This document shows positions 1-64,000 of a stretch of DNA of 64,000 bases, one piece after another. The DNA comes from Flavobacterium sp. N502536 (lineage in GTDB: Bacteria; Bacteroidota; Bacteroidia; Flavobacteriales; Flavobacteriaceae). Location: positions 434,001 to 498,000 of the forward strand of contig NZ_CP110011.1 in assembly GCF_025947345.1 (NCBI RefSeq), read 5' to 3'. Within the stretch, counting starts at the first letter, position 1; each line of letters begins with the position of its first letter. Under the pieces are notes generated by a model. The model ran no database searches. It was not told where the DNA came from and saw only the letters and a list, made by a program, of their open reading frames with translations. A program made the position numbers and the translations under genes.

Positions 1-1550
1 TGGGAATGGCCTACAGAAGCAGTGGAGAGGAGAAATATGCCAAAGAATGGGTATTCCAGTTTCGCGATTGGGAGAAAAAAAACTATTTAGGACGTACGAA
101 AGAAAATGACCAATTTGCCTGGCGTCCGTTAGAAGTATCAGAGCGCATACAAAGCCTTCCGGGAACCTTCAACCTGTTTGTCGTTTCACCGAATTTCACA
201 CCCGCTTTTTTGATGGAATTCCTAAACAGCTTTACCAAACAGACGGCTTATATTCCTAAAAATTACAGCAAAGAAGGCAACCACTTATTATTTGAAGCAC
301 AGCGTGTCCTGGGAGCAGGAGCTTTTTTTCCGGAACTCAAACCGGCAGAAGAATGGCGTAAAAGCGGCATCGAAATACTCAATCGTGAAATAAAATTACA
401 AGTACTTCCTGACGGTGTCCAATGGGAACTTTCACCCATTTATCATGTTGCCTGTATCGATATTTTTATGAAAGCTTACAACTCGGCTAAAATGGCGGGA
501 GTGCTAAAAGAATTCCCCGAAAGCTACAGCAAAACAATCGAAAAAATGATCGTTGCAACGGCCAATATCTCTTTCCCCGATTACAGTACACCGATGTTTG
601 GCGATTCCTGGATCTTCGATAAAAATGTCAGAATAAAACAATTTCTAAACTGGTCAAAAGTGTTTCCTGAAAACCAACTCCTAAAGTATTTGGGTACAGC
701 TGGTGCCGAAGGACAATTACCCAATTATAAATCTCATGCCTTATCAGACGGAGGTTTCTATACTTTCAGAAACGGATGGAACGATAAATCAACGGTTATG
801 ATTGTTAAAGCGGGCCCACCGGCCGAATTCCATGCACAACCCGACAACGGTACGTTTGAACTTTGGGTAAACGGACGCAATTTTACTCCAGATACGGGCT
901 GTTATATTTACAGCGGTGATGCTGAGGTAACCAAAATGAGAAACTGGTACCGTCAGACCAGAGTACACAGCACCCTAACACTCGACAATCAGAACATGGT
1001 CATTACCAAAGCCAAAGAAAATAACTGGAATACCTCTAAAAACTTAGACATACTCACCTATACCAATCCAAGTTATACCGACTTAAACCACCAGCGCACT
1101 GTTCTTTTTATAGATGAGAAGTACTTTTTAATTTTAGATAAAGCAATTGGAAAAGCTACCGGAAATTTGGGAGTTCACTTTCAATTAAAAGAAGACAGTA
1201 AACCCGTTTTCAACAAAACAAACAATAGTGTTACCACTACCTACGAAGATGGCAACAATCTTTTGATACAATCCTTAAACACCGATAAAGTAACCCTAAA
1301 CGAAGAAGACGGCAAAGTTTCCTATCAGTATGCCAAAGAAATTACACGCCCCGCTTTTGTTTTTGAAAAGTCGAAAAGCACTGCTGCAACACAAAGTTTT
1401 ATTACAATAGTTTATCCGTATGATGGCAATAAAGCTCCGGAGATCAGCATTAAAATGAATAAAGCTAATGATTTCGAAAAGGGAATTATTGATCTAAGTT
1501 TACAAATTAATGGCAAAAAAAGTGAGGTAAAAACAAATCTGAAAGAATAA
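1..1550 (+). CDS. Heparin/heparan sulfate lyase, PL12-type (5' truncated by window)
   Basis: This is the C-terminal ~515 residues of a heparinase II/III-fold lyase that cuts glycosaminoglycan chains by beta-elimination. The frame is open to the first base, so the true start and signal peptide lie outside the window; the ATG at position 6 is internal. The first part is all-helical (alpha/alpha toroid, with WELSPIYH). The beta-sandwich part carries HAQPDNGTFELW and the RNWYRQTRVHSTLTLDN stretch, both characteristic of Pedobacter heparinase III and Bacteroides PL12 enzymes. The His of HAQPDNG and the Tyr of SPIYH are the expected catalytic-site residues by family knowledge. It is followed by a strong terminator and lies just upstream of the susC/susD genes. 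Family assignment is firm; the exact substrate (heparan versus heparin) is inferred. Confidence 0.88.
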   Translation, partial: GMAYRSSGEEKYAKEWVFQFRDWEKKNYLGRTKENDQFAWRPLEVSERIQSLPGTFNLFVVSPNFTPAFLMEFLNSFTKQTAYIPKNYSKEGNHLLFEAQRVLGAGAFFPELKPAEEWRKSGIEILNREIKLQVLPDGVQWELSPIYHVACIDIFMKAYNSAKMAGVLKEFPESYSKTIEKMIVATANISFPDYSTPMFGDSWIFDKNVRIKQFLNWSKVFPENQLLKYLGTAGAEGQLPNYKSHALSDGGFYTFRNGWNDKSTVMIVKAGPPAEFHAQPDNGTFELWVNGRNFTPDTGCYIYSGDAEVTKMRNWYRQTRVHSTLTLDNQNMVITKAKENNWNTSKNLDILTYTNPSYTDLNHQRTVLFIDEKYFLILDKAIGKATGNLGVHFQLKEDSKPVFNKTNNSVTTTYEDGNNLLIQSLNTDKVTLNEEDGKVSYQYAKEITRPAFVFEKSKSTAATQSFITIVYPYDGNKAPEISIKMNKANDFEKGIIDLSLQINGKKSEVKTNLKE

Positions 1551-1586
1551 GAAAATGTAATTTTTCTTCAAATAATATGTTTTATA

Positions 1587-1618
1587 AAGGCGTCTAAATT
1601 TTTAGACGCCTTTTTTTT
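1587..1618 (+). terminator. Rho-independent terminator after the PL12 gene
   Basis: A perfect 10-bp stem (GGCGTCTAAA with TTTAGACGCC) is followed directly by eight T. It starts 36 bp after the lyase stop codon, so it separates the lyase transcript from the susC unit. Confidence 0.93.
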
Positions 1619-1689
1619 GGGGACCTGCTAATTACCGGATAATTCCTTCCTAAAACCCTTTTTATCTGTTTTTTCATTACTATTTTATC

Positions 1690-2540
1690 CATCATACTAT
1701 GCCACCCCGATGGGGTTCTAGCGTTGGGGATACTGTTTTCTACAAATATGAAGTCCCTCTGGGACTTTATGTTTTGACACCATGATTACCGAATAATATG
1801 TGCCATTCCTATGGAATTCAAATATTCGGTGCGAAATTATTTTTAAATGGATTAAAATCCATCCCTACAAAATAGATCGAGCCAAAGGCTCTTTTTCAAT
1901 AGTTACGGAAGAACAAACGATATTGCAGCGTCCGGATCAGTTCTATTTATATGGATCATTCCTTCGGAGTCCAGATATCCGGAACGAAATTATTTTTAAA
2001 TGAATTGAAATCTATCCCTACAAAATTAACTGAGCTAGGGACTCTTTTTCAATAGTTCCGAAGGAACGGTTCATATTATAGCAACGGATTTTAATCCGTT
2101 GAATGTAAAAGGAACACAACATTTGAATTCCGTAGGAATGAAACATATAAAAATTGCCGCCTCGATGGGGTTCTAGCATATAAGACATTGTTTTTTTATA
2201 AATATTGAAATCCCTCCAGGACTTTATGTTACATTTAATGGGCAATTGAATACCTTTTTTAAATCTCATTTTCATCATCATTTAATCCGCGATAATCTGC
2301 CACCCCGATGGGGTTTCAACGTCGTGGAAATACTCTTTTCTATAAATATGAAGTCCCTCTGGGACTATATATTAGATGCAATTCTTCTAAATCTAACCAG
2401 CAAAAAAACAGCTCCAGAGGAGCAATATATTTATAACAATTAATCGCACAACAGATAAAGCTCCAGAGGAGCAAAATATTTATAAACGTTTAATAGCCAC
2501 ACACCTATAAAGCTCCAGCGGAGCGGCATATATTTAACAA
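1690..2540. repeat. Cluster of short palindromic intergenic repeats (array 1)
   Basis: This 850-bp gene-free stretch is built from several repeat families. One pairs CCACCCCGATGGGGT with GAAGTCCCTCTGGGACT about 40 bp later, three times (near 1700, 2158 and 2299). Another is AAGCTCCAGAGGAGC, three times (near 2409, 2459 and 2508). A third is a composite element that opens with ATTCCTATGGAATTCAAAT (1806) and closes with its inverted match TTTGAATTCCGTAGGAAT (near 2122). Inside the composite are GGATTAAAATCC, GAGCCAAAGGCTC and GTTCCGAAGGAAC. Each core is a 4-5 bp palindrome around a 2-3 base centre. Predicted ORFs here are products of the repeats. Confidence 0.85.
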
Positions 2541-2928
2541 ACAAATGAAGCTTCCGATTAGATTCTCCCCAACCAACTTCTAAATAGCAATGACTCTATT
2601 GTCCCATTCCTGTTCAAAAAATAAATGCTCGCAATAGTTTAGTCGGTTTTATCTGAAAAATAGAAAACAAACGACTTTTCTTCCTTCACAAATTCAGTAA
2701 AAATTACATCGTTTTCGTTAACCCCTGATTGCATTTAATTTAACTTTTTACCAACACAAATTATTTCAAAACAGCGCAGTAAAAACAGCACTTTCCTACT
2801 GAAAACAGAATCTCAAAAACGTCACAAAACCTTGACTACACAAGGACTTACAAGGGTTTTAAAAGCGTAATTAATCAAAATCAATACTAATTTGGACGTT
2901 TTCAAAACTGTCCTCTACAGTCGATTTA
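2541..2928. other. Gene-free stretch upstream of the susC leader
   Basis: No coding potential, terminator or clear repeat is visible here. It probably holds upstream control sequence for the susC/susD unit, for example the site for the hybrid regulator, but I cannot identify that site. Confidence 0.4.
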
Positions 2929-2936
2929 TATATTTG
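2929..2936 (+). promoter_or_regulatory. Candidate promoter -7 box for the susC leader
   Basis: TATATTTG matches the Bacteroidota -7 consensus TAnnTTTG exactly. No clear -33 TTG is seen at the usual 19-21 bp upstream, so this rests on the -7 box and position. A start here would give a susC leader of about 340 nt containing the small ORF at 2958. Confidence 0.5.
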
Positions 2937-2957
2937 TTTTTATTAAATCAAAAAAAC

Positions 2958-3059
2958 ATGACTAATTCCAAAAAAATGAACCACCAACTACAAAATCTAT
3001 TTTTAATTGTCAGGCGGAAAATTCCTCTGCGAATTTCCTCAGTTAATAAATTGTTATAA
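2958..3059 (+). CDS. Candidate small leader ORF (33 aa, basic) upstream of susC
   Basis: An ATG 21 bp after the candidate -7 box opens a 34-codon frame ending in TAA. The product is basic and ends in the segment RRKIPLRISSVNKLL. No family is recognised. The coding DNA contains an imperfect inverted repeat, GGAAAATTC with GAATTTCC (about 3017-3039), so it may instead be, or also be, a structured leader. It could be a leader peptide tuning susC expression or chance. Confidence 0.3.
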   Translation: MTNSKKMNHQLQNLFLIVRRKIPLRISSVNKLL

Positions 3060-3288
3060 TTTTCGCTCGTTAAAACAAAGAAGCGATTCATTAAACAACA
3101 ATATCAAATAACAATCGATCCCAAACTTATTACAACAGTAATTCGGAATTTCGGTCACGCTCACGCAACAGCCAGAAGATAAATGATTCAGAAGTGGAAT
3201 CACTATTTTATAGAGCAAGGCCAGATATCAACTTATATAACATCAATTTAGGAAGTAAGGTTAGCCTTATTCCGGTTTAAAAAAAATT

Positions 3289-6200
3289 ATGAAAAGGACT
3301 CTATTTTTATTTTTGCTGCTTACCACCTGCAAAGTGATGTATGGGCAGGATATTATTACCGTAAAAGGTGTGGTAACCGATGCTCAGAATATGCCTATGC
3401 CCGGAGCAACTGTTTCTGAAAAAGGAACCAAAAATGCCACTGTTACTGCTATGGATGGTGATTATCAAATCAAGGTAAAACCAAATGCTGTTTTAGTATT
3501 TTCGTTCATCGGAACTAAATCTAAAGAAGAACAAGTTAAAAACAGAACACTTATCAACATCAAGTTACTGGATGATGCCAATAATCTGGATGAGGTAGTT
3601 GTAGTAGGTTACGGAACCAAAGCAAGAAAAGACCTTACAGGAGCGATCTCTTCTGTAAAAGGACAGGAACTAGCCAAAATTCCGGTACAAAATGTGGCAC
3701 AGGCATTACAGGGCCGTATTGCCGGTATGCAGGTTACCATGTCTGACGGTACACCCGGATCTGAACCGTCTCTTAGAATTAGAGGCGGAACTTCGATTAC
3801 CCAAAGCAATGAACCTTTGTATGTGGTTGACGGTGTAGCTCAAACCGGGGATTAAGCTTCTTAGATCCGATGGATATTGAATCTATCGACGTTTTAAAAG
3901 ATGCCTCTTCGACTTCTATCTACGGTGCACAAGGGGCCAATGGAGTTGTTTTAGTCACCACAAAAAAAGCAAAAGGCGGAAAACTGACTTTAAGTTACGA
4001 TACCTATGGAGGAATAAAAATGATCGCCAAAACAATTCCGGTCATGAATCCTTACCAATACACCCAATTACTCTATGAGGCTGCAACTGATGATGCCAGA
4101 ATGCAGAAATTTGTAAGTGCCTTTGGAACTTATGATCAGCTGGAAGGCCTTTACAAAGACAGAGCAGGCATCAACTGGCAGGATGAGGTTTTTGGAAATT
4201 CTGTCGAAAGTCAATACCACAAACTAAGTATCAGCGGTGGTGAAAATGATACCAAATACAATGCTTTCTACTCGGTGAATAACGACCAGGGGATTATGCT
4301 GGGAAGTGCTTCGGTAAAAAATATTGCAAAACTAAACGTAACCAATTCTATCAGCAAAAAGGTTACGGTTACCGCAATTGTAAACTACTCCAACCAAAAA
4401 GTAACCGGATTATCGACAAACGATGGTGGAAATGCACGTTTGAGTATGCTGCAAAATGTATTGCAGTACCGCCCAACTATTGGAAAAACAGGATCAGATG
4501 AAGATCTTAAAACTTTAACCGTAGATCCGTTAGACAATCAGGATTCTCCAACCTTCCAGAGTCCGCTGATTACAATCGAAAGTCAAAAAAGAGAAGCCAT
4601 TACCAGAGCAATCAATATGAGTTTACAGCTGCAATACAACATAACACCAAGCTTAATCTACCGTGGATTAATCAGTTATACTGACAACAGCATGAAAAGT
4701 AAATATTTTAACGATTCGCGAGGTATACAGGCCATCAGAAGCGGCGGTGCAAATGGTGGAGTGATACACAATATTGGTACCCGATTAAATTACAACAACG
4801 TTCTGACCTACAGTAAAAATTTTAACAAAAAGCATAAATTTGATGCCTCTCTCGGACAGGAATACATTTACAATTATACAGAAGGAATTACGGCTTCAGC
4901 CTCCGCTTTTCCTGAAGTTAATCTGGGCTGGGATAAATTGCAACTGGGTACCATTGCCGGAATTCCGACAAGCTATGCAGAAGATGATAAAATAATATCT
5001 TTTTTTGGAAGAGCCAACTACTCGTTCAAAAACAAGTATTTACTTTCCGCAACTTTAAGAGCAGACGGGTCTTCTAAATTTGGGACAGAAAATCAATGGG
5101 GATATTTCCCTTCCGTTTCGGCAGCCTGGAGAATTATCGAAGAACCTTTTATGGAAAAATTACCCGCGTTTTCTGACTTAAAACTTCGTTTAAGTTATGG
5201 GGAAGCCGGAAATAACAGAATTGCCAATTATGCCGCTTTGGGTATTTTTAATTCAGGCTCTTATCCTTTGAATAATCAGATGAATATCACGGCATTTCAA
5301 AACAATCTACCAAATCCTTTATTAAAATGGGAAGCTACAAAATCGACTAATATTGGTTTTGATATTGGTTTCTTCAAGCAAAGAATTGCGCTTACCACAG
5401 AGTTATACGAAAACCGTTCTAAAGATTTATTGTACAACACTCGTGTGCCTGCAAGTTCAGGTTTCAAAAAACAGTTTCAGAACATTGGAGCGACCTCCAA
5501 TCGCGGTATCGAATTTACTTTGAATACGATAAACGTAAAAACCAATAGTTTTAATTGGAGTACCACCTTCAACATTGCCTTTAATAAAACCAAGGTACTT
5601 AGTTTGAGTGAAGGCGAAAATTCGTTGATCACCAACAGTTATACCGACAGAAACGACTACATTTTACAGGTTGGAAAACCAGTAGGTGTAATGTACGGTT
5701 ATGTAAGAGACGGATTGTATCAGGTAAGCGATTTTGATTATAATGCGACAACAAGTGCGTACACCCTTAAGCCAGGCGTTGTAAGTGATAATATTGTAGC
5801 ACAGCCGGGCTTCATCAAATTTAAAGACATCAGCGGCCCTAATGGTACACCGGATGGCGTAATTAACGATTTGGACCGAACTGCCATTGGAGATGCCAAT
5901 CCAAAATACACCGGAGGTCTTAACAACACCTTTAGCTACAAAGGAATTGATTTGAGTGTATTCCTTGATTTTACGGTAGGAAATGATATCTATAACGCCA
6001 ACGTTTTAAACAATTCAAGGCTTAATCTCGACAATTTAAACACCGTAGCGATCTATGCTGACAGATGGACAACCATTAACGCAGCAGGACAGCGTGTAAC
6101 CGATCCTGCCGAACTGACTGCTCTAAACGCAGGCAAAACCAATCCGGCCTTTAACGGAAACGCTACCGGACGTTTGTACAGCGACATTATTGAGGATGGT

Positions 6201-6440
6201 TCGTTTTTAAGAATCAACAACATCAGTCTCGGGTACACCTTGCCTAAAGAATGGCTTAAAAAATCTAAAATCTCTAATTTGAGAATTTATTTCACGGCTT
6301 ACAATTTGTATGTATTTACGAAATATTCAGGCTATGATCCTGAAGTTAGCGTACTCAACAATGCCATCACCCGAGGAGTAGATTTTAGTGCCTATCCAAG
6401 AAGCAAATCGTTTATCACAGGATTAAATATTTCGCTATAA
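3289..6440 (+). pseudogene. susC-like: SusC-family TonB-dependent transporter, split by a frameshift
   Basis: Two frames together encode one SusC-type outer-membrane glycan transporter of about 1050 residues. The first part (3289-3855) has a signal peptide, a carboxypeptidase-regulatory-like domain (VKGVVTDAQNMPMPGATV), a TonB box region (LDEVVVVGYG) and the start of the plug (LRIRGG, PLYVVDGV). It ends at a TAA after QTGD. The second part continues in another frame without loss: reading from 3852 gives LSFLDP, then DIESIDVLKDASSTSIYGAQGANGV and the full 22-strand barrel to 6440. Adding one base in the GGGGATT tract near 3847-3853 restores the frame. The barrel shows no other damage, so this is either a sequencing error, a very recent mutation or a phase-variable site. 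It pairs with the SusD gene 16 bp downstream. Confidence 0.9.
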
Positions 6441-6456
6441 TTTAAAGTTTAAAAAG

Positions 6457-8343
6457 ATGAAAAACAATATATTTTCCCGTAGTACACTTATAGCAGCAGG
6501 AATTGCATGTCTCTTACTGCCCCTAAATTCCTGCGATAAAGAACTGGAAGTTACCCCCTATTCCTATTTCACCACTGCCAACTTTTTCTCCAATGCAAAC
6601 GAAGCCAACATGGCTACCCTTGGCGTTTACGAATCTATGTCGTCACTGGACAGTTATGGATGGAACATTTCCTTAGTTTTTGATGCTGATACTGATATCG
6701 AACAAATGACCGGAATTGGTGCCGACGACTGGAGAACCATAGCACACTATCAGGGAATTTCTCAGACGAATATGTTCTACATCGTTTGGAGCAAATTGTA
6801 TGAAGGAATAGACAGAGCCAACGTAGTGATCGAAAGAATACCTCAAATGGAGCTTTTTTCAAATGGAAATACGGCCCAAAAAGAACAGTTGAACCGCTAC
6901 CTGGGTGAAGCAAAATTCCTGCGTGGTTTCTATTACTCAGAACTTGTACGCTTATGGGGAGATGTGCCTTTTAAAACAAAAAGCTCACAATCAGGAGACA
7001 ATTTAAGAGGAGCTCTTGTAGACCGTCAGGAAATTTACACCCAGATCATCAAAGACATGACCGAAGCATCACTTGTGCTTCCGGAACAGCTGCCTACAGA
7101 CGAACGCATCAACAAATGGGGAGCCAAAGCCATGTTGGCCAGAGTAGCACTGTTTGCCGGAGGATACTCTTTAGGTGCGGACGGAACGATGAAACGTCCT
7201 TCAAACTACAAAGACTATTATAAACTGGCGCAGCAACAGATTAACGATGTTATGGCCCAAAATCCGTACAAACTAAACCCATCCTATTCCAAAGTATTTA
7301 AAAACCAATGTCAGCATGTATTAGAACCTACGGAGAATATTTTTCAGGTTGCTTTTTACAATCCGGCAGGAAACATAGGAAACGCCTCCTGGGTGGGCAA
7401 CTTCAACGGTCCGGCAACAGCCGCTGGTTTCTATCCTTCAAACATTTCGAGATGTTTAGTACCAAAACCGTTTTACAATAGTTTTAATGCAGCCGATCAA
7501 CGTAGAGATTTTTCGATTGCCACCTATTCCATCAACAATCTGGGGAACAAACTTCCGCTTTTAACCACCAATCAGGATGAAAGATGGACCGTTGGTAAAT
7601 GGAGCCGCGAATACCAGACCAATGCAACCGCAGAACGTGTTTATACCCACATCAATTGGGTAATCATGCGTTATTCCGATTTGCTTTTGATGCGTGCTGA
7701 GGTAGAAAACGAATTAAACGAAGGCCCTAACACTATTGCTTATGATGCCATCAATCAGGTTCGTAAAAGAGGCTTTGGTGCCGATGTACAAGGAAGCCGA
7801 ATTGCGGTTGACATAAAAACAAAAGGGACCGGATATACCAATGCGGCCAATGTTTTAATACAAATTACAGGCGGCGGCGGTACTGATGCAGCGGCGGCAG
7901 TAATTACCCTTTCGGCAGGAGGAATCAATACCATTGCAATGCTGCGTTCCGGCGATGGTTATACCACTGTGCCTACTGTAACCATTACCAGTACAGACGG
8001 AAAAGGTACCGGAGCAACTGCAACCGCGAGACTCTTAACCAAACCAACTATAGCCGAAATGAGCTTGCCAACCGGTCTGAACAAAGACAATTTCCTAAAA
8101 GCCGTTCAGCAGGAAAGAGCCTGGGAACTTTCGGGCGAAGGAATGCGAAGAGCCGATTTAATCCGATGGGGAATCTTAGGGGATAAATTGATCGAAACAA
8201 GTGCCGCGGTCAAACAAATCCGATCCACTTATTTCTTCCCTGCGATTACCAATTTTGTGGCCGGAAAACATGAATTGTACCCTTATCCACAAAATGAAAC
8301 AGACGTGAACAAAAACATCACACGTCAAAATCCAAAATATTAG
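6457..8343 (+). CDS. susD-like: SusD-family surface glycan-binding lipoprotein with inserted repeat domain
   Basis: SusD proteins cap the SusC channel on the cell surface and bind the glycan. The signal peptide ends in a lipobox with Cys at LLPLNSC. Helical TPR-like SusD regions follow (FLRGFYYSELVRLWGDVPF). The C-terminal signature is ERAWELSGEGMRRADLIRWG. Length is 628 residues, longer than the usual 500-560. The excess is a Gly/Thr-rich segment at about residues 447-530 with two GxGYTxxxxVxI-type units, placed between the VRKRGFG helix and the ERAWE helix. It is translated directly after susC. Ligand specificity (heparinoid) is inferred from the neighbours. Confidence 0.93.
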   Translation: MKNNIFSRSTLIAAGIACLLLPLNSCDKELEVTPYSYFTTANFFSNANEANMATLGVYESMSSLDSYGWNISLVFDADTDIEQMTGIGADDWRTIAHYQGISQTNMFYIVWSKLYEGIDRANVVIERIPQMELFSNGNTAQKEQLNRYLGEAKFLRGFYYSELVRLWGDVPFKTKSSQSGDNLRGALVDRQEIYTQIIKDMTEASLVLPEQLPTDERINKWGAKAMLARVALFAGGYSLGADGTMKRPSNYKDYYKLAQQQINDVMAQNPYKLNPSYSKVFKNQCQHVLEPTENIFQVAFYNPAGNIGNASWVGNFNGPATAAGFYPSNISRCLVPKPFYNSFNAADQRRDFSIATYSINNLGNKLPLLTTNQDERWTVGKWSREYQTNATAERVYTHINWVIMRYSDLLLMRAEVENELNEGPNTIAYDAINQVRKRGFGADVQGSRIAVDIKTKGTGYTNAANVLIQITGGGGTDAAAAVITLSAGGINTIAMLRSGDGYTTVPTVTITSTDGKGTGATATARLLTKPTIAEMSLPTGLNKDNFLKAVQQERAWELSGEGMRRADLIRWGILGDKLIETSAAVKQIRSTYFFPAITNFVAGKHELYPYPQNETDVNKNITRQNPKY

Positions 8344-8462
8344 AAAAATAGTATTTAAAAAACATGCACAACCCCCTAAATAATGGCACTTATTTTGAAA
8401 AACTCAAATTATTAAAAATAAATGATACAACATTATTTAGAAATGAATAAGTTTATAACCTT

Positions 8463-8487
8463 TAATGCAGGACTTTGTTCTGCATTA
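8463..8487 (+). promoter_or_regulatory. Inverted repeat between susD and the ROK kinase gene
   Basis: A perfect 8-bp inverted repeat (TAATGCAG with CTGCATTA, 9-nt loop) sits 48 bp before the kinase ATG. No T-run follows, so it is more likely an operator or mRNA-processing hairpin than a terminator. It also falls inside a 31-codon ORF (8422-8517) that I do not call as a gene. Confidence 0.45.
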
Positions 8488-8534
8488 ATTGTTTGTAACA
8501 GAAAAGAAAACTACTAAAATAAACAAGGAACAAT

Positions 8535-9500
8535 ATGCTTACCAAAAATGATACGCAACTGTCTAAATCCTACGCAATTGGGATCGACATTGGTGGTACT
8601 TCACTTAAATGTGGTGTTGTTAATGAACTCGGAGAAATTTTATTTTCGTTTATAGTATCCTTAAAAGAAGCTCGTACCGAAAAAGAAATTATAAGCTTAA
8701 TGGTCGATGCCATCACAAAATGTACCGATCAGTTAAAAGAACCAATTGTGGGGATCGGAATTGGTTTTCCGGGTCTGATTGAAAATGATGTGATCATTGG
8801 CGGCGGTGTAAACTTACCCGGTTTTGACCAATTGCCCCTGGGTAAAATTCTAAACGATTTAACCGGACATCATGTTGTAATTGATAATGATGCCAACTTA
8901 ATGGGGCTTGCCGAATTAATTTACGGAGCAGCCAAAGACAGTACCGATGCCGTTTTTCTAACGATTGGTACCGGAATAGGCGGTGCCATCATGATTAACA
9001 AAGGCTTGTACAGCGGTTTCAAAAATCGCGGAGGTGAATTGGGCCATACCGTAATTCAGCAAAATGGCATTGCCTGCAATTGCGGCGGACGCGGCTGTCT
9101 CGAAACCTACGCCTCTGTAACGGCATTAATCAAATACTATCAGTCACAAAATACAGCCGCAGATCAAAACATTGATGGGAAAACCATCATCGAAAAATAC
9201 CTTTCGGGAGAAGAGCACGCGATAAAAACCATGCACCATCATTTTGACTATTTAGCTGCCGGGATTGTCAATTTTGTCAACATCTTTAGTCCGCAAAAAG
9301 TAATCATTGGAGGCGGTATCAGCGAAGCAGGTCAGTTTTACATTGACGAACTCACCCAAAGAGTCAAAACCTTTGCTATTCCGGTTGCTTTTGCGCATAC
9401 CAGCATAGTAGCGGCAGATTTGGGCAACAAAGCCGGATTACTGGGAGCCTGCGCTAATGTTTTTCAGAAATTTAAAGATTTGAAATACAGCACGAACTAA
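8535..9500 (+). CDS. ROK-family sugar kinase (probable glucosamine/GlcNAc kinase)
   Basis: ATP-dependent hexokinase of the ROK family, cytoplasmic, 321 residues. The N-terminal phosphate-binding motif is IGIDIGGTSLKCG. The catalytic Asp lies in VIDNDANLMGLAE. The ATP-site motif is LTIGTGIGGAIMINKGLYSG, followed by GGELGH. The ROK zinc site is CNCGGRGCLETYAS. In the Bacteroides thetaiotaomicron heparin locus a ROK kinase phosphorylates glucosamine released from heparan, so the same role is inferred here. It would supply glucosamine-6-phosphate to the NagB enzyme encoded later in the locus. Glucose or GlcNAc remain possible substrates. Confidence 0.88.
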   Translation: MLTKNDTQLSKSYAIGIDIGGTSLKCGVVNELGEILFSFIVSLKEARTEKEIISLMVDAITKCTDQLKEPIVGIGIGFPGLIENDVIIGGGVNLPGFDQLPLGKILNDLTGHHVVIDNDANLMGLAELIYGAAKDSTDAVFLTIGTGIGGAIMINKGLYSGFKNRGGELGHTVIQQNGIACNCGGRGCLETYASVTALIKYYQSQNTAADQNIDGKTIIEKYLSGEEHAIKTMHHHFDYLAAGIVNFVNIFSPQKVIIGGGISEAGQFYIDELTQRVKTFAIPVAFAHTSIVAADLGNKAGLLGACANVFQKFKDLKYSTN

Positions 9501-9504
9501 AAAA

Positions 9505-9690
9505 AACGCTCGCGAAGTCGCAAAGACGCGAAGATCTCAATGGATTGTGTGATTCTACAAACTGCACAAAAAACTTTGCGCCTTTGCGTCTCTGCGAGCA
9601 AATCCACACAAACAACGCATCACTCTAATCCATTTAATCTGTGGCAAAAAACTTTGCGGCTTCGCGTCTCTGCGAAGCCATTATTTTTAA
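9505..9690. repeat. Intergenic repeat of the CTTTGCGTCTCTGCGA type
   Basis: Two direct copies of AAAACTTTGCGxCTTxGCGTCTCTGCGA (near 9569 and 9648) face an inverted copy, CTCGCGAAGTCGCAAAGACGCGAAG (near 9509). Sequences of this type are common between genes in flavobacteria. The ORF at 9540-9728 is only a translation of the repeat. Confidence 0.75.
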
Positions 9691-9845
9691 GAATCACCTC
9701 ACTAATTGTCCATTATGAAAGGTTTTAACTAAAATTAATAGCATTTTGAACAAATTCAAAACCCCAATTGAAGCCCGATGATTAACTTCGTTTTTGCATT
9801 TAAGAATTTAAAAGGCAAAACGTAATCTATTAAAATTAGGCCGAT

Positions 9846-11225
9846 ATGATATTTCAAAAAGTCATAGGATTTGTTTGTTTGTTGGGGATACTGGCTATTC
9901 CTTTTTCCGGCAATGCCCAAACCGCTGCACGTCCCAATATCCTGATCATCATGACCGATCAGCAAACTGCCGATGCGATGAGTATTGCAGGAAACAAGGC
10001 CCTTCACACTCCTGCAATGGACAAACTTGCTCAAAACGGAGTCCGTTTTACTAAAGCCTACTGTGCCCAGCCTTTATGCACACCCTCCCGCACCGCCATC
10101 ATGAGCGGGAAAATGCCTTTTGAAACCGGCTTTGTGGGCAACGCTCCTGAAAAAGACGGTCAATGGCCGGACGATTTACTCATGATGGGTAAAATTTTCC
10201 AAAACGGAGGATACAAAACCGGTTACGTAGGCAAATGGCACCTTCCAGTTACCACTGCCAAGAAAAGTCAGCATGGTTTTGAATACATCGAAAACACCAA
10301 TTTTCAGGATTATAACGATGCGGCGACACCCTCGTTTTGTGCGCGTTTCATTAAAGAAAATAAAAACACTCCTTTTCTTTTGGTCGCTTCTTTTTTAAAT
10401 CCACATGACATTTGCGAATGGGCCAGAGACGAAGATTTGAAAATGGATGTATTAGAAAAAGCACCTCCTCCAGCTCAGTGTCCGCCATTGCCGGCCAACT
10501 GGAAAATCCCCGACTACGAACCTAAAATTGTTCGCGAACAGCAAAAAGTAAGTTTCAGAACCTACCCCACTGTAAATTGGACTGCGGATCAATGGCGTCA
10601 ATACCGTTGGGCCTACAATCGCTTAGTTGAAAAAGTAGACGGCTACATCGAAATGGTGCTTGCCTCTTTGAAAAAATACAACATCGAAAAAAACACGATT
10701 ATCATTTTTACGGCAGATCATGGTGACGGCTATGCAGGCCATAGTTGGAATCAGAAACAAATACTCTATGAAGAATCAGCCAAAATACCATTCATCATTT
10801 CGAAAATAGGCGAATGGAAACCCCGTACCGATGATCTTCTGGTTTGTAATGGTACAGACATTATTCCGACCATTTGCGGTTTCACCGGAGTACCCAAACC
10901 AGCCTATCTGAAAGGAATTGACATCAGTAAAAAAATAGCCAATCCAACCGAAATCCTGCGGGATACTTTAGTTGTCGAAACCGATTTTGCCGATAACGAA
11001 GAACTCTTAAACATTAGCGGACGCGCTGTAATTTCTAAAGATTTTAAGTACATCGTTTACAATAAAGGCGACTTAAAAGAACAGCTTTTCAATTTAACCA
11101 CAGATCCCGGAGAAATCACCAATCTGGCAGTAAACAAGGCCTTTAAAAAAGAACTAATTGCTATGCGCCGTTATTTAAAAGAATGGTGCAAAAAGAACGG
11201 AGACCCTTTTCAATCCGGTTTATAA
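9846..11225 (+). CDS. Secreted or periplasmic sulfatase, S1 family
   Basis: Arylsulfatase-fold enzyme that removes sulfate esters or N-sulfate from the glycan, 459 residues with an N-terminal signal peptide ending near GNAQ. The formylglycine motif CTPSR (Cys about residue 78) requires maturation by a sulfatase-modifying enzyme, which is not in the window. Metal-site signatures are IIMTDQQ near the N-terminus and FTADHGD later. The subfamily cannot be fixed by eye, so whether it removes 6-O-, 2-O- or N-sulfate is open. It lies between the ROK kinase and a lyase gene (22-bp gap to the latter), consistent with desulfation of glycosaminoglycan oligomers. Confidence 0.9.
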   Translation: MIFQKVIGFVCLLGILAIPFSGNAQTAARPNILIIMTDQQTADAMSIAGNKALHTPAMDKLAQNGVRFTKAYCAQPLCTPSRTAIMSGKMPFETGFVGNAPEKDGQWPDDLLMMGKIFQNGGYKTGYVGKWHLPVTTAKKSQHGFEYIENTNFQDYNDAATPSFCARFIKENKNTPFLLVASFLNPHDICEWARDEDLKMDVLEKAPPPAQCPPLPANWKIPDYEPKIVREQQKVSFRTYPTVNWTADQWRQYRWAYNRLVEKVDGYIEMVLASLKKYNIEKNTIIIFTADHGDGYAGHSWNQKQILYEESAKIPFIISKIGEWKPRTDDLLVCNGTDIIPTICGFTGVPKPAYLKGIDISKKIANPTEILRDTLVVETDFADNEELLNISGRAVISKDFKYIVYNKGDLKEQLFNLTTDPGEITNLAVNKAFKKELIAMRRYLKEWCKKNGDPFQSGL

Positions 11226-11247
11226 ACTTGCCTAAAGAAAAAACAAT

Positions 11248-13932
11248 ATGATTCAGAATAAAATAGTCACATTAGTGGCATCCCTTATCATGTTGCCTGT
11301 TTTCAGTCAACAATCCCCGGCAACTATAAAACTAACAGCCGAAAAACTGCATTCAAGAGTACGTGAATGGCCGTATCCTGTAAACGGAATTACGGTACCC
11401 ACCAATGCTCCTGCCCTGCTTTGGCCCGGAACCAATGGCAAAAACATGGTAACCCCAATGGAAAGCGGAAGTGATATTCCGGAAGATCCGAATATTGGTA
11501 ATGTACGTTACAAAATAATGCTGGCAAGCGACAAAAACTTTACTAAAAACCCCTTCACCAGTGCCGAACAACGTTGGGCAGTTTATCCTTTGCACCAGGC
11601 TTTAAAAGCCGGAAAATGGTACTGGAAATACGGTTATGCCTTAAAAGGCAGCAGTCAATGGACTTGGTCTCCTGTTTACGATTTTGTAATCGATGCCCGA
11701 TATGCTGCCCAAAAAGTAGCTCCTCCCATTAGCGAAGTCCTTAAAAGAAACGAAGGGGCACACCCTCTTTTATGGGATATGAACCGCATTGGCGAGGCTT
11801 TTTACCGCAACAATCTGGACAATCCCGAAGCTAAAAAATTTGTTGCTTTCGCAGAAAAATTAATGCTGGCGCCTCTTCCAACAGAGAAACCTCAGAGAGT
11901 AATTGATACCACAGGCAAAAATCCGTTAGAAAAGAAAATTATTATCGAACGAATGTATCATGGTTTTGGAGATGCTGTTGGAAACCCGGTTCGCAATTTA
12001 TGCATCGCCTATCAGCTCACCAAAGACAAACGTTTCATTTTAGATGCCAAACGCAGAGCCTTAAACCTGGCCAACATGAATCCTGACGGACTGGCTACAG
12101 GAGATGATTTTACAAGTGGCGCCGTACTCGAAGCTTTGGGCTGGTTTTACGATACCGGTTATGATTTTTTAACCCCTCAGGAAAAAGAGACCTTTAAAAA
12201 TAGCATTACCATCAGGGCCAAAAGAGTTTACGATCATTTGCCTAACCGTTTTGAGCTGCATGTGAGCGACAATCACGTTTGGCAAATTACCTTGCGCAAT
12301 CTTGCTATTGCTACGGTAGCCGTGATTAACGATGTACCCGAGGCTAAGGAATGGCTCACCTATATGTACGAAGTCTGGTCGGCACGTTTTCCGGTATTGG
12401 GCACTACTGATGGTGGCTGGCATGAAGGAAACGGCTACTTCAGAGTCAACTTTAAATCGATTATTTACCTGTCTCAAATGTTTGGTGACTTTAGTGGTGT
12501 TGATTATTTTAAGTTGCCGTGGATGCAGAATCTTCCGTACTATATGCTGTACACCCATCCAAATGGTGCGGCAAGTACTGCCATTGGCGACATGTGGGAA
12601 AACATTCCGTACATCGTAAAAGGCGAAGCCTGGTTTGCCGATGCTTTGACCTACCGCATGAATAATCCGTATCTAAACTGGTATGTTGGCGAAATAAAAA
12701 GAGACTATCCGACCTACTATCACGGCACCGATGATTTCTTATTTTTCAGATTACTGAATTATAAACCCAATAGAAACTTACCCGCTACTTCCCCGGAAAA
12801 ACTCCCTAAAACCCGCAAATTTGCTGATGTGGGTGTTGTAGCCATGCACGAAGATCTGGCCAAAGCCAATACAACCCTGAGCAGTTATTTGTTCAGCAGT
12901 CCGTTTGGTTCTTCGGGACACGGTCACGCTTCGCAAAATGCCTTTACTATTAATTACAAAGGAAAAGTCCTCTTTGGCGGAACGGGTTATTACAGTAATT
13001 TCAGCGACAAACACAATCTTTTATTTTACAGATCCTCTAAAGCCTACAACACGATTTTAGCCGACAGTCTGAACCAGAAAATTGGAGAAGAAGGTTACGG
13101 ATGGATTCCGAGAGCTATTTCCGGTCAACGCATCCAATACGCTTTAGGAGATGCCAGCAATGCTTATGGCGACATTAAAAGTGACTTCTGGCTCAACCGA
13201 TTCAAACAAATCAATGTAGTACCTAACAAAACAAATGGTTACGGAGAATCGGGTGTGACTTTATACCGCAGACATATGTTGCAGCTCGAAGGTGGTTATA
13301 TTGTTTTGTATGACGAACTGGAAGCTAAAACCCCTGTAAAATGGACGACTCAGTTTCATTGTCCGTATTACACCATTGAAGGACAAAATTCGGCGAATGC
13401 CAAACAGCAAAACTTCACAGTACAAACTGATTTAGGGAATGTAAATGCCAGTATTTTTGCAGACAGTCCGCTAAAAATGGCCGTACACAATCAATTTTAT
13501 GAAGCAGCTGTCAACTGGAATAAAGTGACCAATGACGAAGGTCAAATCAAAGATTTTAAAAACCAATGGCATGCGGGAATCACTTCTGAAGCCAGACAAA
13601 AATTCAGATACTTAACCATTATACAGGTAAAAGACGGCAAAACGGAAATCATTAAAACAGTATCAGACAACAGTGGTTTATCACATTTTCAGGTGAGTGG
13701 CTGGGACATTCAGGTACAATTGGACGGCGAAAAACCAGCTGCCTTACAAGTGGTTGGAAAAACCGCAAAATCATTATTTAGCTATGGAAATTTACCCATT
13801 ACATTTGAAGGTAAAACATTTTCACCTAAAATTGCGGGAAGTTCTGTCTTGCTTGAAATGAATGGTACTAAAATAAACAAACAGGAAGCTGTTGATGAAT
13901 TACCGGATGTAGCCAAGTACGACAAAAATTAA
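11248..13932 (+). CDS. Heparinase II/III-fold polysaccharide lyase with DUF4962-like N-domain
   Basis: Large lyase (894 residues) with a signal peptide ending near VFSQ. Residues ~35-150 form a fibronectin/DUF4962-like beta domain. An alpha/alpha toroid follows, with SDNHVWQ at ~338 and DGGWHEGNGYF at ~388. The heparinase II/III beta-sandwich carries GSSGHGHASQNAFTINYKG at ~552-570. His and Asn of NHVWQ and the second His of GHGHASQ are the likely active-site residues by family analogy. Architecture and length resemble exo-acting heparin lyases (PL15-type), which trim oligomers left by PL12 endolyases. PL21 or another heparinase family cannot be excluded by eye. It follows the sulfatase in one transcription unit. 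Confidence 0.82.
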   Translation: MIQNKIVTLVASLIMLPVFSQQSPATIKLTAEKLHSRVREWPYPVNGITVPTNAPALLWPGTNGKNMVTPMESGSDIPEDPNIGNVRYKIMLASDKNFTKNPFTSAEQRWAVYPLHQALKAGKWYWKYGYALKGSSQWTWSPVYDFVIDARYAAQKVAPPISEVLKRNEGAHPLLWDMNRIGEAFYRNNLDNPEAKKFVAFAEKLMLAPLPTEKPQRVIDTTGKNPLEKKIIIERMYHGFGDAVGNPVRNLCIAYQLTKDKRFILDAKRRALNLANMNPDGLATGDDFTSGAVLEALGWFYDTGYDFLTPQEKETFKNSITIRAKRVYDHLPNRFELHVSDNHVWQITLRNLAIATVAVINDVPEAKEWLTYMYEVWSARFPVLGTTDGGWHEGNGYFRVNFKSIIYLSQMFGDFSGVDYFKLPWMQNLPYYMLYTHPNGAASTAIGDMWENIPYIVKGEAWFADALTYRMNNPYLNWYVGEIKRDYPTYYHGTDDFLFFRLLNYKPNRNLPATSPEKLPKTRKFADVGVVAMHEDLAKANTTLSSYLFSSPFGSSGHGHASQNAFTINYKGKVLFGGTGYYSNFSDKHNLLFYRSSKAYNTILADSLNQKIGEEGYGWIPRAISGQRIQYALGDASNAYGDIKSDFWLNRFKQINVVPNKTNGYGESGVTLYRRHMLQLEGGYIVLYDELEAKTPVKWTTQFHCPYYTIEGQNSANAKQQNFTVQTDLGNVNASIFADSPLKMAVHNQFYEAAVNWNKVTNDEGQIKDFKNQWHAGITSEARQKFRYLTIIQVKDGKTEIIKTVSDNSGLSHFQVSGWDIQVQLDGEKPAALQVVGKTAKSLFSYGNLPITFEGKTFSPKIAGSSVLLEMNGTKINKQEAVDELPDVAKYDKN

Positions 13933-14024
13933 AAACAAAAGGACGTTTGCTTTTTCTTTAAATTTAGAGTTAAATTACCAATAACCTATTAAACGCAAAC
14001 CAAACCATTAAAATTGAAACCTTC

Positions 14025-17000
14025 ATGAAGAAAACGATTGCCATAGCTGTGCTTTTCTATCTTATACTTTTTGCCGCTAAAAGTCAGGCTCAGGTACAGG
14101 ATAGATACTTCCGTACAATTTCGGTTGATAAAGGCCTCTCGCAAAGTTCTGTTTTTGCCATTGCACAGGACACACTTGGCTTTATCTGGATTGGTACGCA
14201 GGACGGGCTAAATCGTTATGACAGTAAGGGTTTTAAAGTGTATCGTCCGATCAGGAATGTTAAAAACAGTTTACAGTCCTACTACATCCGAAGTTTGTTT
14301 ACCGATCACAAAGGACAATTATGGGTAGGCGGTAATCAGGGAATCAGCGTTTACAATTACAATACAGACAGTTTCACCAATTACAAACTTCCGCGAAGTA
14401 TTGGCGAATGGTACATCTCTTCGATCACAGAAGACGCTGCCCATAAAATCTGGGCGACTTCGATTACCGGAGAAGTTTTTGTGCTGGATCCCGAAGAACA
14501 AAATTTCACAGCCATCCGATTTAATGCTTCTTCACACGAAATCAAAAAAATTGCCTACATCGGTCTTTGGCAAAAACAAATAATTCTCGGAACAGATGTT
14601 GGCCTTTTCAAACTAAACCCCAATTCGCATCAGCTGATACGAATTAACTTAGGCGCTAAAAAACCGTATATCAATGCTGTCTATGCCGACGCAAAACAGT
14701 TGTGGGTGGCCACCGAAGGCGAAGGTGTCATTCGGTACAATGCCGAAAATGGTCAGGTTAGCGCACTGCTTCACACCTCAGGAGCAAACAGTATTGCCGA
14801 TAATAATATCAGATGTGTGGGAAAAGATACGGAGGGAAATATTTGGCTCGGAACTTTTAAGGGCCTTACCGTTTTTAATCCTAAAACCAACACTTTCAGC
14901 AACTATTACCATCAGATAGCACAGCCTTACACCATCAGTCAAAACTCGGTTCGCTGTTTCTTTAAAGACAAACAAAACGGAATCTGGCTCGGAACCTATT
15001 ACGGAGGTTTAAACTATTACCATAAAAGCGATATAAAATTCAATCTGTTAAGTCAAAACTCCGGGAAACCCTCTTTGAATGATGAGGTTATTGGCGCAAT
15101 CAAACAAGATGCAAAAGGCAATTTTTGGATTGGAAGTAATGACAAAGGCGTAAATTACTGGAACAAAAATGCCAACACCATCAGTTATTTTTCAAATAGC
15201 GAAAACAACCCAAACAGCTTAAGTTCGAACAATATCAAAGCCATCGAATTTGATGATAACGGAAATGTATTAATAGGTACGCACAACGGCGGATTAAATG
15301 TACTCAACCCGAATACCGGTTTTGCACAGCGTTTTCGCCATGACGAAAACAATCCCAACACGATTGCAGGTGATTTGGTTTACAGTCTGTTAAAAGATTC
15401 AAAAGGTCGTATCTGGGTTGGTACCCGATCAGGTTTAGACCAGTTTCATCCCGAAACAAAATCGTTTACACACATCCACTTAGACAAGGCCGGAAAGCGA
15501 CTTGCATCAGACGATATTACCTTTCTTTTTGAAGACAGCAAACACCGAATCTGGATTGGGACGACCAATGGCGTAACACTTTTTTATCCGGACACTAATT
15601 TATTTGCGGCTATTGGTCATGGCAAGTTAAGTGATGATATTGTAAACTGTGTCACCGAAGATTCAAAACACCGAATCTGGATTGGCACCCGCGAAGGATT
15701 GCGTTTGTATGATGAAACGCAGGAATCTTTCAAAACGATTAAAGCCCGAAAAGATTTCGTCAAAGAAACCATTTACGGTATCATTCCGGACGATGAAGGA
15801 AGTTTGTGGATTTCGACCAACAGCGGATTAATCAAATTTAATCCGGACAATGGTTTTGTACAGACTTTTGACGAAAGTGACGGTTTACAAAACAAGCAGT
15901 TCAACGATTATGCCTTTTGCAAAGCCAAAGATGGTATGCTGCTTTTTGGCGGAATTAAAGGGCTCTCTTATTTTTATCCTGCCATGGTAAAACAGCAGCC
16001 ACTTCCTTTAAAATTAAGTTTTACCGCTTTAGAAGTATTAAACAAAACCGTTGCCGCCGGTGATGATACCGACATACTCGAAGAACATATGGACCAGACC
16101 AACGAATTGGAAATTGGACCTGAATACAAACAATTCAGTATCTTTTTTAATACGTTTAATTACATTTCTTCCAATCGGACTTATTATTATTACAAGTTGG
16201 AAGGAATCGACAAAGACTGGCAGCGAACTGATGAACTTAAAGTAAGCTACAGCAACTTGCCTGCAGGAAAATACAACTTCCAAATCAAAGCCATTGGACC
16301 TAATGGAGAGATGAGTGCCGTTCGAAACCTAAAAATTGTCATTCTTCCGCCCTGGTACAAAACCATCTGGTTTTCACTGTTGTTACTTACCATCATTGGT
16401 ACGGCAGCCTATATTGGTTTTAAAATTATAAAAGAACGAATAAAAGCCGTTCAGCAATTAAAACTGGAACGAATTGATAAAGAACGAGTAAGCTATATCA
16501 ATCAGGTAAAAATGGATTTCTTTACCAATGTTTCTCATGAGTTAAGAACACCTCTAACCCTGATTTTAGCACCTCTGGAAGAACTTTTAAAAATGCCGTT
16601 TGCCGATAAAGTTTCCAAAAAGAAACATGAATTAATGTTTATCAATGCCAAAAGACTCTATAATTTGGTCGATCAGCTTTTTGAGTTTAGAAAAACCGAA
16701 ATGGGTACGCGACAATTAAAAGTAGGCAAAGCTGATCTTGTGGGTTTTACACAGGAGATTTTTGAATCTTTTAAACCGCTTTCAGAGAAAAACAGCATTC
16801 ACTATACCTATCATTCTGAAGAGCCGCAGCTGCCGTTTTATTTTGACAAAGATGCCATGGAGAAGATACTGTTCAATCTTTTATCCAATGCCTTTAAATA
16901 CACTAAAACCGGGCAAAGTATTGCAGTAACGGTAGCGAAGAAAAATGATACGGTACAAATAAAAGTCACTGACACGGGGGTCGGAATTAGTGCGGAAGAT

Positions 17001-18068
17001 TTATCTAAGGTTTTCGACCGTTTCTATCAGGTAAACAATCGCGAAATGAATTTGGGTTCCGGTGTTGGTTTGGCCTTTACCAAACGCCTGGTCGAACTGC
17101 ATCATGGTGAAATTACCGCCGAAAGCAAAATGCAGGAAGGAAGCAGTTTTATTGTAACCATTCCTATTTCAGATGCGGTTTACAAAAACGATCAGCACGT
17201 GGAAGAATCGGCTTACGACTTGTCTATACTTTCCGACAATGACCTTGAAAATGAAGATGCCCTGCTGCCGGAAGAAAATGAAGTGATTGAGAGCAATCAG
17301 CCGATAAAACTTCTTATTGTAGACGATAACAGAGAAATTTTAGATTATTTGCAGGATTATTTCAGCAAAATATACGACGTTACCGTGGCCTACGACGGGC
17401 AAATGGCGCTGGAACTTCTGGAACTTCATCCTTTTGATCTGATCATCAGTGATGTCATGATGCCTGAGCTCGATGGTCTGCATTTTTGCAAACGCGTCAA
17501 ACAAAACATCAATACGTCGCATATTCCGTTGATGCTTTTAACCGCAAGAACCGAAACCAGCCAGCAAATTAAAGGACTCGAAATGGGTGCCGACGATTAT
17601 GTTACCAAACCGTTTTCGACACCTTTACTGGCAGCAAAAATCACCAACCTGTTGCGATCCCGCAAACGACTGAAAGAATATTACTCTGTTGGAAAAGAAA
17701 TGGTTCCTGAAAATATTGCTTTTAATACTCTGGACGAAGAGTTCTTAAAACAGGCCATTCGTATTGTAGAAGACCATCTGGCGAATTCGGAATTTTCGGT
17801 GGATCAGTTTAGTAAAGAAATCGGAATGAGCCGATCAAACCTGTATTTAAAACTAAAAGCCATTACCGGAGAATCGGCTATGGACTTTATCAAACGAATC
17901 CGATTTAAAAAAGCAGTCGAGCTGATGCAAAGCAAACGTTACACCATTGCACAAATTACATACATGTGCGGTTTCAACTCGCCTTCTTATTTCTCTACGG
18001 CTTTTAAACAGCATTATGGCTGTATGCCGAGCGAATATTTGGCCAAAATCGACCCTACACAAGAATAA
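14025..18068 (+). CDS. Hybrid two-component system sensor-regulator (HTCS) of the PUL
   Basis: One-protein glycan sensor and transcription activator, 1347 residues. In order: signal peptide; two seven-bladed periplasmic propellers built of Reg_prop repeats such as GFIWIGTQDGLNRY and RIWIGTTNGV (about 30-640); a Y_Y_Y domain (~700-765); one membrane helix (~778-800); HisKA with NVSHELRTPLT (His ~839); HATPase with the DTGVGI box; a receiver whose phospho-Asp lies in SDVMMPELDG (~1142) and Lys in VTKPF; and a C-terminal AraC DNA-binding domain (GFNSPSYFSTAFKQHYG). In Bacteroidota these proteins bind an oligosaccharide from the target glycan and activate the adjacent susC/susD operon. No key residue is missing. 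Confidence 0.97.
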   Translation: MKKTIAIAVLFYLILFAAKSQAQVQDRYFRTISVDKGLSQSSVFAIAQDTLGFIWIGTQDGLNRYDSKGFKVYRPIRNVKNSLQSYYIRSLFTDHKGQLWVGGNQGISVYNYNTDSFTNYKLPRSIGEWYISSITEDAAHKIWATSITGEVFVLDPEEQNFTAIRFNASSHEIKKIAYIGLWQKQIILGTDVGLFKLNPNSHQLIRINLGAKKPYINAVYADAKQLWVATEGEGVIRYNAENGQVSALLHTSGANSIADNNIRCVGKDTEGNIWLGTFKGLTVFNPKTNTFSNYYHQIAQPYTISQNSVRCFFKDKQNGIWLGTYYGGLNYYHKSDIKFNLLSQNSGKPSLNDEVIGAIKQDAKGNFWIGSNDKGVNYWNKNANTISYFSNSENNPNSLSSNNIKAIEFDDNGNVLIGTHNGGLNVLNPNTGFAQRFRHDENNPNTIAGDLVYSLLKDSKGRIWVGTRSGLDQFHPETKSFTHIHLDKAGKRLASDDITFLFEDSKHRIWIGTTNGVTLFYPDTNLFAAIGHGKLSDDIVNCVTEDSKHRIWIGTREGLRLYDETQESFKTIKARKDFVKETIYGIIPDDEGSLWISTNSGLIKFNPDNGFVQTFDESDGLQNKQFNDYAFCKAKDGMLLFGGIKGLSYFYPAMVKQQPLPLKLSFTALEVLNKTVAAGDDTDILEEHMDQTNELEIGPEYKQFSIFFNTFNYISSNRTYYYYKLEGIDKDWQRTDELKVSYSNLPAGKYNFQIKAIGPNGEMSAVRNLKIVILPPWYKTIWFSLLLLTIIGTAAYIGFKIIKERIKAVQQLKLERIDKERVSYINQVKMDFFTNVSHELRTPLTLILAPLEELLKMPFADKVSKKKHELMFINAKRLYNLVDQLFEFRKTEMGTRQLKVGKADLVGFTQEIFESFKPLSEKNSIHYTYHSEEPQLPFYFDKDAMEKILFNLLSNAFKYTKTGQSIAVTVAKKNDTVQIKVTDTGVGISAEDLSKVFDRFYQVNNREMNLGSGVGLAFTKRLVELHHGEITAESKMQEGSSFIVTIPISDAVYKNDQHVEESAYDLSILSDNDLENEDALLPEENEVIESNQPIKLLIVDDNREILDYLQDYFSKIYDVTVAYDGQMALELLELHPFDLIISDVMMPELDGLHFCKRVKQNINTSHIPLMLLTARTETSQQIKGLEMGADDYVTKPFSTPLLAAKITNLLRSRKRLKEYYSVGKEMVPENIAFNTLDEEFLKQAIRIVEDHLANSEFSVDQFSKEIGMSRSNLYLKLKAITGESAMDFIKRIRFKKAVELMQSKRYTIAQITYMCGFNSPSYFSTAFKQHYGCMPSEYLAKIDPTQE

Positions 18069-18329
18069 TTACAACAACACAAACGACTATACCATGCAAA
18101 AAGAACACAACAAAACCGCTAAAACCTGATGCTACAACCTTAGCCATCCGCTAAAATAAGGTTAAAAAAAGCCTCAAAACAATCCCGGATTTCAGTTTTG
18201 AAAATCATAATCCTGTCCAGATGAAACATTCATTTTAGAACAGGAAGGCCCAAACTATGTCTTAACGGAACTGTTTTATTCAAAAAAAAGCCAATCCCAA
18301 ATCAACGTTTAAAAATTAAAATACCCTTT

Positions 18330-19460
18330 ATGAAAATAATGAAACTCCTTCTTATACTGGCTTTCATTTTGCCAATTACCTCAGTTGCACAAACAAAAGC
18401 AATGGTAATCCTTCAAAATAATTCAGCTTTCGACCGCAAAGAAACAGTTGTAGCCATCCCCTGGAAAACAATACTTTCCTCCTATCCGCAAATTGACACG
18501 GCTAACTTTGTCGTATTGAATACCCTCACCAAAAAACAGATCTCCTATCAGTTAGAACATCACGGGAATGCTGCCATTCAAAATCTACTGGTACAAATTG
18601 ATCTAAAAGCAAAATCAGCGCTGAATCTTTCCATTCAAAAAGGAAAACCGGAAATTTTTGCTCCCAAAACCTATGCCCGTTACGTTCCGGAACGCCTGGA
18701 TGATTTTGCCTGGGAAAATGATAAAATTGCCTTCCGTGCCTATGGAAAAGCTCTTGAAAAAACAGAAGGTGACGCTTACGGTTATGATGTATGGGTGAAA
18801 AGAACCGATAAATTAGTCGTAAACGATCGCTACAAACGCAACGATTATCACATCGATCACGGTGACGGATTAGATTATTATCATGTGGGGCACACTTTAG
18901 GAGCAGGAAATATGGCTCCCTATGTAAAAGATACTATCCGATATTCCGGCAATTATCACCAATGGAAAATACTGGACAAAGGGCCTTTACGCACCACTTT
19001 TCAGCTCACTTTTGATTCCTGGAATGCCGGCGGTATAAAAGTGAAAGCCACAAAAATCATTTCTATAGATGCCGGTTCACAGCTCAACCGAATTGAGAAC
19101 ATTTATACGTTTGATGATAAAAATCCGCTGCCGGTAGTTGTTGGAATTATCAGACGGGAAAAAGCAGGTATTCTTTCCTTAAACGAACAGCAAGGCATAA
19201 TGGGATATTGGGAACCTGCTTTTGACAAAGAAGGTACTACCGGACTAGGTTCGATACTAACAACCCCGGCAACTATTATGTGGGTCAACAAAGAACAATT
19301 GCTGACCAAAACCGCTGTTAAAAACAACGAGCCTTTAGTCTATTACACAGGTGCAGTCTGGGACAAAGCCGGAAAAATTACCTCGGCCAAACAATGGTTC
19401 AATTACCTCGATCATTTTAATGAAGAACTGAAAAATCCTTTAATCATCAGTGTAAAATAG
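18330..19460 (+). CDS. DUF4861 family secreted protein
   Basis: A 376-residue protein with a signal peptide (cleavage near SVAQ) matching the DUF4861 family in my judgement. Typical segments are DGLDYYHVGHTLGAGNMAPY and the region around WGNxNAGGIKV. The family is repeatedly found in loci for uronate-containing glycans. I recall a related protein from a marine ulvan locus being reported as an oligosaccharide dehydratase, but I cannot verify that relation here. A role on the uronic acid end of glycosaminoglycan oligomers is an inference. MKLLLIL nine bases downstream is an equally good start. About 260 bp separates it from the regulator gene; no terminator is visible there. Confidence 0.75.
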   Translation: MKIMKLLLILAFILPITSVAQTKAMVILQNNSAFDRKETVVAIPWKTILSSYPQIDTANFVVLNTLTKKQISYQLEHHGNAAIQNLLVQIDLKAKSALNLSIQKGKPEIFAPKTYARYVPERLDDFAWENDKIAFRAYGKALEKTEGDAYGYDVWVKRTDKLVVNDRYKRNDYHIDHGDGLDYYHVGHTLGAGNMAPYVKDTIRYSGNYHQWKILDKGPLRTTFQLTFDSWNAGGIKVKATKIISIDAGSQLNRIENIYTFDDKNPLPVVVGIIRREKAGILSLNEQQGIMGYWEPAFDKEGTTGLGSILTTPATIMWVNKEQLLTKTAVKNNEPLVYYTGAVWDKAGKITSAKQWFNYLDHFNEELKNPLIISVK

Positions 19461-19484
19461 TGGTAACACAACTTTGTGCTTATT

Positions 19485-19626
19485 TTTTTAACACATAGAA
19501 ACATCGTTTACATGACGTATGAAAGACGTTTGACTCGAAATAAAACACAAAAAACTATGAGAAAGTAATGAGTTTCTCTCTAGTATTCTTTTAGTTCCAA
19601 AAAATCTATGTTTCTATGTGTTTAAA
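19485..19626. repeat. Inverted-repeat element before kduD
   Basis: The arms TTAACACATAGAAACAT (left) and ATGTTTCTATGTGTTTAA (right, reverse complement) enclose about 100 bp without coding content. It looks like a non-autonomous dispersed flavobacterial repeat. Its right arm reaches into the upstream extension of the next reading frame, which supports the later kduD start. Confidence 0.65.
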
Positions 19627-19681
19627 CACACGAACAAGAAATAACAAATTAAAATTACTAATAACCAAAAACAAACAAAAA

Positions 19682-20476
19682 ATGTCAATTAACTTATTTG
19701 ATTTAACGGGAAAAACAGCACTCATTACAGGAGGAGTTCACGGTTTAGGAATGGCTATGGCCAAAGGACTTGGACATGCAGGAGCAAAAATTGTAGTAAA
19801 CGACCATTCCTCACAAGAAGCTGTTGATAACGCAATTGCCGAATACAAATCGGAAGGAATTGAGGCCTTCGGATACCTGTTTGATGTAACAGACGAAACT
19901 GCCGTAATTGCCGCCATCAGCAAAATTGAGGCTGAGGTGGGACCAATCGATATATTAATAAATAATGCCGGAATTATCAAAAGAACTCCAATCATAGAAA
20001 TGGAAGTTGCCGATTTTGAAGCAGTAATAAAAGTAGACCTGACCGGACCTTTTATTGTATCTAAAAATGTAGCAAAAGGAATGATTGCCCGCGGAGGAGG
20101 AAAAATCATCAACATGTGTTCGATGATGAGCGAACTCGGAAGAGACTCTGTAAGTGCCTACGCCTCTGCCAAAGGCGGACTAAAAATGCTAACCAAAAAC
20201 ATGGCTACCGAATGGGCAAAATTCAATATTCAGACGAACGGAATTGGCCCAGGCTACTTTGCCACAAGCCAGACGGCACCTATTAGAGTAAACGGCCATC
20301 CGTTTAATGAATTTATTATCGGAAGAACTCCGGCTGGGCGCTGGGGAAATCCTGATGATTTACAAGGGGCTGCGATCTTTTTAAGTTCGAAAGCAAGTGA
20401 TTTTGTAAACGGTCATATCGTGTATGTTGACGGCGGAATATTAGCAACAATAGGAAAACCTTCTAACGAAAACTAG
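19682..20476 (+). CDS. kduD: 2-dehydro-3-deoxy-D-gluconate 5-dehydrogenase (KduD-like SDR)
   Basis: Short-chain dehydrogenase, 264 residues, cytoplasmic. By family knowledge it reduces 3-deoxy-D-glycero-2,5-hexodiulosonate to 2-keto-3-deoxygluconate, the step after unsaturated uronate isomerisation. Seen motifs: NAD-binding TGGVHGLGMAMA, NNAG, catalytic Ser in INMCSMMSE, YASAK (Tyr/Lys pair), and C-terminal NGHIVYVDGG. The start at 19682 (MSINLFDLTGKTALITGG) fits the family; the frame extends upstream only through repeat sequence. Its presence shows the locus handles uronates freed by lyases. The partner isomerase KduI is not in the window. Confidence 0.88.
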   Translation: MSINLFDLTGKTALITGGVHGLGMAMAKGLGHAGAKIVVNDHSSQEAVDNAIAEYKSEGIEAFGYLFDVTDETAVIAAISKIEAEVGPIDILINNAGIIKRTPIIEMEVADFEAVIKVDLTGPFIVSKNVAKGMIARGGGKIINMCSMMSELGRDSVSAYASAKGGLKMLTKNMATEWAKFNIQTNGIGPGYFATSQTAPIRVNGHPFNEFIIGRTPAGRWGNPDDLQGAAIFLSSKASDFVNGHIVYVDGGILATIGKPSNEN

Positions 20477-20525
20477 CAGTCTAAACCTTTGAACATCAAT
20501 TCTAAAAGGTCAAAAACAAATTAAA

Positions 20526-22454
20526 ATGATAAAAAGCACCATAGATAAAGCAACGGGCTTCGAGAAACGATTTGAAAACATCAACACGGTTGTTTTCGAA
20601 AATTCAACGGAAGCCTCTAAAGCTGTAGCACGACAAATCGCAGCGCTAATTCAATCCAAACAAAAAAACAACGAATCCTGTATATTAGGTTTAGCGACCG
20701 GTTCTTCTCCAAAAGGATTGTATGCCGAACTGGTTCGTTTGCACAAAGAAGAAGGTTTAAGTTTTAAAAACGTGATTACTTTCAATCTGGACGAATATTA
20801 TCCGATGGAACCGGACTCCATCAACAGCTACGTTCGATTTATGAAAGAACTGCTGTTGGATCAGGTAGATATTTTACCTGAAAACTACCATATCCCTGAC
20901 GGAACATTATCCAAAGAAGAAATTGCCGATTACTGTCACAATTATGAAGTCAAAATTGAAGCTTTAGGAGGTATCGATCTGCAGATTCTTGGAATTGGCG
21001 GAAACGGTCATATTGGATTTAATGAATCCGGATCGTTACAAAACTCCAAAACACGACTGGTAGCACTGGATCATATTACGAGAGTGGCTGCCAGCGGAGA
21101 TTTTTCGGGTCTAAGCAACACGCCAAGAACAGCGATTACACTTGGAGTCAAAAAAATAATGGAAGCCAAACAGGTCATTTTAATGGCTTGGGGAGAAGGG
21201 AAATCCAACATCATTAAAAAATCGGTTGAAGGAGAAGTCACCAATCAAATTCCGGCCTCCTTTTTACAGGAACACAACAATGCCGTTTTTGTACTGGACC
21301 GGGAAGCTTCCTCCAAACTAACCCGTATCAACAGACCCTGGCTGGTCGAGAAAATTGTCTGGACCGATAAACTCATCCGAAAAGCGGTTTTAGGATTGGC
21401 ACTAGATTTAAAAAAACCAATTCTGATGCTTACTGATGCCGACTATATCGAGAATGGAATGAGCGACTTACTGGCCGATTCAGGTCCGGCATACGACATC
21501 AACATCAAGATATTCAACAAACTTCAAAATACAATTACGGGCTGGCCCGGAGGCAAACCAAATGCTGACGATCACAATCGTCCGGAAAGAGCAGAACCAA
21601 CCCGAAAAAAAGTATTGATTTTTAGTCCGCATCCCGATGATGATATTATCAGTATGGGGGGAACTTTTATGCGCCTTCAGCAACAAGGACACGAAGTGCA
21701 TGTCGCCTATCAAACCTCTGGAAATATTGCCGTGGCCGATGATGAAGCCCTGAGATTTGCCCGATTTGTTTGCGATTACAATGACAAATTTGCTATAAAA
21801 AGTGCCGAAGCCGAAGACATCTACAAAAAAGCCGAAAACTTCTTAAAAAATAAAAAAGCAAGCGAAATAGATATTCCTGAAGTTCGGTATTTAAAAGGCC
21901 TAATCCGAAAAGGAGAAGCACGTGCCACCAGTCACTTTGTAGGTTTACCCGATGAACAGATTCATTTTATGGAACTTCCCTTTTACGAAACCGGAACGAT
22001 TGAAAAAAAACCATTAGGCAAGAAAGATATCCAACTGACCATGGATTTAATTGAAAAAATCCAACCACATCAAATCTACGCCGCAGGAGATCTGGCCGAT
22101 CCGCACGGAACACATAAAGTATGTCTGGACGCGATTTTTGAGGCCGTAAAAGCGCTAAAATCAAAACCTTTTATGAACGATTGCTGGGTTTGGCTGTATC
22201 GCGGGGCATGGCAGGAATGGGGAATCGATGAGGTTGAAATGGCAGTACCCATGAGCCCCGATCAGGTACTGGAAAAACGCCACGGAATCTTCAAACATCA
22301 GTCTCAAAAAGACGGCGTAGTCTTTCAGGGAACCGATGCCAGAGAATTTTGGCAAAGAGCCGAGGACCGAAACAGCGAAACAGCGCAATTGTACAATCAA
22401 TTAGGTTTGTCCCACTATGCCGCAATGGAAGCTTTCGTACGCTGGAAATTTTAG
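20526..22454 (+). CDS. nagB: Glucosamine-6-phosphate deaminase fused to a PIG-L/LmbE deacetylase domain
   Basis: The 642-residue two-domain protein has NagB at about residues 20-270: TGSSPKGLY, FNLDEYYPM, and GIGGNGHIGFNE in which the His is the ring-opening base. This half converts glucosamine-6-phosphate to fructose-6-phosphate and ammonia. A PIG-L/LmbE domain starts near 360 with SPHPDDDIISMGG and contains DLADPHGTHK near 520; the family uses the HPDD motif and a later His to bind zinc and deacetylates amino sugars. The fused architecture recurs in Bacteroidota. Here it ends the glycosaminoglycan locus and would take up the kinase product; the PIG-L half could deacetylate GlcNAc-6-phosphate (inference). 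A strong terminator follows. Confidence 0.92.
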   Translation: MIKSTIDKATGFEKRFENINTVVFENSTEASKAVARQIAALIQSKQKNNESCILGLATGSSPKGLYAELVRLHKEEGLSFKNVITFNLDEYYPMEPDSINSYVRFMKELLLDQVDILPENYHIPDGTLSKEEIADYCHNYEVKIEALGGIDLQILGIGGNGHIGFNESGSLQNSKTRLVALDHITRVAASGDFSGLSNTPRTAITLGVKKIMEAKQVILMAWGEGKSNIIKKSVEGEVTNQIPASFLQEHNNAVFVLDREASSKLTRINRPWLVEKIVWTDKLIRKAVLGLALDLKKPILMLTDADYIENGMSDLLADSGPAYDINIKIFNKLQNTITGWPGGKPNADDHNRPERAEPTRKKVLIFSPHPDDDIISMGGTFMRLQQQGHEVHVAYQTSGNIAVADDEALRFARFVCDYNDKFAIKSAEAEDIYKKAENFLKNKKASEIDIPEVRYLKGLIRKGEARATSHFVGLPDEQIHFMELPFYETGTIEKKPLGKKDIQLTMDLIEKIQPHQIYAAGDLADPHGTHKVCLDAIFEAVKALKSKPFMNDCWVWLYRGAWQEWGIDEVEMAVPMSPDQVLEKRHGIFKHQSQKDGVVFQGTDAREFWQRAEDRNSETAQLYNQLGLSHYAAMEAFVRWKF

Positions 22455-22528
22455 CTTACTAATTCAATACAATACCTTTATTTTGTTCACAAGTTGGTCT
22501 ATTGCAAAATCTCCGACTTAAAAAAGAA

Positions 22529-22562
22529 GCCTCCCCAAATTATTTTTTTGGGAGGTTTTTTT
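22529..22562 (+). terminator. Terminator of the glycosaminoglycan locus
   Basis: The stem CCTCCCCAAA pairs with the TTTTGGGAGG region and is followed by seven T. It begins 75 bp after the nagB stop and closes the transcription unit. Confidence 0.92.
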
Positions 22563-22627
22563 GTTTTAAAATTCAGACAATGTTTTCACAATCAAAACAA
22601 ATAGGGATATGTAGATTGGCGTTTTTA

Positions 22628-23492
22628 ATATGTGCCATTCCTACGGAATTCAATTGTTATGATAATTTTTTATTCAACGGATTAAAATCCGTTGCTACAA
22701 ATTTAGTCGAGCCGAGGGCTCTCTTCCAATAGTTCCAAAGAACCGCCCATATCGCAACAACAGATTTTAATCATCCAAAAATAAAACGAGCACATCATCA
22801 AAATTCCATATAGTTCTGAAAGAACGGCTCATCTTATAACAACGGATTTTAATCCGTTGAAAACAAAACAAACACGTCATCAAAATTTCGTAAAGTTCCG
22901 AAGGAACGCCCCATCTTGTAGCAACGGATATTTAATCCGTTGAAAACAAAACAAACGCATCTTCAACATTCCATATAGTTCCGAAGGAACGCCCCATCTT
23001 GTAACAACGGATTTTAATCCGTTGAACAAAACGACATCACAAGATTTGAATTCCGTAGGAATGGCACATATTATGCCCATTTTATATTTCAACCCTATAT
23101 TATATCGTTATTAAATTATTCATCATTAACATAAACCATTCCTACGGAATTCAATTTTTCCGGCCGATTTATTCTAGATGGATTAAAATCCATCCCTACA
23201 CAATTGGTCGAGCCGAGGGCTCTTCTCCAACAGTTCCGAAGAACCGCCCATATCGTAACAACAGATTTTAATCCGTTGAAAACAAAACAAACACATCATC
23301 AAAATTTCGTAAAGTTCCGAAGGAACAGCTCATCTTATAACAACGGATTTTAATCCATCGAAAACAAAACAAGCACATCGTCAAAATTCCAAATAGTTCC
23401 GAAGGAACGGCTCATCTTGTAACAACGGATTTTAATCCGTTGAACAAAACGACATCACAATATTTTGAATTCCGTAGGAATGGCACATATTA
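22628..23492. repeat. Cluster of short palindromic intergenic repeats (array 2)
   Basis: Two composite modules lie in tandem (about 22632-23064 and 23128-23489). Each begins with ATTCCTACGGAATTCAAT and ends with the inverted form GAATTCCGTAGGAATGGCACATATTA. Between them are repeated GTTCCGAAGGAACGxC, AACGGATTTTAATCCGTTGAA and GTCGAGCCGAGGGCTCT units. The pair of GTTCCGAAGGAAC and GGATTTTAATCC forms a ~75-bp tandem unit seen about seven times. The same families appear in array 1, 20 kb away. No gene is present. Confidence 0.88.
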
Positions 23493-23543
23493 AAAATAAA
23501 TGGTAACTTTTCACCTCTTTTTGAGTCAAATCCTTAAAAACCA

Positions 23544-24422
23544 ATGACAACAGATATTATAGAATTAAATGATTTTATTGTTTTAATCGAACAATCCAAC
23601 ACCTCCAAACCTTTCGTACAGCAATGCGAAATCGACGGAGATGCCGTTGGTTTTGCCTTTTATGGTTCGGGCAATGTCGAACTGGAGATCAAACATAACG
23701 ATCAAACTAAATATCTGACCAATACAACGGGCTTGGCAATTTGCTTTTTTGGCAATCAGAAGGTAGCATTCTCCCATAAAATAGAACCCGATAAACCACT
23801 ACAGTCCATCAGCATCTTCACCAAACCAAAACACCTGCATTCCTTACCTCAGGCTGAGAAAGAAATTTTCGAAAACTATCTTCCGGAATTATTAAATCCG
23901 AGAGAGCATTTTGTTCAGGGTCCTTCTTTTTATATGACTTTGGAGATGCAATTGGCTGTTCAGAAAATTTTCAACACCACTTATACCGGCAATACGAGAT
24001 TGTTGTTTTTAAAAAGTCAGGTCAATGAACTGCTTGCCCATTTTTATGCACTTTTGGCAACAGGTACCAAAATTGACCTTTCGGAAATGGACAAAAACAA
24101 ACTTTTTAAGGCAAAAGAAATTGTAACCAATAGCTATTCGAAACCGCCATCAATCACTCAATTGTCACAAATGGTAGGTTTAAACAGTAATAAACTCAAA
24201 AAGAACTTCAAAGAACTTTTTGGTATTCCGGTCTTCAAATTTGTTCAGGAAGAAAGACTTCACAAAGCTTACGAATTACTTCGTGACAACGAAAAAACAG
24301 TCCAGGAATCTGCTTGGGAAGTTGGCTATGACAGTCTGAGTTCTTTTTCAAATGCCTTTCATAAAAAATTTGGCATGCGTCCAAATGAAGTTCGGCAACA
24401 ATTCTTTTCAAACAAATCATAA
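23544..24422 (+). CDS. AraC-family transcriptional regulator
   Basis: 292-residue cytoplasmic regulator. The N-terminal ~170 residues look like a cupin-type sensor domain with no recognised ligand. Two helix-turn-helix units occupy about 195-290 (ITQLSQMVGLNSNKLKKNFK, then WEVGYDSLSSFSNAFHKKFG). It lies 71 bp upstream of an NmrA-like reductase gene on the same strand, which is the likely target. Confidence 0.9.
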   Translation: MTTDIIELNDFIVLIEQSNTSKPFVQQCEIDGDAVGFAFYGSGNVELEIKHNDQTKYLTNTTGLAICFFGNQKVAFSHKIEPDKPLQSISIFTKPKHLHSLPQAEKEIFENYLPELLNPREHFVQGPSFYMTLEMQLAVQKIFNTTYTGNTRLLFLKSQVNELLAHFYALLATGTKIDLSEMDKNKLFKAKEIVTNSYSKPPSITQLSQMVGLNSNKLKKNFKELFGIPVFKFVQEERLHKAYELLRDNEKTVQESAWEVGYDSLSSFSNAFHKKFGMRPNEVRQQFFSNKS

Positions 24423-24493
24423 TTCTTTTCGGACAAATGATTCCGTTTTAATCTAAACAACTTTGTATCAGTAATCCTTTAAAAAATACTGAT

Positions 24494-25321
24494 ATGAAAA
24501 ATGCAAAAATTTTAGTCCTGGGATCTAATGGAAAAACAGGACGCAGAGTAGCTGAAAGATTAGAACAAATTGAGGGCGTTGAAATCCGTTTGGGGTCCCG
24601 CAATGAAAAAACACCTTTCGATTGGGAAAAACCGGAAACCTGGGAAACTGTTCTTCAAGGAATTGATACGGTTTACATTACCTTCCAGCCTGACTTAGCC
24701 ATTCCTTCGGCGGTAAATACTATCCAAAATTTTACACAGCTTGCGACAAAATCTGGTGTTCAAAAAATGGTTTTACTTTCCGGAAGAGGTGAAAAAGAAG
24801 CACAGCTTTGCGAGGAAATCGTAAAAAATACGGCTAAAAACTGGACCATTGTTCGTGCCAGCTGGTTCAATCAAAACTTTAGCGAAAGCTTCTTTCTCGA
24901 TCCTATACTAGCCGGGATTGTTGCCTTACCAAGAGCCGAAGCACTGGAACCTTTTACCGATGCCGACGATATTGCCGATGTAGTGACCGCCGCTCTGGTA
25001 GAGGATAAACACAACGGAAAAACTTATGAACTTACCGGTCCCAGACTATTGACTTTCAAACAAGCGGTAAACGAAATCGCCGAAGCCAGCGGACGAAATA
25101 TCACTTTTCAGGGATTATCTTTGGAAGAGTATATTGGAATGTTGAAAGAATATCAAATTCCGGAAGATCATATTTGGCTGATCAACTATCTTTTTGAACA
25201 GGTTTTGGATGGCCGAAATTCCAGTATCACCTCGGATATAGAAAATATTCTGGGTAGAAAAGCAAAGGATTTTTCTGTCTATGCAAAAGAAACAGCCAAA
25301 ACAGCAATCTGGAACTCCTAA
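24494..25321 (+). CDS. NmrA/SDR-like NAD(P)-binding protein
   Basis: Atypical short-chain dehydrogenase of 275 residues. The N-terminal dinucleotide site is LVLGSNGKTGRRVAERL. The middle part has VLLSGRGEKEAQ and IVRASWFNQNF, typical of NmrA/quinone-reductase-like sensors. The classical YxxxK catalytic pair is not evident, so redox sensing or an NADPH-dependent reduction are both possible. It probably forms a unit with the upstream AraC gene and the small membrane protein 11 bp downstream. Confidence 0.85.
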   Translation: MKNAKILVLGSNGKTGRRVAERLEQIEGVEIRLGSRNEKTPFDWEKPETWETVLQGIDTVYITFQPDLAIPSAVNTIQNFTQLATKSGVQKMVLLSGRGEKEAQLCEEIVKNTAKNWTIVRASWFNQNFSESFFLDPILAGIVALPRAEALEPFTDADDIADVVTAALVEDKHNGKTYELTGPRLLTFKQAVNEIAEASGRNITFQGLSLEEYIGMLKEYQIPEDHIWLINYLFEQVLDGRNSSITSDIENILGRKAKDFSVYAKETAKTAIWNS

Positions 25322-25332
25322 AAACCTGAATT

Positions 25333-25713
25333 ATGAAATATAGCAGAGGAATATTTTCAGGATTTATAGTTTGGTTGTGCGTTAGTATTTCTTTTTATCT
25401 TTTCGGTAATACTCCCCTTCTGAAAGATTATTTTCTAGTACAAGCCACCATCGTTATGGTACTTATTGTTTTTTATGCCATCGTTGGTGCAAAATTTTAT
25501 TATCAGAAAAAATACAATACCAAGGGTTTTACACTTGGAATACTAATGTCTGCAACAGCACTGTTATTAGATGTTTTGATAACCGTTCCTTTTGTTGAAA
25601 TTCCCGAAGGAAGAAGTTATGAGAGCTTTTTCACCAGTCCAATTTTATGGACACTGGCCTTTATAAACTCTTTTTCGGTGTATCTGTATTGGAAAAGAAA
25701 AATTAAACCTTAA
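25333..25713 (+). CDS. Small four-helix membrane protein (DUF5367-like)
   Basis: 126 residues with four predicted membrane helices and a basic C-terminus (YWKRKIKP). Composition and layout resemble the uncharacterised DUF5367 family, by eye only. It lies 11 bp after the NmrA-like gene and so is probably cotranscribed. Function unknown. Confidence 0.75.
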   Translation: MKYSRGIFSGFIVWLCVSISFYLFGNTPLLKDYFLVQATIVMVLIVFYAIVGAKFYYQKKYNTKGFTLGILMSATALLLDVLITVPFVEIPEGRSYESFFTSPILWTLAFINSFSVYLYWKRKIKP

Positions 25714-25769
25714 TCATCGACTCCCAGTTTAGTAATATAGTAAAGGACAGATATTTTAAATACTTCCTT

Positions 25770-25915
25770 TTATTCGACGCGGATAAAACGGGTTTACTTC
25801 GTAAAAACGCGAATGAAAACGGATTCTTTCCTCATTTAAAAGATTTCTAATTTTAAAATCCGTTTTTATCAGTGTCTTCGCGAAAGCGAATCCGTTAAAT
25901 CAGCGTTGAATTAAG
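25770..25915. repeat. Intergenic repeat of the AATCCGTTTTTATC...CGCG type
   Basis: Two partly inverted segments face each other: CGCGGATAAAACGGGTTTACTTCG and AAAACGGATTC on the left, AATCCGTTTTTATCAGTG and TTCGCGAAAGCGAATCCG on the right. Another dispersed, non-coding family. Confidence 0.6.
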
Positions 25916-25983
25916 ATTCAGAATTTTTATTGATCAGGCAGAAACTACTTTTCGATTATAACTCAATCTAAAATGCTTATACA

Positions 25984-26015
25984 CAAAAAAAGCTTGTCAT
26001 TAACAGACAAGCTTT
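25984..26015 (-). terminator. Terminator of the MFS operon
   Basis: The stem AAAGCTTGTC with GACAAGCTTT (7-nt loop) is followed on the minus strand by a run of seven T. It lies 23 bp beyond the MFS stop. Confidence 0.92.
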
Positions 26016-26038
26016 CTTATGATTTGAAATCTAAAAAA

Positions 26039-27310
26039 TTAAACTTCTGCCATTTCCGGAACCGGAGTGGGAACAGCTGTATCTTTTGATTGTACTAACT
26101 TATTTACTCTCCATATCAAAAATATTGTCGAAAGTGTAATCACCGCAATTACATATCCTAAAATATCATAGTTTTCCAGAGGAGACGTCTTTGTTTTCTG
26201 ATGTACAATAAATCCGGCACAAACCGCTGCAATTCCGCCTGCAATTTGTTGCAGGGAAGAAGAGATTGACATATAAGCACCGCGATCTTCCAGTCCGGGA
26301 ATAGCAGTATTTAAAGTTGTGGCCGGAATCATTCGGCTCATGATTCCCATAAACATAATCATCGTAAGCACTACGATTTCCCATAAGGGTACAGGGCCAA
26401 GATTGGTATAAATAATAATCATAACGACAGAGAGTATTGATCCTGCCGCAAACAGTTTAAACTTACTTACTTTGTCACTTAATTTACCCACTAAAGGCAT
26501 GATAAAAAGTACCGAAAGTCCGGTAAAGAAAAAGACCATCGGCAATTCGAGCTGACTGATATGAATATTATTCACTAAAAATGCGCTTCCAAAGGGTTGT
26601 AACATAAAACCTCCTACAGAGAGAAAAGCAATAGACATAAAACCAATCTGGTAATGTTTGTTGCTAAGGGTATGCCATAAATGCAAGAAAGGACTTTTGT
26701 CTGACTGCACTTCTAAATGTTTAGTAATAGGTTCCATTTGTGTAATAATCCCAATAAGAATCAATACTGCCAGAACCGCAATCATAATAAAAGCCGAATG
26801 CCATCCCCAGTTATTCGCAAAGTACAATCCTACCGGAATTCCTAAAATCTGACTGGAGGCAAATGCCATTTGTATAAATCCCATTACGCGTCCACGCTGG
26901 TGAATTACAAATAAATCGGTTACAATTGCCAAAGAAACGGATCCGATTACACCTCCAAAAAGTCCGGTTACAATCCTTGCCCATAACAGCATCATATAAC
27001 TGGTTGAAAGTGCGCAAAAAACCGTACCGATAATAAATCCGATATAAAAGAAAATTAAAAGTTTCTTTCGGTCAAATTTGTCTGCAAAACCTGCAGCAAG
27101 TAGTCCTGAAGCTCCCGCACTAAAAGCGTAAGCAGAAACGGTAAAACCAAAGTTAGCCGTTGTCATGTTCAGGGTTTTCATTAAAATATCTCCTAAAGGA
27201 GAGATAACCATAAAATCAAGTATAACCGTAAACTGCAAAAGTGCCAGTATCGCAATAATGATTTTTTGATGTGAAGAGAAAGCCGGGCTTTCTGTAGTGT
27301 TTTTTTTCAT
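26039..27310 (-). CDS. MFS transporter, drug-efflux type
   Basis: 423-residue inner-membrane carrier with twelve predicted helices. The loop 2-3 motif is AAGFADKFDRKKLL and motif C-like glycines lie around residue 120 (GLFGGVIG). It resembles AraJ/YdhP-type drug/proton antiporters. It is the last gene of a TetR / small protein / MFS operon, so expression is probably released when the TetR repressor binds a toxic ligand. Substrate unknown. Confidence 0.9.
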   Translation of the reverse strand: MKKNTTESPAFSSHQKIIIAILALLQFTVILDFMVISPLGDILMKTLNMTTANFGFTVSAYAFSAGASGLLAAGFADKFDRKKLLIFFYIGFIIGTVFCALSTSYMMLLWARIVTGLFGGVIGSVSLAIVTDLFVIHQRGRVMGFIQMAFASSQILGIPVGLYFANNWGWHSAFIMIAVLAVLILIGIITQMEPITKHLEVQSDKSPFLHLWHTLSNKHYQIGFMSIAFLSVGGFMLQPFGSAFLVNNIHISQLELPMVFFFTGLSVLFIMPLVGKLSDKVSKFKLFAAGSILSVVMIIIYTNLGPVPLWEIVVLTMIMFMGIMSRMIPATTLNTAIPGLEDRGAYMSISSSLQQIAGGIAAVCAGFIVHQKTKTSPLENYDILGYVIAVITLSTIFLIWRVNKLVQSKDTAVPTPVPEMAEV

Positions 27311-27329
27311 TCTTTATAAATGTATTAGT

Positions 27330-27557
27330 TTAGTCTAACTCCTGACATTCATGGCCAAATTCAGTGACCATATCTATAATTGTTTCGGGTTGTAATGTTT
27401 TCGAAACAATCCTGAGTACACAATCAACATCTTCGCAGTCAATGCTCCATTGTTGAATATCTGAATGATTGTTGAGTTTTTGACGAATGGGACAATCGGG
27501 ATCCTGATCCCCAATATTGGTTTTAAAAATATGTATTGTATTTAAATTTGTTTCCAT
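27330..27557 (-). CDS. Small protein with HMA-like pattern (75 aa)
   Basis: 75-residue protein encoded between the TetR and MFS genes (6- and 19-bp gaps). Alternating beta/alpha segments and the ending IIDMVTEFGHECQELD suggest a ferredoxin-like (heavy-metal-associated type) fold, but the CxxC metal motif is absent. Four Cys are present (CPIR, CEDVDC, HEC). Function unknown; cotranscription with efflux is the only clue. Confidence 0.75.
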   Translation of the reverse strand: METNLNTIHIFKTNIGDQDPDCPIRQKLNNHSDIQQWSIDCEDVDCVLRIVSKTLQPETIIDMVTEFGHECQELD

Positions 27558-27563
27558 AATTTT

Positions 27564-28160
27564 TCATGGTTTTAGTCCTTTTACAGTGGCCTGAAAGGCT
27601 TCTTTCATAATTTCCCGGGTAAGTTTAAAAGGTTTCCCTCCCATACTCTTCCCTTCAGTATGTAAATTTAATAGGGTGTACAAAGGCCCGTAGGCAACAC
27701 TCCAAAAAGCCTCAAATGTCATCGGAATCAGCTCATTGTTGCGCAAGCCGTTATCAATAAACATCTTCATAATCCTTCTAAAATCTGCAAACTCCTGAAT
27801 AGAATCCAGAATGATTTCTGAATGAGGTGAATGTTTGACAATTTCAAAAAATGCAACTTCCTTAGGATACTTCATGGTAAAGTTGGCGCGGTTTTCCCAC
27901 TGTTTCCATAAACCTTCCTCAAATGACATTTCGGGCGAAAAGTTTTTCACGGTGCTGGTAAAAAACTTCAGCGCAATAATGGCACCTATTTTTTGAATCA
28001 AATCATCTTTGTCTTTGTAATAAATGTAGAGCGTGCCAACAGAAATAGAACAAGCCTTCGCGAGCTTGTTCATACTAAAACCTTGAAATCCTTCCTGGAC
28101 AATCTGGTCAATTGCCATTTCGATTACCAATTTTTCCTTGTCGACATCTCTTGCTCTCAT
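27564..28160 (-). CDS. TetR-family transcriptional repressor
   Basis: 198-residue regulator. The N-terminal helix-turn-helix is MNKLAKACSISVGTLYIYYKDKDDLI (residues ~28-55), with a helical ligand-binding C-domain. I choose the start at MRARDVDKEK (28160): the longer frame to 28247 runs across the promoter and operator and encodes a non-family N-terminus. It is first in the operon with the small protein and the MFS gene, so it most likely represses itself and the pump. Confidence 0.92.
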   Translation of the reverse strand: MRARDVDKEKLVIEMAIDQIVQEGFQGFSMNKLAKACSISVGTLYIYYKDKDDLIQKIGAIIALKFFTSTVKNFSPEMSFEEGLWKQWENRANFTMKYPKEVAFFEIVKHSPHSEIILDSIQEFADFRRIMKMFIDNGLRNNELIPMTFEAFWSVAYGPLYTLLNLHTEGKSMGGKPFKLTREIMKEAFQATVKGLKP

Positions 28161-28176
28161 ACTGATTATTTTGCTA

Positions 28177-28207
28177 CAAATATAAAATAATAAATGAATG
28201 AACATTC
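28177..28207 (-). promoter_or_regulatory. Promoter and TetR operator of the MFS operon
   Basis: On the minus strand, TATATTTG (28177-28184) matches the -7 box TAnnTTTG, 17 bp before the TetR start. A palindrome GAATGTTCATTC (28196-28207) lies 11 bp further upstream in the -33 region. Its position over the polymerase site fits repression by the TetR product. Confidence 0.65.
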
Positions 28208-28247
28208 TTTTATTTATATTTTTTTGATAAAAAAGAAACAGATTCAC

Positions 28248-28775
28248 AAAGCTACCAGAATATCCTCTTTAAAACTCAATCTTACTGGTATTCGATCAGT
28301 TAACAGTCACAGAACTAGTGTGCATTAAACATCATGGTTGGTAGTCTATTTTATCTGAATCTGGAAATAAAAAGCCCTTGACATCAATCACAAACGCTCT
28401 ATTTTTCTACACAAAACCTAAAGGCTTTTAAACAAATTTAAAAGTCTTTTGTTTCGTTCATTCCTATCTTCGTTTCTGACAAAAACTCCGGAAAAGCAGC
28501 TGTTTAAAACTGCAAAACGAACATTTCGTTTGACCGGATTATTTTTTTATTAAGTATATTAGCGGCTTTTTAGGTTGCATTATCATGGTGCAGCTTTAAA
28601 ATACAAATCAGACAACCAGTTATTACATAGATAATACCAGTTGTTATAAAGTACAAACGAGATAGGAACATGTTTTTTAATTTTGCCTTAGCACTGCCCA
28701 AGATAAGGTACGTTAAAAACATATAAAACAACAACAAATTTTTATATATAAACCCCATTTTTACCTACTAATCCT
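28248..28775. other. Gene-free stretch between divergent operons
   Basis: No credible gene. The only marked structure is the palindrome AAACGAACATTTCGTTT (28515-28531), a possible operator or hairpin for the downstream lipoprotein operon. A minus-strand ORF at 28570-28758 lacks any family feature. Confidence 0.4.
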
Positions 28776-30014
28776 ATGAGAAAAACCATTTCTTATTTTT
28801 TACCTTTTGCCGTTTTCGCAGGTATACTTTTCGGATGCAGCGATGATGATTCAAAAGGTGACAATTACAAAGCCAATTATTTGCCGGCCATTGATGCGAC
28901 AACTTTACCAAAAGAAAACCGACCAATGACGATGTTTGAAGACAATGAAAGTCCTTCAAAAATGTATGATAATAAAGACCGCTGGTTCCGTGTTAATCAG
29001 CCCATGCAAGTCATTCAAAAAGGAAAAGATTCTATACAAATTTCTCTTTATTCTCCGGTTGGACTTACAGATGTAAAAGTCTATGCAAAATTAGCCAACT
29101 ACGACAAGCGTTTTTTACTTTTTGAATTCACAAAAGTTCCTGCTTTTCACCGTTCGGCACATCAAATTCCTTTAGTTAACGGAACACACGATTATCAGCT
29201 TGAAAATGGAAAAGCCGTTACCATTGATAAAATTGATGGTTTCTCTTCCGGAGCAATCGAATTTTCAGTAGAATCAACGGATCCCTTATTTGCTAAATTC
29301 AAAAAAATCAAATCAAATCGATTAGTACAATTCAGCACGCAGTATCACCTTAATAATCCTGCTGATGATCCTGAAAAGTTTTTACCGATGAATCCTGTTT
29401 TAGCCAAAGAAGCGGTCACTATGATTATTAATTATTCTTACGCTCTGAGTCATCCGATCTACTATGATACTTTCATGAATTTTGACATCTACAAAAAAGA
29501 ACAGGCAGCGACTGCCGGAACTGCCATAAATGGTGCTCTAAACTGGCATGGAAATGCTGATGATGCCAATGGCGTTTACGATTATCTCACCAAGGCCCAG
29601 ATCGAACAGGCCTACAATACCTACATTGATAGCCGAACCTTAAACATGGCCATGGTTGGCGGAGGTGCTGCCTGGGGTGGAGGTGCTTTAGCTTCGCAAT
29701 ATGAAGGTGGTTACATCGTTGGCCACTGGAAAGGAGACATGTCTCTTTGGTCACACGAGTATTCACACCATAGCGGTTACAGTCATAGTAGTAATTTAGC
29801 CAACAGTGGCGAAGGCGGTGGTCAACAGGAAATGTTTGCTCAATTCTATCGATATTTAATACAACTGAATGATCTTCCTTTTACAGATCCTGATGTATTA
29901 AAAGGATATACGAAAAAAGAATATCTAAGAGGGACTTATACTAAACCTGTATTTAAAATTGACCCAAAAAACCCATTTTATGTAAAATATAAAGAAGACG
30001 GAAAATGGAAATAA
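28776..30014 (+). CDS. Lipoprotein with zincin-type HExxH motif (putative metallopeptidase)
   Basis: 412 residues. A lipoprotein signal ends at GILFGC, so the mature protein is membrane-anchored. An N-terminal beta-rich part (~40-190) precedes a helical part with the motif WSHEYSHHSGYSH near residues 325-337. HEYSH fits HExxH of zinc metallopeptidases; the third ligand could be the later His of GYSH or the Glu of GGGQQEMF. I do not recognise the family. It is encoded directly before a second lipoprotein with a 14-bp gap, suggesting the two work together at the envelope. Peptidase function is inferred from the motif only. Confidence 0.75.
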   Translation: MRKTISYFLPFAVFAGILFGCSDDDSKGDNYKANYLPAIDATTLPKENRPMTMFEDNESPSKMYDNKDRWFRVNQPMQVIQKGKDSIQISLYSPVGLTDVKVYAKLANYDKRFLLFEFTKVPAFHRSAHQIPLVNGTHDYQLENGKAVTIDKIDGFSSGAIEFSVESTDPLFAKFKKIKSNRLVQFSTQYHLNNPADDPEKFLPMNPVLAKEAVTMIINYSYALSHPIYYDTFMNFDIYKKEQAATAGTAINGALNWHGNADDANGVYDYLTKAQIEQAYNTYIDSRTLNMAMVGGGAAWGGGALASQYEGGYIVGHWKGDMSLWSHEYSHHSGYSHSSNLANSGEGGGQQEMFAQFYRYLIQLNDLPFTDPDVLKGYTKKEYLRGTYTKPVFKIDPKNPFYVKYKEDGKWK

Positions 30015-30028
30015 CCTATAAAACTATC

Positions 30029-31033
30029 ATGAACAAAATACCATTTTTATTAGTATTACTTTGCCTTTTTGTTGGTTGCAGCAAAGATTCAGAAGGTGCT
30101 GAACCTACCACATACAATTATTTTTATCCAACCGATGAAGCATCGATAACGGCTGCTCAAATTGGAAACGGAACAGGAACTTTAGATCCTAAAGGAATTG
30201 CGATTGCCAACGAAAAACTATATGTAGCCAATGGCGATGTGCTAGAAGTATTCAACGCCGTAACTCTGGCTCACATCAAAACCATTACAGAGTACAAAAA
30301 AGGAACGACAACAATCCCGATGGCCGCAATTACTTCTGTAGCTGTCGATAAAGGCCGAATTTATATTGGAAGTCGTGAGTCGAGACTTTTTGTAATCGAC
30401 GAAACTACAAATGCCGGAATTAGTGTGCTTGGAAACGGTCAATGGTGGCAAACTTTTGTACACGTTTTTGGTGTAGTGGTTAGAGATGGTTTAGTTTTCG
30501 TAAAGGAAAAAGAAACCTCAATTAAAGTTTTCGAAACTACTCAAATTACCGAAAGCAGCGAGTGGAATTTAAAACCTATCGCCAAATTAAACACGCTAAA
30601 CGGTTTTGACCAAATTTATTCTATGGATGTAGATGCGGGAAATTTAGTAGTAGCCGGAAGAGATGCCAAAAGTTACTTGTATTACAACATTGATGCTATC
30701 AAAGCCAATGCCGCACAATCTTTGACTGAGCCTATAAAACCGATAACAGTACCTTTTGATGCAAAACCTATTGCTGTTAGCTTTACTAAAGACTGGGCTA
30801 TTACATCCGAAAATGTAGGAAGTAACAATTACCTGCGTCTTTACACAAAACCAGACTTCATGAACCGTATTTTTACGGCAAGTGTCAATGCTTCTGATAT
30901 TTTAGGACAAAATCCGTTTGGAAGTATTGTTGGTGTAGCACAATTGAACGATCGTTTGTTTTTATCTGATAATACCAATAAAAAAATTCGAGTGCTGAAA
31001 CTTAATAAATCGGTAATCGCAGAACAGCGCTAA
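30029..31033 (+). CDS. Lipoprotein with beta-propeller-like repeats
   Basis: 334 residues from MNKIPFLL (30029), which gives a clean lipoprotein signal ending at LFVGC; the in-frame ATG at 30005 overlaps the previous gene. The rest is a series of short beta-strand units (LDPKGIAIANEKLYVANGDVLEV, VAVDKGRIYIGSRESRLFVID) typical of a YncE/NHL-like propeller. No enzyme motif is seen. It probably partners the zincin-like lipoprotein upstream. Confidence 0.8.
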   Translation: MNKIPFLLVLLCLFVGCSKDSEGAEPTTYNYFYPTDEASITAAQIGNGTGTLDPKGIAIANEKLYVANGDVLEVFNAVTLAHIKTITEYKKGTTTIPMAAITSVAVDKGRIYIGSRESRLFVIDETTNAGISVLGNGQWWQTFVHVFGVVVRDGLVFVKEKETSIKVFETTQITESSEWNLKPIAKLNTLNGFDQIYSMDVDAGNLVVAGRDAKSYLYYNIDAIKANAAQSLTEPIKPITVPFDAKPIAVSFTKDWAITSENVGSNNYLRLYTKPDFMNRIFTASVNASDILGQNPFGSIVGVAQLNDRLFLSDNTNKKIRVLKLNKSVIAEQR

Positions 31034-31059
31034 CAGGTACCGCATTTTAATTATTTGAA

Positions 31060-31091
31060 ACCTCTGAAGTTAAAACTTTAGAGGTTTTTTT
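31060..31091 (+). terminator. Terminator of the lipoprotein pair
   Basis: The stem ACCTCTGAAG pairs with CTTTAGAGGT (one G-T pair), 6-nt loop, then seven T. It lies 26 bp after the stop. Confidence 0.88.
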
Positions 31092-31179
31092 ATTGAAACA
31101 CAATATATTGTTCAGATTATTTCCCCTATTCTCCCATCCTATTGATCAGTAGATTTTCACCATCATTATGTGCTTTATT

Positions 31180-31230
31180 AATTCTGGCGATCTTTGCGTA
31201 AGCCGTTGCGTTCTTAGCGGTTAAAACAAC
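31180..31230. repeat. Fragment of the CTTTGCG-type intergenic repeat
   Basis: The segment GCGATCTTTGCGTAAGCCGTTGCG and the following TTCTTAGCGGTTAAAA resemble the repeat family at 9505-9690 but degenerate. Non-coding. Confidence 0.4.
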
Positions 31231-31290
31231 CCTCGGATTTACAGATTCTTATCCCCACTTTCTTTAATCCCAATTGCTAATCTTCTAAAA

Positions 31291-31321
31291 ATAAAAAACT
31301 CCTACTCAAATGAGCAGGAGT
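31291..31321 (-). terminator. Terminator of the GT2 gene
   Basis: The stem ACTCCTACTCA pairs with TGAGCAGGAGT (one wobble), with a T-rich run on the minus strand. It lies 50 bp past the GT2 stop. Confidence 0.85.
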
Positions 31322-31370
31322 CCTAAAAAAACAAATCAATTTCTATTTTTTTAATTACAATATTCTTTTT

Positions 31371-32825
31371 TTAAGCCAATCCTCGGGTCAACCAGCCTTT
31401 TTTATTGGCGGTAACGATTGCATACGGTGTAATCCAAAACAAACTGAAAGTATAGAAAACACTGTATGAATAAACCCAAAGTGAATCGGCAAAATTATAT
31501 CTTTTCGTATAAAACAATACCGGGAAACTTGATACTACTAAAATTGCCAAAAGTGTAGAACTTAAAAACAATAACGGGTGCATCGCGATGAAAAAGAACA
31601 TAAAAAATAGAAACGGATACGCCATAATCATCTTCAAAGATTGATTGACAAATAAAAGTCGGGCTCCAAATTTAGATTCTTTTCTGAAATCTGTAAAAAC
31701 ATATTTCGCCATAGCGATATTCTCACGTACATTACTTCTACTCCATCTGATAAACATCTTGTACAATCCGGTATATTCTTCCGGTACATTTGTAAGCACA
31801 TAAGCATTTCTCTGAAACAACACATGCTGCCCTTGTCTCAAAATCATGTTGGTCATGGCACGGTCTTCACCAATGTCAGACGGCTGCCCCATGAAAGTCT
31901 GATTGATCCATTCGTCCAGACAGGCAAAAACTGAAGTTTTTCTGTAAGCCGCCGCTGCACCCGGAGTACAAAGCACTGAACCTAATCTGCTTTCGGCAGA
32001 ACGCATGAATTCAAAACTCATCACAAAACTCACGTTTAACATTTTAGGCAGGATTGCTTTTTTGCTGTTCAGCACATGAACATTTCCGGCTACTGCGCCA
32101 CATTTTTCATCCACTACAAACGGACTCACTAAGTTTCTTAAAGTATCTTTTTTTACGATGGAATCACTGTCTACCGTAACAAAAATTTCTCCGGTTCCCA
32201 ATTCGAATCCACGGTGTAAGGCATGACGTTTTCCTTTGTTTTCAGGTTGTTGAAAAATCGTCAAACGATCGCCTAATTTTATTTTAGCTTGCTGCATCCA
32301 ATACCAGGTATCGTCTTTACTTCCGTCGTCAACCGCTAATATTTGCATTTTTTGCTCCGGAAAATCGCTTTCTGCCAAACTCATCAAAGTATCCCAAACC
32401 AGTTTCCCTTCGTTATACGCAGGAACAATCACGGTACAGGTTGGCAACATTTCATCTGAAACAGATTCGATTGGTTTATAAGTAAAATACAAGTATAAAT
32501 TATACAGAAAAACTACGGCTTGAAATACAAACAATACCCCTGCCAGTACCAGGAAAGGAAATCCCCAGCTAGAATTCATTCGTTCCAACTGAAACTGATC
32601 GAAATCGGCTTGTAAATAATAGGCAGAATAAGCTCCGATAAACAATAACACAAACGTGCTTACCAACACAAACAATCCTGTTTTACTTTTGGTACGCTCG
32701 CTTACTTTCTTTGAAGCTACATTTGAATTACTAATACGAAAAATGGAACTGTTTAAGGCTTGTTCGGTAGTAAGATCTGGATTTGAAGTATAAAACTGTT
32801 CTGTTGTTAGGGTTTCACTTTTCAT
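31371..32825 (-). CDS. Membrane glycosyltransferase, GT2 (hyaluronan/chitin/PNAG synthase-like)
   Basis: 484-residue processive-type GT2. Two N-terminal membrane helices (~50-72 and ~90-112) precede the cytoplasmic GT-A domain: IVPAYNEG, LAVDDGSKDDT, the DxD-like VDSDS, GEDRAMT and RWSRSNVREN, which corresponds to the QxxRW motif. At least three C-terminal helices follow. These features fit enzymes that polymerise GlcNAc-containing chains through the membrane. It stands alone with its own terminator, so no partner gene reveals the product. Confidence 0.88.
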   Translation of the reverse strand: MKSETLTTEQFYTSNPDLTTEQALNSSIFRISNSNVASKKVSERTKSKTGLFVLVSTFVLLFIGAYSAYYLQADFDQFQLERMNSSWGFPFLVLAGVLFVFQAVVFLYNLYLYFTYKPIESVSDEMLPTCTVIVPAYNEGKLVWDTLMSLAESDFPEQKMQILAVDDGSKDDTWYWMQQAKIKLGDRLTIFQQPENKGKRHALHRGFELGTGEIFVTVDSDSIVKKDTLRNLVSPFVVDEKCGAVAGNVHVLNSKKAILPKMLNVSFVMSFEFMRSAESRLGSVLCTPGAAAAYRKTSVFACLDEWINQTFMGQPSDIGEDRAMTNMILRQGQHVLFQRNAYVLTNVPEEYTGLYKMFIRWSRSNVRENIAMAKYVFTDFRKESKFGARLLFVNQSLKMIMAYPFLFFMFFFIAMHPLLFLSSTLLAILVVSSFPVLFYTKRYNFADSLWVYSYSVFYTFSLFWITPYAIVTANKKGWLTRGLA

Positions 32826-33317
32826 ATGACACTAATTTGATTGCTTTCTAATGGCTTTTATTTAATTACTTCCCTCCGATGCTTCATTTTCATTTATTGG
32901 AGAGAATTTTATATAATGCCATTTTGCAAGCGTTGTGCCACAATTAATTTTCGCTGGTTTCTAGCGAATTAGAAGCTATACACGTTTTTCAAGTGTGTAA
33001 TTATTACACGTTTTTGTACACAGTATACAGTTTTTGTTGGGGTTTTTAGAGATTTTTGAGTTGAGGTTTTATGGTCTTTGAGCATGACGAAGTTTAGAAA
33101 TAACGTTTTCTGGAGTTTATTATTGTTTATGTTGAGAGAGGTCGAAGGATTTTTGAAGAAGAAGAACTGAATGAAAATGCAGTTATTCGGAAATTCCGAA
33201 CAACTGCATTTTATGGTAAAAATTATCAAACTAACCATTACAATCTTGATGTCATAATTTCTGTAGGTTACAGAGTAAAATCACTTCAGGAAACAAAACT
33301 TTCCAATCAGAAAACTT
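32826..33317. other. Gene-free stretch between GT2 and antiporter genes
   Basis: Apart from the hairpin at 33174-33212, no gene or repeat is supported. The 89-residue minus-strand ORF at 32969-33238 runs through that hairpin and has low-complexity composition. The GT2 promoter should lie near 32830-33000. Confidence 0.45.
33174..33212 (-). terminator. Large hairpin, probable terminator of the antiporter gene
   Basis: The 11-bp arms AAAATGCAGTT and AACTGCATTTT extend inward through TTCGGA/TCCGAA. On the minus strand the hairpin ends in TTTT. It is 106 bp past the antiporter stop. Confidence 0.65.
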
Positions 33318-34919
33318 TTACTCCTCATACATCTCCATCCACAATCTAGTCTCTTCCAAATCCAGTTCTTTTTCAATTTTTCTGAAAATCTCTTCGTGAA
33401 CAGAGCCTGTTTTGTGCATGAGTTCCAGTTTGGCGCGTTCTACGTTTAGAAGGTCGATCTGGAGTTTGGTAAAATCGTTAAAGATTTCCCCTCCCAATAC
33501 ATTTCCTTTTCCGAAGAAATTAGCCGGGAGTTCAGTTTTCTGGAGGCGATTGAATTTGACTTCGTATTTGCTTTTAATGTTGTGCAACAAGTCATCATTA
33601 AGCAAAGAAAAATTATCTTCGATGTGGGTAATGGTTTGCGAAACGATAGTGTTTCGGATTTCATATTCTTCAGCAAGAATCGAATAGGGCTGCACTTTTA
33701 ATTTTTTAATCAGCCACGGCAAAGTAAGTCCCTGAACGACCAAAGTCGAAAGTATCACACAAAAAACCAGGTAAATGATGAGGTTTCGCAAAGGGAATTC
33801 GGTTGTTTTGTTCATCATTAATGGCAAGGCCAACGCAGCCGCCATGGACACTACCCCACGCATTCCGGACCAGCCGAAAATAATCATGTTTCGATAATCG
33901 AATTCTTCTTTGAGACGGATTCTTTTACTTAGCATTCTCGGAAGCAAAGTCGCCGGCACCACCCATAAAAACCGAACCAAAATGACCACTATACTTATCG
34001 AAGCGCCCCAAACAAACAAGGACCAACCGGAGTAATCCCCTATTCCGTCAATAATTTGTCGCAGCTGAAGTCCGATTAAAATAAAAATCAATCCGTTTAA
34101 AATATTGGTTAAAACACTCCAGATGGTTCCGGTCATCATTCGGCTTTCATGGGTAAAAATAGTTCCAGATCTGGCGGATAAAAAAAGTCCGGTGGCGACT
34201 ACGGCCAAAACTCCCGAACATTCAAAATGCTCTGCGATTAAATAAGAGGCAAAAGGCGTCAGCAAGGTCAAAGTAGCTTCGATCACCTCATCGCAAACAA
34301 ATCTTTTGTGAATATAACTCATGATGTACCCCACAGTCAAACCGATTGCGATTCCCGCTACAGACATTACAACAAAGTTTAATCCAGCCTTCCAGAGTAC
34401 AAAGTTACCGGCTGTAATTGCGGTTAGTGCATATTTGTAAGCCACCAGACCACTGGCATCATTGACCAGACTTTCGCCTTCGAGAATGGCAATCAATCTG
34501 GGATGCAAACCCAATCCTTTGGTAATCGAAGTCGCAGAAACAGCATCCGGAGGCGAAACTATCGCTCCTAAAAGAAAAGCCAAAGGCCACGAAATATCAT
34601 CAATAAGCAGATGTGCTGCAATCGCTACCGCAACTGTTGTAAACAACACCAAACCCACTGCTGCCAAAGTAATAGGCCGGATCGTTTGTTTAAAATCGGA
34701 CCAGCTGGTGTACCAGGCGGCGTGGTATAAAAGCGGTGGCAAAAAGATAATAAAAACCACTTCGGGACTCAACGCGATTACCGGAAGTCCGGGAATGATA
34801 CTAATTACCACACCACAAAGTACCAGCACGATGGGAATTGGAAAATTGTATTTTTTACTAACAAGACTCAGAAAAGCGACTCCAAATAGTAACATGATAA
34901 TTACGGTAATATTTTCCAT
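33318..34919 (-). CDS. Na+/H+ antiporter, CPA1 (NhaP-like)
   Basis: 533-residue cation/proton antiporter. About twelve membrane helices carry the CPA1 signatures PPLLYHAAW, SPPDAVSATS and GESLVNDASG, in which the Asn-Asp pair is the ion-binding site. A cytoplasmic tail of ~130 residues is coiled-coil-like. It exports Na+ or K+ for H+ to control pH and salt. It is a single gene with a hairpin downstream. Confidence 0.93.
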   Translation of the reverse strand: MENITVIIMLLFGVAFLSLVSKKYNFPIPIVLVLCGVVISIIPGLPVIALSPEVVFIIFLPPLLYHAAWYTSWSDFKQTIRPITLAAVGLVLFTTVAVAIAAHLLIDDISWPLAFLLGAIVSPPDAVSATSITKGLGLHPRLIAILEGESLVNDASGLVAYKYALTAITAGNFVLWKAGLNFVVMSVAGIAIGLTVGYIMSYIHKRFVCDEVIEATLTLLTPFASYLIAEHFECSGVLAVVATGLFLSARSGTIFTHESRMMTGTIWSVLTNILNGLIFILIGLQLRQIIDGIGDYSGWSLFVWGASISIVVILVRFLWVVPATLLPRMLSKRIRLKEEFDYRNMIIFGWSGMRGVVSMAAALALPLMMNKTTEFPLRNLIIYLVFCVILSTLVVQGLTLPWLIKKLKVQPYSILAEEYEIRNTIVSQTITHIEDNFSLLNDDLLHNIKSKYEVKFNRLQKTELPANFFGKGNVLGGEIFNDFTKLQIDLLNVERAKLELMHKTGSVHEEIFRKIEKELDLEETRLWMEMYEE

Positions 34920-35110
34920 TTTCGAATTGTTTTGGTATTTCGGTTATAATACTACGAATATAATATTTTTAAAACTTTGGAAATTATTCAGCGTACATTT
35001 TATGAAACACAATAAAACTTTATGTAAAACTGTTAGAGCTCATTTAACCAAATTTTATTACATCCGACATCATAAATACTTTAAAAAAAATTACATTTGA
35101 ACCTTAATCC

Positions 35111-37471
35111 ATGTCTCAAATTATGATCCTGAAAAGAAATTTTATAGGTGTATTGGCCTTACTGGCTGTCTTTTTTTATGCACCGATTGTCTATTCTCAA
35201 ACTGCTCCGCCGAAAACAGAAACCAAATCAAAACTATTTGAAGAAACCGCCACAGATAGTGACTATCTAATGGCGATTGAAAAAGCCGGAGAAGTTTTGG
35301 AATCTGCCCATAACGATACTGAATTTGATGGAAACAGCCATCGTTTATTTGGTGAAATCAAAGGAACACAAAGCAAACTTGACCTTATTCTGGCTAGCTT
35401 AAAAGGAGCAAATCCAAATGTGCGCAACCAGCAAATGTATCGTATCGTACTCAAAGAAATTGAGCAGGAACTTGACGAACAAAATACTGCAATCAATTCG
35501 CGCAACCTGGCACTTGAAAAAATCAAAAGCAGGGTAATTGACCTGCGTAAGGATAAAACCCTAATGGGACTTTTGAAAGATACCGTTCGCCGCAAGCAAT
35601 TTAAACAGGAGTTTGCGAATCTGAAAAAGAGATACCTGAGTACAGACAGTCTGATGACCAAAAACCAGGCTATTTTAAACCACAATAAGCGATTAACCGT
35701 TGAGAGAAAAATTGCGGTATCAAATGCCTTAATTACTGTGGAAAGCAAGCTGGAAAAATCCGGAATCAGTATGCTTAAAAAAGAATATCCTGTTTTATGG
35801 AGTACCAGTGATTCTACAGCCAAAAAAATAGTAGGCAAAAACATTAAAGCCAAAATAATTATTGAAGAAAACGTTGCGGAATATTACCTAAGTTACAGAG
35901 CCGGTGGTTTAATCACACTACTTTTGTTGATGGGATTATTGGGTTGGTACATTTCCCGCAATTTAAAATACCTCAACAGTAATGCACATGCCGAAAACCT
36001 GTCTCAGCTTAACTTCAAATACATCAATCGCGGTGTTCTTATTCCGGTCGCAGTCATTGGTCTTAACATTGCTGTAGTCAGTAATTTATATGCTCCTGCC
36101 TTGTTTATCGAATTGATTCAGCTGGTTCTTCTGGGATTACTTACGGTACTTTTTAAAAACCAATGGTCGGCCGTTGCCATGCGCAATTGGTTGCTTCTTT
36201 TAGTCTTGTTTTTTATGCTGTGTTTCTTGGACCTGTTTATCCCTGTTGGTTTTATGCAGCGTTGCGCCTTTATTGTGATCAATATCTTAGGAATCCGCTA
36301 CGGTTTCGTACAGATTAAAACATTAAAAGACCAACTTTACATCAAAGGTTTTTTTAAATGGGCCACCATCATTTTTATCGGTTTGAATGCTTTATCCATT
36401 TTCGATAATCTTTTCGGAAGGGTTTCGCTTGCCAATATGTTAAGTCTTACCGCTTTTATATCGCTGACGCAGATTGTGGCACTAAGTGTCCTTTTAAAAA
36501 TCGTACTCGAAATTATTCTTTTACAAATTTACACGACCCGTATTAAGCGTGGTATCGAGAAGATTTTTGACCATGAAAGTCTGTCTGACACACTAAAAAG
36601 ACCTTTCATTATCGTGATCAGTTATATGTGGATTATTGTTATCGCGGCCAATTTAAACATTTGGGAATCGCTGCGCACCGGTTTAGGTTCATTACTAAGC
36701 CACCCAAATACAATCGGAAGCATCACTTTTACACTGGGCAATATTGTATTATTTTTTATCATCATCTGGGTTGCGCATTTACTGCAAAATTATGTCGCTT
36801 ATTTCTTTGGTGAAATCGACGATGAAAACGAAGAAACCATCAACAAAAGACAGCATTCTAAATTACTCATTACAAGACTTGTTGTTTTAATCAGTGGTTA
36901 TCTTTTGGCCGTAGCCGCTTCGGGAATGCCTTTGGACAAACTAAGCATTCTACTGGGAGCCCTGGGTGTTGGTGTGGGACTTGGTCTTCAGAATGTTGTT
37001 AATAATTTCGTTTCGGGTATCATCCTTATTTTTGACAAACCGATTCAGATTGGTGACGTGATCGACATTAGTTCTGAATCTGGCCGAGTGAAATCGATGG
37101 GATTGCGTACTACTAAAATCAACTCTTCAAACGGTGCCGAAATCATTATTCCGAATGGTAATTTATTGTCACAAAACATTACGAACTGGACGTATACCGA
37201 CAATTTTAAACTCGTTGAAATTACTGCCGAAGTTACAGGTGATGTTATGCCGGAAGCCATCAATGCTATTATTCTGGAATCGCTCGAAAGTATGGCATTG
37301 GTCAATACCACCAAGGTTCCGCAAATTTATTACAGCGCCATTTCTGATGGAAAATTCAAACTGCAAATAAAATTCTGGTGCAGCATTTACCGTACCGAAG
37401 AAACCATTAGCAGTGCAAGACAGGTGCTCTTCAGTAATTTTAAAACAAAAGGTTTGACGTTATCCTCCTAG
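35111..37471 (+). CDS. Mechanosensitive ion channel, MscS family, large type
   Basis: 786 residues. A signal peptide (cleavage near VYSQ) precedes a ~230-residue periplasmic helical region, then about ten to eleven membrane helices. The MscS core is at ~600-700: GALGVGVGLGLQNVVNNFVSGIILIFDKPIQIGDVID is the pore helix and beta-domain entry. A cytoplasmic alpha/beta tail follows. Such channels open under membrane tension to release solutes. MILKRNF twelve bases downstream is an alternative start. Confidence 0.93.
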   Translation: MSQIMILKRNFIGVLALLAVFFYAPIVYSQTAPPKTETKSKLFEETATDSDYLMAIEKAGEVLESAHNDTEFDGNSHRLFGEIKGTQSKLDLILASLKGANPNVRNQQMYRIVLKEIEQELDEQNTAINSRNLALEKIKSRVIDLRKDKTLMGLLKDTVRRKQFKQEFANLKKRYLSTDSLMTKNQAILNHNKRLTVERKIAVSNALITVESKLEKSGISMLKKEYPVLWSTSDSTAKKIVGKNIKAKIIIEENVAEYYLSYRAGGLITLLLLMGLLGWYISRNLKYLNSNAHAENLSQLNFKYINRGVLIPVAVIGLNIAVVSNLYAPALFIELIQLVLLGLLTVLFKNQWSAVAMRNWLLLLVLFFMLCFLDLFIPVGFMQRCAFIVINILGIRYGFVQIKTLKDQLYIKGFFKWATIIFIGLNALSIFDNLFGRVSLANMLSLTAFISLTQIVALSVLLKIVLEIILLQIYTTRIKRGIEKIFDHESLSDTLKRPFIIVISYMWIIVIAANLNIWESLRTGLGSLLSHPNTIGSITFTLGNIVLFFIIIWVAHLLQNYVAYFFGEIDDENEETINKRQHSKLLITRLVVLISGYLLAVAASGMPLDKLSILLGALGVGVGLGLQNVVNNFVSGIILIFDKPIQIGDVIDISSESGRVKSMGLRTTKINSSNGAEIIIPNGNLLSQNITNWTYTDNFKLVEITAEVTGDVMPEAINAIILESLESMALVNTTKVPQIYYSAISDGKFKLQIKFWCSIYRTEETISSARQVLFSNFKTKGLTLSS

Positions 37472-37510
37472 ATATTCATCATTCGACACTTTAGTTTCAA
37501 AGGAATAAAA

Positions 37511-37556
37511 AAAACGGAAATGACTTTTTTTAAGTTATTTCCGTTTTTGCTTTTTT
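37511..37556. terminator. Bidirectional terminator between MscS and module A
   Basis: The stem AAAACGGAAATGACTT pairs with AAGTTATTTCCGTTTT and has T-runs on both strands. It lies between two converging genes, 40 bp after MscS and 20 bp after the minus-strand gene. Confidence 0.9.
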
Positions 37557-37575
37557 AATCTTCTGATGGAGTAAT

Positions 37576-38589
37576 TTACTTCTTTACATACTTATTCAGG
37601 ATATAATGTGTTACAGGCCGCAACGGGCTATTATTTTCCGGATGCCTGCCATGCGCATCAAAAAAGTCAATTCCATTTGCTTTTCTAGCATACCATACAA
37701 TAGCTACTCCGTTTTTATCAAAATAAGTCGTCGTATCACAGACCTTAATCTTTTTAAGATGGATAAGCGTTGGATCTAATATTTCAATATCAGCATACTT
37801 AACAGGATCTTCTATTTTCAGATCACAATCTACCATTTCATAATGGTCACCCGACCACTGCATGCATTCTTTATCTTGAAAAGCGTAATAAGTACTTACA
37901 CTTATTAAACACAAAAGACCAATAATTCCCATAATGGTAAAATGCATTTTTGTTGGAAATTTAGGCCTAGAGCCAGGATTAGGATTAGGATTAGAATCAG
38001 GGATTTTTTCAACACTTACATTTACAAATGAGTTGACTGCTGGTTTTATCTCTTCAACACCACTTATTACCTCTCTTCCACTCCCTTTTTCTCTTTCTTT
38101 TCTAACCAAAAAATTGTCTAGAATTCCGGAATGCTTATTCTGTTCCTTTTCCGTATTCAACACTTCTATTTTTTCTCCCTCATCTATTGGACCTTCCTCT
38201 TCAGGTTGAACCTCATCTTCAAATAATTCCTGAATTCTAAATTTATTAAAAGGTCTTGCCTTGAAATCGACCAAGATTGCGGCCATATTTACTACATCCA
38301 TATTTGCGGGATCGGATTCTCCTTTAAAAAAATTATCAATGGGTCTGAATTTATCTATTTGCCTATCAAAATTGTTCTTTTTGTTCACATCAAAAGCGAG
38401 CCCTAACAAAGAACTAAAAACAGTTAAATCGTCCTGATTTCTGTTTTGCTGCAGAAATAACTCCCAACACAAATTACGGAGTCTTCCTCTAGTAGGATTA
38501 CTTAAATAAAAAGAATGTCCGCTGTTTTTTTCTATCTCATATTTCTTTTTAACAGCTTTTTTATACTCTTCAAATGGATCGGTTGGCAT
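37576..38589 (-). CDS. Unknown-family membrane protein, module A
   Basis: 337 residues, no recognised family. The first ~125 residues are a conserved domain shared with the minus-strand protein at 48548-49165: KKKYEIEK, NPTRGRLRNLCWELF, QDDLTVF, DKFRPIDNFFKGE, and VDFKARPFNKF. An acidic/variable linker follows (~130-215), then one membrane helix (~222-243) and a ~95-residue C-terminal domain outside. Topology suggests a cytoplasmic N-domain and a periplasmic sensor part. It is divergent from the lipopeptide-kinase genes. Regulatory function is a guess from layout. Confidence 0.8.
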   Translation of the reverse strand: MPTDPFEEYKKAVKKKYEIEKNSGHSFYLSNPTRGRLRNLCWELFLQQNRNQDDLTVFSSLLGLAFDVNKKNNFDRQIDKFRPIDNFFKGESDPANMDVVNMAAILVDFKARPFNKFRIQELFEDEVQPEEEGPIDEGEKIEVLNTEKEQNKHSGILDNFLVRKEREKGSGREVISGVEEIKPAVNSFVNVSVEKIPDSNPNPNPGSRPKFPTKMHFTIMGIIGLLCLISVSTYYAFQDKECMQWSGDHYEMVDCDLKIEDPVKYADIEILDPTLIHLKKIKVCDTTTYFDKNGVAIVWYARKANGIDFFDAHGRHPENNSPLRPVTHYILNKYVKK

Positions 38590-38593
38590 AGGT

Positions 38594-38690
38594 TTTTAGG
38601 ATTTATAAGGATTTCTTAATTGGATTTTCAAGGACTTTTACGGAATTATCAGGACTTCAAAAAATACATCGGAATTCCCGGAATTCCGTA
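38594..38690. repeat. ~10-bp phased GGA repeats upstream of module A minus gene
   Basis: GG(A) recurs at about 38599, 38609, 38622, 38632, 38642, 38652, 38671 and 38680, near helical periodicity. On the minus strand it reads as imperfect TCCTxAAAAA units running up to the start codon. The same design occurs at 49171-49230 in module B. Confidence 0.65.
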
Positions 38691-38713
38691 TCAATACAGG
38701 CTTACAAGCGTCG

Positions 38714-38864
38714 TTACTTTGCCTTCAGAATCAGTTAACGTTTTGATCTGCAGGTTAAAACAAAAATACTAAACTAGTTCAATTAAAAAGTGCGGAAAAC
38801 CGTAAAACGGAATTTATCCGGGAAGTATAAATGAAAAATTTACTGTCTACGCACTTCACTTCCC
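38714..38864 (+). promoter_or_regulatory. Conserved leader/promoter region of module A
   Basis: Blocks shared with module B in the same order and spacing: CTTACAAGCGTC plus TTACTTTGCC (near-consensus -7 box, 38714-38721), ATCTGCAG (38746), AAACTAGTTCAA, and an inverted repeat GGGAAGT (38820) / ACTTCCC (38858) spaced 38 bp. The box lies ~224 bp before the lipopeptide ATG, giving a long structured leader. Confidence 0.65.
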
Positions 38865-38944
38865 ACCAAAATTGGCATTGCCATAACAAGATTCAGAAAA
38901 GTTCTGAACGGGCATGCCGCATATAATTTTTAAATCCAAAAACC

Positions 38945-39127
38945 ATGAAAAATTTATATTTGATGGGAGCAATTATGCTTCTTAGTGCCTCTTTATATTC
39001 TTGCACCGCTGATGAATACGATACAGCAAAAACAAATGACAAACCTGCAATACCTGCATATGCTGACGGTCCCGGTGATTTACCGATAACGGTTCCGCCA
39101 CCACCGCCACCTCCACCAGTAAAATAA
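38945..39127 (+). CDS. Small proline-tailed lipopeptide, module A (ADGPGD peptide)
   Basis: 60 residues. A lipoprotein signal ends at SLYSC, leaving a 41-residue anchored peptide that starts CTADEY. It is acidic, then carries ADGPGD and ends in eight Pro and VK. The copy-B peptide shares the layout: SC(T)xDEY, ADGPGD, PPPPPP. Both lie 56-58 bp upstream of a TPR histidine kinase, with a terminator-like hairpin between. It could be a signal, a kinase co-sensor or an envelope-stress reporter. No known family is recognised. Confidence 0.8.
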   Translation: MKNLYLMGAIMLLSASLYSCTADEYDTAKTNDKPAIPAYADGPGDLPITVPPPPPPPPVK

Positions 39128-39168
39128 TGGTGAAGTAAAATAGTTCATTAACAATTAATTAGTATTTT

Positions 39169-39207
39169 CGGGGAAAGTAACTTTTATGGTACGATCCCCG
39201 TTTTTTT
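39169..39207 (+). terminator. Terminator-like hairpin containing the kinase start codon, module A
   Basis: CGGGGA (39169-39174) pairs with TCCCCG (39195-39200), with an inner GTA/TAC pair, followed by seven T (39201-39207). The kinase ATG at 39186 is in the loop and the T-run encodes the Phe-rich start of its signal peptide. Module B has the same arrangement. Confidence 0.7.
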
Positions 39208-40889
39208 ATTTTTTATTTTTTCTGCTGCTTCTTTCCTGTCAAGAGCAAGCTCCCCATACTTCTAATGCTTCATCCATCAGAAAAGACGCCATAGACTATG
39301 TTAATAAAGGAAGGGTTAGTTTTCAAAACAAAAACTTTAACACCGCATTTTATCAATTTAATAAATCAAAAATTGCCTCCGAAGCGATAAAAGACAGTGC
39401 CAATGTGGTGTACAATCTTATCCAGATGGCTACTATCCAACAAATAAATGGGGATTATTACGGAAGTAAAGAAACACTGACAGAGGCTTTACCCTACATT
39501 AAAAAGAAAGATGTTTACAGTGCTGCGATTAACAACTTTTTTGGAATTGCAGATAAAGAGCTTTCCCTATATAATGATGCCATTTTTTATTATCAGGAAG
39601 CCCTAAAAGATTGCACGGATGATACTTGCAAACAGTCTCCTTTAAACAATATTGCGGTGGTATACATCCAACAGAAAAAATACGATAAGGCGATCGGGAT
39701 TTTAGAGCCTTTACTCCAAAATAAAACACTTGATAATGATCTTGTAAAAAAAGCCGGAATTCTAGACAATCTAGGTTTTGCTTATTTTAAAAAAGGAATG
39801 ACTGAAAAGGGACTTTCGTTAGTAACTGAAGGTTTTGAACTGAGAAAACAATCCAACGATCTCTACAGAAGTATTGAAAGCAATTTGCATCTGGCTGAAA
39901 TCTATGCCAAAACAAAACCTGAAAAATCACACCAATATGCTCAGGCAGCGTATCAACTTGCGACACACTTCAATAGTGTTGATGAACGCTTAAGGGCTTT
40001 GTCCTTTTTGATTTCTAATGATTCCGGAATTAAAAACGTACAGTATGCTCAAAAGTTCATTTTTCTGAACGACAGTATTATTAAAATCCGGAACAACTTT
40101 AAAAATAAATTTGCCAAAATTAAGTACGATTCTAAAAAAGAAAAAGATGAAAATCAGAAACTCCGCTTAGAAAAAGCCGAAAATTTACTATCTCTTCAGG
40201 AAGCCAAATACCAAAGGCTATTTTTTATAATTGGAATCGCTGCTTTGTGTCTTTTATTATTGTATTTGAGAAAATTTTATCAAAACCGAAACCGAATCGA
40301 AAAAATAACAGCGGCATACGAAACTGAAACCCGGATTGCCAAAGACATTCATGATGAACTGGCCAATGATGTTTTTAACACCATCACCTTTACCCAAACA
40401 CAGTCCTTGGAAAGTACCAATGTAAAAGACAATTTAATTCAAAAACTGGATCATATTTACAATAGGGTTCGCAGAATTTCAAGAGAGAATAATGAAATTG
40501 ATACCAAAGCCAATTATGCGGCCAACTTAAAAGAAATGCTTTCGACTTATAACAGCCCTAGTACAAACGTCATCATTAATAATATTGAAAAAGTAAGCTG
40601 GGATCTCGTAGACGATGTTAAAAAGGTTGCTGCACATCGAATTCTACAGGAATTAATGGTGAATATGAAAAAACACAGCCAGGCATCAATAGTCGTTTTA
40701 AAATTTGAAAGCACCACCAGCAAAATACTTATAGACTATACGGACAACGGAAAAGGCTGTCAAAATGATAAAATTATTAAAAATGGTCTTCAAAATATGG
40801 AAAACCGTATTCGGGCCATAAAAGGAACTATTATTTTTGACACTGAACCTAATAAAGGTTTTAAAGTAAAAATAACAATGCCTAAATAA
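39186..40889 (+). CDS. TPR sensor histidine kinase, module A
   Basis: 567 residues. A Phe/Leu-rich lipoprotein-type signal (ending LLSC) precedes about six TPR-like repeats (~35-290; NNIAVVYIQQKKYDKAIGILEPL), then a linker, one membrane helix (~343-360) and a kinase core of the NarX/LytS-like class. The phospho-acceptor His is in AKDIHDELANDV (~397). The N-box is RILQELMVNMKKHSQAS and the G-box YTDNGKG, with GLQNMENRIRAIKG. It senses outside or at the membrane via TPRs and should phosphorylate the regulator encoded 7 bp downstream. Confidence 0.9.
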   Translation: MVRSPFFYFLFFLLLLSCQEQAPHTSNASSIRKDAIDYVNKGRVSFQNKNFNTAFYQFNKSKIASEAIKDSANVVYNLIQMATIQQINGDYYGSKETLTEALPYIKKKDVYSAAINNFFGIADKELSLYNDAIFYYQEALKDCTDDTCKQSPLNNIAVVYIQQKKYDKAIGILEPLLQNKTLDNDLVKKAGILDNLGFAYFKKGMTEKGLSLVTEGFELRKQSNDLYRSIESNLHLAEIYAKTKPEKSHQYAQAAYQLATHFNSVDERLRALSFLISNDSGIKNVQYAQKFIFLNDSIIKIRNNFKNKFAKIKYDSKKEKDENQKLRLEKAENLLSLQEAKYQRLFFIIGIAALCLLLLYLRKFYQNRNRIEKITAAYETETRIAKDIHDELANDVFNTITFTQTQSLESTNVKDNLIQKLDHIYNRVRRISRENNEIDTKANYAANLKEMLSTYNSPSTNVIINNIEKVSWDLVDDVKKVAAHRILQELMVNMKKHSQASIVVLKFESTTSKILIDYTDNGKGCQNDKIIKNGLQNMENRIRAIKGTIIFDTEPNKGFKVKITMPK

Positions 40890-40896
40890 GAACTCT

Positions 40897-41565
40897 ATGT
40901 TTAAAAAAGTAATAGTTGCCGAAGACCTTGATACTATGAATTTAGGAATCGAACAAGTCTTAAGAGATTTGGATATTATCAATTTTCAGCAATCCAAGTA
41001 TTGTGATGAAGCCTTTCTAAAAATACGCAAAGCCATTCAGGACAATGAACCTTATGATTTATTAATTAGTGATCTTTCGTTCAAAACAGATCACCGCGAA
41101 GTAAAAATTGCCAGTGGTGATGAACTGGTTCAAAAAGTGCGTGAATTACAACCCAACATTAAAATCATCGCTTATTCGGTGGAAGATAAAAGCTACCGCA
41201 TTAAATCTCTTTTTGATAATGCAAAAGTGGATGCCTTTGTATCAAAAGGTCTGAATAGCATCGAAGAACTAAAAAAGGCAATTCACATGATCTCGACATC
41301 AGATCAAAGGTTTATTTCACCCGAAGTTGCTTCTGCCCTTCAGGAAAAAAACAACTTCGAAATCGACGATGTCGATATTAAAATTCTGAAATACTTATCA
41401 GCCGGAACGTCACAGGATGAAATCATAGAAATTTTTAAAAGCACCGACATTAAACCCAATAGCAAAAGTGCCGTGGAAAAAAGATTGTCTAAACTCAAAG
41501 ACTTTTTTAAGGCAAACAATACAATTCATTTGGTTACCATTACCAAAGACATGGGAATTATCTAA
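40897..41565 (+). CDS. Response regulator with LuxR-like C-terminus, module A
   Basis: 222 residues. The receiver domain has acidic AEDLDTMN at the N-terminus, phospho-Asp in LLISDLSF (~59) and Lys in FVSKG (~120). The C-terminal ~70 residues form a helix-turn-helix of LuxR/NarL type (DVDIKILKYLSAGTSQDEIIEIF, SAVEKRLSKLKDFF). It is cotranscribed with the kinase and ends at a strong terminator. Module B lacks such a gene, so this regulator may serve both kinases. Confidence 0.88.
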   Translation: MFKKVIVAEDLDTMNLGIEQVLRDLDIINFQQSKYCDEAFLKIRKAIQDNEPYDLLISDLSFKTDHREVKIASGDELVQKVRELQPNIKIIAYSVEDKSYRIKSLFDNAKVDAFVSKGLNSIEELKKAIHMISTSDQRFISPEVASALQEKNNFEIDDVDIKILKYLSAGTSQDEIIEIFKSTDIKPNSKSAVEKRLSKLKDFFKANNTIHLVTITKDMGII

Positions 41566-41594
41566 AAGTTCCCTGTACTTCATTATACCTTTTC

Positions 41595-41619
41595 AAAGCT
41601 CCTTCTGGGGCTTTTTTTT
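41595..41619 (+). terminator. Terminator of module A
   Basis: AAAGCTCC pairs with GGGGCTTT (one G-T), 4-nt loop, followed by a run of T to 41619. Confidence 0.9.
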
Positions 41620-41643
41620 ATGGCCTGAATATAAATTTTTCGG

Positions 41644-41710
41644 ATTATGGATTTCCGTAAGATACTGGTTTCAAATAGGATTAAGTTTGAATTATAAATC
41701 CATTTAAACT
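41644..41710 (+). promoter_or_regulatory. Shared promoter element, copy 1 (TerB/VWA operon)
   Basis: ATTATGG, TTTCCGTAAxATACxGG, and TAAGTTTG (-7 box match, 41682-41689), then TTTAAACT. The same string of blocks precedes the nuclease gene at 45252, with 38 bp from ATTATGG to the -7 box in both. This is a candidate regulon site. Confidence 0.72.
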
Positions 41711-41718
41711 CAAAAACA

Positions 41719-41925
41719 ATGAAAACTTATTACGTAAATGACACAGCACAAAAAAACGGAGATCACGAAGTTCATACTGATGAATGTCCATATTTTAAAT
41801 CAATTACAAGTAAAACACGACTAGGTGTTTTTTCAAACTGCAAAGATGCCGTTGACCGATCCAAGAAAATTTATCCAAACTCTGACGGATGCGCCTATTG
41901 CTGTCCTGAATGTCACAAAAGATAA
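41719..41925 (+). CDS. Small Cys/His-rich protein (68 aa)
   Basis: 68-residue soluble protein starting MKTYYVNDTAQ, with HTDECPYF, FSNC and CAYCCPECHKR. The spacing of His and Cys suggests a zinc site. It resembles a widespread uncharacterised small-protein family recognised by its YYVND.AQ.NGDHEVH start. First gene of a tight six-gene operon. Confidence 0.8.
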   Translation: MKTYYVNDTAQKNGDHEVHTDECPYFKSITSKTRLGVFSNCKDAVDRSKKIYPNSDGCAYCCPECHKR

Positions 41926-41933
41926 TTTTTATC

Positions 41934-42164
41934 ATGGGCTTTCGATTTCAAAAAAGAATAAAACTGGGAGGAGGCTTTGGCTTAAACTTAAGCAAATCCG
42001 GAATTTCTCCCAGTTTAAGAACAAAAATGGGAACATTTAGTAAGAGTGGCTACTCTGTAAAAACCGGAATATCCGGACTACGATACCAAAATAGCGGATG
42101 CACTGTACTAATCGCATTTACAGGAATTATAACATTTTTAATTTTCACTATAAAACAACTATAA
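41934..42164 (+). CDS. DUF4236 domain small membrane protein
   Basis: 76 residues from the ATG at 41934 (MGFRFQKRIKLGGG), 8 bp after the previous stop; the longer in-frame start at 41910 overlaps the previous gene. The N-terminal ~50 residues match the DUF4236 pattern (GFRFxKRxKLGGGxxLNxSKSGxS, GLRY). One C-terminal membrane helix follows. Function unknown. Confidence 0.85.
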   Translation: MGFRFQKRIKLGGGFGLNLSKSGISPSLRTKMGTFSKSGYSVKTGISGLRYQNSGCTVLIAFTGIITFLIFTIKQL

Positions 42165-42166
42165 TC

Positions 42167-42502
42167 ATGGGATACAGAAAAGGTTATTTTAAAAAAGACG
42201 GAACCTATGTTCAGGGACATACTACCAGATCCAGGTCCAAATCTTTTTCTAATAAGAATAACGGCTGCATGTTACTATTACTTCTAGCAATGACATTTGG
42301 ATTGGCTGTTTCTTGTTCAGAATCATCAGATTCTTCAGACTCAGGCTCAAATACAAACTCAAACTCAAATTGTCCAACCAAAACTTGTGGTGATTTTACC
42401 ACTCAGGCACAGGCGCAATCAACTTACAACAGTAATAGAAACTGTTACAAAAACCTGGACTCTGACGGAGATGGAACCGCCTGCGAAAATTTATCTAAAT
42501 AA
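42167..42502 (+). CDS. Membrane-anchored Excalibur-domain protein
   Basis: 111 residues starting at 42167 (MGYRKGYFKKDGTYVQGH), 2 bp after the DUF4236 stop. A basic N-terminus, one hydrophobic helix (~38-53) ending in SC, a Ser/Asn-rich linker, then the calcium-binding Excalibur motif (CGDFTTQAQAQ, NLDSDGDGTACENL). The Asp-loop DSDGDG is intact. The upstream extension to 42098 overlaps the previous gene and is not used. Confidence 0.85.
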   Translation: MGYRKGYFKKDGTYVQGHTTRSRSKSFSNKNNGCMLLLLLAMTFGLAVSCSESSDSSDSGSNTNSNSNCPTKTCGDFTTQAQAQSTYNSNRNCYKNLDSDGDGTACENLSK

Positions 42503-42515
42503 ATATTTAAAAACA

Positions 42516-42911
42516 ATGATAACACTAGAACTAAAAAGTCATTTTTTAAGATTGTATCAAATGGCACTAGCAGATGATCAATTTGATGTATTAGAACTGC
42601 AAATGTTATATCACTTTGCAGATGAACGAGGAATTCCCAGAGAGGAATTGGATAAGCTTTTTCTAAACCCAATTAATACCGACTTAATTGTTCCTGAAAA
42701 GCTAAGCAGCAGAATCGAGTATTTATACGATTTCACAAGAATCATTTGGGCTGATGGAAAAATTACTGAGGACGAACTCAATATGCTCAAAAAGTACTGT
42801 CGGAAATTTAATTTTCTGGAGGAAAACATCAATGAACTATCCGATTATCTCATTGATTGTGTTCAGAAAAACATTCAGAAAGAAGAAATTATTAGTCAAT
42901 TAAACTCGTAA
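42516..42911 (+). CDS. TerB-like helical protein
   Basis: 131 residues from MITLELKSHFLR at 42516; the longer frame from 42297 is a shadow of the previous gene. It is all-helical with two acidic TerB-like repeats (ADDQFDVLELQML, ADGKITEDELNMLKKYC) as in tellurite-resistance TerB proteins, which sit under membranes and may bind metal. In stress and phage-response loci TerB co-occurs with VWA proteins, as here. Confidence 0.78.
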   Translation: MITLELKSHFLRLYQMALADDQFDVLELQMLYHFADERGIPREELDKLFLNPINTDLIVPEKLSSRIEYLYDFTRIIWADGKITEDELNMLKKYCRKFNFLEENINELSDYLIDCVQKNIQKEEIISQLNS

Positions 42912-42914
42912 CAC

Positions 42915-44183
42915 ATGAAATCACTTACACAACTATTTAGTTTAAAAAAAACAGACGATATTCAGACGAATGCTTTTGAGGAAAATGAAAATGATCGCGA
43001 GCAAATCAGAATAACGTATTACCAAAGTGGGTTTGCAGCATCCATAAAAGCAACCGGAAAACCTATTGTTTTAAAAGCCTGTTTACAAAATTTGTACATG
43101 AGCTTTGAAGATCAGTGCCGAAAACAAAAACTGGAACAGGACCGATTAAAGCAGCCTTACAAAGAAGAACAGGAGAAAAACCGAACCGAGCTTAAAAAGT
43201 CGGAGGCCGCTATTGGTATCTATGAAAAAAAAGAACAGGATATAAATGAGGAAATTGACCAGATCAAAAATGAAATCATTGAAGTAAAACGCAATCCCGA
43301 TAAATACGGAATTGAAGATGGAAAAGGTCTGAAAGCGCAATTCTACATTGGTTTATTCTTATTGCTTCCCATTACGCTTTATGTACTGGTGTTTTATATT
43401 TCGGCATCCTACTCTGCTTTCTTCAAAGAATTCGCCAATGACAGTCTTACTGCTGCCATTTTTGATGCCAATGCCTTAACCAATTCTTTTAAAGCAAGCT
43501 GGCTTGAAGGAGTGTTAGTCGTTACAATTCCATTTGTCTTTATGGGGCTGGGATATGTAATTCATATGGTGCAAAAAGGAAAAGGGCTAAAAAATATCTT
43601 AAGAATGGTTGCACTGTTTGTCACCACCTTTTTGTTTGATGCGTTGCTGGCCTATCAGATCGAAAAGAAAATATATGAATTTAATAAAACTACCGATTCT
43701 GCTCCCTACAACTTAAACATTGCCTTAGGGGAAGCCGAGTTTTGGATGATCATATTTGCCGGGTTTGTGGTGTATATTATTTGGGGGCTTGTCTTTGATT
43801 TTGTAATGAAAGAATTTGAAAACATTGATAAAATCAGAGCCTTTATCAGAGGCAAAAAAGAAAATCTACTGGATTTAGATAAACTAAAAACCGAATATCT
43901 AAACAAGATCAATGATTTTAAACAGCAGATCGTGACCATCAATGGAAAAATTTCAGAATTACAATCTAAAATAGATGGTTTTGTATTTCCGGTAAAAGAA
44001 TATCTGCACTACCACCATCAATACAAAGAAGGATGGTTTCAGGCGATTAGTACCGAAATAGCACTTCCTTATACTGAAAAAAGTGAATTGTTAGAAAGCT
44101 GTGAACTGTCCTCCGAAGAACACTTAAACAGATTGAACTTAGTTGATCCCGATTTTCAACATTTAGTATATTCCAAAAACTAA
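42915..44183 (+). CDS. Coiled-coil / four-helix membrane protein, unknown family
   Basis: 422 residues. A soluble N-part leads into a charged coiled coil (~75-140), then four membrane helices (~143-165, ~193-215, ~225-245, ~270-293) and a second coiled coil (~300-355) with a cytoplasmic tail. No family recognised. It starts 3 bp after the TerB-like gene and its stop is 5 bp before the VWA-like gene, so it is translationally coupled to both. Confidence 0.82.
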   Translation: MKSLTQLFSLKKTDDIQTNAFEENENDREQIRITYYQSGFAASIKATGKPIVLKACLQNLYMSFEDQCRKQKLEQDRLKQPYKEEQEKNRTELKKSEAAIGIYEKKEQDINEEIDQIKNEIIEVKRNPDKYGIEDGKGLKAQFYIGLFLLLPITLYVLVFYISASYSAFFKEFANDSLTAAIFDANALTNSFKASWLEGVLVVTIPFVFMGLGYVIHMVQKGKGLKNILRMVALFVTTFLFDALLAYQIEKKIYEFNKTTDSAPYNLNIALGEAEFWMIIFAGFVVYIIWGLVFDFVMKEFENIDKIRAFIRGKKENLLDLDKLKTEYLNKINDFKQQIVTINGKISELQSKIDGFVFPVKEYLHYHHQYKEGWFQAISTEIALPYTEKSELLESCELSSEEHLNRLNLVDPDFQHLVYSKN

Positions 44184-44188
44184 CAACC

Positions 44189-45088
44189 ATGAAAAACAGT
44201 CTTACCATACTTGCGATCGCACTACTGCTGGTTTCAATTTTTTCGTGCAGGCAGGAATCTGGCAAGGAAGAAAAAGAAACCTCATCCAAAGAACCATTAT
44301 CAGAAAACTACAACATCAGTATCCTTCTTGATTTATCGGACAGAATAAGTTTGACCAAAAATCCAAATCCAACAATGGAATATTATCAAAGAGATCTGGG
44401 ATACATAAAATCTGTTTCTGAAGCTTTTACACAGCATTTAAAAACCAAAAGAATAAGGCAGATTGACGATAAAATGCAATTGTTTTTTAATCCGGAACCT
44501 CTAGATCCCGAAATCAATACAATTGCTAAAAATCTCAGAATCACTATTGATAAAAACAATGCTTCTAAAAATTTACTGAATTCTATAAATTCAAATTATG
44601 CCGCACAAACGTCCAAAATCTATGATTCTGCCATAAAAGACGATCATTTTATTGGGTCTGATATTTGGAACTTTTTTGATACCAAAGCAAAAGATCAGTG
44701 CGTTGAAAAAAACTATCGAAATATTTTAATCGTATTAACCGATGGTTATATGTATCATGAGAACACCATAATAACCGAAGGCAACAGAACGACCTATCTC
44801 ACACCGGAACTGATCAGAAAAAATGGACTAAATACCAAAGACTGGAATAAAAAATTACAGGAGCAAGATTTTGGCTTCATTAAAATAGGAGAAAATTTAT
44901 CCAATCTTGAAGTACTTGTTTTAGGCATTAATCCGGGTAAAAAAAATCCTTATGAAGAAAAAGTCATTACGGCCTATTGGACAAAATGGTTTACAGAAAT
45001 GAAAGTGGATCGTTTTGAAATCAAAAATGCAGATCTGCCTTCTAATATGGAACAGATTATTAAAGATTTTATCCTGCGTCAGAAATAA
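44189..45088 (+). CDS. VWA-like lipoprotein
   Basis: 299 residues. Lipobox at IFSC. The mature protein begins with a VWA-type strand ISILLDLSDRIS (DxSxR variant of the MIDAS motif) and later has ILIVLTDGYMYH, the usual TDG element. The partial MIDAS suggests a metal-dependent adhesion/scaffold domain rather than an enzyme. Last gene of the six-gene operon; terminator follows. Confidence 0.8.
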   Translation: MKNSLTILAIALLLVSIFSCRQESGKEEKETSSKEPLSENYNISILLDLSDRISLTKNPNPTMEYYQRDLGYIKSVSEAFTQHLKTKRIRQIDDKMQLFFNPEPLDPEINTIAKNLRITIDKNNASKNLLNSINSNYAAQTSKIYDSAIKDDHFIGSDIWNFFDTKAKDQCVEKNYRNILIVLTDGYMYHENTIITEGNRTTYLTPELIRKNGLNTKDWNKKLQEQDFGFIKIGENLSNLEVLVLGINPGKKNPYEEKVITAYWTKWFTEMKVDRFEIKNADLPSNMEQIIKDFILRQK

Positions 45089-45110
45089 GTCAAAGAAAAC
45101 GAAGCCGTTT

Positions 45111-45138
45111 AAAGAGGAATTTTATTGTCCTCTTTTTT
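45111..45138 (+). terminator. Terminator of the TerB/VWA operon
   Basis: AAAGAGGA pairs with TCCTCTTT (9-nt loop), followed by a short T-run. Confidence 0.85.
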
Positions 45139-45179
45139 CCATTTACAGAAATTCCAAAAATTCTTCAAAAACTCTCCTC

Positions 45180-45242
45180 ATTATGGTTTTCCGTAAAATA
45201 CCGGATTGGAATGGTTCTACATTTGAATAGTAAATTTAAACT
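45180..45242 (+). promoter_or_regulatory. Shared promoter element, copy 2 (nuclease gene)
   Basis: ATTATGG, TTTCCGTAAAATACCGG, then TACATTTG (45218-45225, exact TAnnTTTG) and TTTAAACT. Block order and the 38-bp spacing are identical to the element at 41644. Confidence 0.72.
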
Positions 45243-45251
45243 ATAGAACCT

Positions 45252-46307
45252 ATGGAAATCAATCTTCAACTTAAATCATTAGCGGATAAAATTACTCAGC
45301 TAAAAAGCAAAATCGAAACCGAAGAATCTACCAAACATGCTTTTGTTTTACCTTTTATTCATGCCTTAGGCTATGATGCCTTTAATCCCTTGGAAGTCGT
45401 TCCGGAATTTACCGCAGACCTCGGTTTAAAGAAAGGCGAAAAAGTAGATTATGCCATCTTTCAAAATGGCGAGCCCATTATAATTGTAGAGTGTAAAAGC
45501 TGGAAAGAAAACCTAACAATCCATAATTCACAATTGTTTCGCTATTTTCATGTAACCAAAACTCGTTTTGCTCTTTTGACCAATGGTATTACTTATCAAT
45601 TTTTTACTGATTTGGACGATCAGAATAAAATGGACGAGAAGCCCTTTCTGGAATTCGACATTACCAACCTCAAAGAAAACACAATCAACGAGATTTCTAA
45701 GTTTCATAAAAGCAGTTTTGACGTTGATAATATCATTAGTAATGCAAGTTCTTTAAAATACATCAAAGAAATCAAAAAGCAGATTAATGCAGAACTCGAA
45801 AATCCTTCCAATGATTTTACCAAACTTTTTGCCAGTAAAGTATACACCGGAAGGCTTACTGAAAAAGTAATGGACGAATTTAAAGATCTGGTTCAAAAAT
45901 CTTTCAGTCAATACATTAACGAAAAAATCAACGATCGCCTAAATGCTGCTCTTACCAAAGAAACCATCAAGCAGCAGGAAGAACAAATCGCTTTCCTTGA
46001 AGAAGAAAGTAAAATACAAACCACTGAAGAAGAACTTGAAGGATATCGTATTATAGTTGCCATATTAAGACAAAAACTTCCCACAAGCCGAATTGTATAT
46101 CGTGACACCCAATCCTATTTCGGAATTTTGCTGGACGATAACAATCGCAAACCGCTTTGTCGTCTTCACCTTAACGGAGGAAAAAAATACATCAGTCTTT
46201 TTAACGACAACAAAAACGAGACAAAAACAGCGATTGCATCGATTGACGATATTTACCAATTTGGGAAAGAGTTATTGGATACAGTGAGACTTTATGAAAC
46301 GGAATGA
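45252..46307 (+). CDS. HsdR_N-type PD-(D/E)xK nuclease-like protein
   Basis: 351 residues. An N-terminal helix precedes a restriction-enzyme-type core at about 30-140: VPEFTADLG, KVDYAIFQNGEPIIIVECKSW with Asp, Glu and Lys of the PD-(D/E)xK active site. The domain matches the HsdR N-terminal nuclease, but no helicase, HsdM or HsdS gene is near. The C-terminal half is a coiled coil (~225-270) and a small beta domain ending near LLDTVRLYE. An orphan nuclease of this type could act in defence or DNA repair. Confidence 0.85.
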   Translation: MEINLQLKSLADKITQLKSKIETEESTKHAFVLPFIHALGYDAFNPLEVVPEFTADLGLKKGEKVDYAIFQNGEPIIIVECKSWKENLTIHNSQLFRYFHVTKTRFALLTNGITYQFFTDLDDQNKMDEKPFLEFDITNLKENTINEISKFHKSSFDVDNIISNASSLKYIKEIKKQINAELENPSNDFTKLFASKVYTGRLTEKVMDEFKDLVQKSFSQYINEKINDRLNAALTKETIKQQEEQIAFLEEESKIQTTEEELEGYRIIVAILRQKLPTSRIVYRDTQSYFGILLDDNNRKPLCRLHLNGGKKYISLFNDNKNETKTAIASIDDIYQFGKELLDTVRLYETE

Positions 46308-46382
46308 AACACGTTCCCCATAAACTAACTATTCAAATATCCCACTATTAATACGCCTACTATTTGAAAGCTGCAAAAGAAG

Positions 46383-46422
46383 ATTACCTCCTCAAAAGAA
46401 GCACTTTTTATCAGGAGGTAAT
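46383..46422 (+). promoter_or_regulatory. 10-bp perfect inverted repeat before small secreted protein gene
   Basis: ATTACCTCCT and AGGAGGTAAT enclose 20 nt. No T-run follows. It is 31 bp before the next ATG, so it could be an operator or a hairpin in the leader. Confidence 0.5.
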
Positions 46423-46452
46423 TACTCCGTAAGAAATCCAAAACCCATTCCT

Positions 46453-46662
46453 ATGAAATACATTTTACTCCTTCTTCTTATAGTTCCGGCCTCTTTTCAC
46501 CCTTTTGAAGCCAAAGTATACATCTGCGGTCCAACAGGTGCCAAAAAATTCCATTACAATGAAAATTGCCGTGGTCTGACCTCTTGCCGCAGTGAAATTA
46601 CGAAAGTAACTCTGAAGCGTGCCCAAGGTCTTGGACTTAGCCTATGCGGTTGGGAAGATTGA
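46453..46662 (+). CDS. Small secreted Cys/His protein (69 aa)
   Basis: Signal peptide (cleavage near FEAK) then KVYICGPTGAKKFHYNENCRG, CRSEITKVTLKRAQ and LCGWED. It belongs to a recurrent small family with an HxxxxC core; four Cys in the mature form. Possibly metal-binding. Function unknown. Confidence 0.75.
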   Translation: MKYILLLLLIVPASFHPFEAKVYICGPTGAKKFHYNENCRGLTSCRSEITKVTLKRAQGLGLSLCGWED

Positions 46663-46759
46663 TCTTTTTAAGGCAAACCAGAATCATTTAATCATTTGAT
46701 AATAATCACTTTACATTTAATTCACATTAGTTTTATTAATTTGATTAAAACTAAATATC

Positions 46760-46843
46760 ATGAAATTCTTTAATCTAAATTTTCTGGTTTCATTCAAAGA
46801 ATGGCTTTTTTTAAGAGCCATGCAATCTTCTTTCCTTCATTAA
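46760..46843 (+). CDS. Candidate small ORF (27 aa) before the GH1 gene
   Basis: ATG opens 27 codons ending at tandem stops; product starts MKFFNLNFLVSFKEWLF. A near-consensus -7 box TTAATTTG (46736-46743) is 16 bp upstream. An ATGGCT/AGCCAT hairpin lies inside. It could be a leader peptide for the beta-glucosidase gene; evidence is position only. Confidence 0.3.
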   Translation: MKFFNLNFLVSFKEWLFLRAMQSSFLH

Positions 46844-46877
46844 TAAACGACAATTTTAAAAAGGAAAGCACAATTGA

Positions 46878-48230
46878 ATGAATAAAGTTGAGACCTCATT
46901 TTTGCACAAAAACCAGTTTGGAGATGATTTCTTGTGGGGTGTTTCAACCGCCGCTTTCCAAATTGAAGGCGCACCTGATACCGATGGCAAAGGACGTTCG
47001 ATTTGGGATGTTTTTACTTCTCAAAAAGGAAAAATAAAAAACGGACATCATGCCTTAACCGCTTGCGATTTTTACAATTCGTACCAAAACGATATTGACT
47101 TAATCCGTGAACTGAACATTCCGAATTTCCGATTTTCGATCAGCTGGCCCAGAATCATGCCTAGCGGAGTTTCTCCAATAAATGAGGCCGGAATAGCCTA
47201 TTACAACAAAATTATTGATTCGCTGCTCTCCGCCGGAATAGAACCCTGGATTACACTTTATCATTGGGATTTACCTCATGATTTAGAACTAAAAGGAGGC
47301 TGGACCAATCGTGAATCTGTTAGTTGGTTTTCAGCATACGTTGCCGTTTGTGTGCAGCATTTTGGTGATCGTGTTAAAAACTGGATGGTGATCAACGAAC
47401 CTTCGGTTTTTACGGGAGCAGGATACTTTTTGGGGATTCATGCCCCAGGAAAAAAAGGTATTACCAATTACCTGAAAGCCATGCACCATGTCACTTTAGC
47501 TACAACTGCGGGTGCCAAAATAATACGAAACCACATACCGGATGCCCATATTGGCACCACATTTTCCTGTACACACATTGAGCCGGCAACATCCTCTTCA
47601 AAAGACGTTGAGGCGGCAAAAAGAGTGGATACGCTATTAAACCGAACTTTTATTGAACCTATTTTAGGTTTAGGTTATCCTCAGGCCGATCTGCCTGTAT
47701 TAAAAAAACTAAATGCTTATATTGTAGAAGATGATCTCAATAATTTGTCTTTCGACTTTGATTTTATAGGTCTGCAATGTTACACCCGCGAAGTTGTAAA
47801 ATCGTCTTTGCTCATTCCTTACATTGGTGCCGAACTGATCAGTGCCGAAAAAAGGAATGTCATTTCAACCGACATGGGATGGGAAGTGTACCCGCCTGCT
47901 CTTTATCAGGTACTCAAAAAATTCAACGCGTATGAAGGCATCAGAAAAATCATTATTACCGAAAATGGTGCCGCTTTTCCGGACACACTAAAAAATGGAA
48001 AGGTGTACGACATCAAACGCACGCATTACATTCAGGATCATTTAGAGCAAATACTCAAAGCCAAAAAAGACGGCCTTGCCGTGGACGGTTATTTTGTCTG
48101 GACGCTTACCGATAATTTTGAATGGGCCGAGGGTTACAACGCCCGATTTGGATTAATACACGTCGATTTCGACACACAGCAAAGAACTATTAAACATTCG
48201 GGATTGTGGTTTAAAGATTTTTTATCCTAA
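46878..48230 (+). CDS. Beta-glucosidase, GH1 family
   Basis: 450 residues, cytoplasmic (no signal peptide). N-terminal GH1 signature FLWGVSTAAFQIEG, acid/base Glu in MVINEPSVF and nucleophile in IITENGAAF; the C-terminal substrate-site motif is DNFEWAEGYNARFG. It hydrolyses beta-linked glucose disaccharides after uptake. It stands between the nuclease region and module B with no sugar transporter nearby. Confidence 0.95.
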   Translation: MNKVETSFLHKNQFGDDFLWGVSTAAFQIEGAPDTDGKGRSIWDVFTSQKGKIKNGHHALTACDFYNSYQNDIDLIRELNIPNFRFSISWPRIMPSGVSPINEAGIAYYNKIIDSLLSAGIEPWITLYHWDLPHDLELKGGWTNRESVSWFSAYVAVCVQHFGDRVKNWMVINEPSVFTGAGYFLGIHAPGKKGITNYLKAMHHVTLATTAGAKIIRNHIPDAHIGTTFSCTHIEPATSSSKDVEAAKRVDTLLNRTFIEPILGLGYPQADLPVLKKLNAYIVEDDLNNLSFDFDFIGLQCYTREVVKSSLLIPYIGAELISAEKRNVISTDMGWEVYPPALYQVLKKFNAYEGIRKIIITENGAAFPDTLKNGKVYDIKRTHYIQDHLEQILKAKKDGLAVDGYFVWTLTDNFEWAEGYNARFGLIHVDFDTQQRTIKHSGLWFKDFLS

Positions 48231-48547
48231 AATTACCAGCGCTGCAAAAGCCATTTCACGACAATCCAATTAGCCCTAAAAAACAAATTATTTCGACATA
48301 AAAATTAAGGTTATAGGGCTACAAAGTTCCCAAAAAAAGTGCTTTTTTATAGCAAAAAAACACCTATTTTCCTTGTATTCACTAGGTTTATTGGTTATTT
48401 TTTCTTATCTTTATATTATAAATAACAGTACCTATATGCCGAAAAACAAACTATCTAAAAGCCCAAATTGCGCCTCAAAAAATTATTCTTTTACACCCTT
48501 CTTCACGCATTCTCTTTTTCAGAATGCTTTCCGACTTCCTTTAGAAA
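48231..48547. other. Gene-free stretch after the GH1 gene
   Basis: No terminator, repeat or promoter could be assigned. The plus-strand ORF at 48373-48621 has no family feature and overlaps the minus-strand gene. Confidence 0.4.
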
Positions 48548-49165
48548 CTATTCCGTTTGGTCTTTTTTCTTCACAAAGTACAAACGCGCAGAAGACACAA
48601 AAGCGACCGCCCCAACCGTAGCTGTAATTATTTTTCTTGGATAGATTTTCTTAACTATTTTTTTAGAGAGTACGTACTTAAAATTATAGAAACGATTTCC
48701 TTTTTGAGGGTAGCTTTCCACAAGATTACCTTCTTCTATGATCTCTATCTGAGCCGCTGCATTCATTTCGACAACACTTACCATGTGTTTGGCCTCATTG
48801 ATTCGGCATTTTTCATTGAACTTTTTAAAAGGGCGTGGCTGAAAATCGACGATAACAGCCGCCAGATTTATCGCATCAATATTCGATGGGTCAGTTTCGC
48901 CTTTAAAAAACGTTTCGATGGGTCTGAACTTGTCTTTTTGTTCGTTAAACTTATTCTTTCTCGTATGGTCAAAATCCAGACACAATAAATTTCTAAAAAC
49001 ATTTAAATCGTCTTGAGTCGGGTTATTTTCATAGATAATCCAACACAAATCACGGAGTTTTCCACGGGAGGGGTTGTACAAATAATCGAAATATTCTCCT
49101 TCTTTCTCAATCTCATATTTATTCTTAATCGCTTTTTTAAATTCTTCTAAAGTCTGGCTATGCAT
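48548..49165 (-). CDS. Unknown-family membrane protein, module B
   Basis: 205 residues. The N-terminal ~115 residues are paralogous to the protein at 37576-38589 (KNKYEIEK, NPSRGKLRDLCW, QDDLNVFRNLL, DKFRPIETFFKGE, VDFQPRPFKKF). The linker is short, and one membrane helix (~173-192) ends the protein; the C-terminal outer domain of the module-A version is missing. Divergent from the module-B lipopeptide gene. Confidence 0.8.
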   Translation of the reverse strand: MHSQTLEEFKKAIKNKYEIEKEGEYFDYLYNPSRGKLRDLCWIIYENNPTQDDLNVFRNLLCLDFDHTRKNKFNEQKDKFRPIETFFKGETDPSNIDAINLAAVIVDFQPRPFKKFNEKCRINEAKHMVSVVEMNAAAQIEIIEEGNLVESYPQKGNRFYNFKYVLSKKIVKKIYPRKIITATVGAVAFVSSARLYFVKKKDQTE

Positions 49166-49170
49166 GTTAT

Positions 49171-49230
49171 TTTTTTAGGATTTTTTAGGAATTTTTGGGA
49201 ATCTCAGGAAAACGTGGGAATTCTGGGAAT
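49171..49230. repeat. ~10-bp phased GGA repeats upstream of module B minus gene
   Basis: GGA recurs at 49178, 49188, 49198, 49207, 49217 and 49226, i.e. every 9-10 bp. On the minus strand this is a row of imperfect TTCCxAAAAA units ending just before the start codon, matching module A in design. Confidence 0.65.
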
Positions 49231-49259
49231 CCCTTACCAATAAAGGCTTAAAAGCGTCT

Positions 49260-49410
49260 TTACTTTGCCATAGAAATTAGTTCAAGTTTTATCTGCAGAT
49301 TAAAACAAAAATATAAAACTAGTTCAAATTAACAGTGTAAAAAAACAGTAAGACCGAATTTATTCGGGAAGTATAGATAACGTCTTACAGTTCTACACAT
49401 TGTACTTCCC
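49260..49410 (+). promoter_or_regulatory. Conserved leader/promoter region of module B
   Basis: TTACTTTGCC (49260), ATCTGCAG (49291), AAACTAGTTCAA (49317) and the inverted repeat GGGAAGTA (49366) / TACTTCCC (49403). Spacing equals that of module A within a base or two; the -7 box is ~230 bp before the lipopeptide ATG. Confidence 0.65.
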
Positions 49411-49496
49411 AAAAAACCAAATTGGTATTGTCCTAACCAACCTCCGGATCAACTCCGGTCAGCAATACCCATGTCTAATTTCTAAATCTAAATAAA

Positions 49497-49679
49497 ATGA
49501 AAAAGCTAATAATTTTTATCGCTTTCACGATACTATTCACCATGTTCTCCTGTACACCTGATGAATACGAAACTCAAACCAAACAGGAAACAAAGAAATC
49601 AATTGAACCTGCAAAACCAACTTTTGCAGATGGGCCAGGTGATGATAAAACACCACCGCCTCCGCCGCCAGATATTTAA
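49497..49679 (+). CDS. Small proline-tailed lipopeptide, module B (ADGPGD peptide)
   Basis: 60 residues, lipobox at MFSC, mature 42-residue peptide beginning CTPDEY and carrying FADGPGD followed by PPPPPPDI. It keeps length, anchor, acidic start, ADGPGD and polyproline tail of the module-A peptide while the middle has diverged, which suggests selection on those parts. Confidence 0.8.
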   Translation: MKKLIIFIAFTILFTMFSCTPDEYETQTKQETKKSIEPAKPTFADGPGDDKTPPPPPPDI

Positions 49680-49717
49680 TAAATATATATTTTTAGTATC
49701 TAATTAATTACTATTTT

Positions 49718-49757
49718 CGGGGAAAGTAAATTTATATGTTACGGTCCCCGTTTTTTT
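49718..49757 (+). terminator. Terminator-like hairpin containing the kinase start codon, module B
   Basis: CGGGGA (49718-49723) pairs with TCCCCG (49745-49750), with an inner GTA/TAC, then seven T (49751-49757). The kinase ATG (49736) lies in the loop, as in module A. Confidence 0.7.
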
Positions 49758-51442
49758 ATTTTATTCTTCTTCTTTTTCTTTTTTCCTGTAAAGAAAAAGA
49801 GACTCTAAATACAGACACAGAAAAGATCAGAAAAGAAGCGCTTAGTTTACGAAATAAAGGAAATGAAAATTTTGGAAAACAAAACTTTAATACTGCTTTT
49901 TACGAGTATAGCAAATCGAAAGTACTTTATGAAACTTTAAAAGACAGTGCCAATATTGGTTACATACTCATTCAAATATCCTTAATACAGCAAATAAACG
50001 GAGATCATTATGGCAGTAAGGAAACGGTTACGGAGGCATTAGTCTATTTTAAAAAAAAGAGCGTATATACGGCTTGTATAAATAATATATTGGGGGTTGC
50101 TGACAAAGAGCTTTCTCTTTATAATGATGCAATTCTTTATTACAAACAAGCTGCAAATGATTTTAAAGATCCCATTGAAAAGTTAGGTCCTTTAGGCAAT
50201 ATTGCAGGGGTTTATATTCAACAAAAAAAATATGATAATGCCATTGCTCTTTTAGAATCTCTTTTAAGCAAAAAATTAAAATTAAAACCTCAATCGATTA
50301 GGAGAGCTATACTTCTGGATAATTTAGGCTATGCCTATTTTAAAAACGGAATAGATGAAAAAGGTTTTCAATTAATGAATGAAGCGCTCCTCACCAGACA
50401 TGAAATTAAAGATGCTTACGGCAGTATTGAAAGTTATCTGCACTTCGCCGATTATTATGCTAAAAAAGACATTCACAAATCAAATGAAAATGCTCTTGCT
50501 GCTTATGGGGTTGCTACAAAGCTAAACAGTGTAGACGAAAGATTGGAAGCACTCCAAATTTTAATTTCAAACGATCACAGTTCTCAAAACAGTAAATATG
50601 TCCAAAAGTATTTTAAACTAAACGACAGCATTATTAAAATTAGAAACAACTTCAAAAATAAGTTTGCTAAAATTAAATACGATGCTAAAAAAGAAAAGGA
50701 TGAAAACGCAAAACTTCGTTTAGAAAAAGCAGAGAATTTACTCTCTCTTCAAAGAGCTCAATACCTGAGAATTGTATCTGCAATTATTTTCTTCTTCTTA
50801 GTGGTTCTAATTGTAATTGTAATTCGCTACTATAAAAATAAAAACAGAGCGATCGAATTTAAGACTTCCTATATAACCGAAGCCCGAATTGCTAAAAAAA
50901 TCCACGATGAATTGGCAAACGATGTATTCCATGTGATTGCTTTTGCCGAGTCCCAGTCCCTGTCTAAAGAAAGTACCAAAGAGAATCTGCTCCAAAAATT
51001 AGATGATATTTACGGTCGTGTAAGAGGAATTTCGAGAGAGAACAATAAAATTGATACGGGTGTAAATTTTACCAGCAGTATCAAAGAAATGCTTTCGACT
51101 TACAATACCAACGAAAGAAATATCATTGTAACCAACTTAGAAACGATCAACTGGGAGGCGATTAACGATACCAAAAAAATTACCATCAGCAGGATTTTAC
51201 AGGAATTAATGGTGAACATGAAAAAACACAGCCAGGCTAGTATAGTTGGAATAAAGTTTGAAAATAAAGAGAAATCAATCTCCATACATTATACAGATAA
51301 CGGTAAAGGTTTTGAAAAAGCCAGTACCGCAAAAAATGGCCTGCAAAACATGGAACACCGCATTCAGGCTGTTAAAGGAACCATTGATTTTGAGACAGAA
51401 CCCGATAAAGGATTTAAAGCAAACCTATCCATACCGAAATAA
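49736..51442 (+). CDS. TPR sensor histidine kinase, module B
   Basis: 568 residues and clearly paralogous to the module-A kinase (over half identical by eye). Lipoprotein-type signal (LFSC), TPR repeats (~35-290), membrane helix (~344-362), phospho-acceptor His in AKKIHDELANDV, N-box ELMVNMKKHSQAS, G-box YTDNGKGFE. The coiled linker IRNNFKNKFAKIKYD is almost unchanged between copies. No response-regulator gene follows; a terminator comes 60 bp later. Confidence 0.9.
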   Translation: MLRSPFFYFILLLFLFSCKEKETLNTDTEKIRKEALSLRNKGNENFGKQNFNTAFYEYSKSKVLYETLKDSANIGYILIQISLIQQINGDHYGSKETVTEALVYFKKKSVYTACINNILGVADKELSLYNDAILYYKQAANDFKDPIEKLGPLGNIAGVYIQQKKYDNAIALLESLLSKKLKLKPQSIRRAILLDNLGYAYFKNGIDEKGFQLMNEALLTRHEIKDAYGSIESYLHFADYYAKKDIHKSNENALAAYGVATKLNSVDERLEALQILISNDHSSQNSKYVQKYFKLNDSIIKIRNNFKNKFAKIKYDAKKEKDENAKLRLEKAENLLSLQRAQYLRIVSAIIFFFLVVLIVIVIRYYKNKNRAIEFKTSYITEARIAKKIHDELANDVFHVIAFAESQSLSKESTKENLLQKLDDIYGRVRGISRENNKIDTGVNFTSSIKEMLSTYNTNERNIIVTNLETINWEAINDTKKITISRILQELMVNMKKHSQASIVGIKFENKEKSISIHYTDNGKGFEKASTAKNGLQNMEHRIQAVKGTIDFETEPDKGFKANLSIPK

Positions 51443-51501
51443 ATACAAACAAAAATTTAACATCCTAATTGCAATCCCTCAGCTCCTGATGAACTGAAAA
51501 T

Positions 51502-51537
51502 AAAAAACCTTTCAAGATTACTCTCAAAAGGTTTTTC
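51502..51537. terminator. Bidirectional terminator between module B and the nucleotidase gene
   Basis: AAAAACCTTT pairs with AAAGGTTTTT, T-runs on both strands, between two converging genes. Confidence 0.85.
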
Positions 51538-51587
51538 CTTCAAAAAACAGGTTGATAACAAATTCCTGTATGCTATTTTGTCGTCTC

Positions 51588-52136
51588 TTAGTTCAAATCG
51601 GTTACGATGTCTTTTTCTAAAACTTCAACGGCTTCTTTCCAGTTGTTTACTCTTAAATGATGTGTCTGATTAACATTATGGAATGCTGTAAACATGATCG
51701 GTTTTCCCATACAATGATCTAAATTTTTACGGTGATCGTCAATCATATAATCCGTATTGATGATTCTTTTGCTTCCGCACAAAATAATGTTTTCCCAGCT
51801 GATAAAAGGAAAATGTTCTGCAAGCCAGGCTACTTTTTCGGCCAATGATACCGGAAATTCGGTTGCAGCAGAAACAATAAAAATTTCAAAGTTTTCCTGT
51901 AATCGGCGTAAACTTTCGACAGCATCCGGCATTACAGGCAGACTTCTAAAAAAATTATCGGCATTTAAAATTTCACGCAAAAGAGTTCTGTCTTTAAAAG
52001 CGTCTTCTTCACTCAGCCCCTGAATAGTCTCTTTGGTAAGTGAAGCTCCGCTCTCGTTATTGTACTGTTTGATTAACTGTATTTCGATATCGGCAAGTAC
52101 GCCATCCATGTCAATGGCAATCGTTTTCTTTTTCAT
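51588..52136 (-). CDS. 5'(3')-deoxyribonucleotidase-like HAD phosphatase
   Basis: 182 residues from MKKKTIAIDMDGVLADIE (52136); the longer frame crosses the operator region. DMDGVLAD carries the nucleophile Asp, IFIVSAATEFP is motif II-like and YMIDDHRKNL gives the motif IV acids, as in NT5C/YorS-like deoxyribonucleotidases. It dephosphorylates dNMPs by family analogy. Divergent from a DeoR regulator. Confidence 0.88.
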   Translation of the reverse strand: MKKKTIAIDMDGVLADIEIQLIKQYNNESGASLTKETIQGLSEEDAFKDRTLLREILNADNFFRSLPVMPDAVESLRRLQENFEIFIVSAATEFPVSLAEKVAWLAEHFPFISWENIILCGSKRIINTDYMIDDHRKNLDHCMGKPIMFTAFHNVNQTHHLRVNNWKEAVEVLEKDIVTDLN

Positions 52137-52147
52137 CTTGATTAATT

Positions 52148-52204
52148 TTGCAACAAATTTACGCAAATATTGCAAAGTATTGCAATTTTAACTTATTTTT
52201 GCAA
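52148..52204. promoter_or_regulatory. TTGCAA repeats between nucleotidase and deoR-type genes
   Basis: TTGCAA occurs at 52148, 52170, 52180 and 52199 (spacing 22, 10, 19, near whole helical turns). This fills the 84-bp divergent intergenic region and is a likely operator array for the DeoR protein. Confidence 0.6.
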
Positions 52205-52220
52205 TATAAATTTGCATCTA

Positions 52221-52970
52221 ATGAAAAAAGAAGAACGTCAAAAAGTAATTTTAGAGTACTTATCAAAAGAACACCGGCTTACTTTAATGGAGCTTAGTGC
52301 CTATTTAAATGTGTCTGAAGACACGATAAGACGAGATGTGAAAGAACTTTCGGATCAGGGATTATTAAAGGCTGTTCGCGGTGGTGCGGTTGCTCCTTCT
52401 CCAATTCCGCTGCATTTTAGAAACCGGGAAAAACACGATCTTGAAAACAAAAAGATAATTGCCGAAAAAGCAATCTCTTTTTTAAAAGACGGTCAGGTTG
52501 TTTTTATCGATGGGGGAACCACTTCTTTGGCTTTAGTCGCCAGTTTCCCTTACGATTTAAAGATCACTGTGATCACAAACAGCTTTCCTGTAGCGGCACT
52601 CATTGAAGATTTACCTAATATTGAATTGATTTTTGCAGGTGGACGAATGTGCAAAACTTCCTTTACTACTGCCAGTATTGAAACGATCGATTTTTTTAGA
52701 AATTTCAGGGCCGACATTTGTATTCTTGGACTCTGCAGCATTCATCACGAGCGTGGGGTTACCGGAGTTTTATACGATGATTCGCAAATAAAAAGAAACA
52801 TGATTCAACATTCTGATTTTGTCATTGCTTTGGGTTCTATCGAAAAAGTAGGGACAGCTGAAGCGTATTCAGTCTGCCCAATTAAGGATATTAATGTACT
52901 GGTGACTAATATTGCTCCCGAAGATGAAAGTTTAAAACCGTATCTAAATGCGGGAGTGATACTGGTTTAA
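52221..52970 (+). CDS. DeoR-family transcriptional regulator
   Basis: 249 residues from MKKEERQKVILEYL. The N-terminal winged helix is LTLMELSAYLNVSEDTIRRDVKEL, and the C-terminal sugar-phosphate sensor domain starts near 75 (FIDGGTTSLALV). These proteins are released by a sugar phosphate. The divergent nucleotidase gene shares its operator region, so deoxyribose or ribose phosphate is a plausible effector. Confidence 0.92.
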   Translation: MKKEERQKVILEYLSKEHRLTLMELSAYLNVSEDTIRRDVKELSDQGLLKAVRGGAVAPSPIPLHFRNREKHDLENKKIIAEKAISFLKDGQVVFIDGGTTSLALVASFPYDLKITVITNSFPVAALIEDLPNIELIFAGGRMCKTSFTTASIETIDFFRNFRADICILGLCSIHHERGVTGVLYDDSQIKRNMIQHSDFVIALGSIEKVGTAEAYSVCPIKDINVLVTNIAPEDESLKPYLNAGVILV

Positions 52971-53143
52971 AACAGTCAGATACTATTAAACCGTAACATT
53001 TCGATTACAATACTCAAACCTGTCTTTGTGATTGGTACGTTTTACAATTTTAAATTTGTTTTGCATTTTTTTCATAACTTTACACTTATCAACAAGTTAA
53101 CAATAAAAATTCATTTACTATTTGAGAATTAAACGTCAGTAAA

Positions 53144-53953
53144 ATGCAATTACAACATTTTCCACCATCCGAAATTCTAAAACCTTATATCAAACATTAC
53201 TATATTTTTGAATCCGATTCAGATGTAGCATTTGAAGATACGGTGTTTCCGAGTGGTGAAATGGAAATCATTTTTAATCTTGGTGATGGGATTTGGGAGT
53301 CATTGGTGGATAAAAACTTTCACAAAACTCCAAAAATTGAGTTGTGGGGACAGATCACCAAACCTCTTCCTATAAAATCAAAAGGCAAACATACTATGCT
53401 GGGCATTCGGTTCTACACGCATACCGCAGCCTACTTTTTTAAGGATGAAATTGGAGTATTTAACAACCATATTTTTGATCTCGAAGATATAATTGGCAAT
53501 CCGATAAAGAACTTACACAGTCAGCTTTTAGAAACTTCCGATATCCAAAAAAGAATTGAGCTGATCGAAACATTTTTAATCAAAAAAATAATAACAAACC
53601 CTAAGCGATCGGACAAAATTGAAAAAGTGGCCCATATCTTATCGAGTTTACTAAGTGAGCCAACCGAAAGCAACATCAATAACATTTCGGCAAAATACGG
53701 CATAACACCGCGTTACCTTCATAAACTGGTGTTCCAGCATACCGGACTTGCTCCGAAATCGTTCAACAAAATTAAACGCTTTCAACACAGTCTGAAGCTC
53801 ATCAACAATACCGAATATCCTTTTACCTCTATTGCTTATGATTCCGGTTATTTTGATCAGTCTCATTTTATAAGAGATTTTAAATTCTTTACAGGAACGA
53901 CACCAACCTCCTATTTAGAGAATCAATTCCCGATCAATCAATTAATTCTTTAA
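53144..53953 (+). CDS. AraC-family regulator with DUF6597-like N-domain
   Basis: 269 residues. The N-terminal part (FPPSEILKPYIKHYYIFES, FPSGEMEIIFNLGD) is typical of DUF6597; the C-terminal HTH pair is ISAKYGITPRYLHKLVF and AYDSGYFDQSHFIRDFKFFTG. Upstream of a SnoaL-like lipoprotein gene, which may be its target. Confidence 0.9.
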   Translation: MQLQHFPPSEILKPYIKHYYIFESDSDVAFEDTVFPSGEMEIIFNLGDGIWESLVDKNFHKTPKIELWGQITKPLPIKSKGKHTMLGIRFYTHTAAYFFKDEIGVFNNHIFDLEDIIGNPIKNLHSQLLETSDIQKRIELIETFLIKKIITNPKRSDKIEKVAHILSSLLSEPTESNINNISAKYGITPRYLHKLVFQHTGLAPKSFNKIKRFQHSLKLINNTEYPFTSIAYDSGYFDQSHFIRDFKFFTGTTPTSYLENQFPINQLIL

Positions 53954-53983
53954 AGGTACTATTGAGCATTAACAACACTATCC

Positions 53984-54020
53984 CTTAGCAGCTTAGCACC
54001 TCAGAACCTTAACACCTTAC
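53984..54020. repeat. CTTAGCACCT-type intergenic repeat fragment
   Basis: Irregular copies of CTTAGCA, CCTCAGAA and CCTTAACACCTT in a row. This AT/C-rich family is common between flavobacterial genes. Confidence 0.5.
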
Positions 54021-54109
54021 TATAAAAAAACAGTTCCGATTTGTACAATTCAGAAGTTTTTACGCTTACTACCTTTGATAAAAATAATAGTAAATCTAAA
54101 AACTTTAAT

Positions 54110-54616
54110 ATGAATACTTTTAACAACTCATCGGAATTGAACCGAAATCACATTTATGCGGCATTAAAACTCTTTGCCTTTATCTTATTGCTTTCAGGCT
54201 GTAATTCTGCACCAAACACTGAAACAGCTTTAGACGAAGCAAAAAATGCAATTCAAAAAAGCAACGCCATCTATTTTGATTCCTTTAAAAACAATGATCC
54301 GTCGATATTTATAGACCGATATGCTGAAGACGCGTCCATTTTACTCCCAAATGCTCCTCAAATCTACGGAAAAGAAGGTGCTGCCAATTTTTTCAGAAAA
54401 GCATACGATGAATATGGCTTACGAGGCGGAAAATTTATCACCACAGCGGTATATGGTGATGGTGTAAAATACGTAACCGAGGAAGGTTTATGGCAGTCTT
54501 ACAATTCAAAAGGCGAATTAATGGACGACGGTAAGTTTCTGGTTCTTTGGAAGAAAACGGACAAAGGCTGGAAGATGTTCCGCGATTCGTTTAGCAGTAA
54601 TCGTCAAGCCAAATAA
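54110..54616 (+). CDS. SnoaL/DUF4440-like lipoprotein
   Basis: 168 residues from MNTFNNSSELN; the earlier in-frame start (54041) adds a non-signal extension. Lipobox LLSGC. The domain is an NTF2-fold SnoaL/DUF4440 (YFDSFKNNDPSIFIDRYAEDASILLPNAPQ, WKKTDKGWKMFRDSFSSN). Ligand-binding or enzymatic role unknown. Confidence 0.85.
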   Translation: MNTFNNSSELNRNHIYAALKLFAFILLLSGCNSAPNTETALDEAKNAIQKSNAIYFDSFKNNDPSIFIDRYAEDASILLPNAPQIYGKEGAANFFRKAYDEYGLRGGKFITTAVYGDGVKYVTEEGLWQSYNSKGELMDDGKFLVLWKKTDKGWKMFRDSFSSNRQAK

Positions 54617-54723
54617 GAAAAAAAGAGTCCGCTAAAAGCAATTTTAACCAATTGCGAATTATCTGATAATTGCTTATTTTTCTTTCACAGGAATTTTTAT
54701 CTTAGCCGAAGGAATACAGCCAC

Positions 54724-54755
54724 AAAGTTCACAATTTTACGAAGTTGTGAACTTT
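54724..54755. promoter_or_regulatory. 11-bp perfect inverted repeat before AraC gene
   Basis: AAAGTTCACAA and TTGTGAACTTT enclose a 10-nt loop and end 44 bp before the AraC start. Likely operator or attenuator; no T-run. Confidence 0.6.
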
Positions 54756-54799
54756 TGCCGTAAAACAGAAAAAGCGATTTAGAACTGTACCATAAGCAA

Positions 54800-55828
54800 A
54801 TGTATTTAGACAACCAGATATTATTTTTCTTCAGCGCATTAGGTGCATTCAACAGCACAATCTTAAGCCTGTACTTTTTCTTTTTTACCAAAGAAAAGAA
54901 CATTTCCAACTTCTTTTTGGGTGGCTTACTAGCCGTTCTGAGTATCCGAATCTGGAAGTCCATCTTTTTTTACTTTAACCCTACGATTTCAAAGACCTAT
55001 CTGCAAATCGGTTTATCGGCTTGTTTTCTAATAGGTCCCTTTCTGTTTTTTTATATCAAGGCTAAACTAAATTCCTTAAATGTAACTTTAGCGAAGTATT
55101 CCATTCTTTTTCTATTATTCCTCATTGTCTTTGTAGGAGTCCTTGCTCCTTATCAGACCCATTTAGTATTATGGAAAAAATACATTTATTTCATTATCAA
55201 TTTACAATGGATTGTCTTTGTTGTGCTCTCCGCATTTTCCCTGAAACAATTATTTGGGAAGATTGTAACAAAGTCCGGTAAGGTTAATTATGATGAGGTT
55301 TGGATGCTCTCGGTACTAAGCGGTGTCTTTCTGATCTGGCTGGCTTATTTTACAGCTACCTATACTTCTTATATTTCGGGGGCTCTGTCGCTTTCTTTTG
55401 CTTTATATCTGTCCGGTATGGTGGTGTTTTACAAACGAAATCAAACTTTTAAGGTACTTCCTAAAAAAGAAAAATATGTCAACAAAATAGAAAGTGAAGA
55501 AGTCGATCATATTTTTGAAAAAATACAGGTTGCTTTTCATTCCAAAAACATGCACAAAAATCCGAATCTGACCTTAAGTTTATTGGCACAGGAAATCAAG
55601 GTACGTCCGCAGCTTTTGTCGCAATTTTTAAATGATAATCTGAACAAAAGTTACACGCAATTTATAAACGAATACCGAATTGAAGAAGCAAAGAAAATTC
55701 TGAAACAGGATAGTAATCTAAAAATGGAAGTGGTAGCCGAGTATTGCGGTTTCAATTCGAGCAGTACTTTTTACAGCGCCTTTAAAAAAGCGACAGGCAC
55801 AACACCTGTAAATTACGCAAAAACCTGA
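54800..55828 (+). CDS. AraC-family regulator with membrane-spanning N-domain
   Basis: 342 residues. Seven predicted membrane helices fill ~1-215, then an AraC domain at ~235-342 (LAQEIKVRPQLLSQFLN, AEYCGFNSSSTFYSAFKKATG). A common Bacteroidota layout for membrane-bound regulators. The NTF2/DJ-1 gene 104 bp downstream is a plausible target. Confidence 0.9.
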   Translation: MYLDNQILFFFSALGAFNSTILSLYFFFFTKEKNISNFFLGGLLAVLSIRIWKSIFFYFNPTISKTYLQIGLSACFLIGPFLFFYIKAKLNSLNVTLAKYSILFLLFLIVFVGVLAPYQTHLVLWKKYIYFIINLQWIVFVVLSAFSLKQLFGKIVTKSGKVNYDEVWMLSVLSGVFLIWLAYFTATYTSYISGALSLSFALYLSGMVVFYKRNQTFKVLPKKEKYVNKIESEEVDHIFEKIQVAFHSKNMHKNPNLTLSLLAQEIKVRPQLLSQFLNDNLNKSYTQFINEYRIEEAKKILKQDSNLKMEVVAEYCGFNSSSTFYSAFKKATGTTPVNYAKT

Positions 55829-55932
55829 TTTTTTTCTCTCAATTTATACATTAGGAGTCCTAAAGTATATATTTATTCCCCATTCAATCTCACTCCCTAT
55901 AGCTTTGCGAAAAATTAAATTTCAAAAAGCTT

Positions 55933-57054
55933 ATGAAAAAAGTTATCTATTTTATTGCGCTATTATTGTCGTCAGGTTATTTGTTGGCGCAGACCGAAGA
56001 GGCATCCGTTAAAAAATGCATTGAAAATTACATTGATGGCAGTTCTTACAACAGACCTGAAAACATCGAAAAGGCATTTTATGCTGAGGCCAATCTCTTT
56101 TTAAGTCATAAAGACAAGGAGCTTTGGATTGTACCTGCCAGCGAATATGCCAAATGGTTTAAGAAAGACAATCCCGGACAATTTAATGGCCGTCTGGGCA
56201 GAATAATTTCAATTGATTTGTATAACAATATCGCTTTAGCCAAAGCAGAGATATTGATTCCCGACAAAAAAATGGAGTTTATTGATTTGTTTTTACTCAA
56301 AAAGCTTCAGGGTGAATGGAAAATAATCAGCAAATCGGCGAGTAGTTTAAGCACGAACAAGTCGGGACAGCGCATACTGTTTATCGTTTCTAATGCGCAC
56401 TATTATGGCAAATCGAACCTGGCAACGGGCAATAGCTTTCCTGAAATCGTAAATGCTTACCATACTTTTAAAACAGCAGGTTATACGGTTGATTTTGTGA
56501 GCCCGGAAGGCGGAAGTGTTCCATTAGCCTATATCAACACCTCCGATGCTTTACAAAAGCAATATTTATTTGACCCGGATTTTATGTATGCCCTAAAAAA
56601 CACCAAAAAACCAGCAGAAATTGATTCCAAAATTTACAAAGCCGTTCATTACATTGGTGGCGGAGCTGCGATGTATGATGTGCCTGAAAATAAAGAAATT
56701 CAGACTATTGCTTTAAAAGTATATGAGGAGAACAAGGGGATTATCTCTTCTGTTTGCCACGGAACTGCAGGAATAGTGAACTTAAAAACGAGTGATGGTG
56801 CTTATTTGGTAGCAGGAAAAAAAATTAGCGGTTACCCGGATTCCTATGAAAAACAAGGTGACGAATATTTTAAGTACTTCCCCTTTTTAATTCAAAAAAC
56901 AATTGAAGAAAGAGGCGGCACTTTTAAGTTTTCGGCACGTAACGTCTCCCATGTCGAAACGGACGGAAGAATTGTTACCGGACAAAATTTTCAATCGTCA
57001 AGCGGAGTGGCTTCAAAGATTATAGAATTAATAAACAATACTAAAAAAGAGTAA
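55933..57054 (+). CDS. Secreted fusion of NTF2-like and DJ-1/PfpI domains
   Basis: 373 residues with a signal peptide (cleavage near LLAQ). An NTF2/lumazine-like domain (~22-130) is fused to a DJ-1/PfpI class-I glutamine amidotransferase-like domain (~145-370). The nucleophile elbow is SSVCHGTAG (Cys ~275), with the nearby HYIGGGAAMYD glycine loop. DJ-1 members include chaperones, glyoxalases and proteases; which applies is unclear. Confidence 0.85.
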   Translation: MKKVIYFIALLLSSGYLLAQTEEASVKKCIENYIDGSSYNRPENIEKAFYAEANLFLSHKDKELWIVPASEYAKWFKKDNPGQFNGRLGRIISIDLYNNIALAKAEILIPDKKMEFIDLFLLKKLQGEWKIISKSASSLSTNKSGQRILFIVSNAHYYGKSNLATGNSFPEIVNAYHTFKTAGYTVDFVSPEGGSVPLAYINTSDALQKQYLFDPDFMYALKNTKKPAEIDSKIYKAVHYIGGGAAMYDVPENKEIQTIALKVYEENKGIISSVCHGTAGIVNLKTSDGAYLVAGKKISGYPDSYEKQGDEYFKYFPFLIQKTIEERGGTFKFSARNVSHVETDGRIVTGQNFQSSSGVASKIIELINNTKKE

Positions 57055-57092
57055 TACGCTATCGCACACATTTAAACTTCCACGATCAACTA

Positions 57093-57131
57093 AAAAAGCC
57101 TTTCGGGAATTTACTCCTGAAAGGCTTTTTA
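57093..57131. terminator. Bidirectional terminator between the DJ-1 gene and the RND operon
   Basis: AAAAAGCCTTTCGGGA pairs with TCCTGAAAGGCTTTTT, with T-runs both ways, between converging genes. Confidence 0.92.
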
Positions 57132-57152
57132 TCTACAAACTAACTATTACTC

Positions 57153-58601
57153 CTATTTCCAACCACCGCCTAAGTCTCTGTACACATGGACTGCAGCATT
57201 TAATTGTTCTTTTTTAGTATCTACCAATTCTAATTTTGCTTCTAATGCATCACGTTGTGTCATTAAAACTTCAAAATAATCGACTCTGGCCGATTTAAAC
57301 AAATCGTTAGAAACGTCTATTGAAGTATTTAAGGCATCTACCTGTTGCGATTTAAGATCATATCCTTTTTGCAGGTTTTCGATCTTAGAAAGCTGGTTGG
57401 ACACTTCTAAATAAGCATTCAAAATGGTACGATCGTAATTGTACAAGGCCTGAAGCTGTCTTGCATTTGCGCTTGCAAATTCAGCTTTAATTGCATTTCT
57501 GTTAATCAAAGGTGCGGCAAGATCTCCGGCCAATGAATACAAAATAGATTCCGGAAAAGTAAGCAAATAAGAAGGTTTAAAAGCCTGTACTCCTATCGCA
57601 GCCGAAATATTTAAAGAAGGATAAAACTCGGCACGAGCCGCTTTTACATCTAATTTTGAAGCTACTAATTCTAATTCTGCCTGCTTCACATCAGGGCGAT
57701 TCGCCAATAACTGAGACGGAATTCCTGAACTTACCGCTGCCGGTAACAAACTCAGGAAGTTGTTTGTATTGGTTCTTTTGATTTCCTGTGGATATCTTCC
57801 CAATAAAAAGTTGATTTTATTTTCCGTTTCTTTTATCTGCTGAAGAATTCCAAATTCAAGACTTTTTGAAGTTAAAACCTCAGCTTCAAATTTCTTCACT
57901 CCTAGTTCGGTAGCTCTGGCGGCCTGCTTCTGAATTTTTACAATTTCTAAAGCATTGCTCTGCAATTTGATGGTTTGTTTTACAATATCCAACTGCGTAT
58001 CTAAAGCCAGTAATTCGTAATACGAATCGGCCACTTCAGCAATAAGATTGGTAATCACAAAGTTTTTCCCTTCAACGGTTGCTAAATAGCGGTTTAAAGC
58101 TGCTTTCTTAGAGTTGCGCAGTTTTTTCCAGATGTCTACCTCCCAATTGGCATAAGCCGAAATGGTAAAATCTCCCAACGGATCAGGGGTTTCTACACCC
58201 GGTTTGATCTCGGTGTTGGCATCACCTGCACCCTGACTGGTATAACGACCTACTTTTTCTACTCCTGCTCCGGCGCGAACACCAACAGTTGGTAATAAAA
58301 GTCCTTTTTTTACACGGATGTCGTTTCTTGCAATTTCGATTTCCTGCAACGTAATGTTTAACTCCTGATTGTTCTTCAGGGCAACATCAATAAGGTCAAC
58401 CAGATTTTGATCTTTAAAGTAATCTTTCCAGCTTAGTGCTGAGGTGTTATTGTTTACATCCTGAGTTTGGGCTGTTGCACCAAATGACTCCGGAACCGGC
58501 GTGCTTGTTACTGCTGTCTCAGGAGCAGGGGCTTTACACCCTGCAACCGTAAGACATATACTCAATGCAATACCGTATTGATAGGTTTTGAATTTATACA
58601 T
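57153..58601 (-). CDS. RND efflux outer-membrane channel lipoprotein (TolC/NodT family)
   Basis: 482 residues from MYKFKTYQYG (58601), lipobox LTVAGC. The outer-membrane factor fold shows paired repeats, e.g. DLIDVALKNNQELNITLQEI early and RPDVKQAELELVASKLDVKAARAEFYPSLNISA in the second half. It completes the tripartite pump; its start overlaps the pump stop. Confidence 0.94.
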   Translation of the reverse strand: MYKFKTYQYGIALSICLTVAGCKAPAPETAVTSTPVPESFGATAQTQDVNNNTSALSWKDYFKDQNLVDLIDVALKNNQELNITLQEIEIARNDIRVKKGLLLPTVGVRAGAGVEKVGRYTSQGAGDANTEIKPGVETPDPLGDFTISAYANWEVDIWKKLRNSKKAALNRYLATVEGKNFVITNLIAEVADSYYELLALDTQLDIVKQTIKLQSNALEIVKIQKQAARATELGVKKFEAEVLTSKSLEFGILQQIKETENKINFLLGRYPQEIKRTNTNNFLSLLPAAVSSGIPSQLLANRPDVKQAELELVASKLDVKAARAEFYPSLNISAAIGVQAFKPSYLLTFPESILYSLAGDLAAPLINRNAIKAEFASANARQLQALYNYDRTILNAYLEVSNQLSKIENLQKGYDLKSQQVDALNTSIDVSNDLFKSARVDYFEVLMTQRDALEAKLELVDTKKEQLNAAVHVYRDLGGGWK

Positions 58602-61600
58602 GATTGTTGTCAATTTCTTCTGTTAATGGATTCTCTTCTTCATGTTTCACCAATTTGTGTTTCTCTGCTATTTTTCCAAAAATGTAATACAAGCCCGGAA
58701 TTACAAACACCCCACAAATAGTTCCGATAAGCATACCTCCCGCAGCGGCTGTACCAATAGTACGGTTTCCAATTTTTCCCGGACCGGTAGCAAAAGCAAG
58801 CGGTAATAAACCGGCAATAAAAGCAAATGAAGTCATCAAAATTGGACGGAACCTCGCTTTAGCTCCTTCCATTGCTGCTTCAAGAACTGATTTACCTGCG
58901 GCATGTCGCTGAATCGCAAACTCTACAATCAGTACGGCATTTTTACCCAGTAAACCAATAAGCATTACCATGGCCACCTGTGCATAAATGTTGTTTTCCA
59001 ATCCTGTTAATTTCAGTAAAAGGAAAGCACCAAAAATACCTGCCGGTAAAGAAAGAATTACAGATAACGGCAAAATAAAACTCTCGTATTGCGCTGCCAG
59101 TACCAGATACACAAATCCCAAACAGATCAAAAATACCCAAATGGCCTGATTCCCCTGTGCCACCTCATCGGCAGAAATACCTGCCCAGTCAATGTCATAT
59201 CCCCTTGGTAATTTTTTGGCGGCTACTTCCTGAATAACTTTAATGGCCGTACCAGAACTATAACCCGGTGCAGCAGAACCACTAATTTGTGTAGAAGTGT
59301 ACATGTTGTGACGGGTAATTTCAGAAAGCCCGTATACTTTTTCCAATCTCATGAAAGCAGAAAAAGGCACCATTTCATCGCGGTTGTTTTTTACATATAG
59401 TTTTAAAATATCATCCGGCTGAGCACGATACTCCGGCGAAGCCTGAACGATTACTTTGTAGTTGATTCCGAATTTAATAAAACTAATTTCGTAGTTACTT
59501 CCCACAAGAGTTGACAAAGTGTTCATCGCATTTTCGATAGAAACACCCTTTTGCTGTGCCAAATCGTTGTCGACTTTCATCATGTATTGAGGGAAACTGG
59601 AACTATAAAAACTAAATACATTTGATAATTCCGGATGTCTGTTCAATTCAGCAACAAAATCGTTATTTACCTGCTCGGTTTTTTTGTAATCTCCTGAACC
59701 CGTTTTATCTAATAAACGAAGCTCAAATCCTCCCGCAGCACCATATCCCGGTACAGCAGGCGGTTGGAAAAATTCGATATTTGCTCCCGCAATGTCTTTA
59801 CATTTTTCCTCCATCTCATGCATAATCTCCAAAACAGATTCTTTTCTTTCGCTCCAGTCTTTAAGATTCACCAAACAGGTTCCTGAGTTGGCTCCTGTAC
59901 CTTCAGACAGAATTTCGTAACCCGCTAACGAGGAAACCGATTTCACCCCATCAATGTCTTCAGCAATCTTTTGAACTCTTTCTGCAATATTATTGGTTCT
60001 TTCTAATGATGAACCCGGAGGTGTCTGAATAACCGCATAAAACATTCCCTGATCCTCATTCGGAATAAATCCGGACGGAACGGTACTGCTTATTAACCAT
60101 GTTCCGGCACAAAATCCTACCAAAGCAACAATCGTAACAGCTCTTCTGTTTACGATTTTGGCTAATACATTTTGATATTTACCCTGAGCTAGGTTAAACT
60201 TATTGTTAAAACCGTCTATAAACACATTGATCGGTGTTTTCTTTTTAGGCTGACCGTGATTATTTTTCAACATCATCGCACAAAGTGCCGGTGTCAATGT
60301 CAAAGCCACAATACCCGAAAGTATAATTGCGGTTGCCATAGTCACCGAAAACTGTCTGTAAAATACTCCCACAGGACCAGACATGAAGGCTACAGGAATA
60401 AATACTGCCGCCATCAGGAAGGTAATCGCAATAATCGCCCCTGCAATTTCATGCATCGCTTTTTTAGTCGCTTTAAACGCTGACAGATGCTCTTCTTCCA
60501 TCTTGGCGTGAACCGCTTCGATCACTACAATCGCATCATCGACGACGACCCCAATTGCCAATACTAAAGCAAACAAGGTGATTAAGTTCAATGAAATATC
60601 AAAGAATGTCATGAATACAAAGGTTCCAATTAACGATACCGGTACCGCAATTGCCGGAATAACGGTCGAACGCCAGTCGCCTAAGAAAAGGAATACGACT
60701 AAACCTACCAGTATAAAAGCTTCAACCAAAGTGTGAATTACCTTTTCGATAGAAGCATCCAGGAACTTAGAAACATCATATGAAATTTCATAATCCATTC
60801 CTTTTGGAAATTTTTGTTTGATTTTTTCCAATTTAGCCTTTACCTCTTCAATTACCTGATTGGCATTACTTCCGAAAGACTGTTTTAATACGATAGCTGC
60901 AGATGGCTTACCATTTAAGTTGGAATAAATATCATACATAGAACTGCCAAATTCAATATTGGCAATATCTTTCAAACGTAAAAGCTCTCCATTAGCATTT
61001 GACTTGATCACAATATTTCCATACTGCTCTTTTGTGGTAAAACGCCCGGAATACTTCAATACATATTCAAACGCCTGAGAACGTTTACCGGAACTTTCTC
61101 CTGTTTTACCCGGAGAAGCCTCCAAACTCTGACTTGATAATGCCTCCATTACCTCATCGGCAGAAATTTTATAAGCCAGCATACGATCTGGTTTCAGCCA
61201 GATACGCATCGCATATTCACGAGTTCCTAAAATATCTCCTGAACCAATACCGTTTACCCTTTTCAATTCTGAAAGTACGTTGATATCGGCGTAGTTGTAC
61301 AAGAACTTCATATCGGTATTTTTATCTGTACTGTAAAGATTCACGTACATCAACATACTCGGTACTTCTCGTGTAATTTTAATCCCCTCTCTAATAACCA
61401 GCGGAGGTAATTTATTGGTAACCGAAGCCACACGGTTCTGCACATTAATCGCAGCCTGATTAGGATCTGTTCCTAAGTTAAACACTACTTTTATAGTTGC
61501 TTCACCGTCATTTCCGGCATCAGACGCCATGTATTTCATTCCCGGAACTCCATTCAGGGCTCTTTCTAAAGGAATAATAACCGCCTTGATCATCAATTCA

Positions 61601-61761
61601 CCATTAGATCCTGGATAATCAGCAGTAACGTTCACCATTGGTGGTGAGATTGTAGGGAATTGTGTAATAGGTAAATTCAATACCGACAATACTCCTAAAA
61701 AGACGATTATAAGCGATATTACTATCGACAGTACAGGTCTTTGAATAAATTTATTAAACAT
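58594..61761 (-). CDS. RND multidrug efflux pump, HAE1 (AcrB-like)
   Basis: 1055-residue inner-membrane transporter. N-terminal FIQRPVLSIVISLIIVFLGVLSVLNLPITQFP and the proton-relay helix GVVVDDAIVVIEAV (paired Asp in TM4) are standard for AcrB. Twelve helices and two porter loops. It exports drugs, bile-type or lipid compounds together with the adaptor and channel encoded on either side. Confidence 0.96.
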   Translation of the reverse strand: MFNKFIQRPVLSIVISLIIVFLGVLSVLNLPITQFPTISPPMVNVTADYPGSNGELMIKAVIIPLERALNGVPGMKYMASDAGNDGEATIKVVFNLGTDPNQAAINVQNRVASVTNKLPPLVIREGIKITREVPSMLMYVNLYSTDKNTDMKFLYNYADINVLSELKRVNGIGSGDILGTREYAMRIWLKPDRMLAYKISADEVMEALSSQSLEASPGKTGESSGKRSQAFEYVLKYSGRFTTKEQYGNIVIKSNANGELLRLKDIANIEFGSSMYDIYSNLNGKPSAAIVLKQSFGSNANQVIEEVKAKLEKIKQKFPKGMDYEISYDVSKFLDASIEKVIHTLVEAFILVGLVVFLFLGDWRSTVIPAIAVPVSLIGTFVFMTFFDISLNLITLFALVLAIGVVVDDAIVVIEAVHAKMEEEHLSAFKATKKAMHEIAGAIIAITFLMAAVFIPVAFMSGPVGVFYRQFSVTMATAIILSGIVALTLTPALCAMMLKNNHGQPKKKTPINVFIDGFNNKFNLAQGKYQNVLAKIVNRRAVTIVALVGFCAGTWLISSTVPSGFIPNEDQGMFYAVIQTPPGSSLERTNNIAERVQKIAEDIDGVKSVSSLAGYEILSEGTGANSGTCLVNLKDWSERKESVLEIMHEMEEKCKDIAGANIEFFQPPAVPGYGAAGGFELRLLDKTGSGDYKKTEQVNNDFVAELNRHPELSNVFSFYSSSFPQYMMKVDNDLAQQKGVSIENAMNTLSTLVGSNYEISFIKFGINYKVIVQASPEYRAQPDDILKLYVKNNRDEMVPFSAFMRLEKVYGLSEITRHNMYTSTQISGSAAPGYSSGTAIKVIQEVAAKKLPRGYDIDWAGISADEVAQGNQAIWVFLICLGFVYLVLAAQYESFILPLSVILSLPAGIFGAFLLLKLTGLENNIYAQVAMVMLIGLLGKNAVLIVEFAIQRHAAGKSVLEAAMEGAKARFRPILMTSFAFIAGLLPLAFATGPGKIGNRTIGTAAAGGMLIGTICGVFVIPGLYYIFGKIAEKHKLVKHEEENPLTEEIDNNHV

Positions 61762-61785
61762 TTTATCGTATTTTAATGATTAAAC

Positions 61786-62868
61786 CTATTCTGCTTTTAA
61801 GCGTAAATTGTTCATTACCGCTTTAGGAGATTGGAATTCATATTTGATTTTGTCGTTTTCTTTTACTTTCTGAACGCCTTCCAATAAAATTCTGTCATTT
61901 TCGGTAAGTCCGGTTCTGATCACGTACAAATCAGGAATTTCGCCTGTTATGGTGATTTCTCTTGAGTTTACTTTATTGTTTTTATCGATCACAAAAACGT
62001 ATTTTTTATCCTGAATTTCATACGTCGCTTTTTGTGGAATTACGATTGCATTTTTAAGCGGTACAAGCATTTGAACCTGTCCGGTTTCTCCATTTCTAAG
62101 CAATTTCCCTGAATTAGGAAAACGCGCTCTGAAAGCGATGTTTCCGGTTTCATTGTTAAATTCACTTTCAATAACTTCTACATTTCCTTTTTCCTTAAAA
62201 GTTTCGCCATTAGCCAAAACCAGACTTACTTTATTATCAGCACGGTCTTTTACATTGGTTTCATATTGCAGGTATTCAGGTTCTGAAACGTTGAAGTATG
62301 CAAACATCTGACTGTTGTCTGAAAGACTCGTCATCAATTCGCCTTCATCAATAAGACTTCCTAATTTTAAAGGGATACGGTCGATAGTTCCGTCAAACGG
62401 GGCTCTGATTTCTGTAAATGACAAATGAAGTTTTGCCAATGCCACTTCGGCTCTTGCAGATTGCAATTTTGCCTGTGCTACACTTAGTTCGTTTTTAGAA
62501 ACGATATTTTTGTCTGCCAGTAATTTGGCATTTTGCAGTTCGATTTCTACTGATTTTTGTTCAGCTTGTGCTTTCAATAATTCTGCCTGATACATGTTTG
62601 GCATAATTTTAAACAACAGCTGCCCTTTTTTTACAAATTGTCCTTCATCGACATAGATGTTTTGTAAAAAACCTTTTTCCTGAGCACGAATTTCAATGTT
62701 TCGTACCGATTTAATTTGTGAAACGTACTGTTTCGTAAACGAAGTGTCTATTCTTACTGCATTGGTAGCCGTAAATTTTTCTACTTCTTCTTTCTCTTCT
62801 TTTTTAGCTGTACAGCTAGTAAGGCACACTAGGGCAATTAAGCCAGTGAACAAGATAATTCTTTTCAT
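61786..62868 (-). CDS. RND efflux periplasmic adaptor lipoprotein (MFP)
   Basis: 360 residues, lipobox CLTSC. Lipoyl/hairpin region: RAQEKGFLQNIYVDEGQFVKKGQLLF, coiled hairpin at ~95-145, then AKLHLSFTEIRAPFDGTID. First gene of the three-gene operon. No regulator gene is adjacent. Confidence 0.94.
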   Translation of the reverse strand: MKRIILFTGLIALVCLTSCTAKKEEKEEVEKFTATNAVRIDTSFTKQYVSQIKSVRNIEIRAQEKGFLQNIYVDEGQFVKKGQLLFKIMPNMYQAELLKAQAEQKSVEIELQNAKLLADKNIVSKNELSVAQAKLQSARAEVALAKLHLSFTEIRAPFDGTIDRIPLKLGSLIDEGELMTSLSDNSQMFAYFNVSEPEYLQYETNVKDRADNKVSLVLANGETFKEKGNVEVIESEFNNETGNIAFRARFPNSGKLLRNGETGQVQMLVPLKNAIVIPQKATYEIQDKKYVFVIDKNNKVNSREITITGEIPDLYVIRTGLTENDRILLEGVQKVKENDKIKYEFQSPKAVMNNLRLKAE

Positions 62869-63041
62869 GATTTTATTGGAAATTAAGCGATTGAGTGCTT
62901 GGAATACAGAGATTCCTTTAGATGAAAAAATGCATCAGCCAGCCTTAGTCAGAACTTAACTTTCATATAAGATGAGGTAGAAAAAAATACATCAACAGAA
63001 TATTCAGATCACAACTTAGGTAACCGATGTATACTGTTGAA

Positions 63042-63425
63042 TCAAATCCTTAAAACTCGTTGAGTAATGTAGATAGGATTTGAGTTGCCACAAAATGGCA
63101 GGAAGATTTTAAAACGATTGTAATCATTTACACCAGTCTGACTTGCAAAGGAAAGGTACCAACTGTCAAGTAAACTGTAGTTTGTTGCAAAAAACTTATT
63201 CGTAAGTCCATCTTTAAGATCATCACTTCCAAGATATTCTTCTTCAGTATCAATATCAGCATCTTCAATAATTGAACTGCCTTGTTCCTGATTGGTGAAT
63301 TTTACCCGGTGCTTTTTCTCAAGATTATGAGGATGAGTATCTTTAGGAGTACCCGCATTAAGATATTGCCCTCCGCCTAACAGAAGCAAATTCATGAATA
63401 CTAAAAATACTACTAACTTTCTCAT
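63042..63425 (-). CDS. Small secreted protein of unknown function
   Basis: 127 residues with a signal peptide (cleavage near LNAG). The mature part is acidic in the middle (IEDADIDTEEEYLGSDD) and ends in an aromatic, hydrophobic stretch with one Cys (FCGNS). No family recognised. A candidate promoter lies just upstream. Confidence 0.7.
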   Translation of the reverse strand: MRKLVVFLVFMNLLLLGGGQYLNAGTPKDTHPHNLEKKHRVKFTNQEQGSSIIEDADIDTEEEYLGSDDLKDGLTNKFFATNYSLLDSWYLSFASQTGVNDYNRFKIFLPFCGNSNPIYITQRVLRI

Positions 63426-63432
63426 TTGGGTG

Positions 63433-63509
63433 CGAAAGTAAGGAAAGTATCGAAAGAAAAAAAGATTTTTTTATAAGCTTTAACATTTAAAAAAGGCGAA
63501 AACGTTTTC
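63433..63509 (-). promoter_or_regulatory. Candidate promoter and palindromic operator for the small secreted protein
   Basis: On the minus strand TACTTTCG (63433-63440) resembles TAnnTTTG, 7 bp from the ATG. The perfect palindrome GAAAACGTTTTC (63498-63509) lies ~57 bp further upstream and looks like a LacI-type operator. Confidence 0.45.
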
Positions 63510-63684
63510 ATGATTTTATTACACACTATTTCTGATAAAAAAATATCGTTTTTTGCTAAAAAATCATAAAAAATTAAGTCCGTATCAGAATCGAATTAAT
63601 AAGGTTCTTAAAATCAATAAAAAAACATCAAAATCGCAAATATCTGACCCTGTATGTTTTATTCCGTAAAATTCATTTTGTTTC

Positions 63685-64000
63685 CTAGAGCAAAACTTTC
63701 ATTATGGTAAATTCCTGTCCTGCTTTTCTAAAAGTCTGATGGGTATCTATCAATCCGAATTTCTCATAAAAAGATTTTTTACTGCTTCGTGCATTACACC
63801 AGACTTTTTTCAAATTTTTCTCTTTTGCCAACTTCAAAATGTATTTTACAAGTTCAGATCCGATGCCTTTTCCCTGATATTCTTCCAGAGTTGCCAATTT
63901 TCTGAACTGTAGTTCGTTATTATTCACAAAACAAGAAACTATTGCCACTAATTTTTCTGCAATAAAAACACCAAAATGCAGTCCTAAAACATCTTCTTCT
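63685..64000 (-). CDS. GNAT acetyltransferase (5' end outside window)
   Basis: The C-terminal ~104 residues of a GNAT. The frame is open to the window edge; an apparent start at 63948 is only an internal GTG. Acetyl-CoA loop QGKGIGSELVKYIL, then KKVWCNARSSKKSFYEKFGL. Substrate unknown. Confidence 0.88.
   Translation of the reverse strand, partial: EEDVLGLHFGVFIAEKLVAIVSCFVNNNELQFRKLATLEEYQGKGIGSELVKYILKLAKEKNLKKVWCNARSSKKSFYEKFGLIDTHQTFRKAGQEFTIMKVLL

Follow-up and report, generated by a model that had tools for sequence, protein, structure and literature searches.

RcsF and NlpE are outer-membrane lipoproteins that serve as sensors, and in RRNPP quorum sensing, a cytosolic TPR protein (a transcription factor or a phosphatase) is bound by a re-imported peptide. 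Here we describe a cassette that resembles each of these in part. We analyzed a 64,000-nt stretch of the genome of Flavobacterium sp. N502536 (the window), which contains two copies. The cassette's order is: a membrane protein (M), a repeat array with a spacing of about 10 bp, a predicted promoter, a structured leader RNA, a small lipoprotein (L), a hairpin at the start codon of the next gene, a TPR sensor histidine kinase (K), and a response regulator (R).

Like RcsF and NlpE, L is a small lipoprotein and a candidate probe of an envelope-stress kinase, but mature L has about 35–45 amino acids and is encoded directly upstream of its kinase. RRNPP receptors share with the cassette a TPR domain and a gene for a small exported peptide. 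However, K's TPR domain belongs to a histidine kinase and is presumably extracytoplasmic, and the peptide is lipid-anchored. The cassette does not fit RRNPP quorum sensing: the TPR domain of K is part of the kinase itself, follows a signal- or lipobox-like start, and precedes a hydrophobic segment. K and R also resemble HisKA_3/NarL-type systems (relatives of UhpB, DesK, and VraS), with an HDEL histidine motif, a HATPase domain, and an adjacent response regulator. These systems differ from K, whose TPR domain is presumably outside the inner membrane and which has a dedicated lipoprotein upstream and a hairpin at its start codon.

M may resemble the ToxR/CadC-type transmembrane transcription regulators (TTRs) outlined in PMC10269533 (see also PMC9214523): it would combine a DNA-binding domain on the cytosolic side, a single hydrophobic segment, and an outer domain, and would act on a local target promoter. 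But M1 has no Pfam match, the array has multiple phased repeats, and M is accompanied by a lipoprotein and by both partners of a two-component system. Finally, going by the description of Rfp18 and of structured 5' regions in F. psychrophilum (PMC9723704), the leader is likewise a folded RNA that is conserved across the genus; unlike Rfp18, it is followed by a coding sequence and then by a kinase. Searches of the open-licence literature gave, among the papers listed, no description of the cassette.

Two copies of the cassette in the window

The features of the two modules are:

37576..38589, minus strand: M1, a membrane protein of 337 amino acids (an ORF, with domains from sequence comparison)
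38590..38690, no strand: array 1, repeats of the type [AG]GGA[ACT]TT at about 10-bp spacing, placed after M1 and before the promoter of L; a putative operator for M
38714..38722, plus strand: TTACTTTGC, a -7-like promoter element, called from sequence
38723..38783, plus strand: leader RNA domain 1, stem P0 (GAAYUAGUU/AACUAGUUC) around hairpin H0
38774..38867, plus strand: leader RNA domain 2, with P1, P2, P3, and the GGGAAGU/ACUUCCC pairing (model R1, 89.9 bits)
38867..38930, plus strand: leader RNA domain 3, a two-stem hairpin immediately 5' of L (fold z -2.41)
38945..39127, plus strand: L1, a lipoprotein of 60 amino acids (C-T-A-D-E-Y, then ADGPGD, then a proline-rich tail)
39169..39200, plus strand: terminator-like hairpin (CGGGGA..TCCCCG) and T run, with the start codon of K1 inside the loop
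39186..40889, plus strand: K1, a TPR sensor histidine kinase
40897..41565, plus strand: R, a response regulator of 222 amino acids, in module 1 only within the window
48548..49165, minus strand: M2, a paralogue of M1 with 205 amino acids and without the C-terminal domain
49166..49236, no strand: array 2, with repeats like AGGAATTTTT
49260..49268, plus strand: the TTACTTTGC promoter-like element of module 2
49269..49480, plus strand: the module 2 leader RNA, matched by model R1 at 49319-49413 (86.4 bits)
49497..49679, plus strand: L2, a lipoprotein of 60 amino acids
49718..49750, plus strand: hairpin covering the start codon of K2, and T run
49736..51442, plus strand: K2, a TPR sensor histidine kinase

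The original prediction was of two modules with the same parts, and every ORF that it named is present where it was placed. M, L, and K do occur in both modules, but R is found only in module 1 and M2 lacks the C-terminal domain. The kinases, which had been judged by eye to be over half identical, align with 58% identity (332/568, one gap). M1 and M2 are 56% identical (66/117), and this is confined to the first 117 amino acids. As predicted, both lipoproteins have 60 amino acids and keep the Cys, DEY, ADGPGD, and the proline-rich tail. The conservation between modules extends to the non-coding DNA of the array, the leader, and the spacer between L and K. In the source genome (5.05 Mb), the L query had two strong matches (the next had E = 0.24), as did RNA model R1 (next, E = 1.1). 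Because all four strong matches fall in these modules, their likeness is well beyond chance. The unit is larger than had been predicted: to it belong also the array, a folded leader RNA, the hairpin at the start codon of K, and, in most cassettes, R.

The proposed role of the cassette

To our knowledge, how Bacteroidota monitor lipoprotein export and the state of the outer membrane is poorly understood. The cassette, in which one compact locus joins an RNA that is absent from Rfam, a membrane regulator, a lipoprotein, and a kinase, points to an uncharacterized mechanism by which the cell would monitor its envelope. We propose, with a probability of roughly 0.5, that it is an autoregulated envelope-sensing cassette, apparently duplicated in Flavobacterium species with large genomes. 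M would be a membrane-tethered DNA-binding regulator, working like ToxR or CadC: on the cytosolic side, its N-terminal domain would bind the array, whose repeats are in helical phase and which separates M from the L promoter. In those M that have an outer domain, this domain would sense something beyond the inner membrane. The L promoter would give an mRNA that starts with the conserved leader, followed by L, and the terminator-like hairpin on the start codon of K would keep expression of K (and R) under RNA-level regulation. L would be an exported lipoprotein whose probable destination is the cell surface. Its role would be that of a dedicated probe, read by the K TPR domain outside the inner membrane: K would bind L that is still on its way or has been mis-sorted, and would then signal through R. 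The sequence comparisons show the parts and how they are linked, the conservation of the RNA and the hairpin, the selection on L, and the co-variation of array and M. From these, we infer the direction of the regulation and the identity of the signal, as well as DNA binding by M and contact between L and K. The proposal retains part of the original prediction, namely a signaling unit with a dedicated lipoprotein and a second regulator. It drops the immunity-like partner: we saw no toxin-immunity organization.

A more elaborate version seems doubtful to us: an undescribed surveillance system with three inputs, in which a tethered factor on a phased array, a switching leader RNA, and a bait lipoprotein gate one TPR kinase. 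If so, the leader would switch between P1/P2 and the GGGAAGU/ACUUCCC pairing, L would be bait for surface-lipoprotein export, and a terminator would enclose the start codon of K. A failure of surface export would leave L in the periplasm and turn K on.

Linkage of the parts across genomes

The cassette (M, RNA, L, K, and R) travels as a unit in Flavobacterium and related bacteria. Our search of 121 Flavobacterium genomes gave 74 matches to the leader RNA, in 50 genomes. L lies within 300 nt of 73 of these (70 of these L at E < 1e-10) and, among the K matches listed, K lies within 1,200 nt of 73; 72 have both and the remaining two have one. Conversely, 70 of the 73 L matches with E < 1e-10 have K within 700 nt downstream (again among the K matches listed). 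The peptide thus does not occur mostly without the kinase, which is the outcome that would have refuted the original prediction. Of the three without K, one is near the end of a contig sequence and two are tandem copies of L near a cassette. The kinase is not tied to the peptide in the same way: 41 of the 114 K matches listed lack both the RNA and L. The kinase family therefore extends beyond the cassette, and such kinases can work without these two parts.

These counts are from a table of 74 RNA matches, 114 K matches (among those listed), 73 L matches at E < 1e-10 (one of which, G079, is interrupted by an in-frame stop within its alignment), and 13 weaker L matches, some of which were chosen for adjoining an RNA or K match. 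At E ≤ 0.01, the L profile has a match in 120 of the 121 genomes; the weak matches that we examined were mostly signal-peptide stretches of longer frames. In other genera, RNA model R2 found nine further loci, each of which has an M-like gene as well as L, K, and R. Within the family, 14 other sampled genera have the RNA. Loci L100-L179 and L034-L089 partly share genomes; counts are sequence-unique where stated. Locus L127 is from strain CI04 of F. johnsoniae, a laboratory species.

A structured leader RNA

The TTACTTTGC element is present in both modules, with similar elements in relatives, and is close to TAnnTTTG, which is the promoter consensus given in PMC9723704. The RNA downstream shows strong covariation, with 118 double-change cells versus a mean of 38.1 when shuffled (0/500) and at most 48 when the pairing was slid out of register. 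With other genera added, there were 161 double-change cells versus 54.2 when shuffled, and 23 of 24 pairs had double changes, in an alignment that was fitted to that structure. The GGGAAGU/ACUUCCC pairing has two compensatory changes; it and P1/P2 may be mutually exclusive rather than parts of one pseudoknot. Covariation is weaker in domain 1, and the domain 3 hairpin is visible by eye in relatives. Rfam gave no matches to the window at the gathering thresholds and none at E ≤ 1 to 38500-39400. We rejected a general riboswitch, as the only two strong matches in the genome are in these modules. By eye, a loop of the leader and an arm of the K-start hairpin could form a candidate pairing of 4–6 bp.

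We also considered that processing of the leader might release a small RNA that acts in trans, while L is a second product; such a dual-function RNA would be comparable to F. psychrophilum Rfp18. A conserved, folded leader of about 200 nt does precede a terminator-like hairpin, and a strongly folding small RNA that is conserved across the genus has been published (PMC9723704). However, this seems unlikely: in the genus sample, the RNA is never apart from both L and K (72/74 have both and two have one, among the K matches listed), and the independent RNAs are given in PMC9723704 as lacking coding potential.

The lipoprotein L

L is under purifying selection, with a pN/pS of 0.29 (30 pairs), and pN is well below pS over the signal, the middle, and the tail alike. 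Among 112 unique L, the commonest residues at positions +2 to +5 are T-A-D-E (+2 is T in 104/112, +4 is D in 107/112, and +5 is E in 91/112 or D in 14/112). This register matches the signal for surface export of Bacteroidota lipoproteins (LES), Q-A-(D/E)2, in which, according to PMC5080379, the +1 Cys is followed by a polar residue and an acidic pair; a surface location is predicted. If surface-exposed, L would sit apart from K except in transit.

Taking the original prediction further, L could instead carry a signal from cell to cell, as a peptide that diffuses or stays on the surface and has K as its receptor. TPR domains can bind peptides, 70/73 strong L matches adjoin K (among the K matches listed), and the middle of L varies. 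This reading is rather unlikely, however, as L keeps the lipobox Cys (which our search for L required) and the export-like signal, and the recognized genes neighboring the cassettes include no protease or exporter. We prefer to read L as an envelope probe dedicated to K.

Or, L could act mainly as a nascent-chain or leader peptide, whose proline-rich end stalls the ribosome, thereby controls the hairpin at the start of K, and couples K expression to lipoprotein export or to EF-P activity. The fraction of proline is 0.40 in the last 14 residues versus 0.08 before, the L stop is 50–69 nt 5' of the start of the K match in 100/112 unique L, and the K-start hairpin is conserved. But in 30/112 unique L the longest proline run within the last 18 residues is 2 or less, and 3 of the 14 L from other genera (L192, L199, and L201) have no run of at least 3. 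Furthermore, purifying selection extends over the whole of L, and the hairpin of module 1 begins some 40 nt past the L stop, which should be beyond the footprint of a stalled ribosome. So we think that stalling is quite unlikely and continue to view L as a probe.

The start-codon hairpin, the kinase, and the response regulator

The hairpin at the start of K is present at 102 of 115 unique K starts, compared to 1 of 457 control ORFs and none of the 10 K starts that have no L, which suggests that K is made under RNA-level control. K1 has a signal- or lipobox-like start, TPR, a hydrophobic segment, HDELAND, and HATPase, and the His of HDELAND is invariant in the 16 rows of K alignment A6. The HATPase_c matches (E = 5.8e-5 and 1.7e-5) are just under the Pfam cut-off, and the match to the UhpB profile (1.4e-16) is far under the equivalog cut-off. 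Relatives of K are TPR proteins and DesK and VraS chains. R matches Response_reg at 27.9 bits, under the Pfam cut-off of 30.2. Together, K and R have the features of a HisKA_3-type two-component system: a kinase core with the phospho-acceptor His, HATPase, and an adjacent regulator. R is adjacent in 110/132 M-bearing systems and absent from module 2. In the other genera, an ORF of 221–231 amino acids, R by eye, follows K at 14/14 loci.

The membrane protein M and the repeat array

M1 has an N-terminal domain (about 1-118), a variable linker, one hydrophobic segment (by eye), and a conserved C-terminal domain with the motif CMQW..DHYE..HPE..LRPVTHYI. M1 had no Pfam match at E ≤ 1, no NCBIfam match, and no PDB sequence match, and the best 25 of 47 weak Pfam families for 89 members of M included no winged-helix family. 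M1-type proteins share the putative outer (C-terminal) domain, which M2 and the M of L183 lack, so sensing by M would not be universal.

The similarity of the arrays is correlated with that of the N-terminal domains of M (r = 0.53). The partial correlation is 0.52 given K (p = 0.001) and 0.50 given third-codon similarity; given M, the array is not correlated with K (-0.05) or with third codons (-0.03). The repeat motif thus tracks this domain and not kinase, leader, or third-codon similarity. We included 90 of the 132 M-bearing systems, and excluded those with an intergenic region above 700 nt, no anchor, no TTTG, or an array under 45 nt, as well as duplicates. This co-variation suggests that M is most likely the array's binder and a membrane-tethered regulator, in line with the earlier idea of a second regulator.

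Binding of the array by R instead, as R is the response regulator of the same cassette and the array is upstream of the promoter, is very unlikely, because loci with AACTTT-type repeats (L043, L047, L048, L054, L057, and L059) have R that are 74–87% identical to the window's R, array similarity follows the N-terminal domain of M even given third-codon similarity, and in two other genera (L097 and L189), Flavobacterium-type M N-terminal domains adjoin GGAAT repeats (by eye).

A strict three-unit pattern for the array, which does not catch array 2, matches the source genome once, at array 1 (0 matches in the reversed control); on this pattern, a regulon-wide site seems unlikely for now. The genes between the two modules (Excalibur, TerB, HSDR_N, GH1, and others) recur in relatives and are treated here as neighbors, not as parts of the cassette.

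Two copies of a kinase cassette

37576-41565: module 1, with membrane protein M1, lipoprotein L1, TPR sensor histidine kinase K1 and response regulator R
48548-51442: module 2, with M2, L2 and K2 but without R

The original prediction described two modules here, and both are present as described; its estimate that the kinases are over half identical also held (K1 and K2 are 58% identical). M1 and M2 are 56% identical in a pairwise comparison, confined to the first 117 amino acids. Conservation between the modules extends to non-coding stretches. From M to K, the parts are a repeat array, a promoter, a leader RNA, L, and a hairpin over the start codon of K. Among the named loci that we fetched, the closest kinase is from Flavobacterium collinsii (L100, 92% identical).

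Between the modules (41719-48230) are genes for a 68-amino-acid protein, Excalibur and TerB-like proteins, proteins of 422 and 299 amino acids, an HSDR_N protein, and GH1. Many of the cassette loci that we fetched, including some with a single cassette, contain relatives of these genes. Elsewhere in this 5.05 Mb genome (4855-9012 of L034, fetched from 732851), two tandem TPR kinases are 36–38% identical to K1, and a response regulator there is 50% identical. We looked for an L candidate and a start-codon hairpin at that locus and found neither.

The cassette in Flavobacterium

Relatives of the kinase were found in 69 of 121 genomes of the genus (E ≤ 1e-30). In 137 fetched sequences, M was upstream of 132 of 162 K matches. 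Usually, M is divergent from K and R follows K. Of the 132 systems with M, 111 have a gap of 500–649 nt between M and K, 110 have R adjacent, and 128 have L by an automatic rule (it missed L065, L081, L084 and L114, although a candidate L is visible in L065 and L084). In the loci that we fetched, one cassette is usual for species with small genomes and two for those with large genomes, the second having a short M and mostly no R. Among the matches listed, 41 of the 114 K matches that we examined had neither the RNA nor L upstream, so the K family is broader than the cassette.

In L055 (14265-15971), an additional K2-like kinase immediately follows K2, and we found no L ahead of it. L064 and L066 have a kinase and L-like remnants, without the RNA anchor motif or a match to M; these are possibly decayed cassettes.

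A structured leader RNA

The leader, of about 200 nt, lies between the TTACTTTGC element and L. No Rfam family matched it when the window was searched. For domain 2 (44 aligned sequences), 88.1% of cells are paired in the structure that we named. Both sides of a pair change in 118 cells, versus a mean of 38.1 after shuffling (reached in 0 of 500 shuffles) and at most 48 in slid controls; the slid controls weigh more because shuffling ignores relatedness, and a structure that was read off the sequences under test favors itself. In domain 1, 85.0% of cells are paired (at most 52.8% in slid controls) and there are 27 double-change cells versus 10.5. Its support is weaker, because further pair types were not above shuffled (202 of 500). 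Domain 3 was examined by folding, which predicts a two-stem hairpin shortly before L (z = -2.41).

R1, an RNA model of domain 2, has two strong matches in this genome, both in these modules. Across the 121 genomes of the genus it has 74 matches in 50 genomes: 73 have L within 300 nt (70 with E < 1e-10), 73 have K within 1200 nt, and 72 have both. Of the remaining two, one is on contig G099:C65; the other, in G103, is the first copy of a tandem pair of RNAs. In a sample of the family, R1 matched 7 of 299 genomes, five of them from other genera. Adding those five loci to the alignment gave model R2, with 161 double-change cells versus 54.2 and double changes in 23 of 24 pairs; this alignment was made to fit the structure and is biased toward it. 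R2 matched 16 of the 299 genomes, from 15 of 236 genera including Flavobacterium, and added nine loci.

Another pairing, GGGAAGU/ACUUCCC, was left out of both models and is near-invariant among 51 aligned sequences. L181 and L182 each have a compensatory change, L183 and L063 each have a mismatch, and four sequences have lost the last pair. In minimum-energy folds, module 1 favors this pairing alone and module 2 favors stems P1-P3 of domain 2. The pairing may form a pseudoknot together with P1/P2 or may replace them.

The cassette in other genera

All 14 loci from other genera have K, L, an ORF that we read as R, and an M-like gene, with nine of the 14 coming from R2, which was built after the first five had joined the model. 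(The K of L193 was missed by the automatic rule and was identified by reading.) The C-terminal outer domain of M is present in 13 of the 14; L183 has only a 99-amino-acid N-terminal ORF. The N-terminus of M in L181 is unlike either common type. One locus is from Bizionia saleffrena (M identical). Sequence matches to M, among those listed, include relatives from Olleya, Winogradskyella, Tenacibaculum, Polaribacter, Psychroserpens, Lacinutrix, Thalassobellus, Kordia and Nonlabens.

A hairpin over the start codon of the kinase

When a strict rule was applied to 115 unique K starts, a GC-rich stem across the start codon, followed by T, was present in 102. By eye, the 13 misses comprise eight with a 5-bp stem, one with a stem but no T run (L078), two with an interrupted stem (L067 and L123), and two with no hairpin at the place used (L081 and L084). 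Among control ORFs, 7 of 463 matched, but six of these were cassette kinases that the filter had missed, which leaves 1 of 457. The hairpin was absent from all 10 K starts that lack L. In other genera, with the rule relaxed slightly, a AGAGGAATGAA/TTCATTCCTCT-like stem is present in 12 of 13 loci (the exception is L192), and it is visible by eye in L193. That the design stays the same while the sequence differs between genera argues for a functional hairpin. The T run could be partly due to Phe and Leu codons of the signal peptide.

The repeat array varies with M

In 90 arrays, the frequency of matches at lags of 9 and 10 is 0.445 and 0.447, versus 0.275–0.277 when shuffled. The 5-mer similarity of arrays is correlated with the identity of the N-terminal domains of M (r = 0.53, or 0.52 given K identity, p = 0.001). 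Given M, it is correlated with neither K (-0.05) nor the leader (-0.01), and given the N-terminal domain, its correlation with the outer domain is 0.07 (subset of 69). Because the array adjoins the codons of M, we tested linkage via third-codon similarity: the correlation of array and M given third-codon similarity is 0.50, and that of third-codon similarity given M is -0.03. For pairs with third-codon similarity under 0.6, mean array similarity is 0.49 within a type (n = 13) and 0.29 between types (n = 1276).

In 13 loci from other genera, the strongest lag is 11 (0.383 vs. 0.299). By eye, GGAAT repeats lie beside Flavobacterium-type N-terminal domains (L097 and L189), TTTCC repeats beside another type of M (such as L184, L186 and L188), and TGTC repeats beside a third (L182 and L187); L095 has TTTTCC-like repeats. 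L099 is ambiguous, L181 yielded only 49 nt, and L183 yielded no M start. M had no match in Pfam or PDB. From these sequence comparisons, we infer that M is a putative DNA-binding protein and that the array is its candidate binding site.

Proposed roles of the lipoprotein and kinase

Of 112 unique L proteins, 104 have T at +2, 107 have D at +4, and 91 have E at +5. These residues are close to the export signals Q-A-(D/E)2 and SDDFE, published in PMC5080379. L has pN/pS of 0.29 (30 pairs, some sharing a member), so it is a selected protein. L might instead serve purely to stall ribosomes, and its Pro-rich tail is frequent; but the tail is missing in some, which weakens this explanation.

The K profile matched TPR chains over residues ~117–224 and DesK/VraS kinases at the C-terminus. 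A peptide-binding TPR model (TPR_P4H) scored below its cut-off (17.5 and 15.7 vs. 27 bits), which is only a hint that the TPR region may bind a peptide. Since L has a signal resembling those for surface export and the TPR region of K is presumably extracytoplasmic, L may act as a sentinel for K, by analogy with RcsF and NlpE.

The order of the parts suggests two layers of control. In the first, M would set transcription at the array; in the second, K would be controlled at the RNA level, downstream of L. Presumed elements of this scheme are the direction of control by M (activator or repressor), its signal, a ligand of the RNA, if any, and contact between L and K.

Extra copies of the RNA and L

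In another genome (G061:C1:572288-573489), the L profile matches six clustered frames of 59–64 amino acids, with E values between 4e-9 and 2e-6; that genome has no R1 match at E ≤ 0.001. We also noticed an extra RNA copy near the kinase in L042 (14375-15095), an extra L-like ORF upstream of the kinase at 3356-5062 in L044, and an extra L near a kinase in G088 (C30:527395-527795). It is as if the RNA and L were a duplicating unit in their own right.
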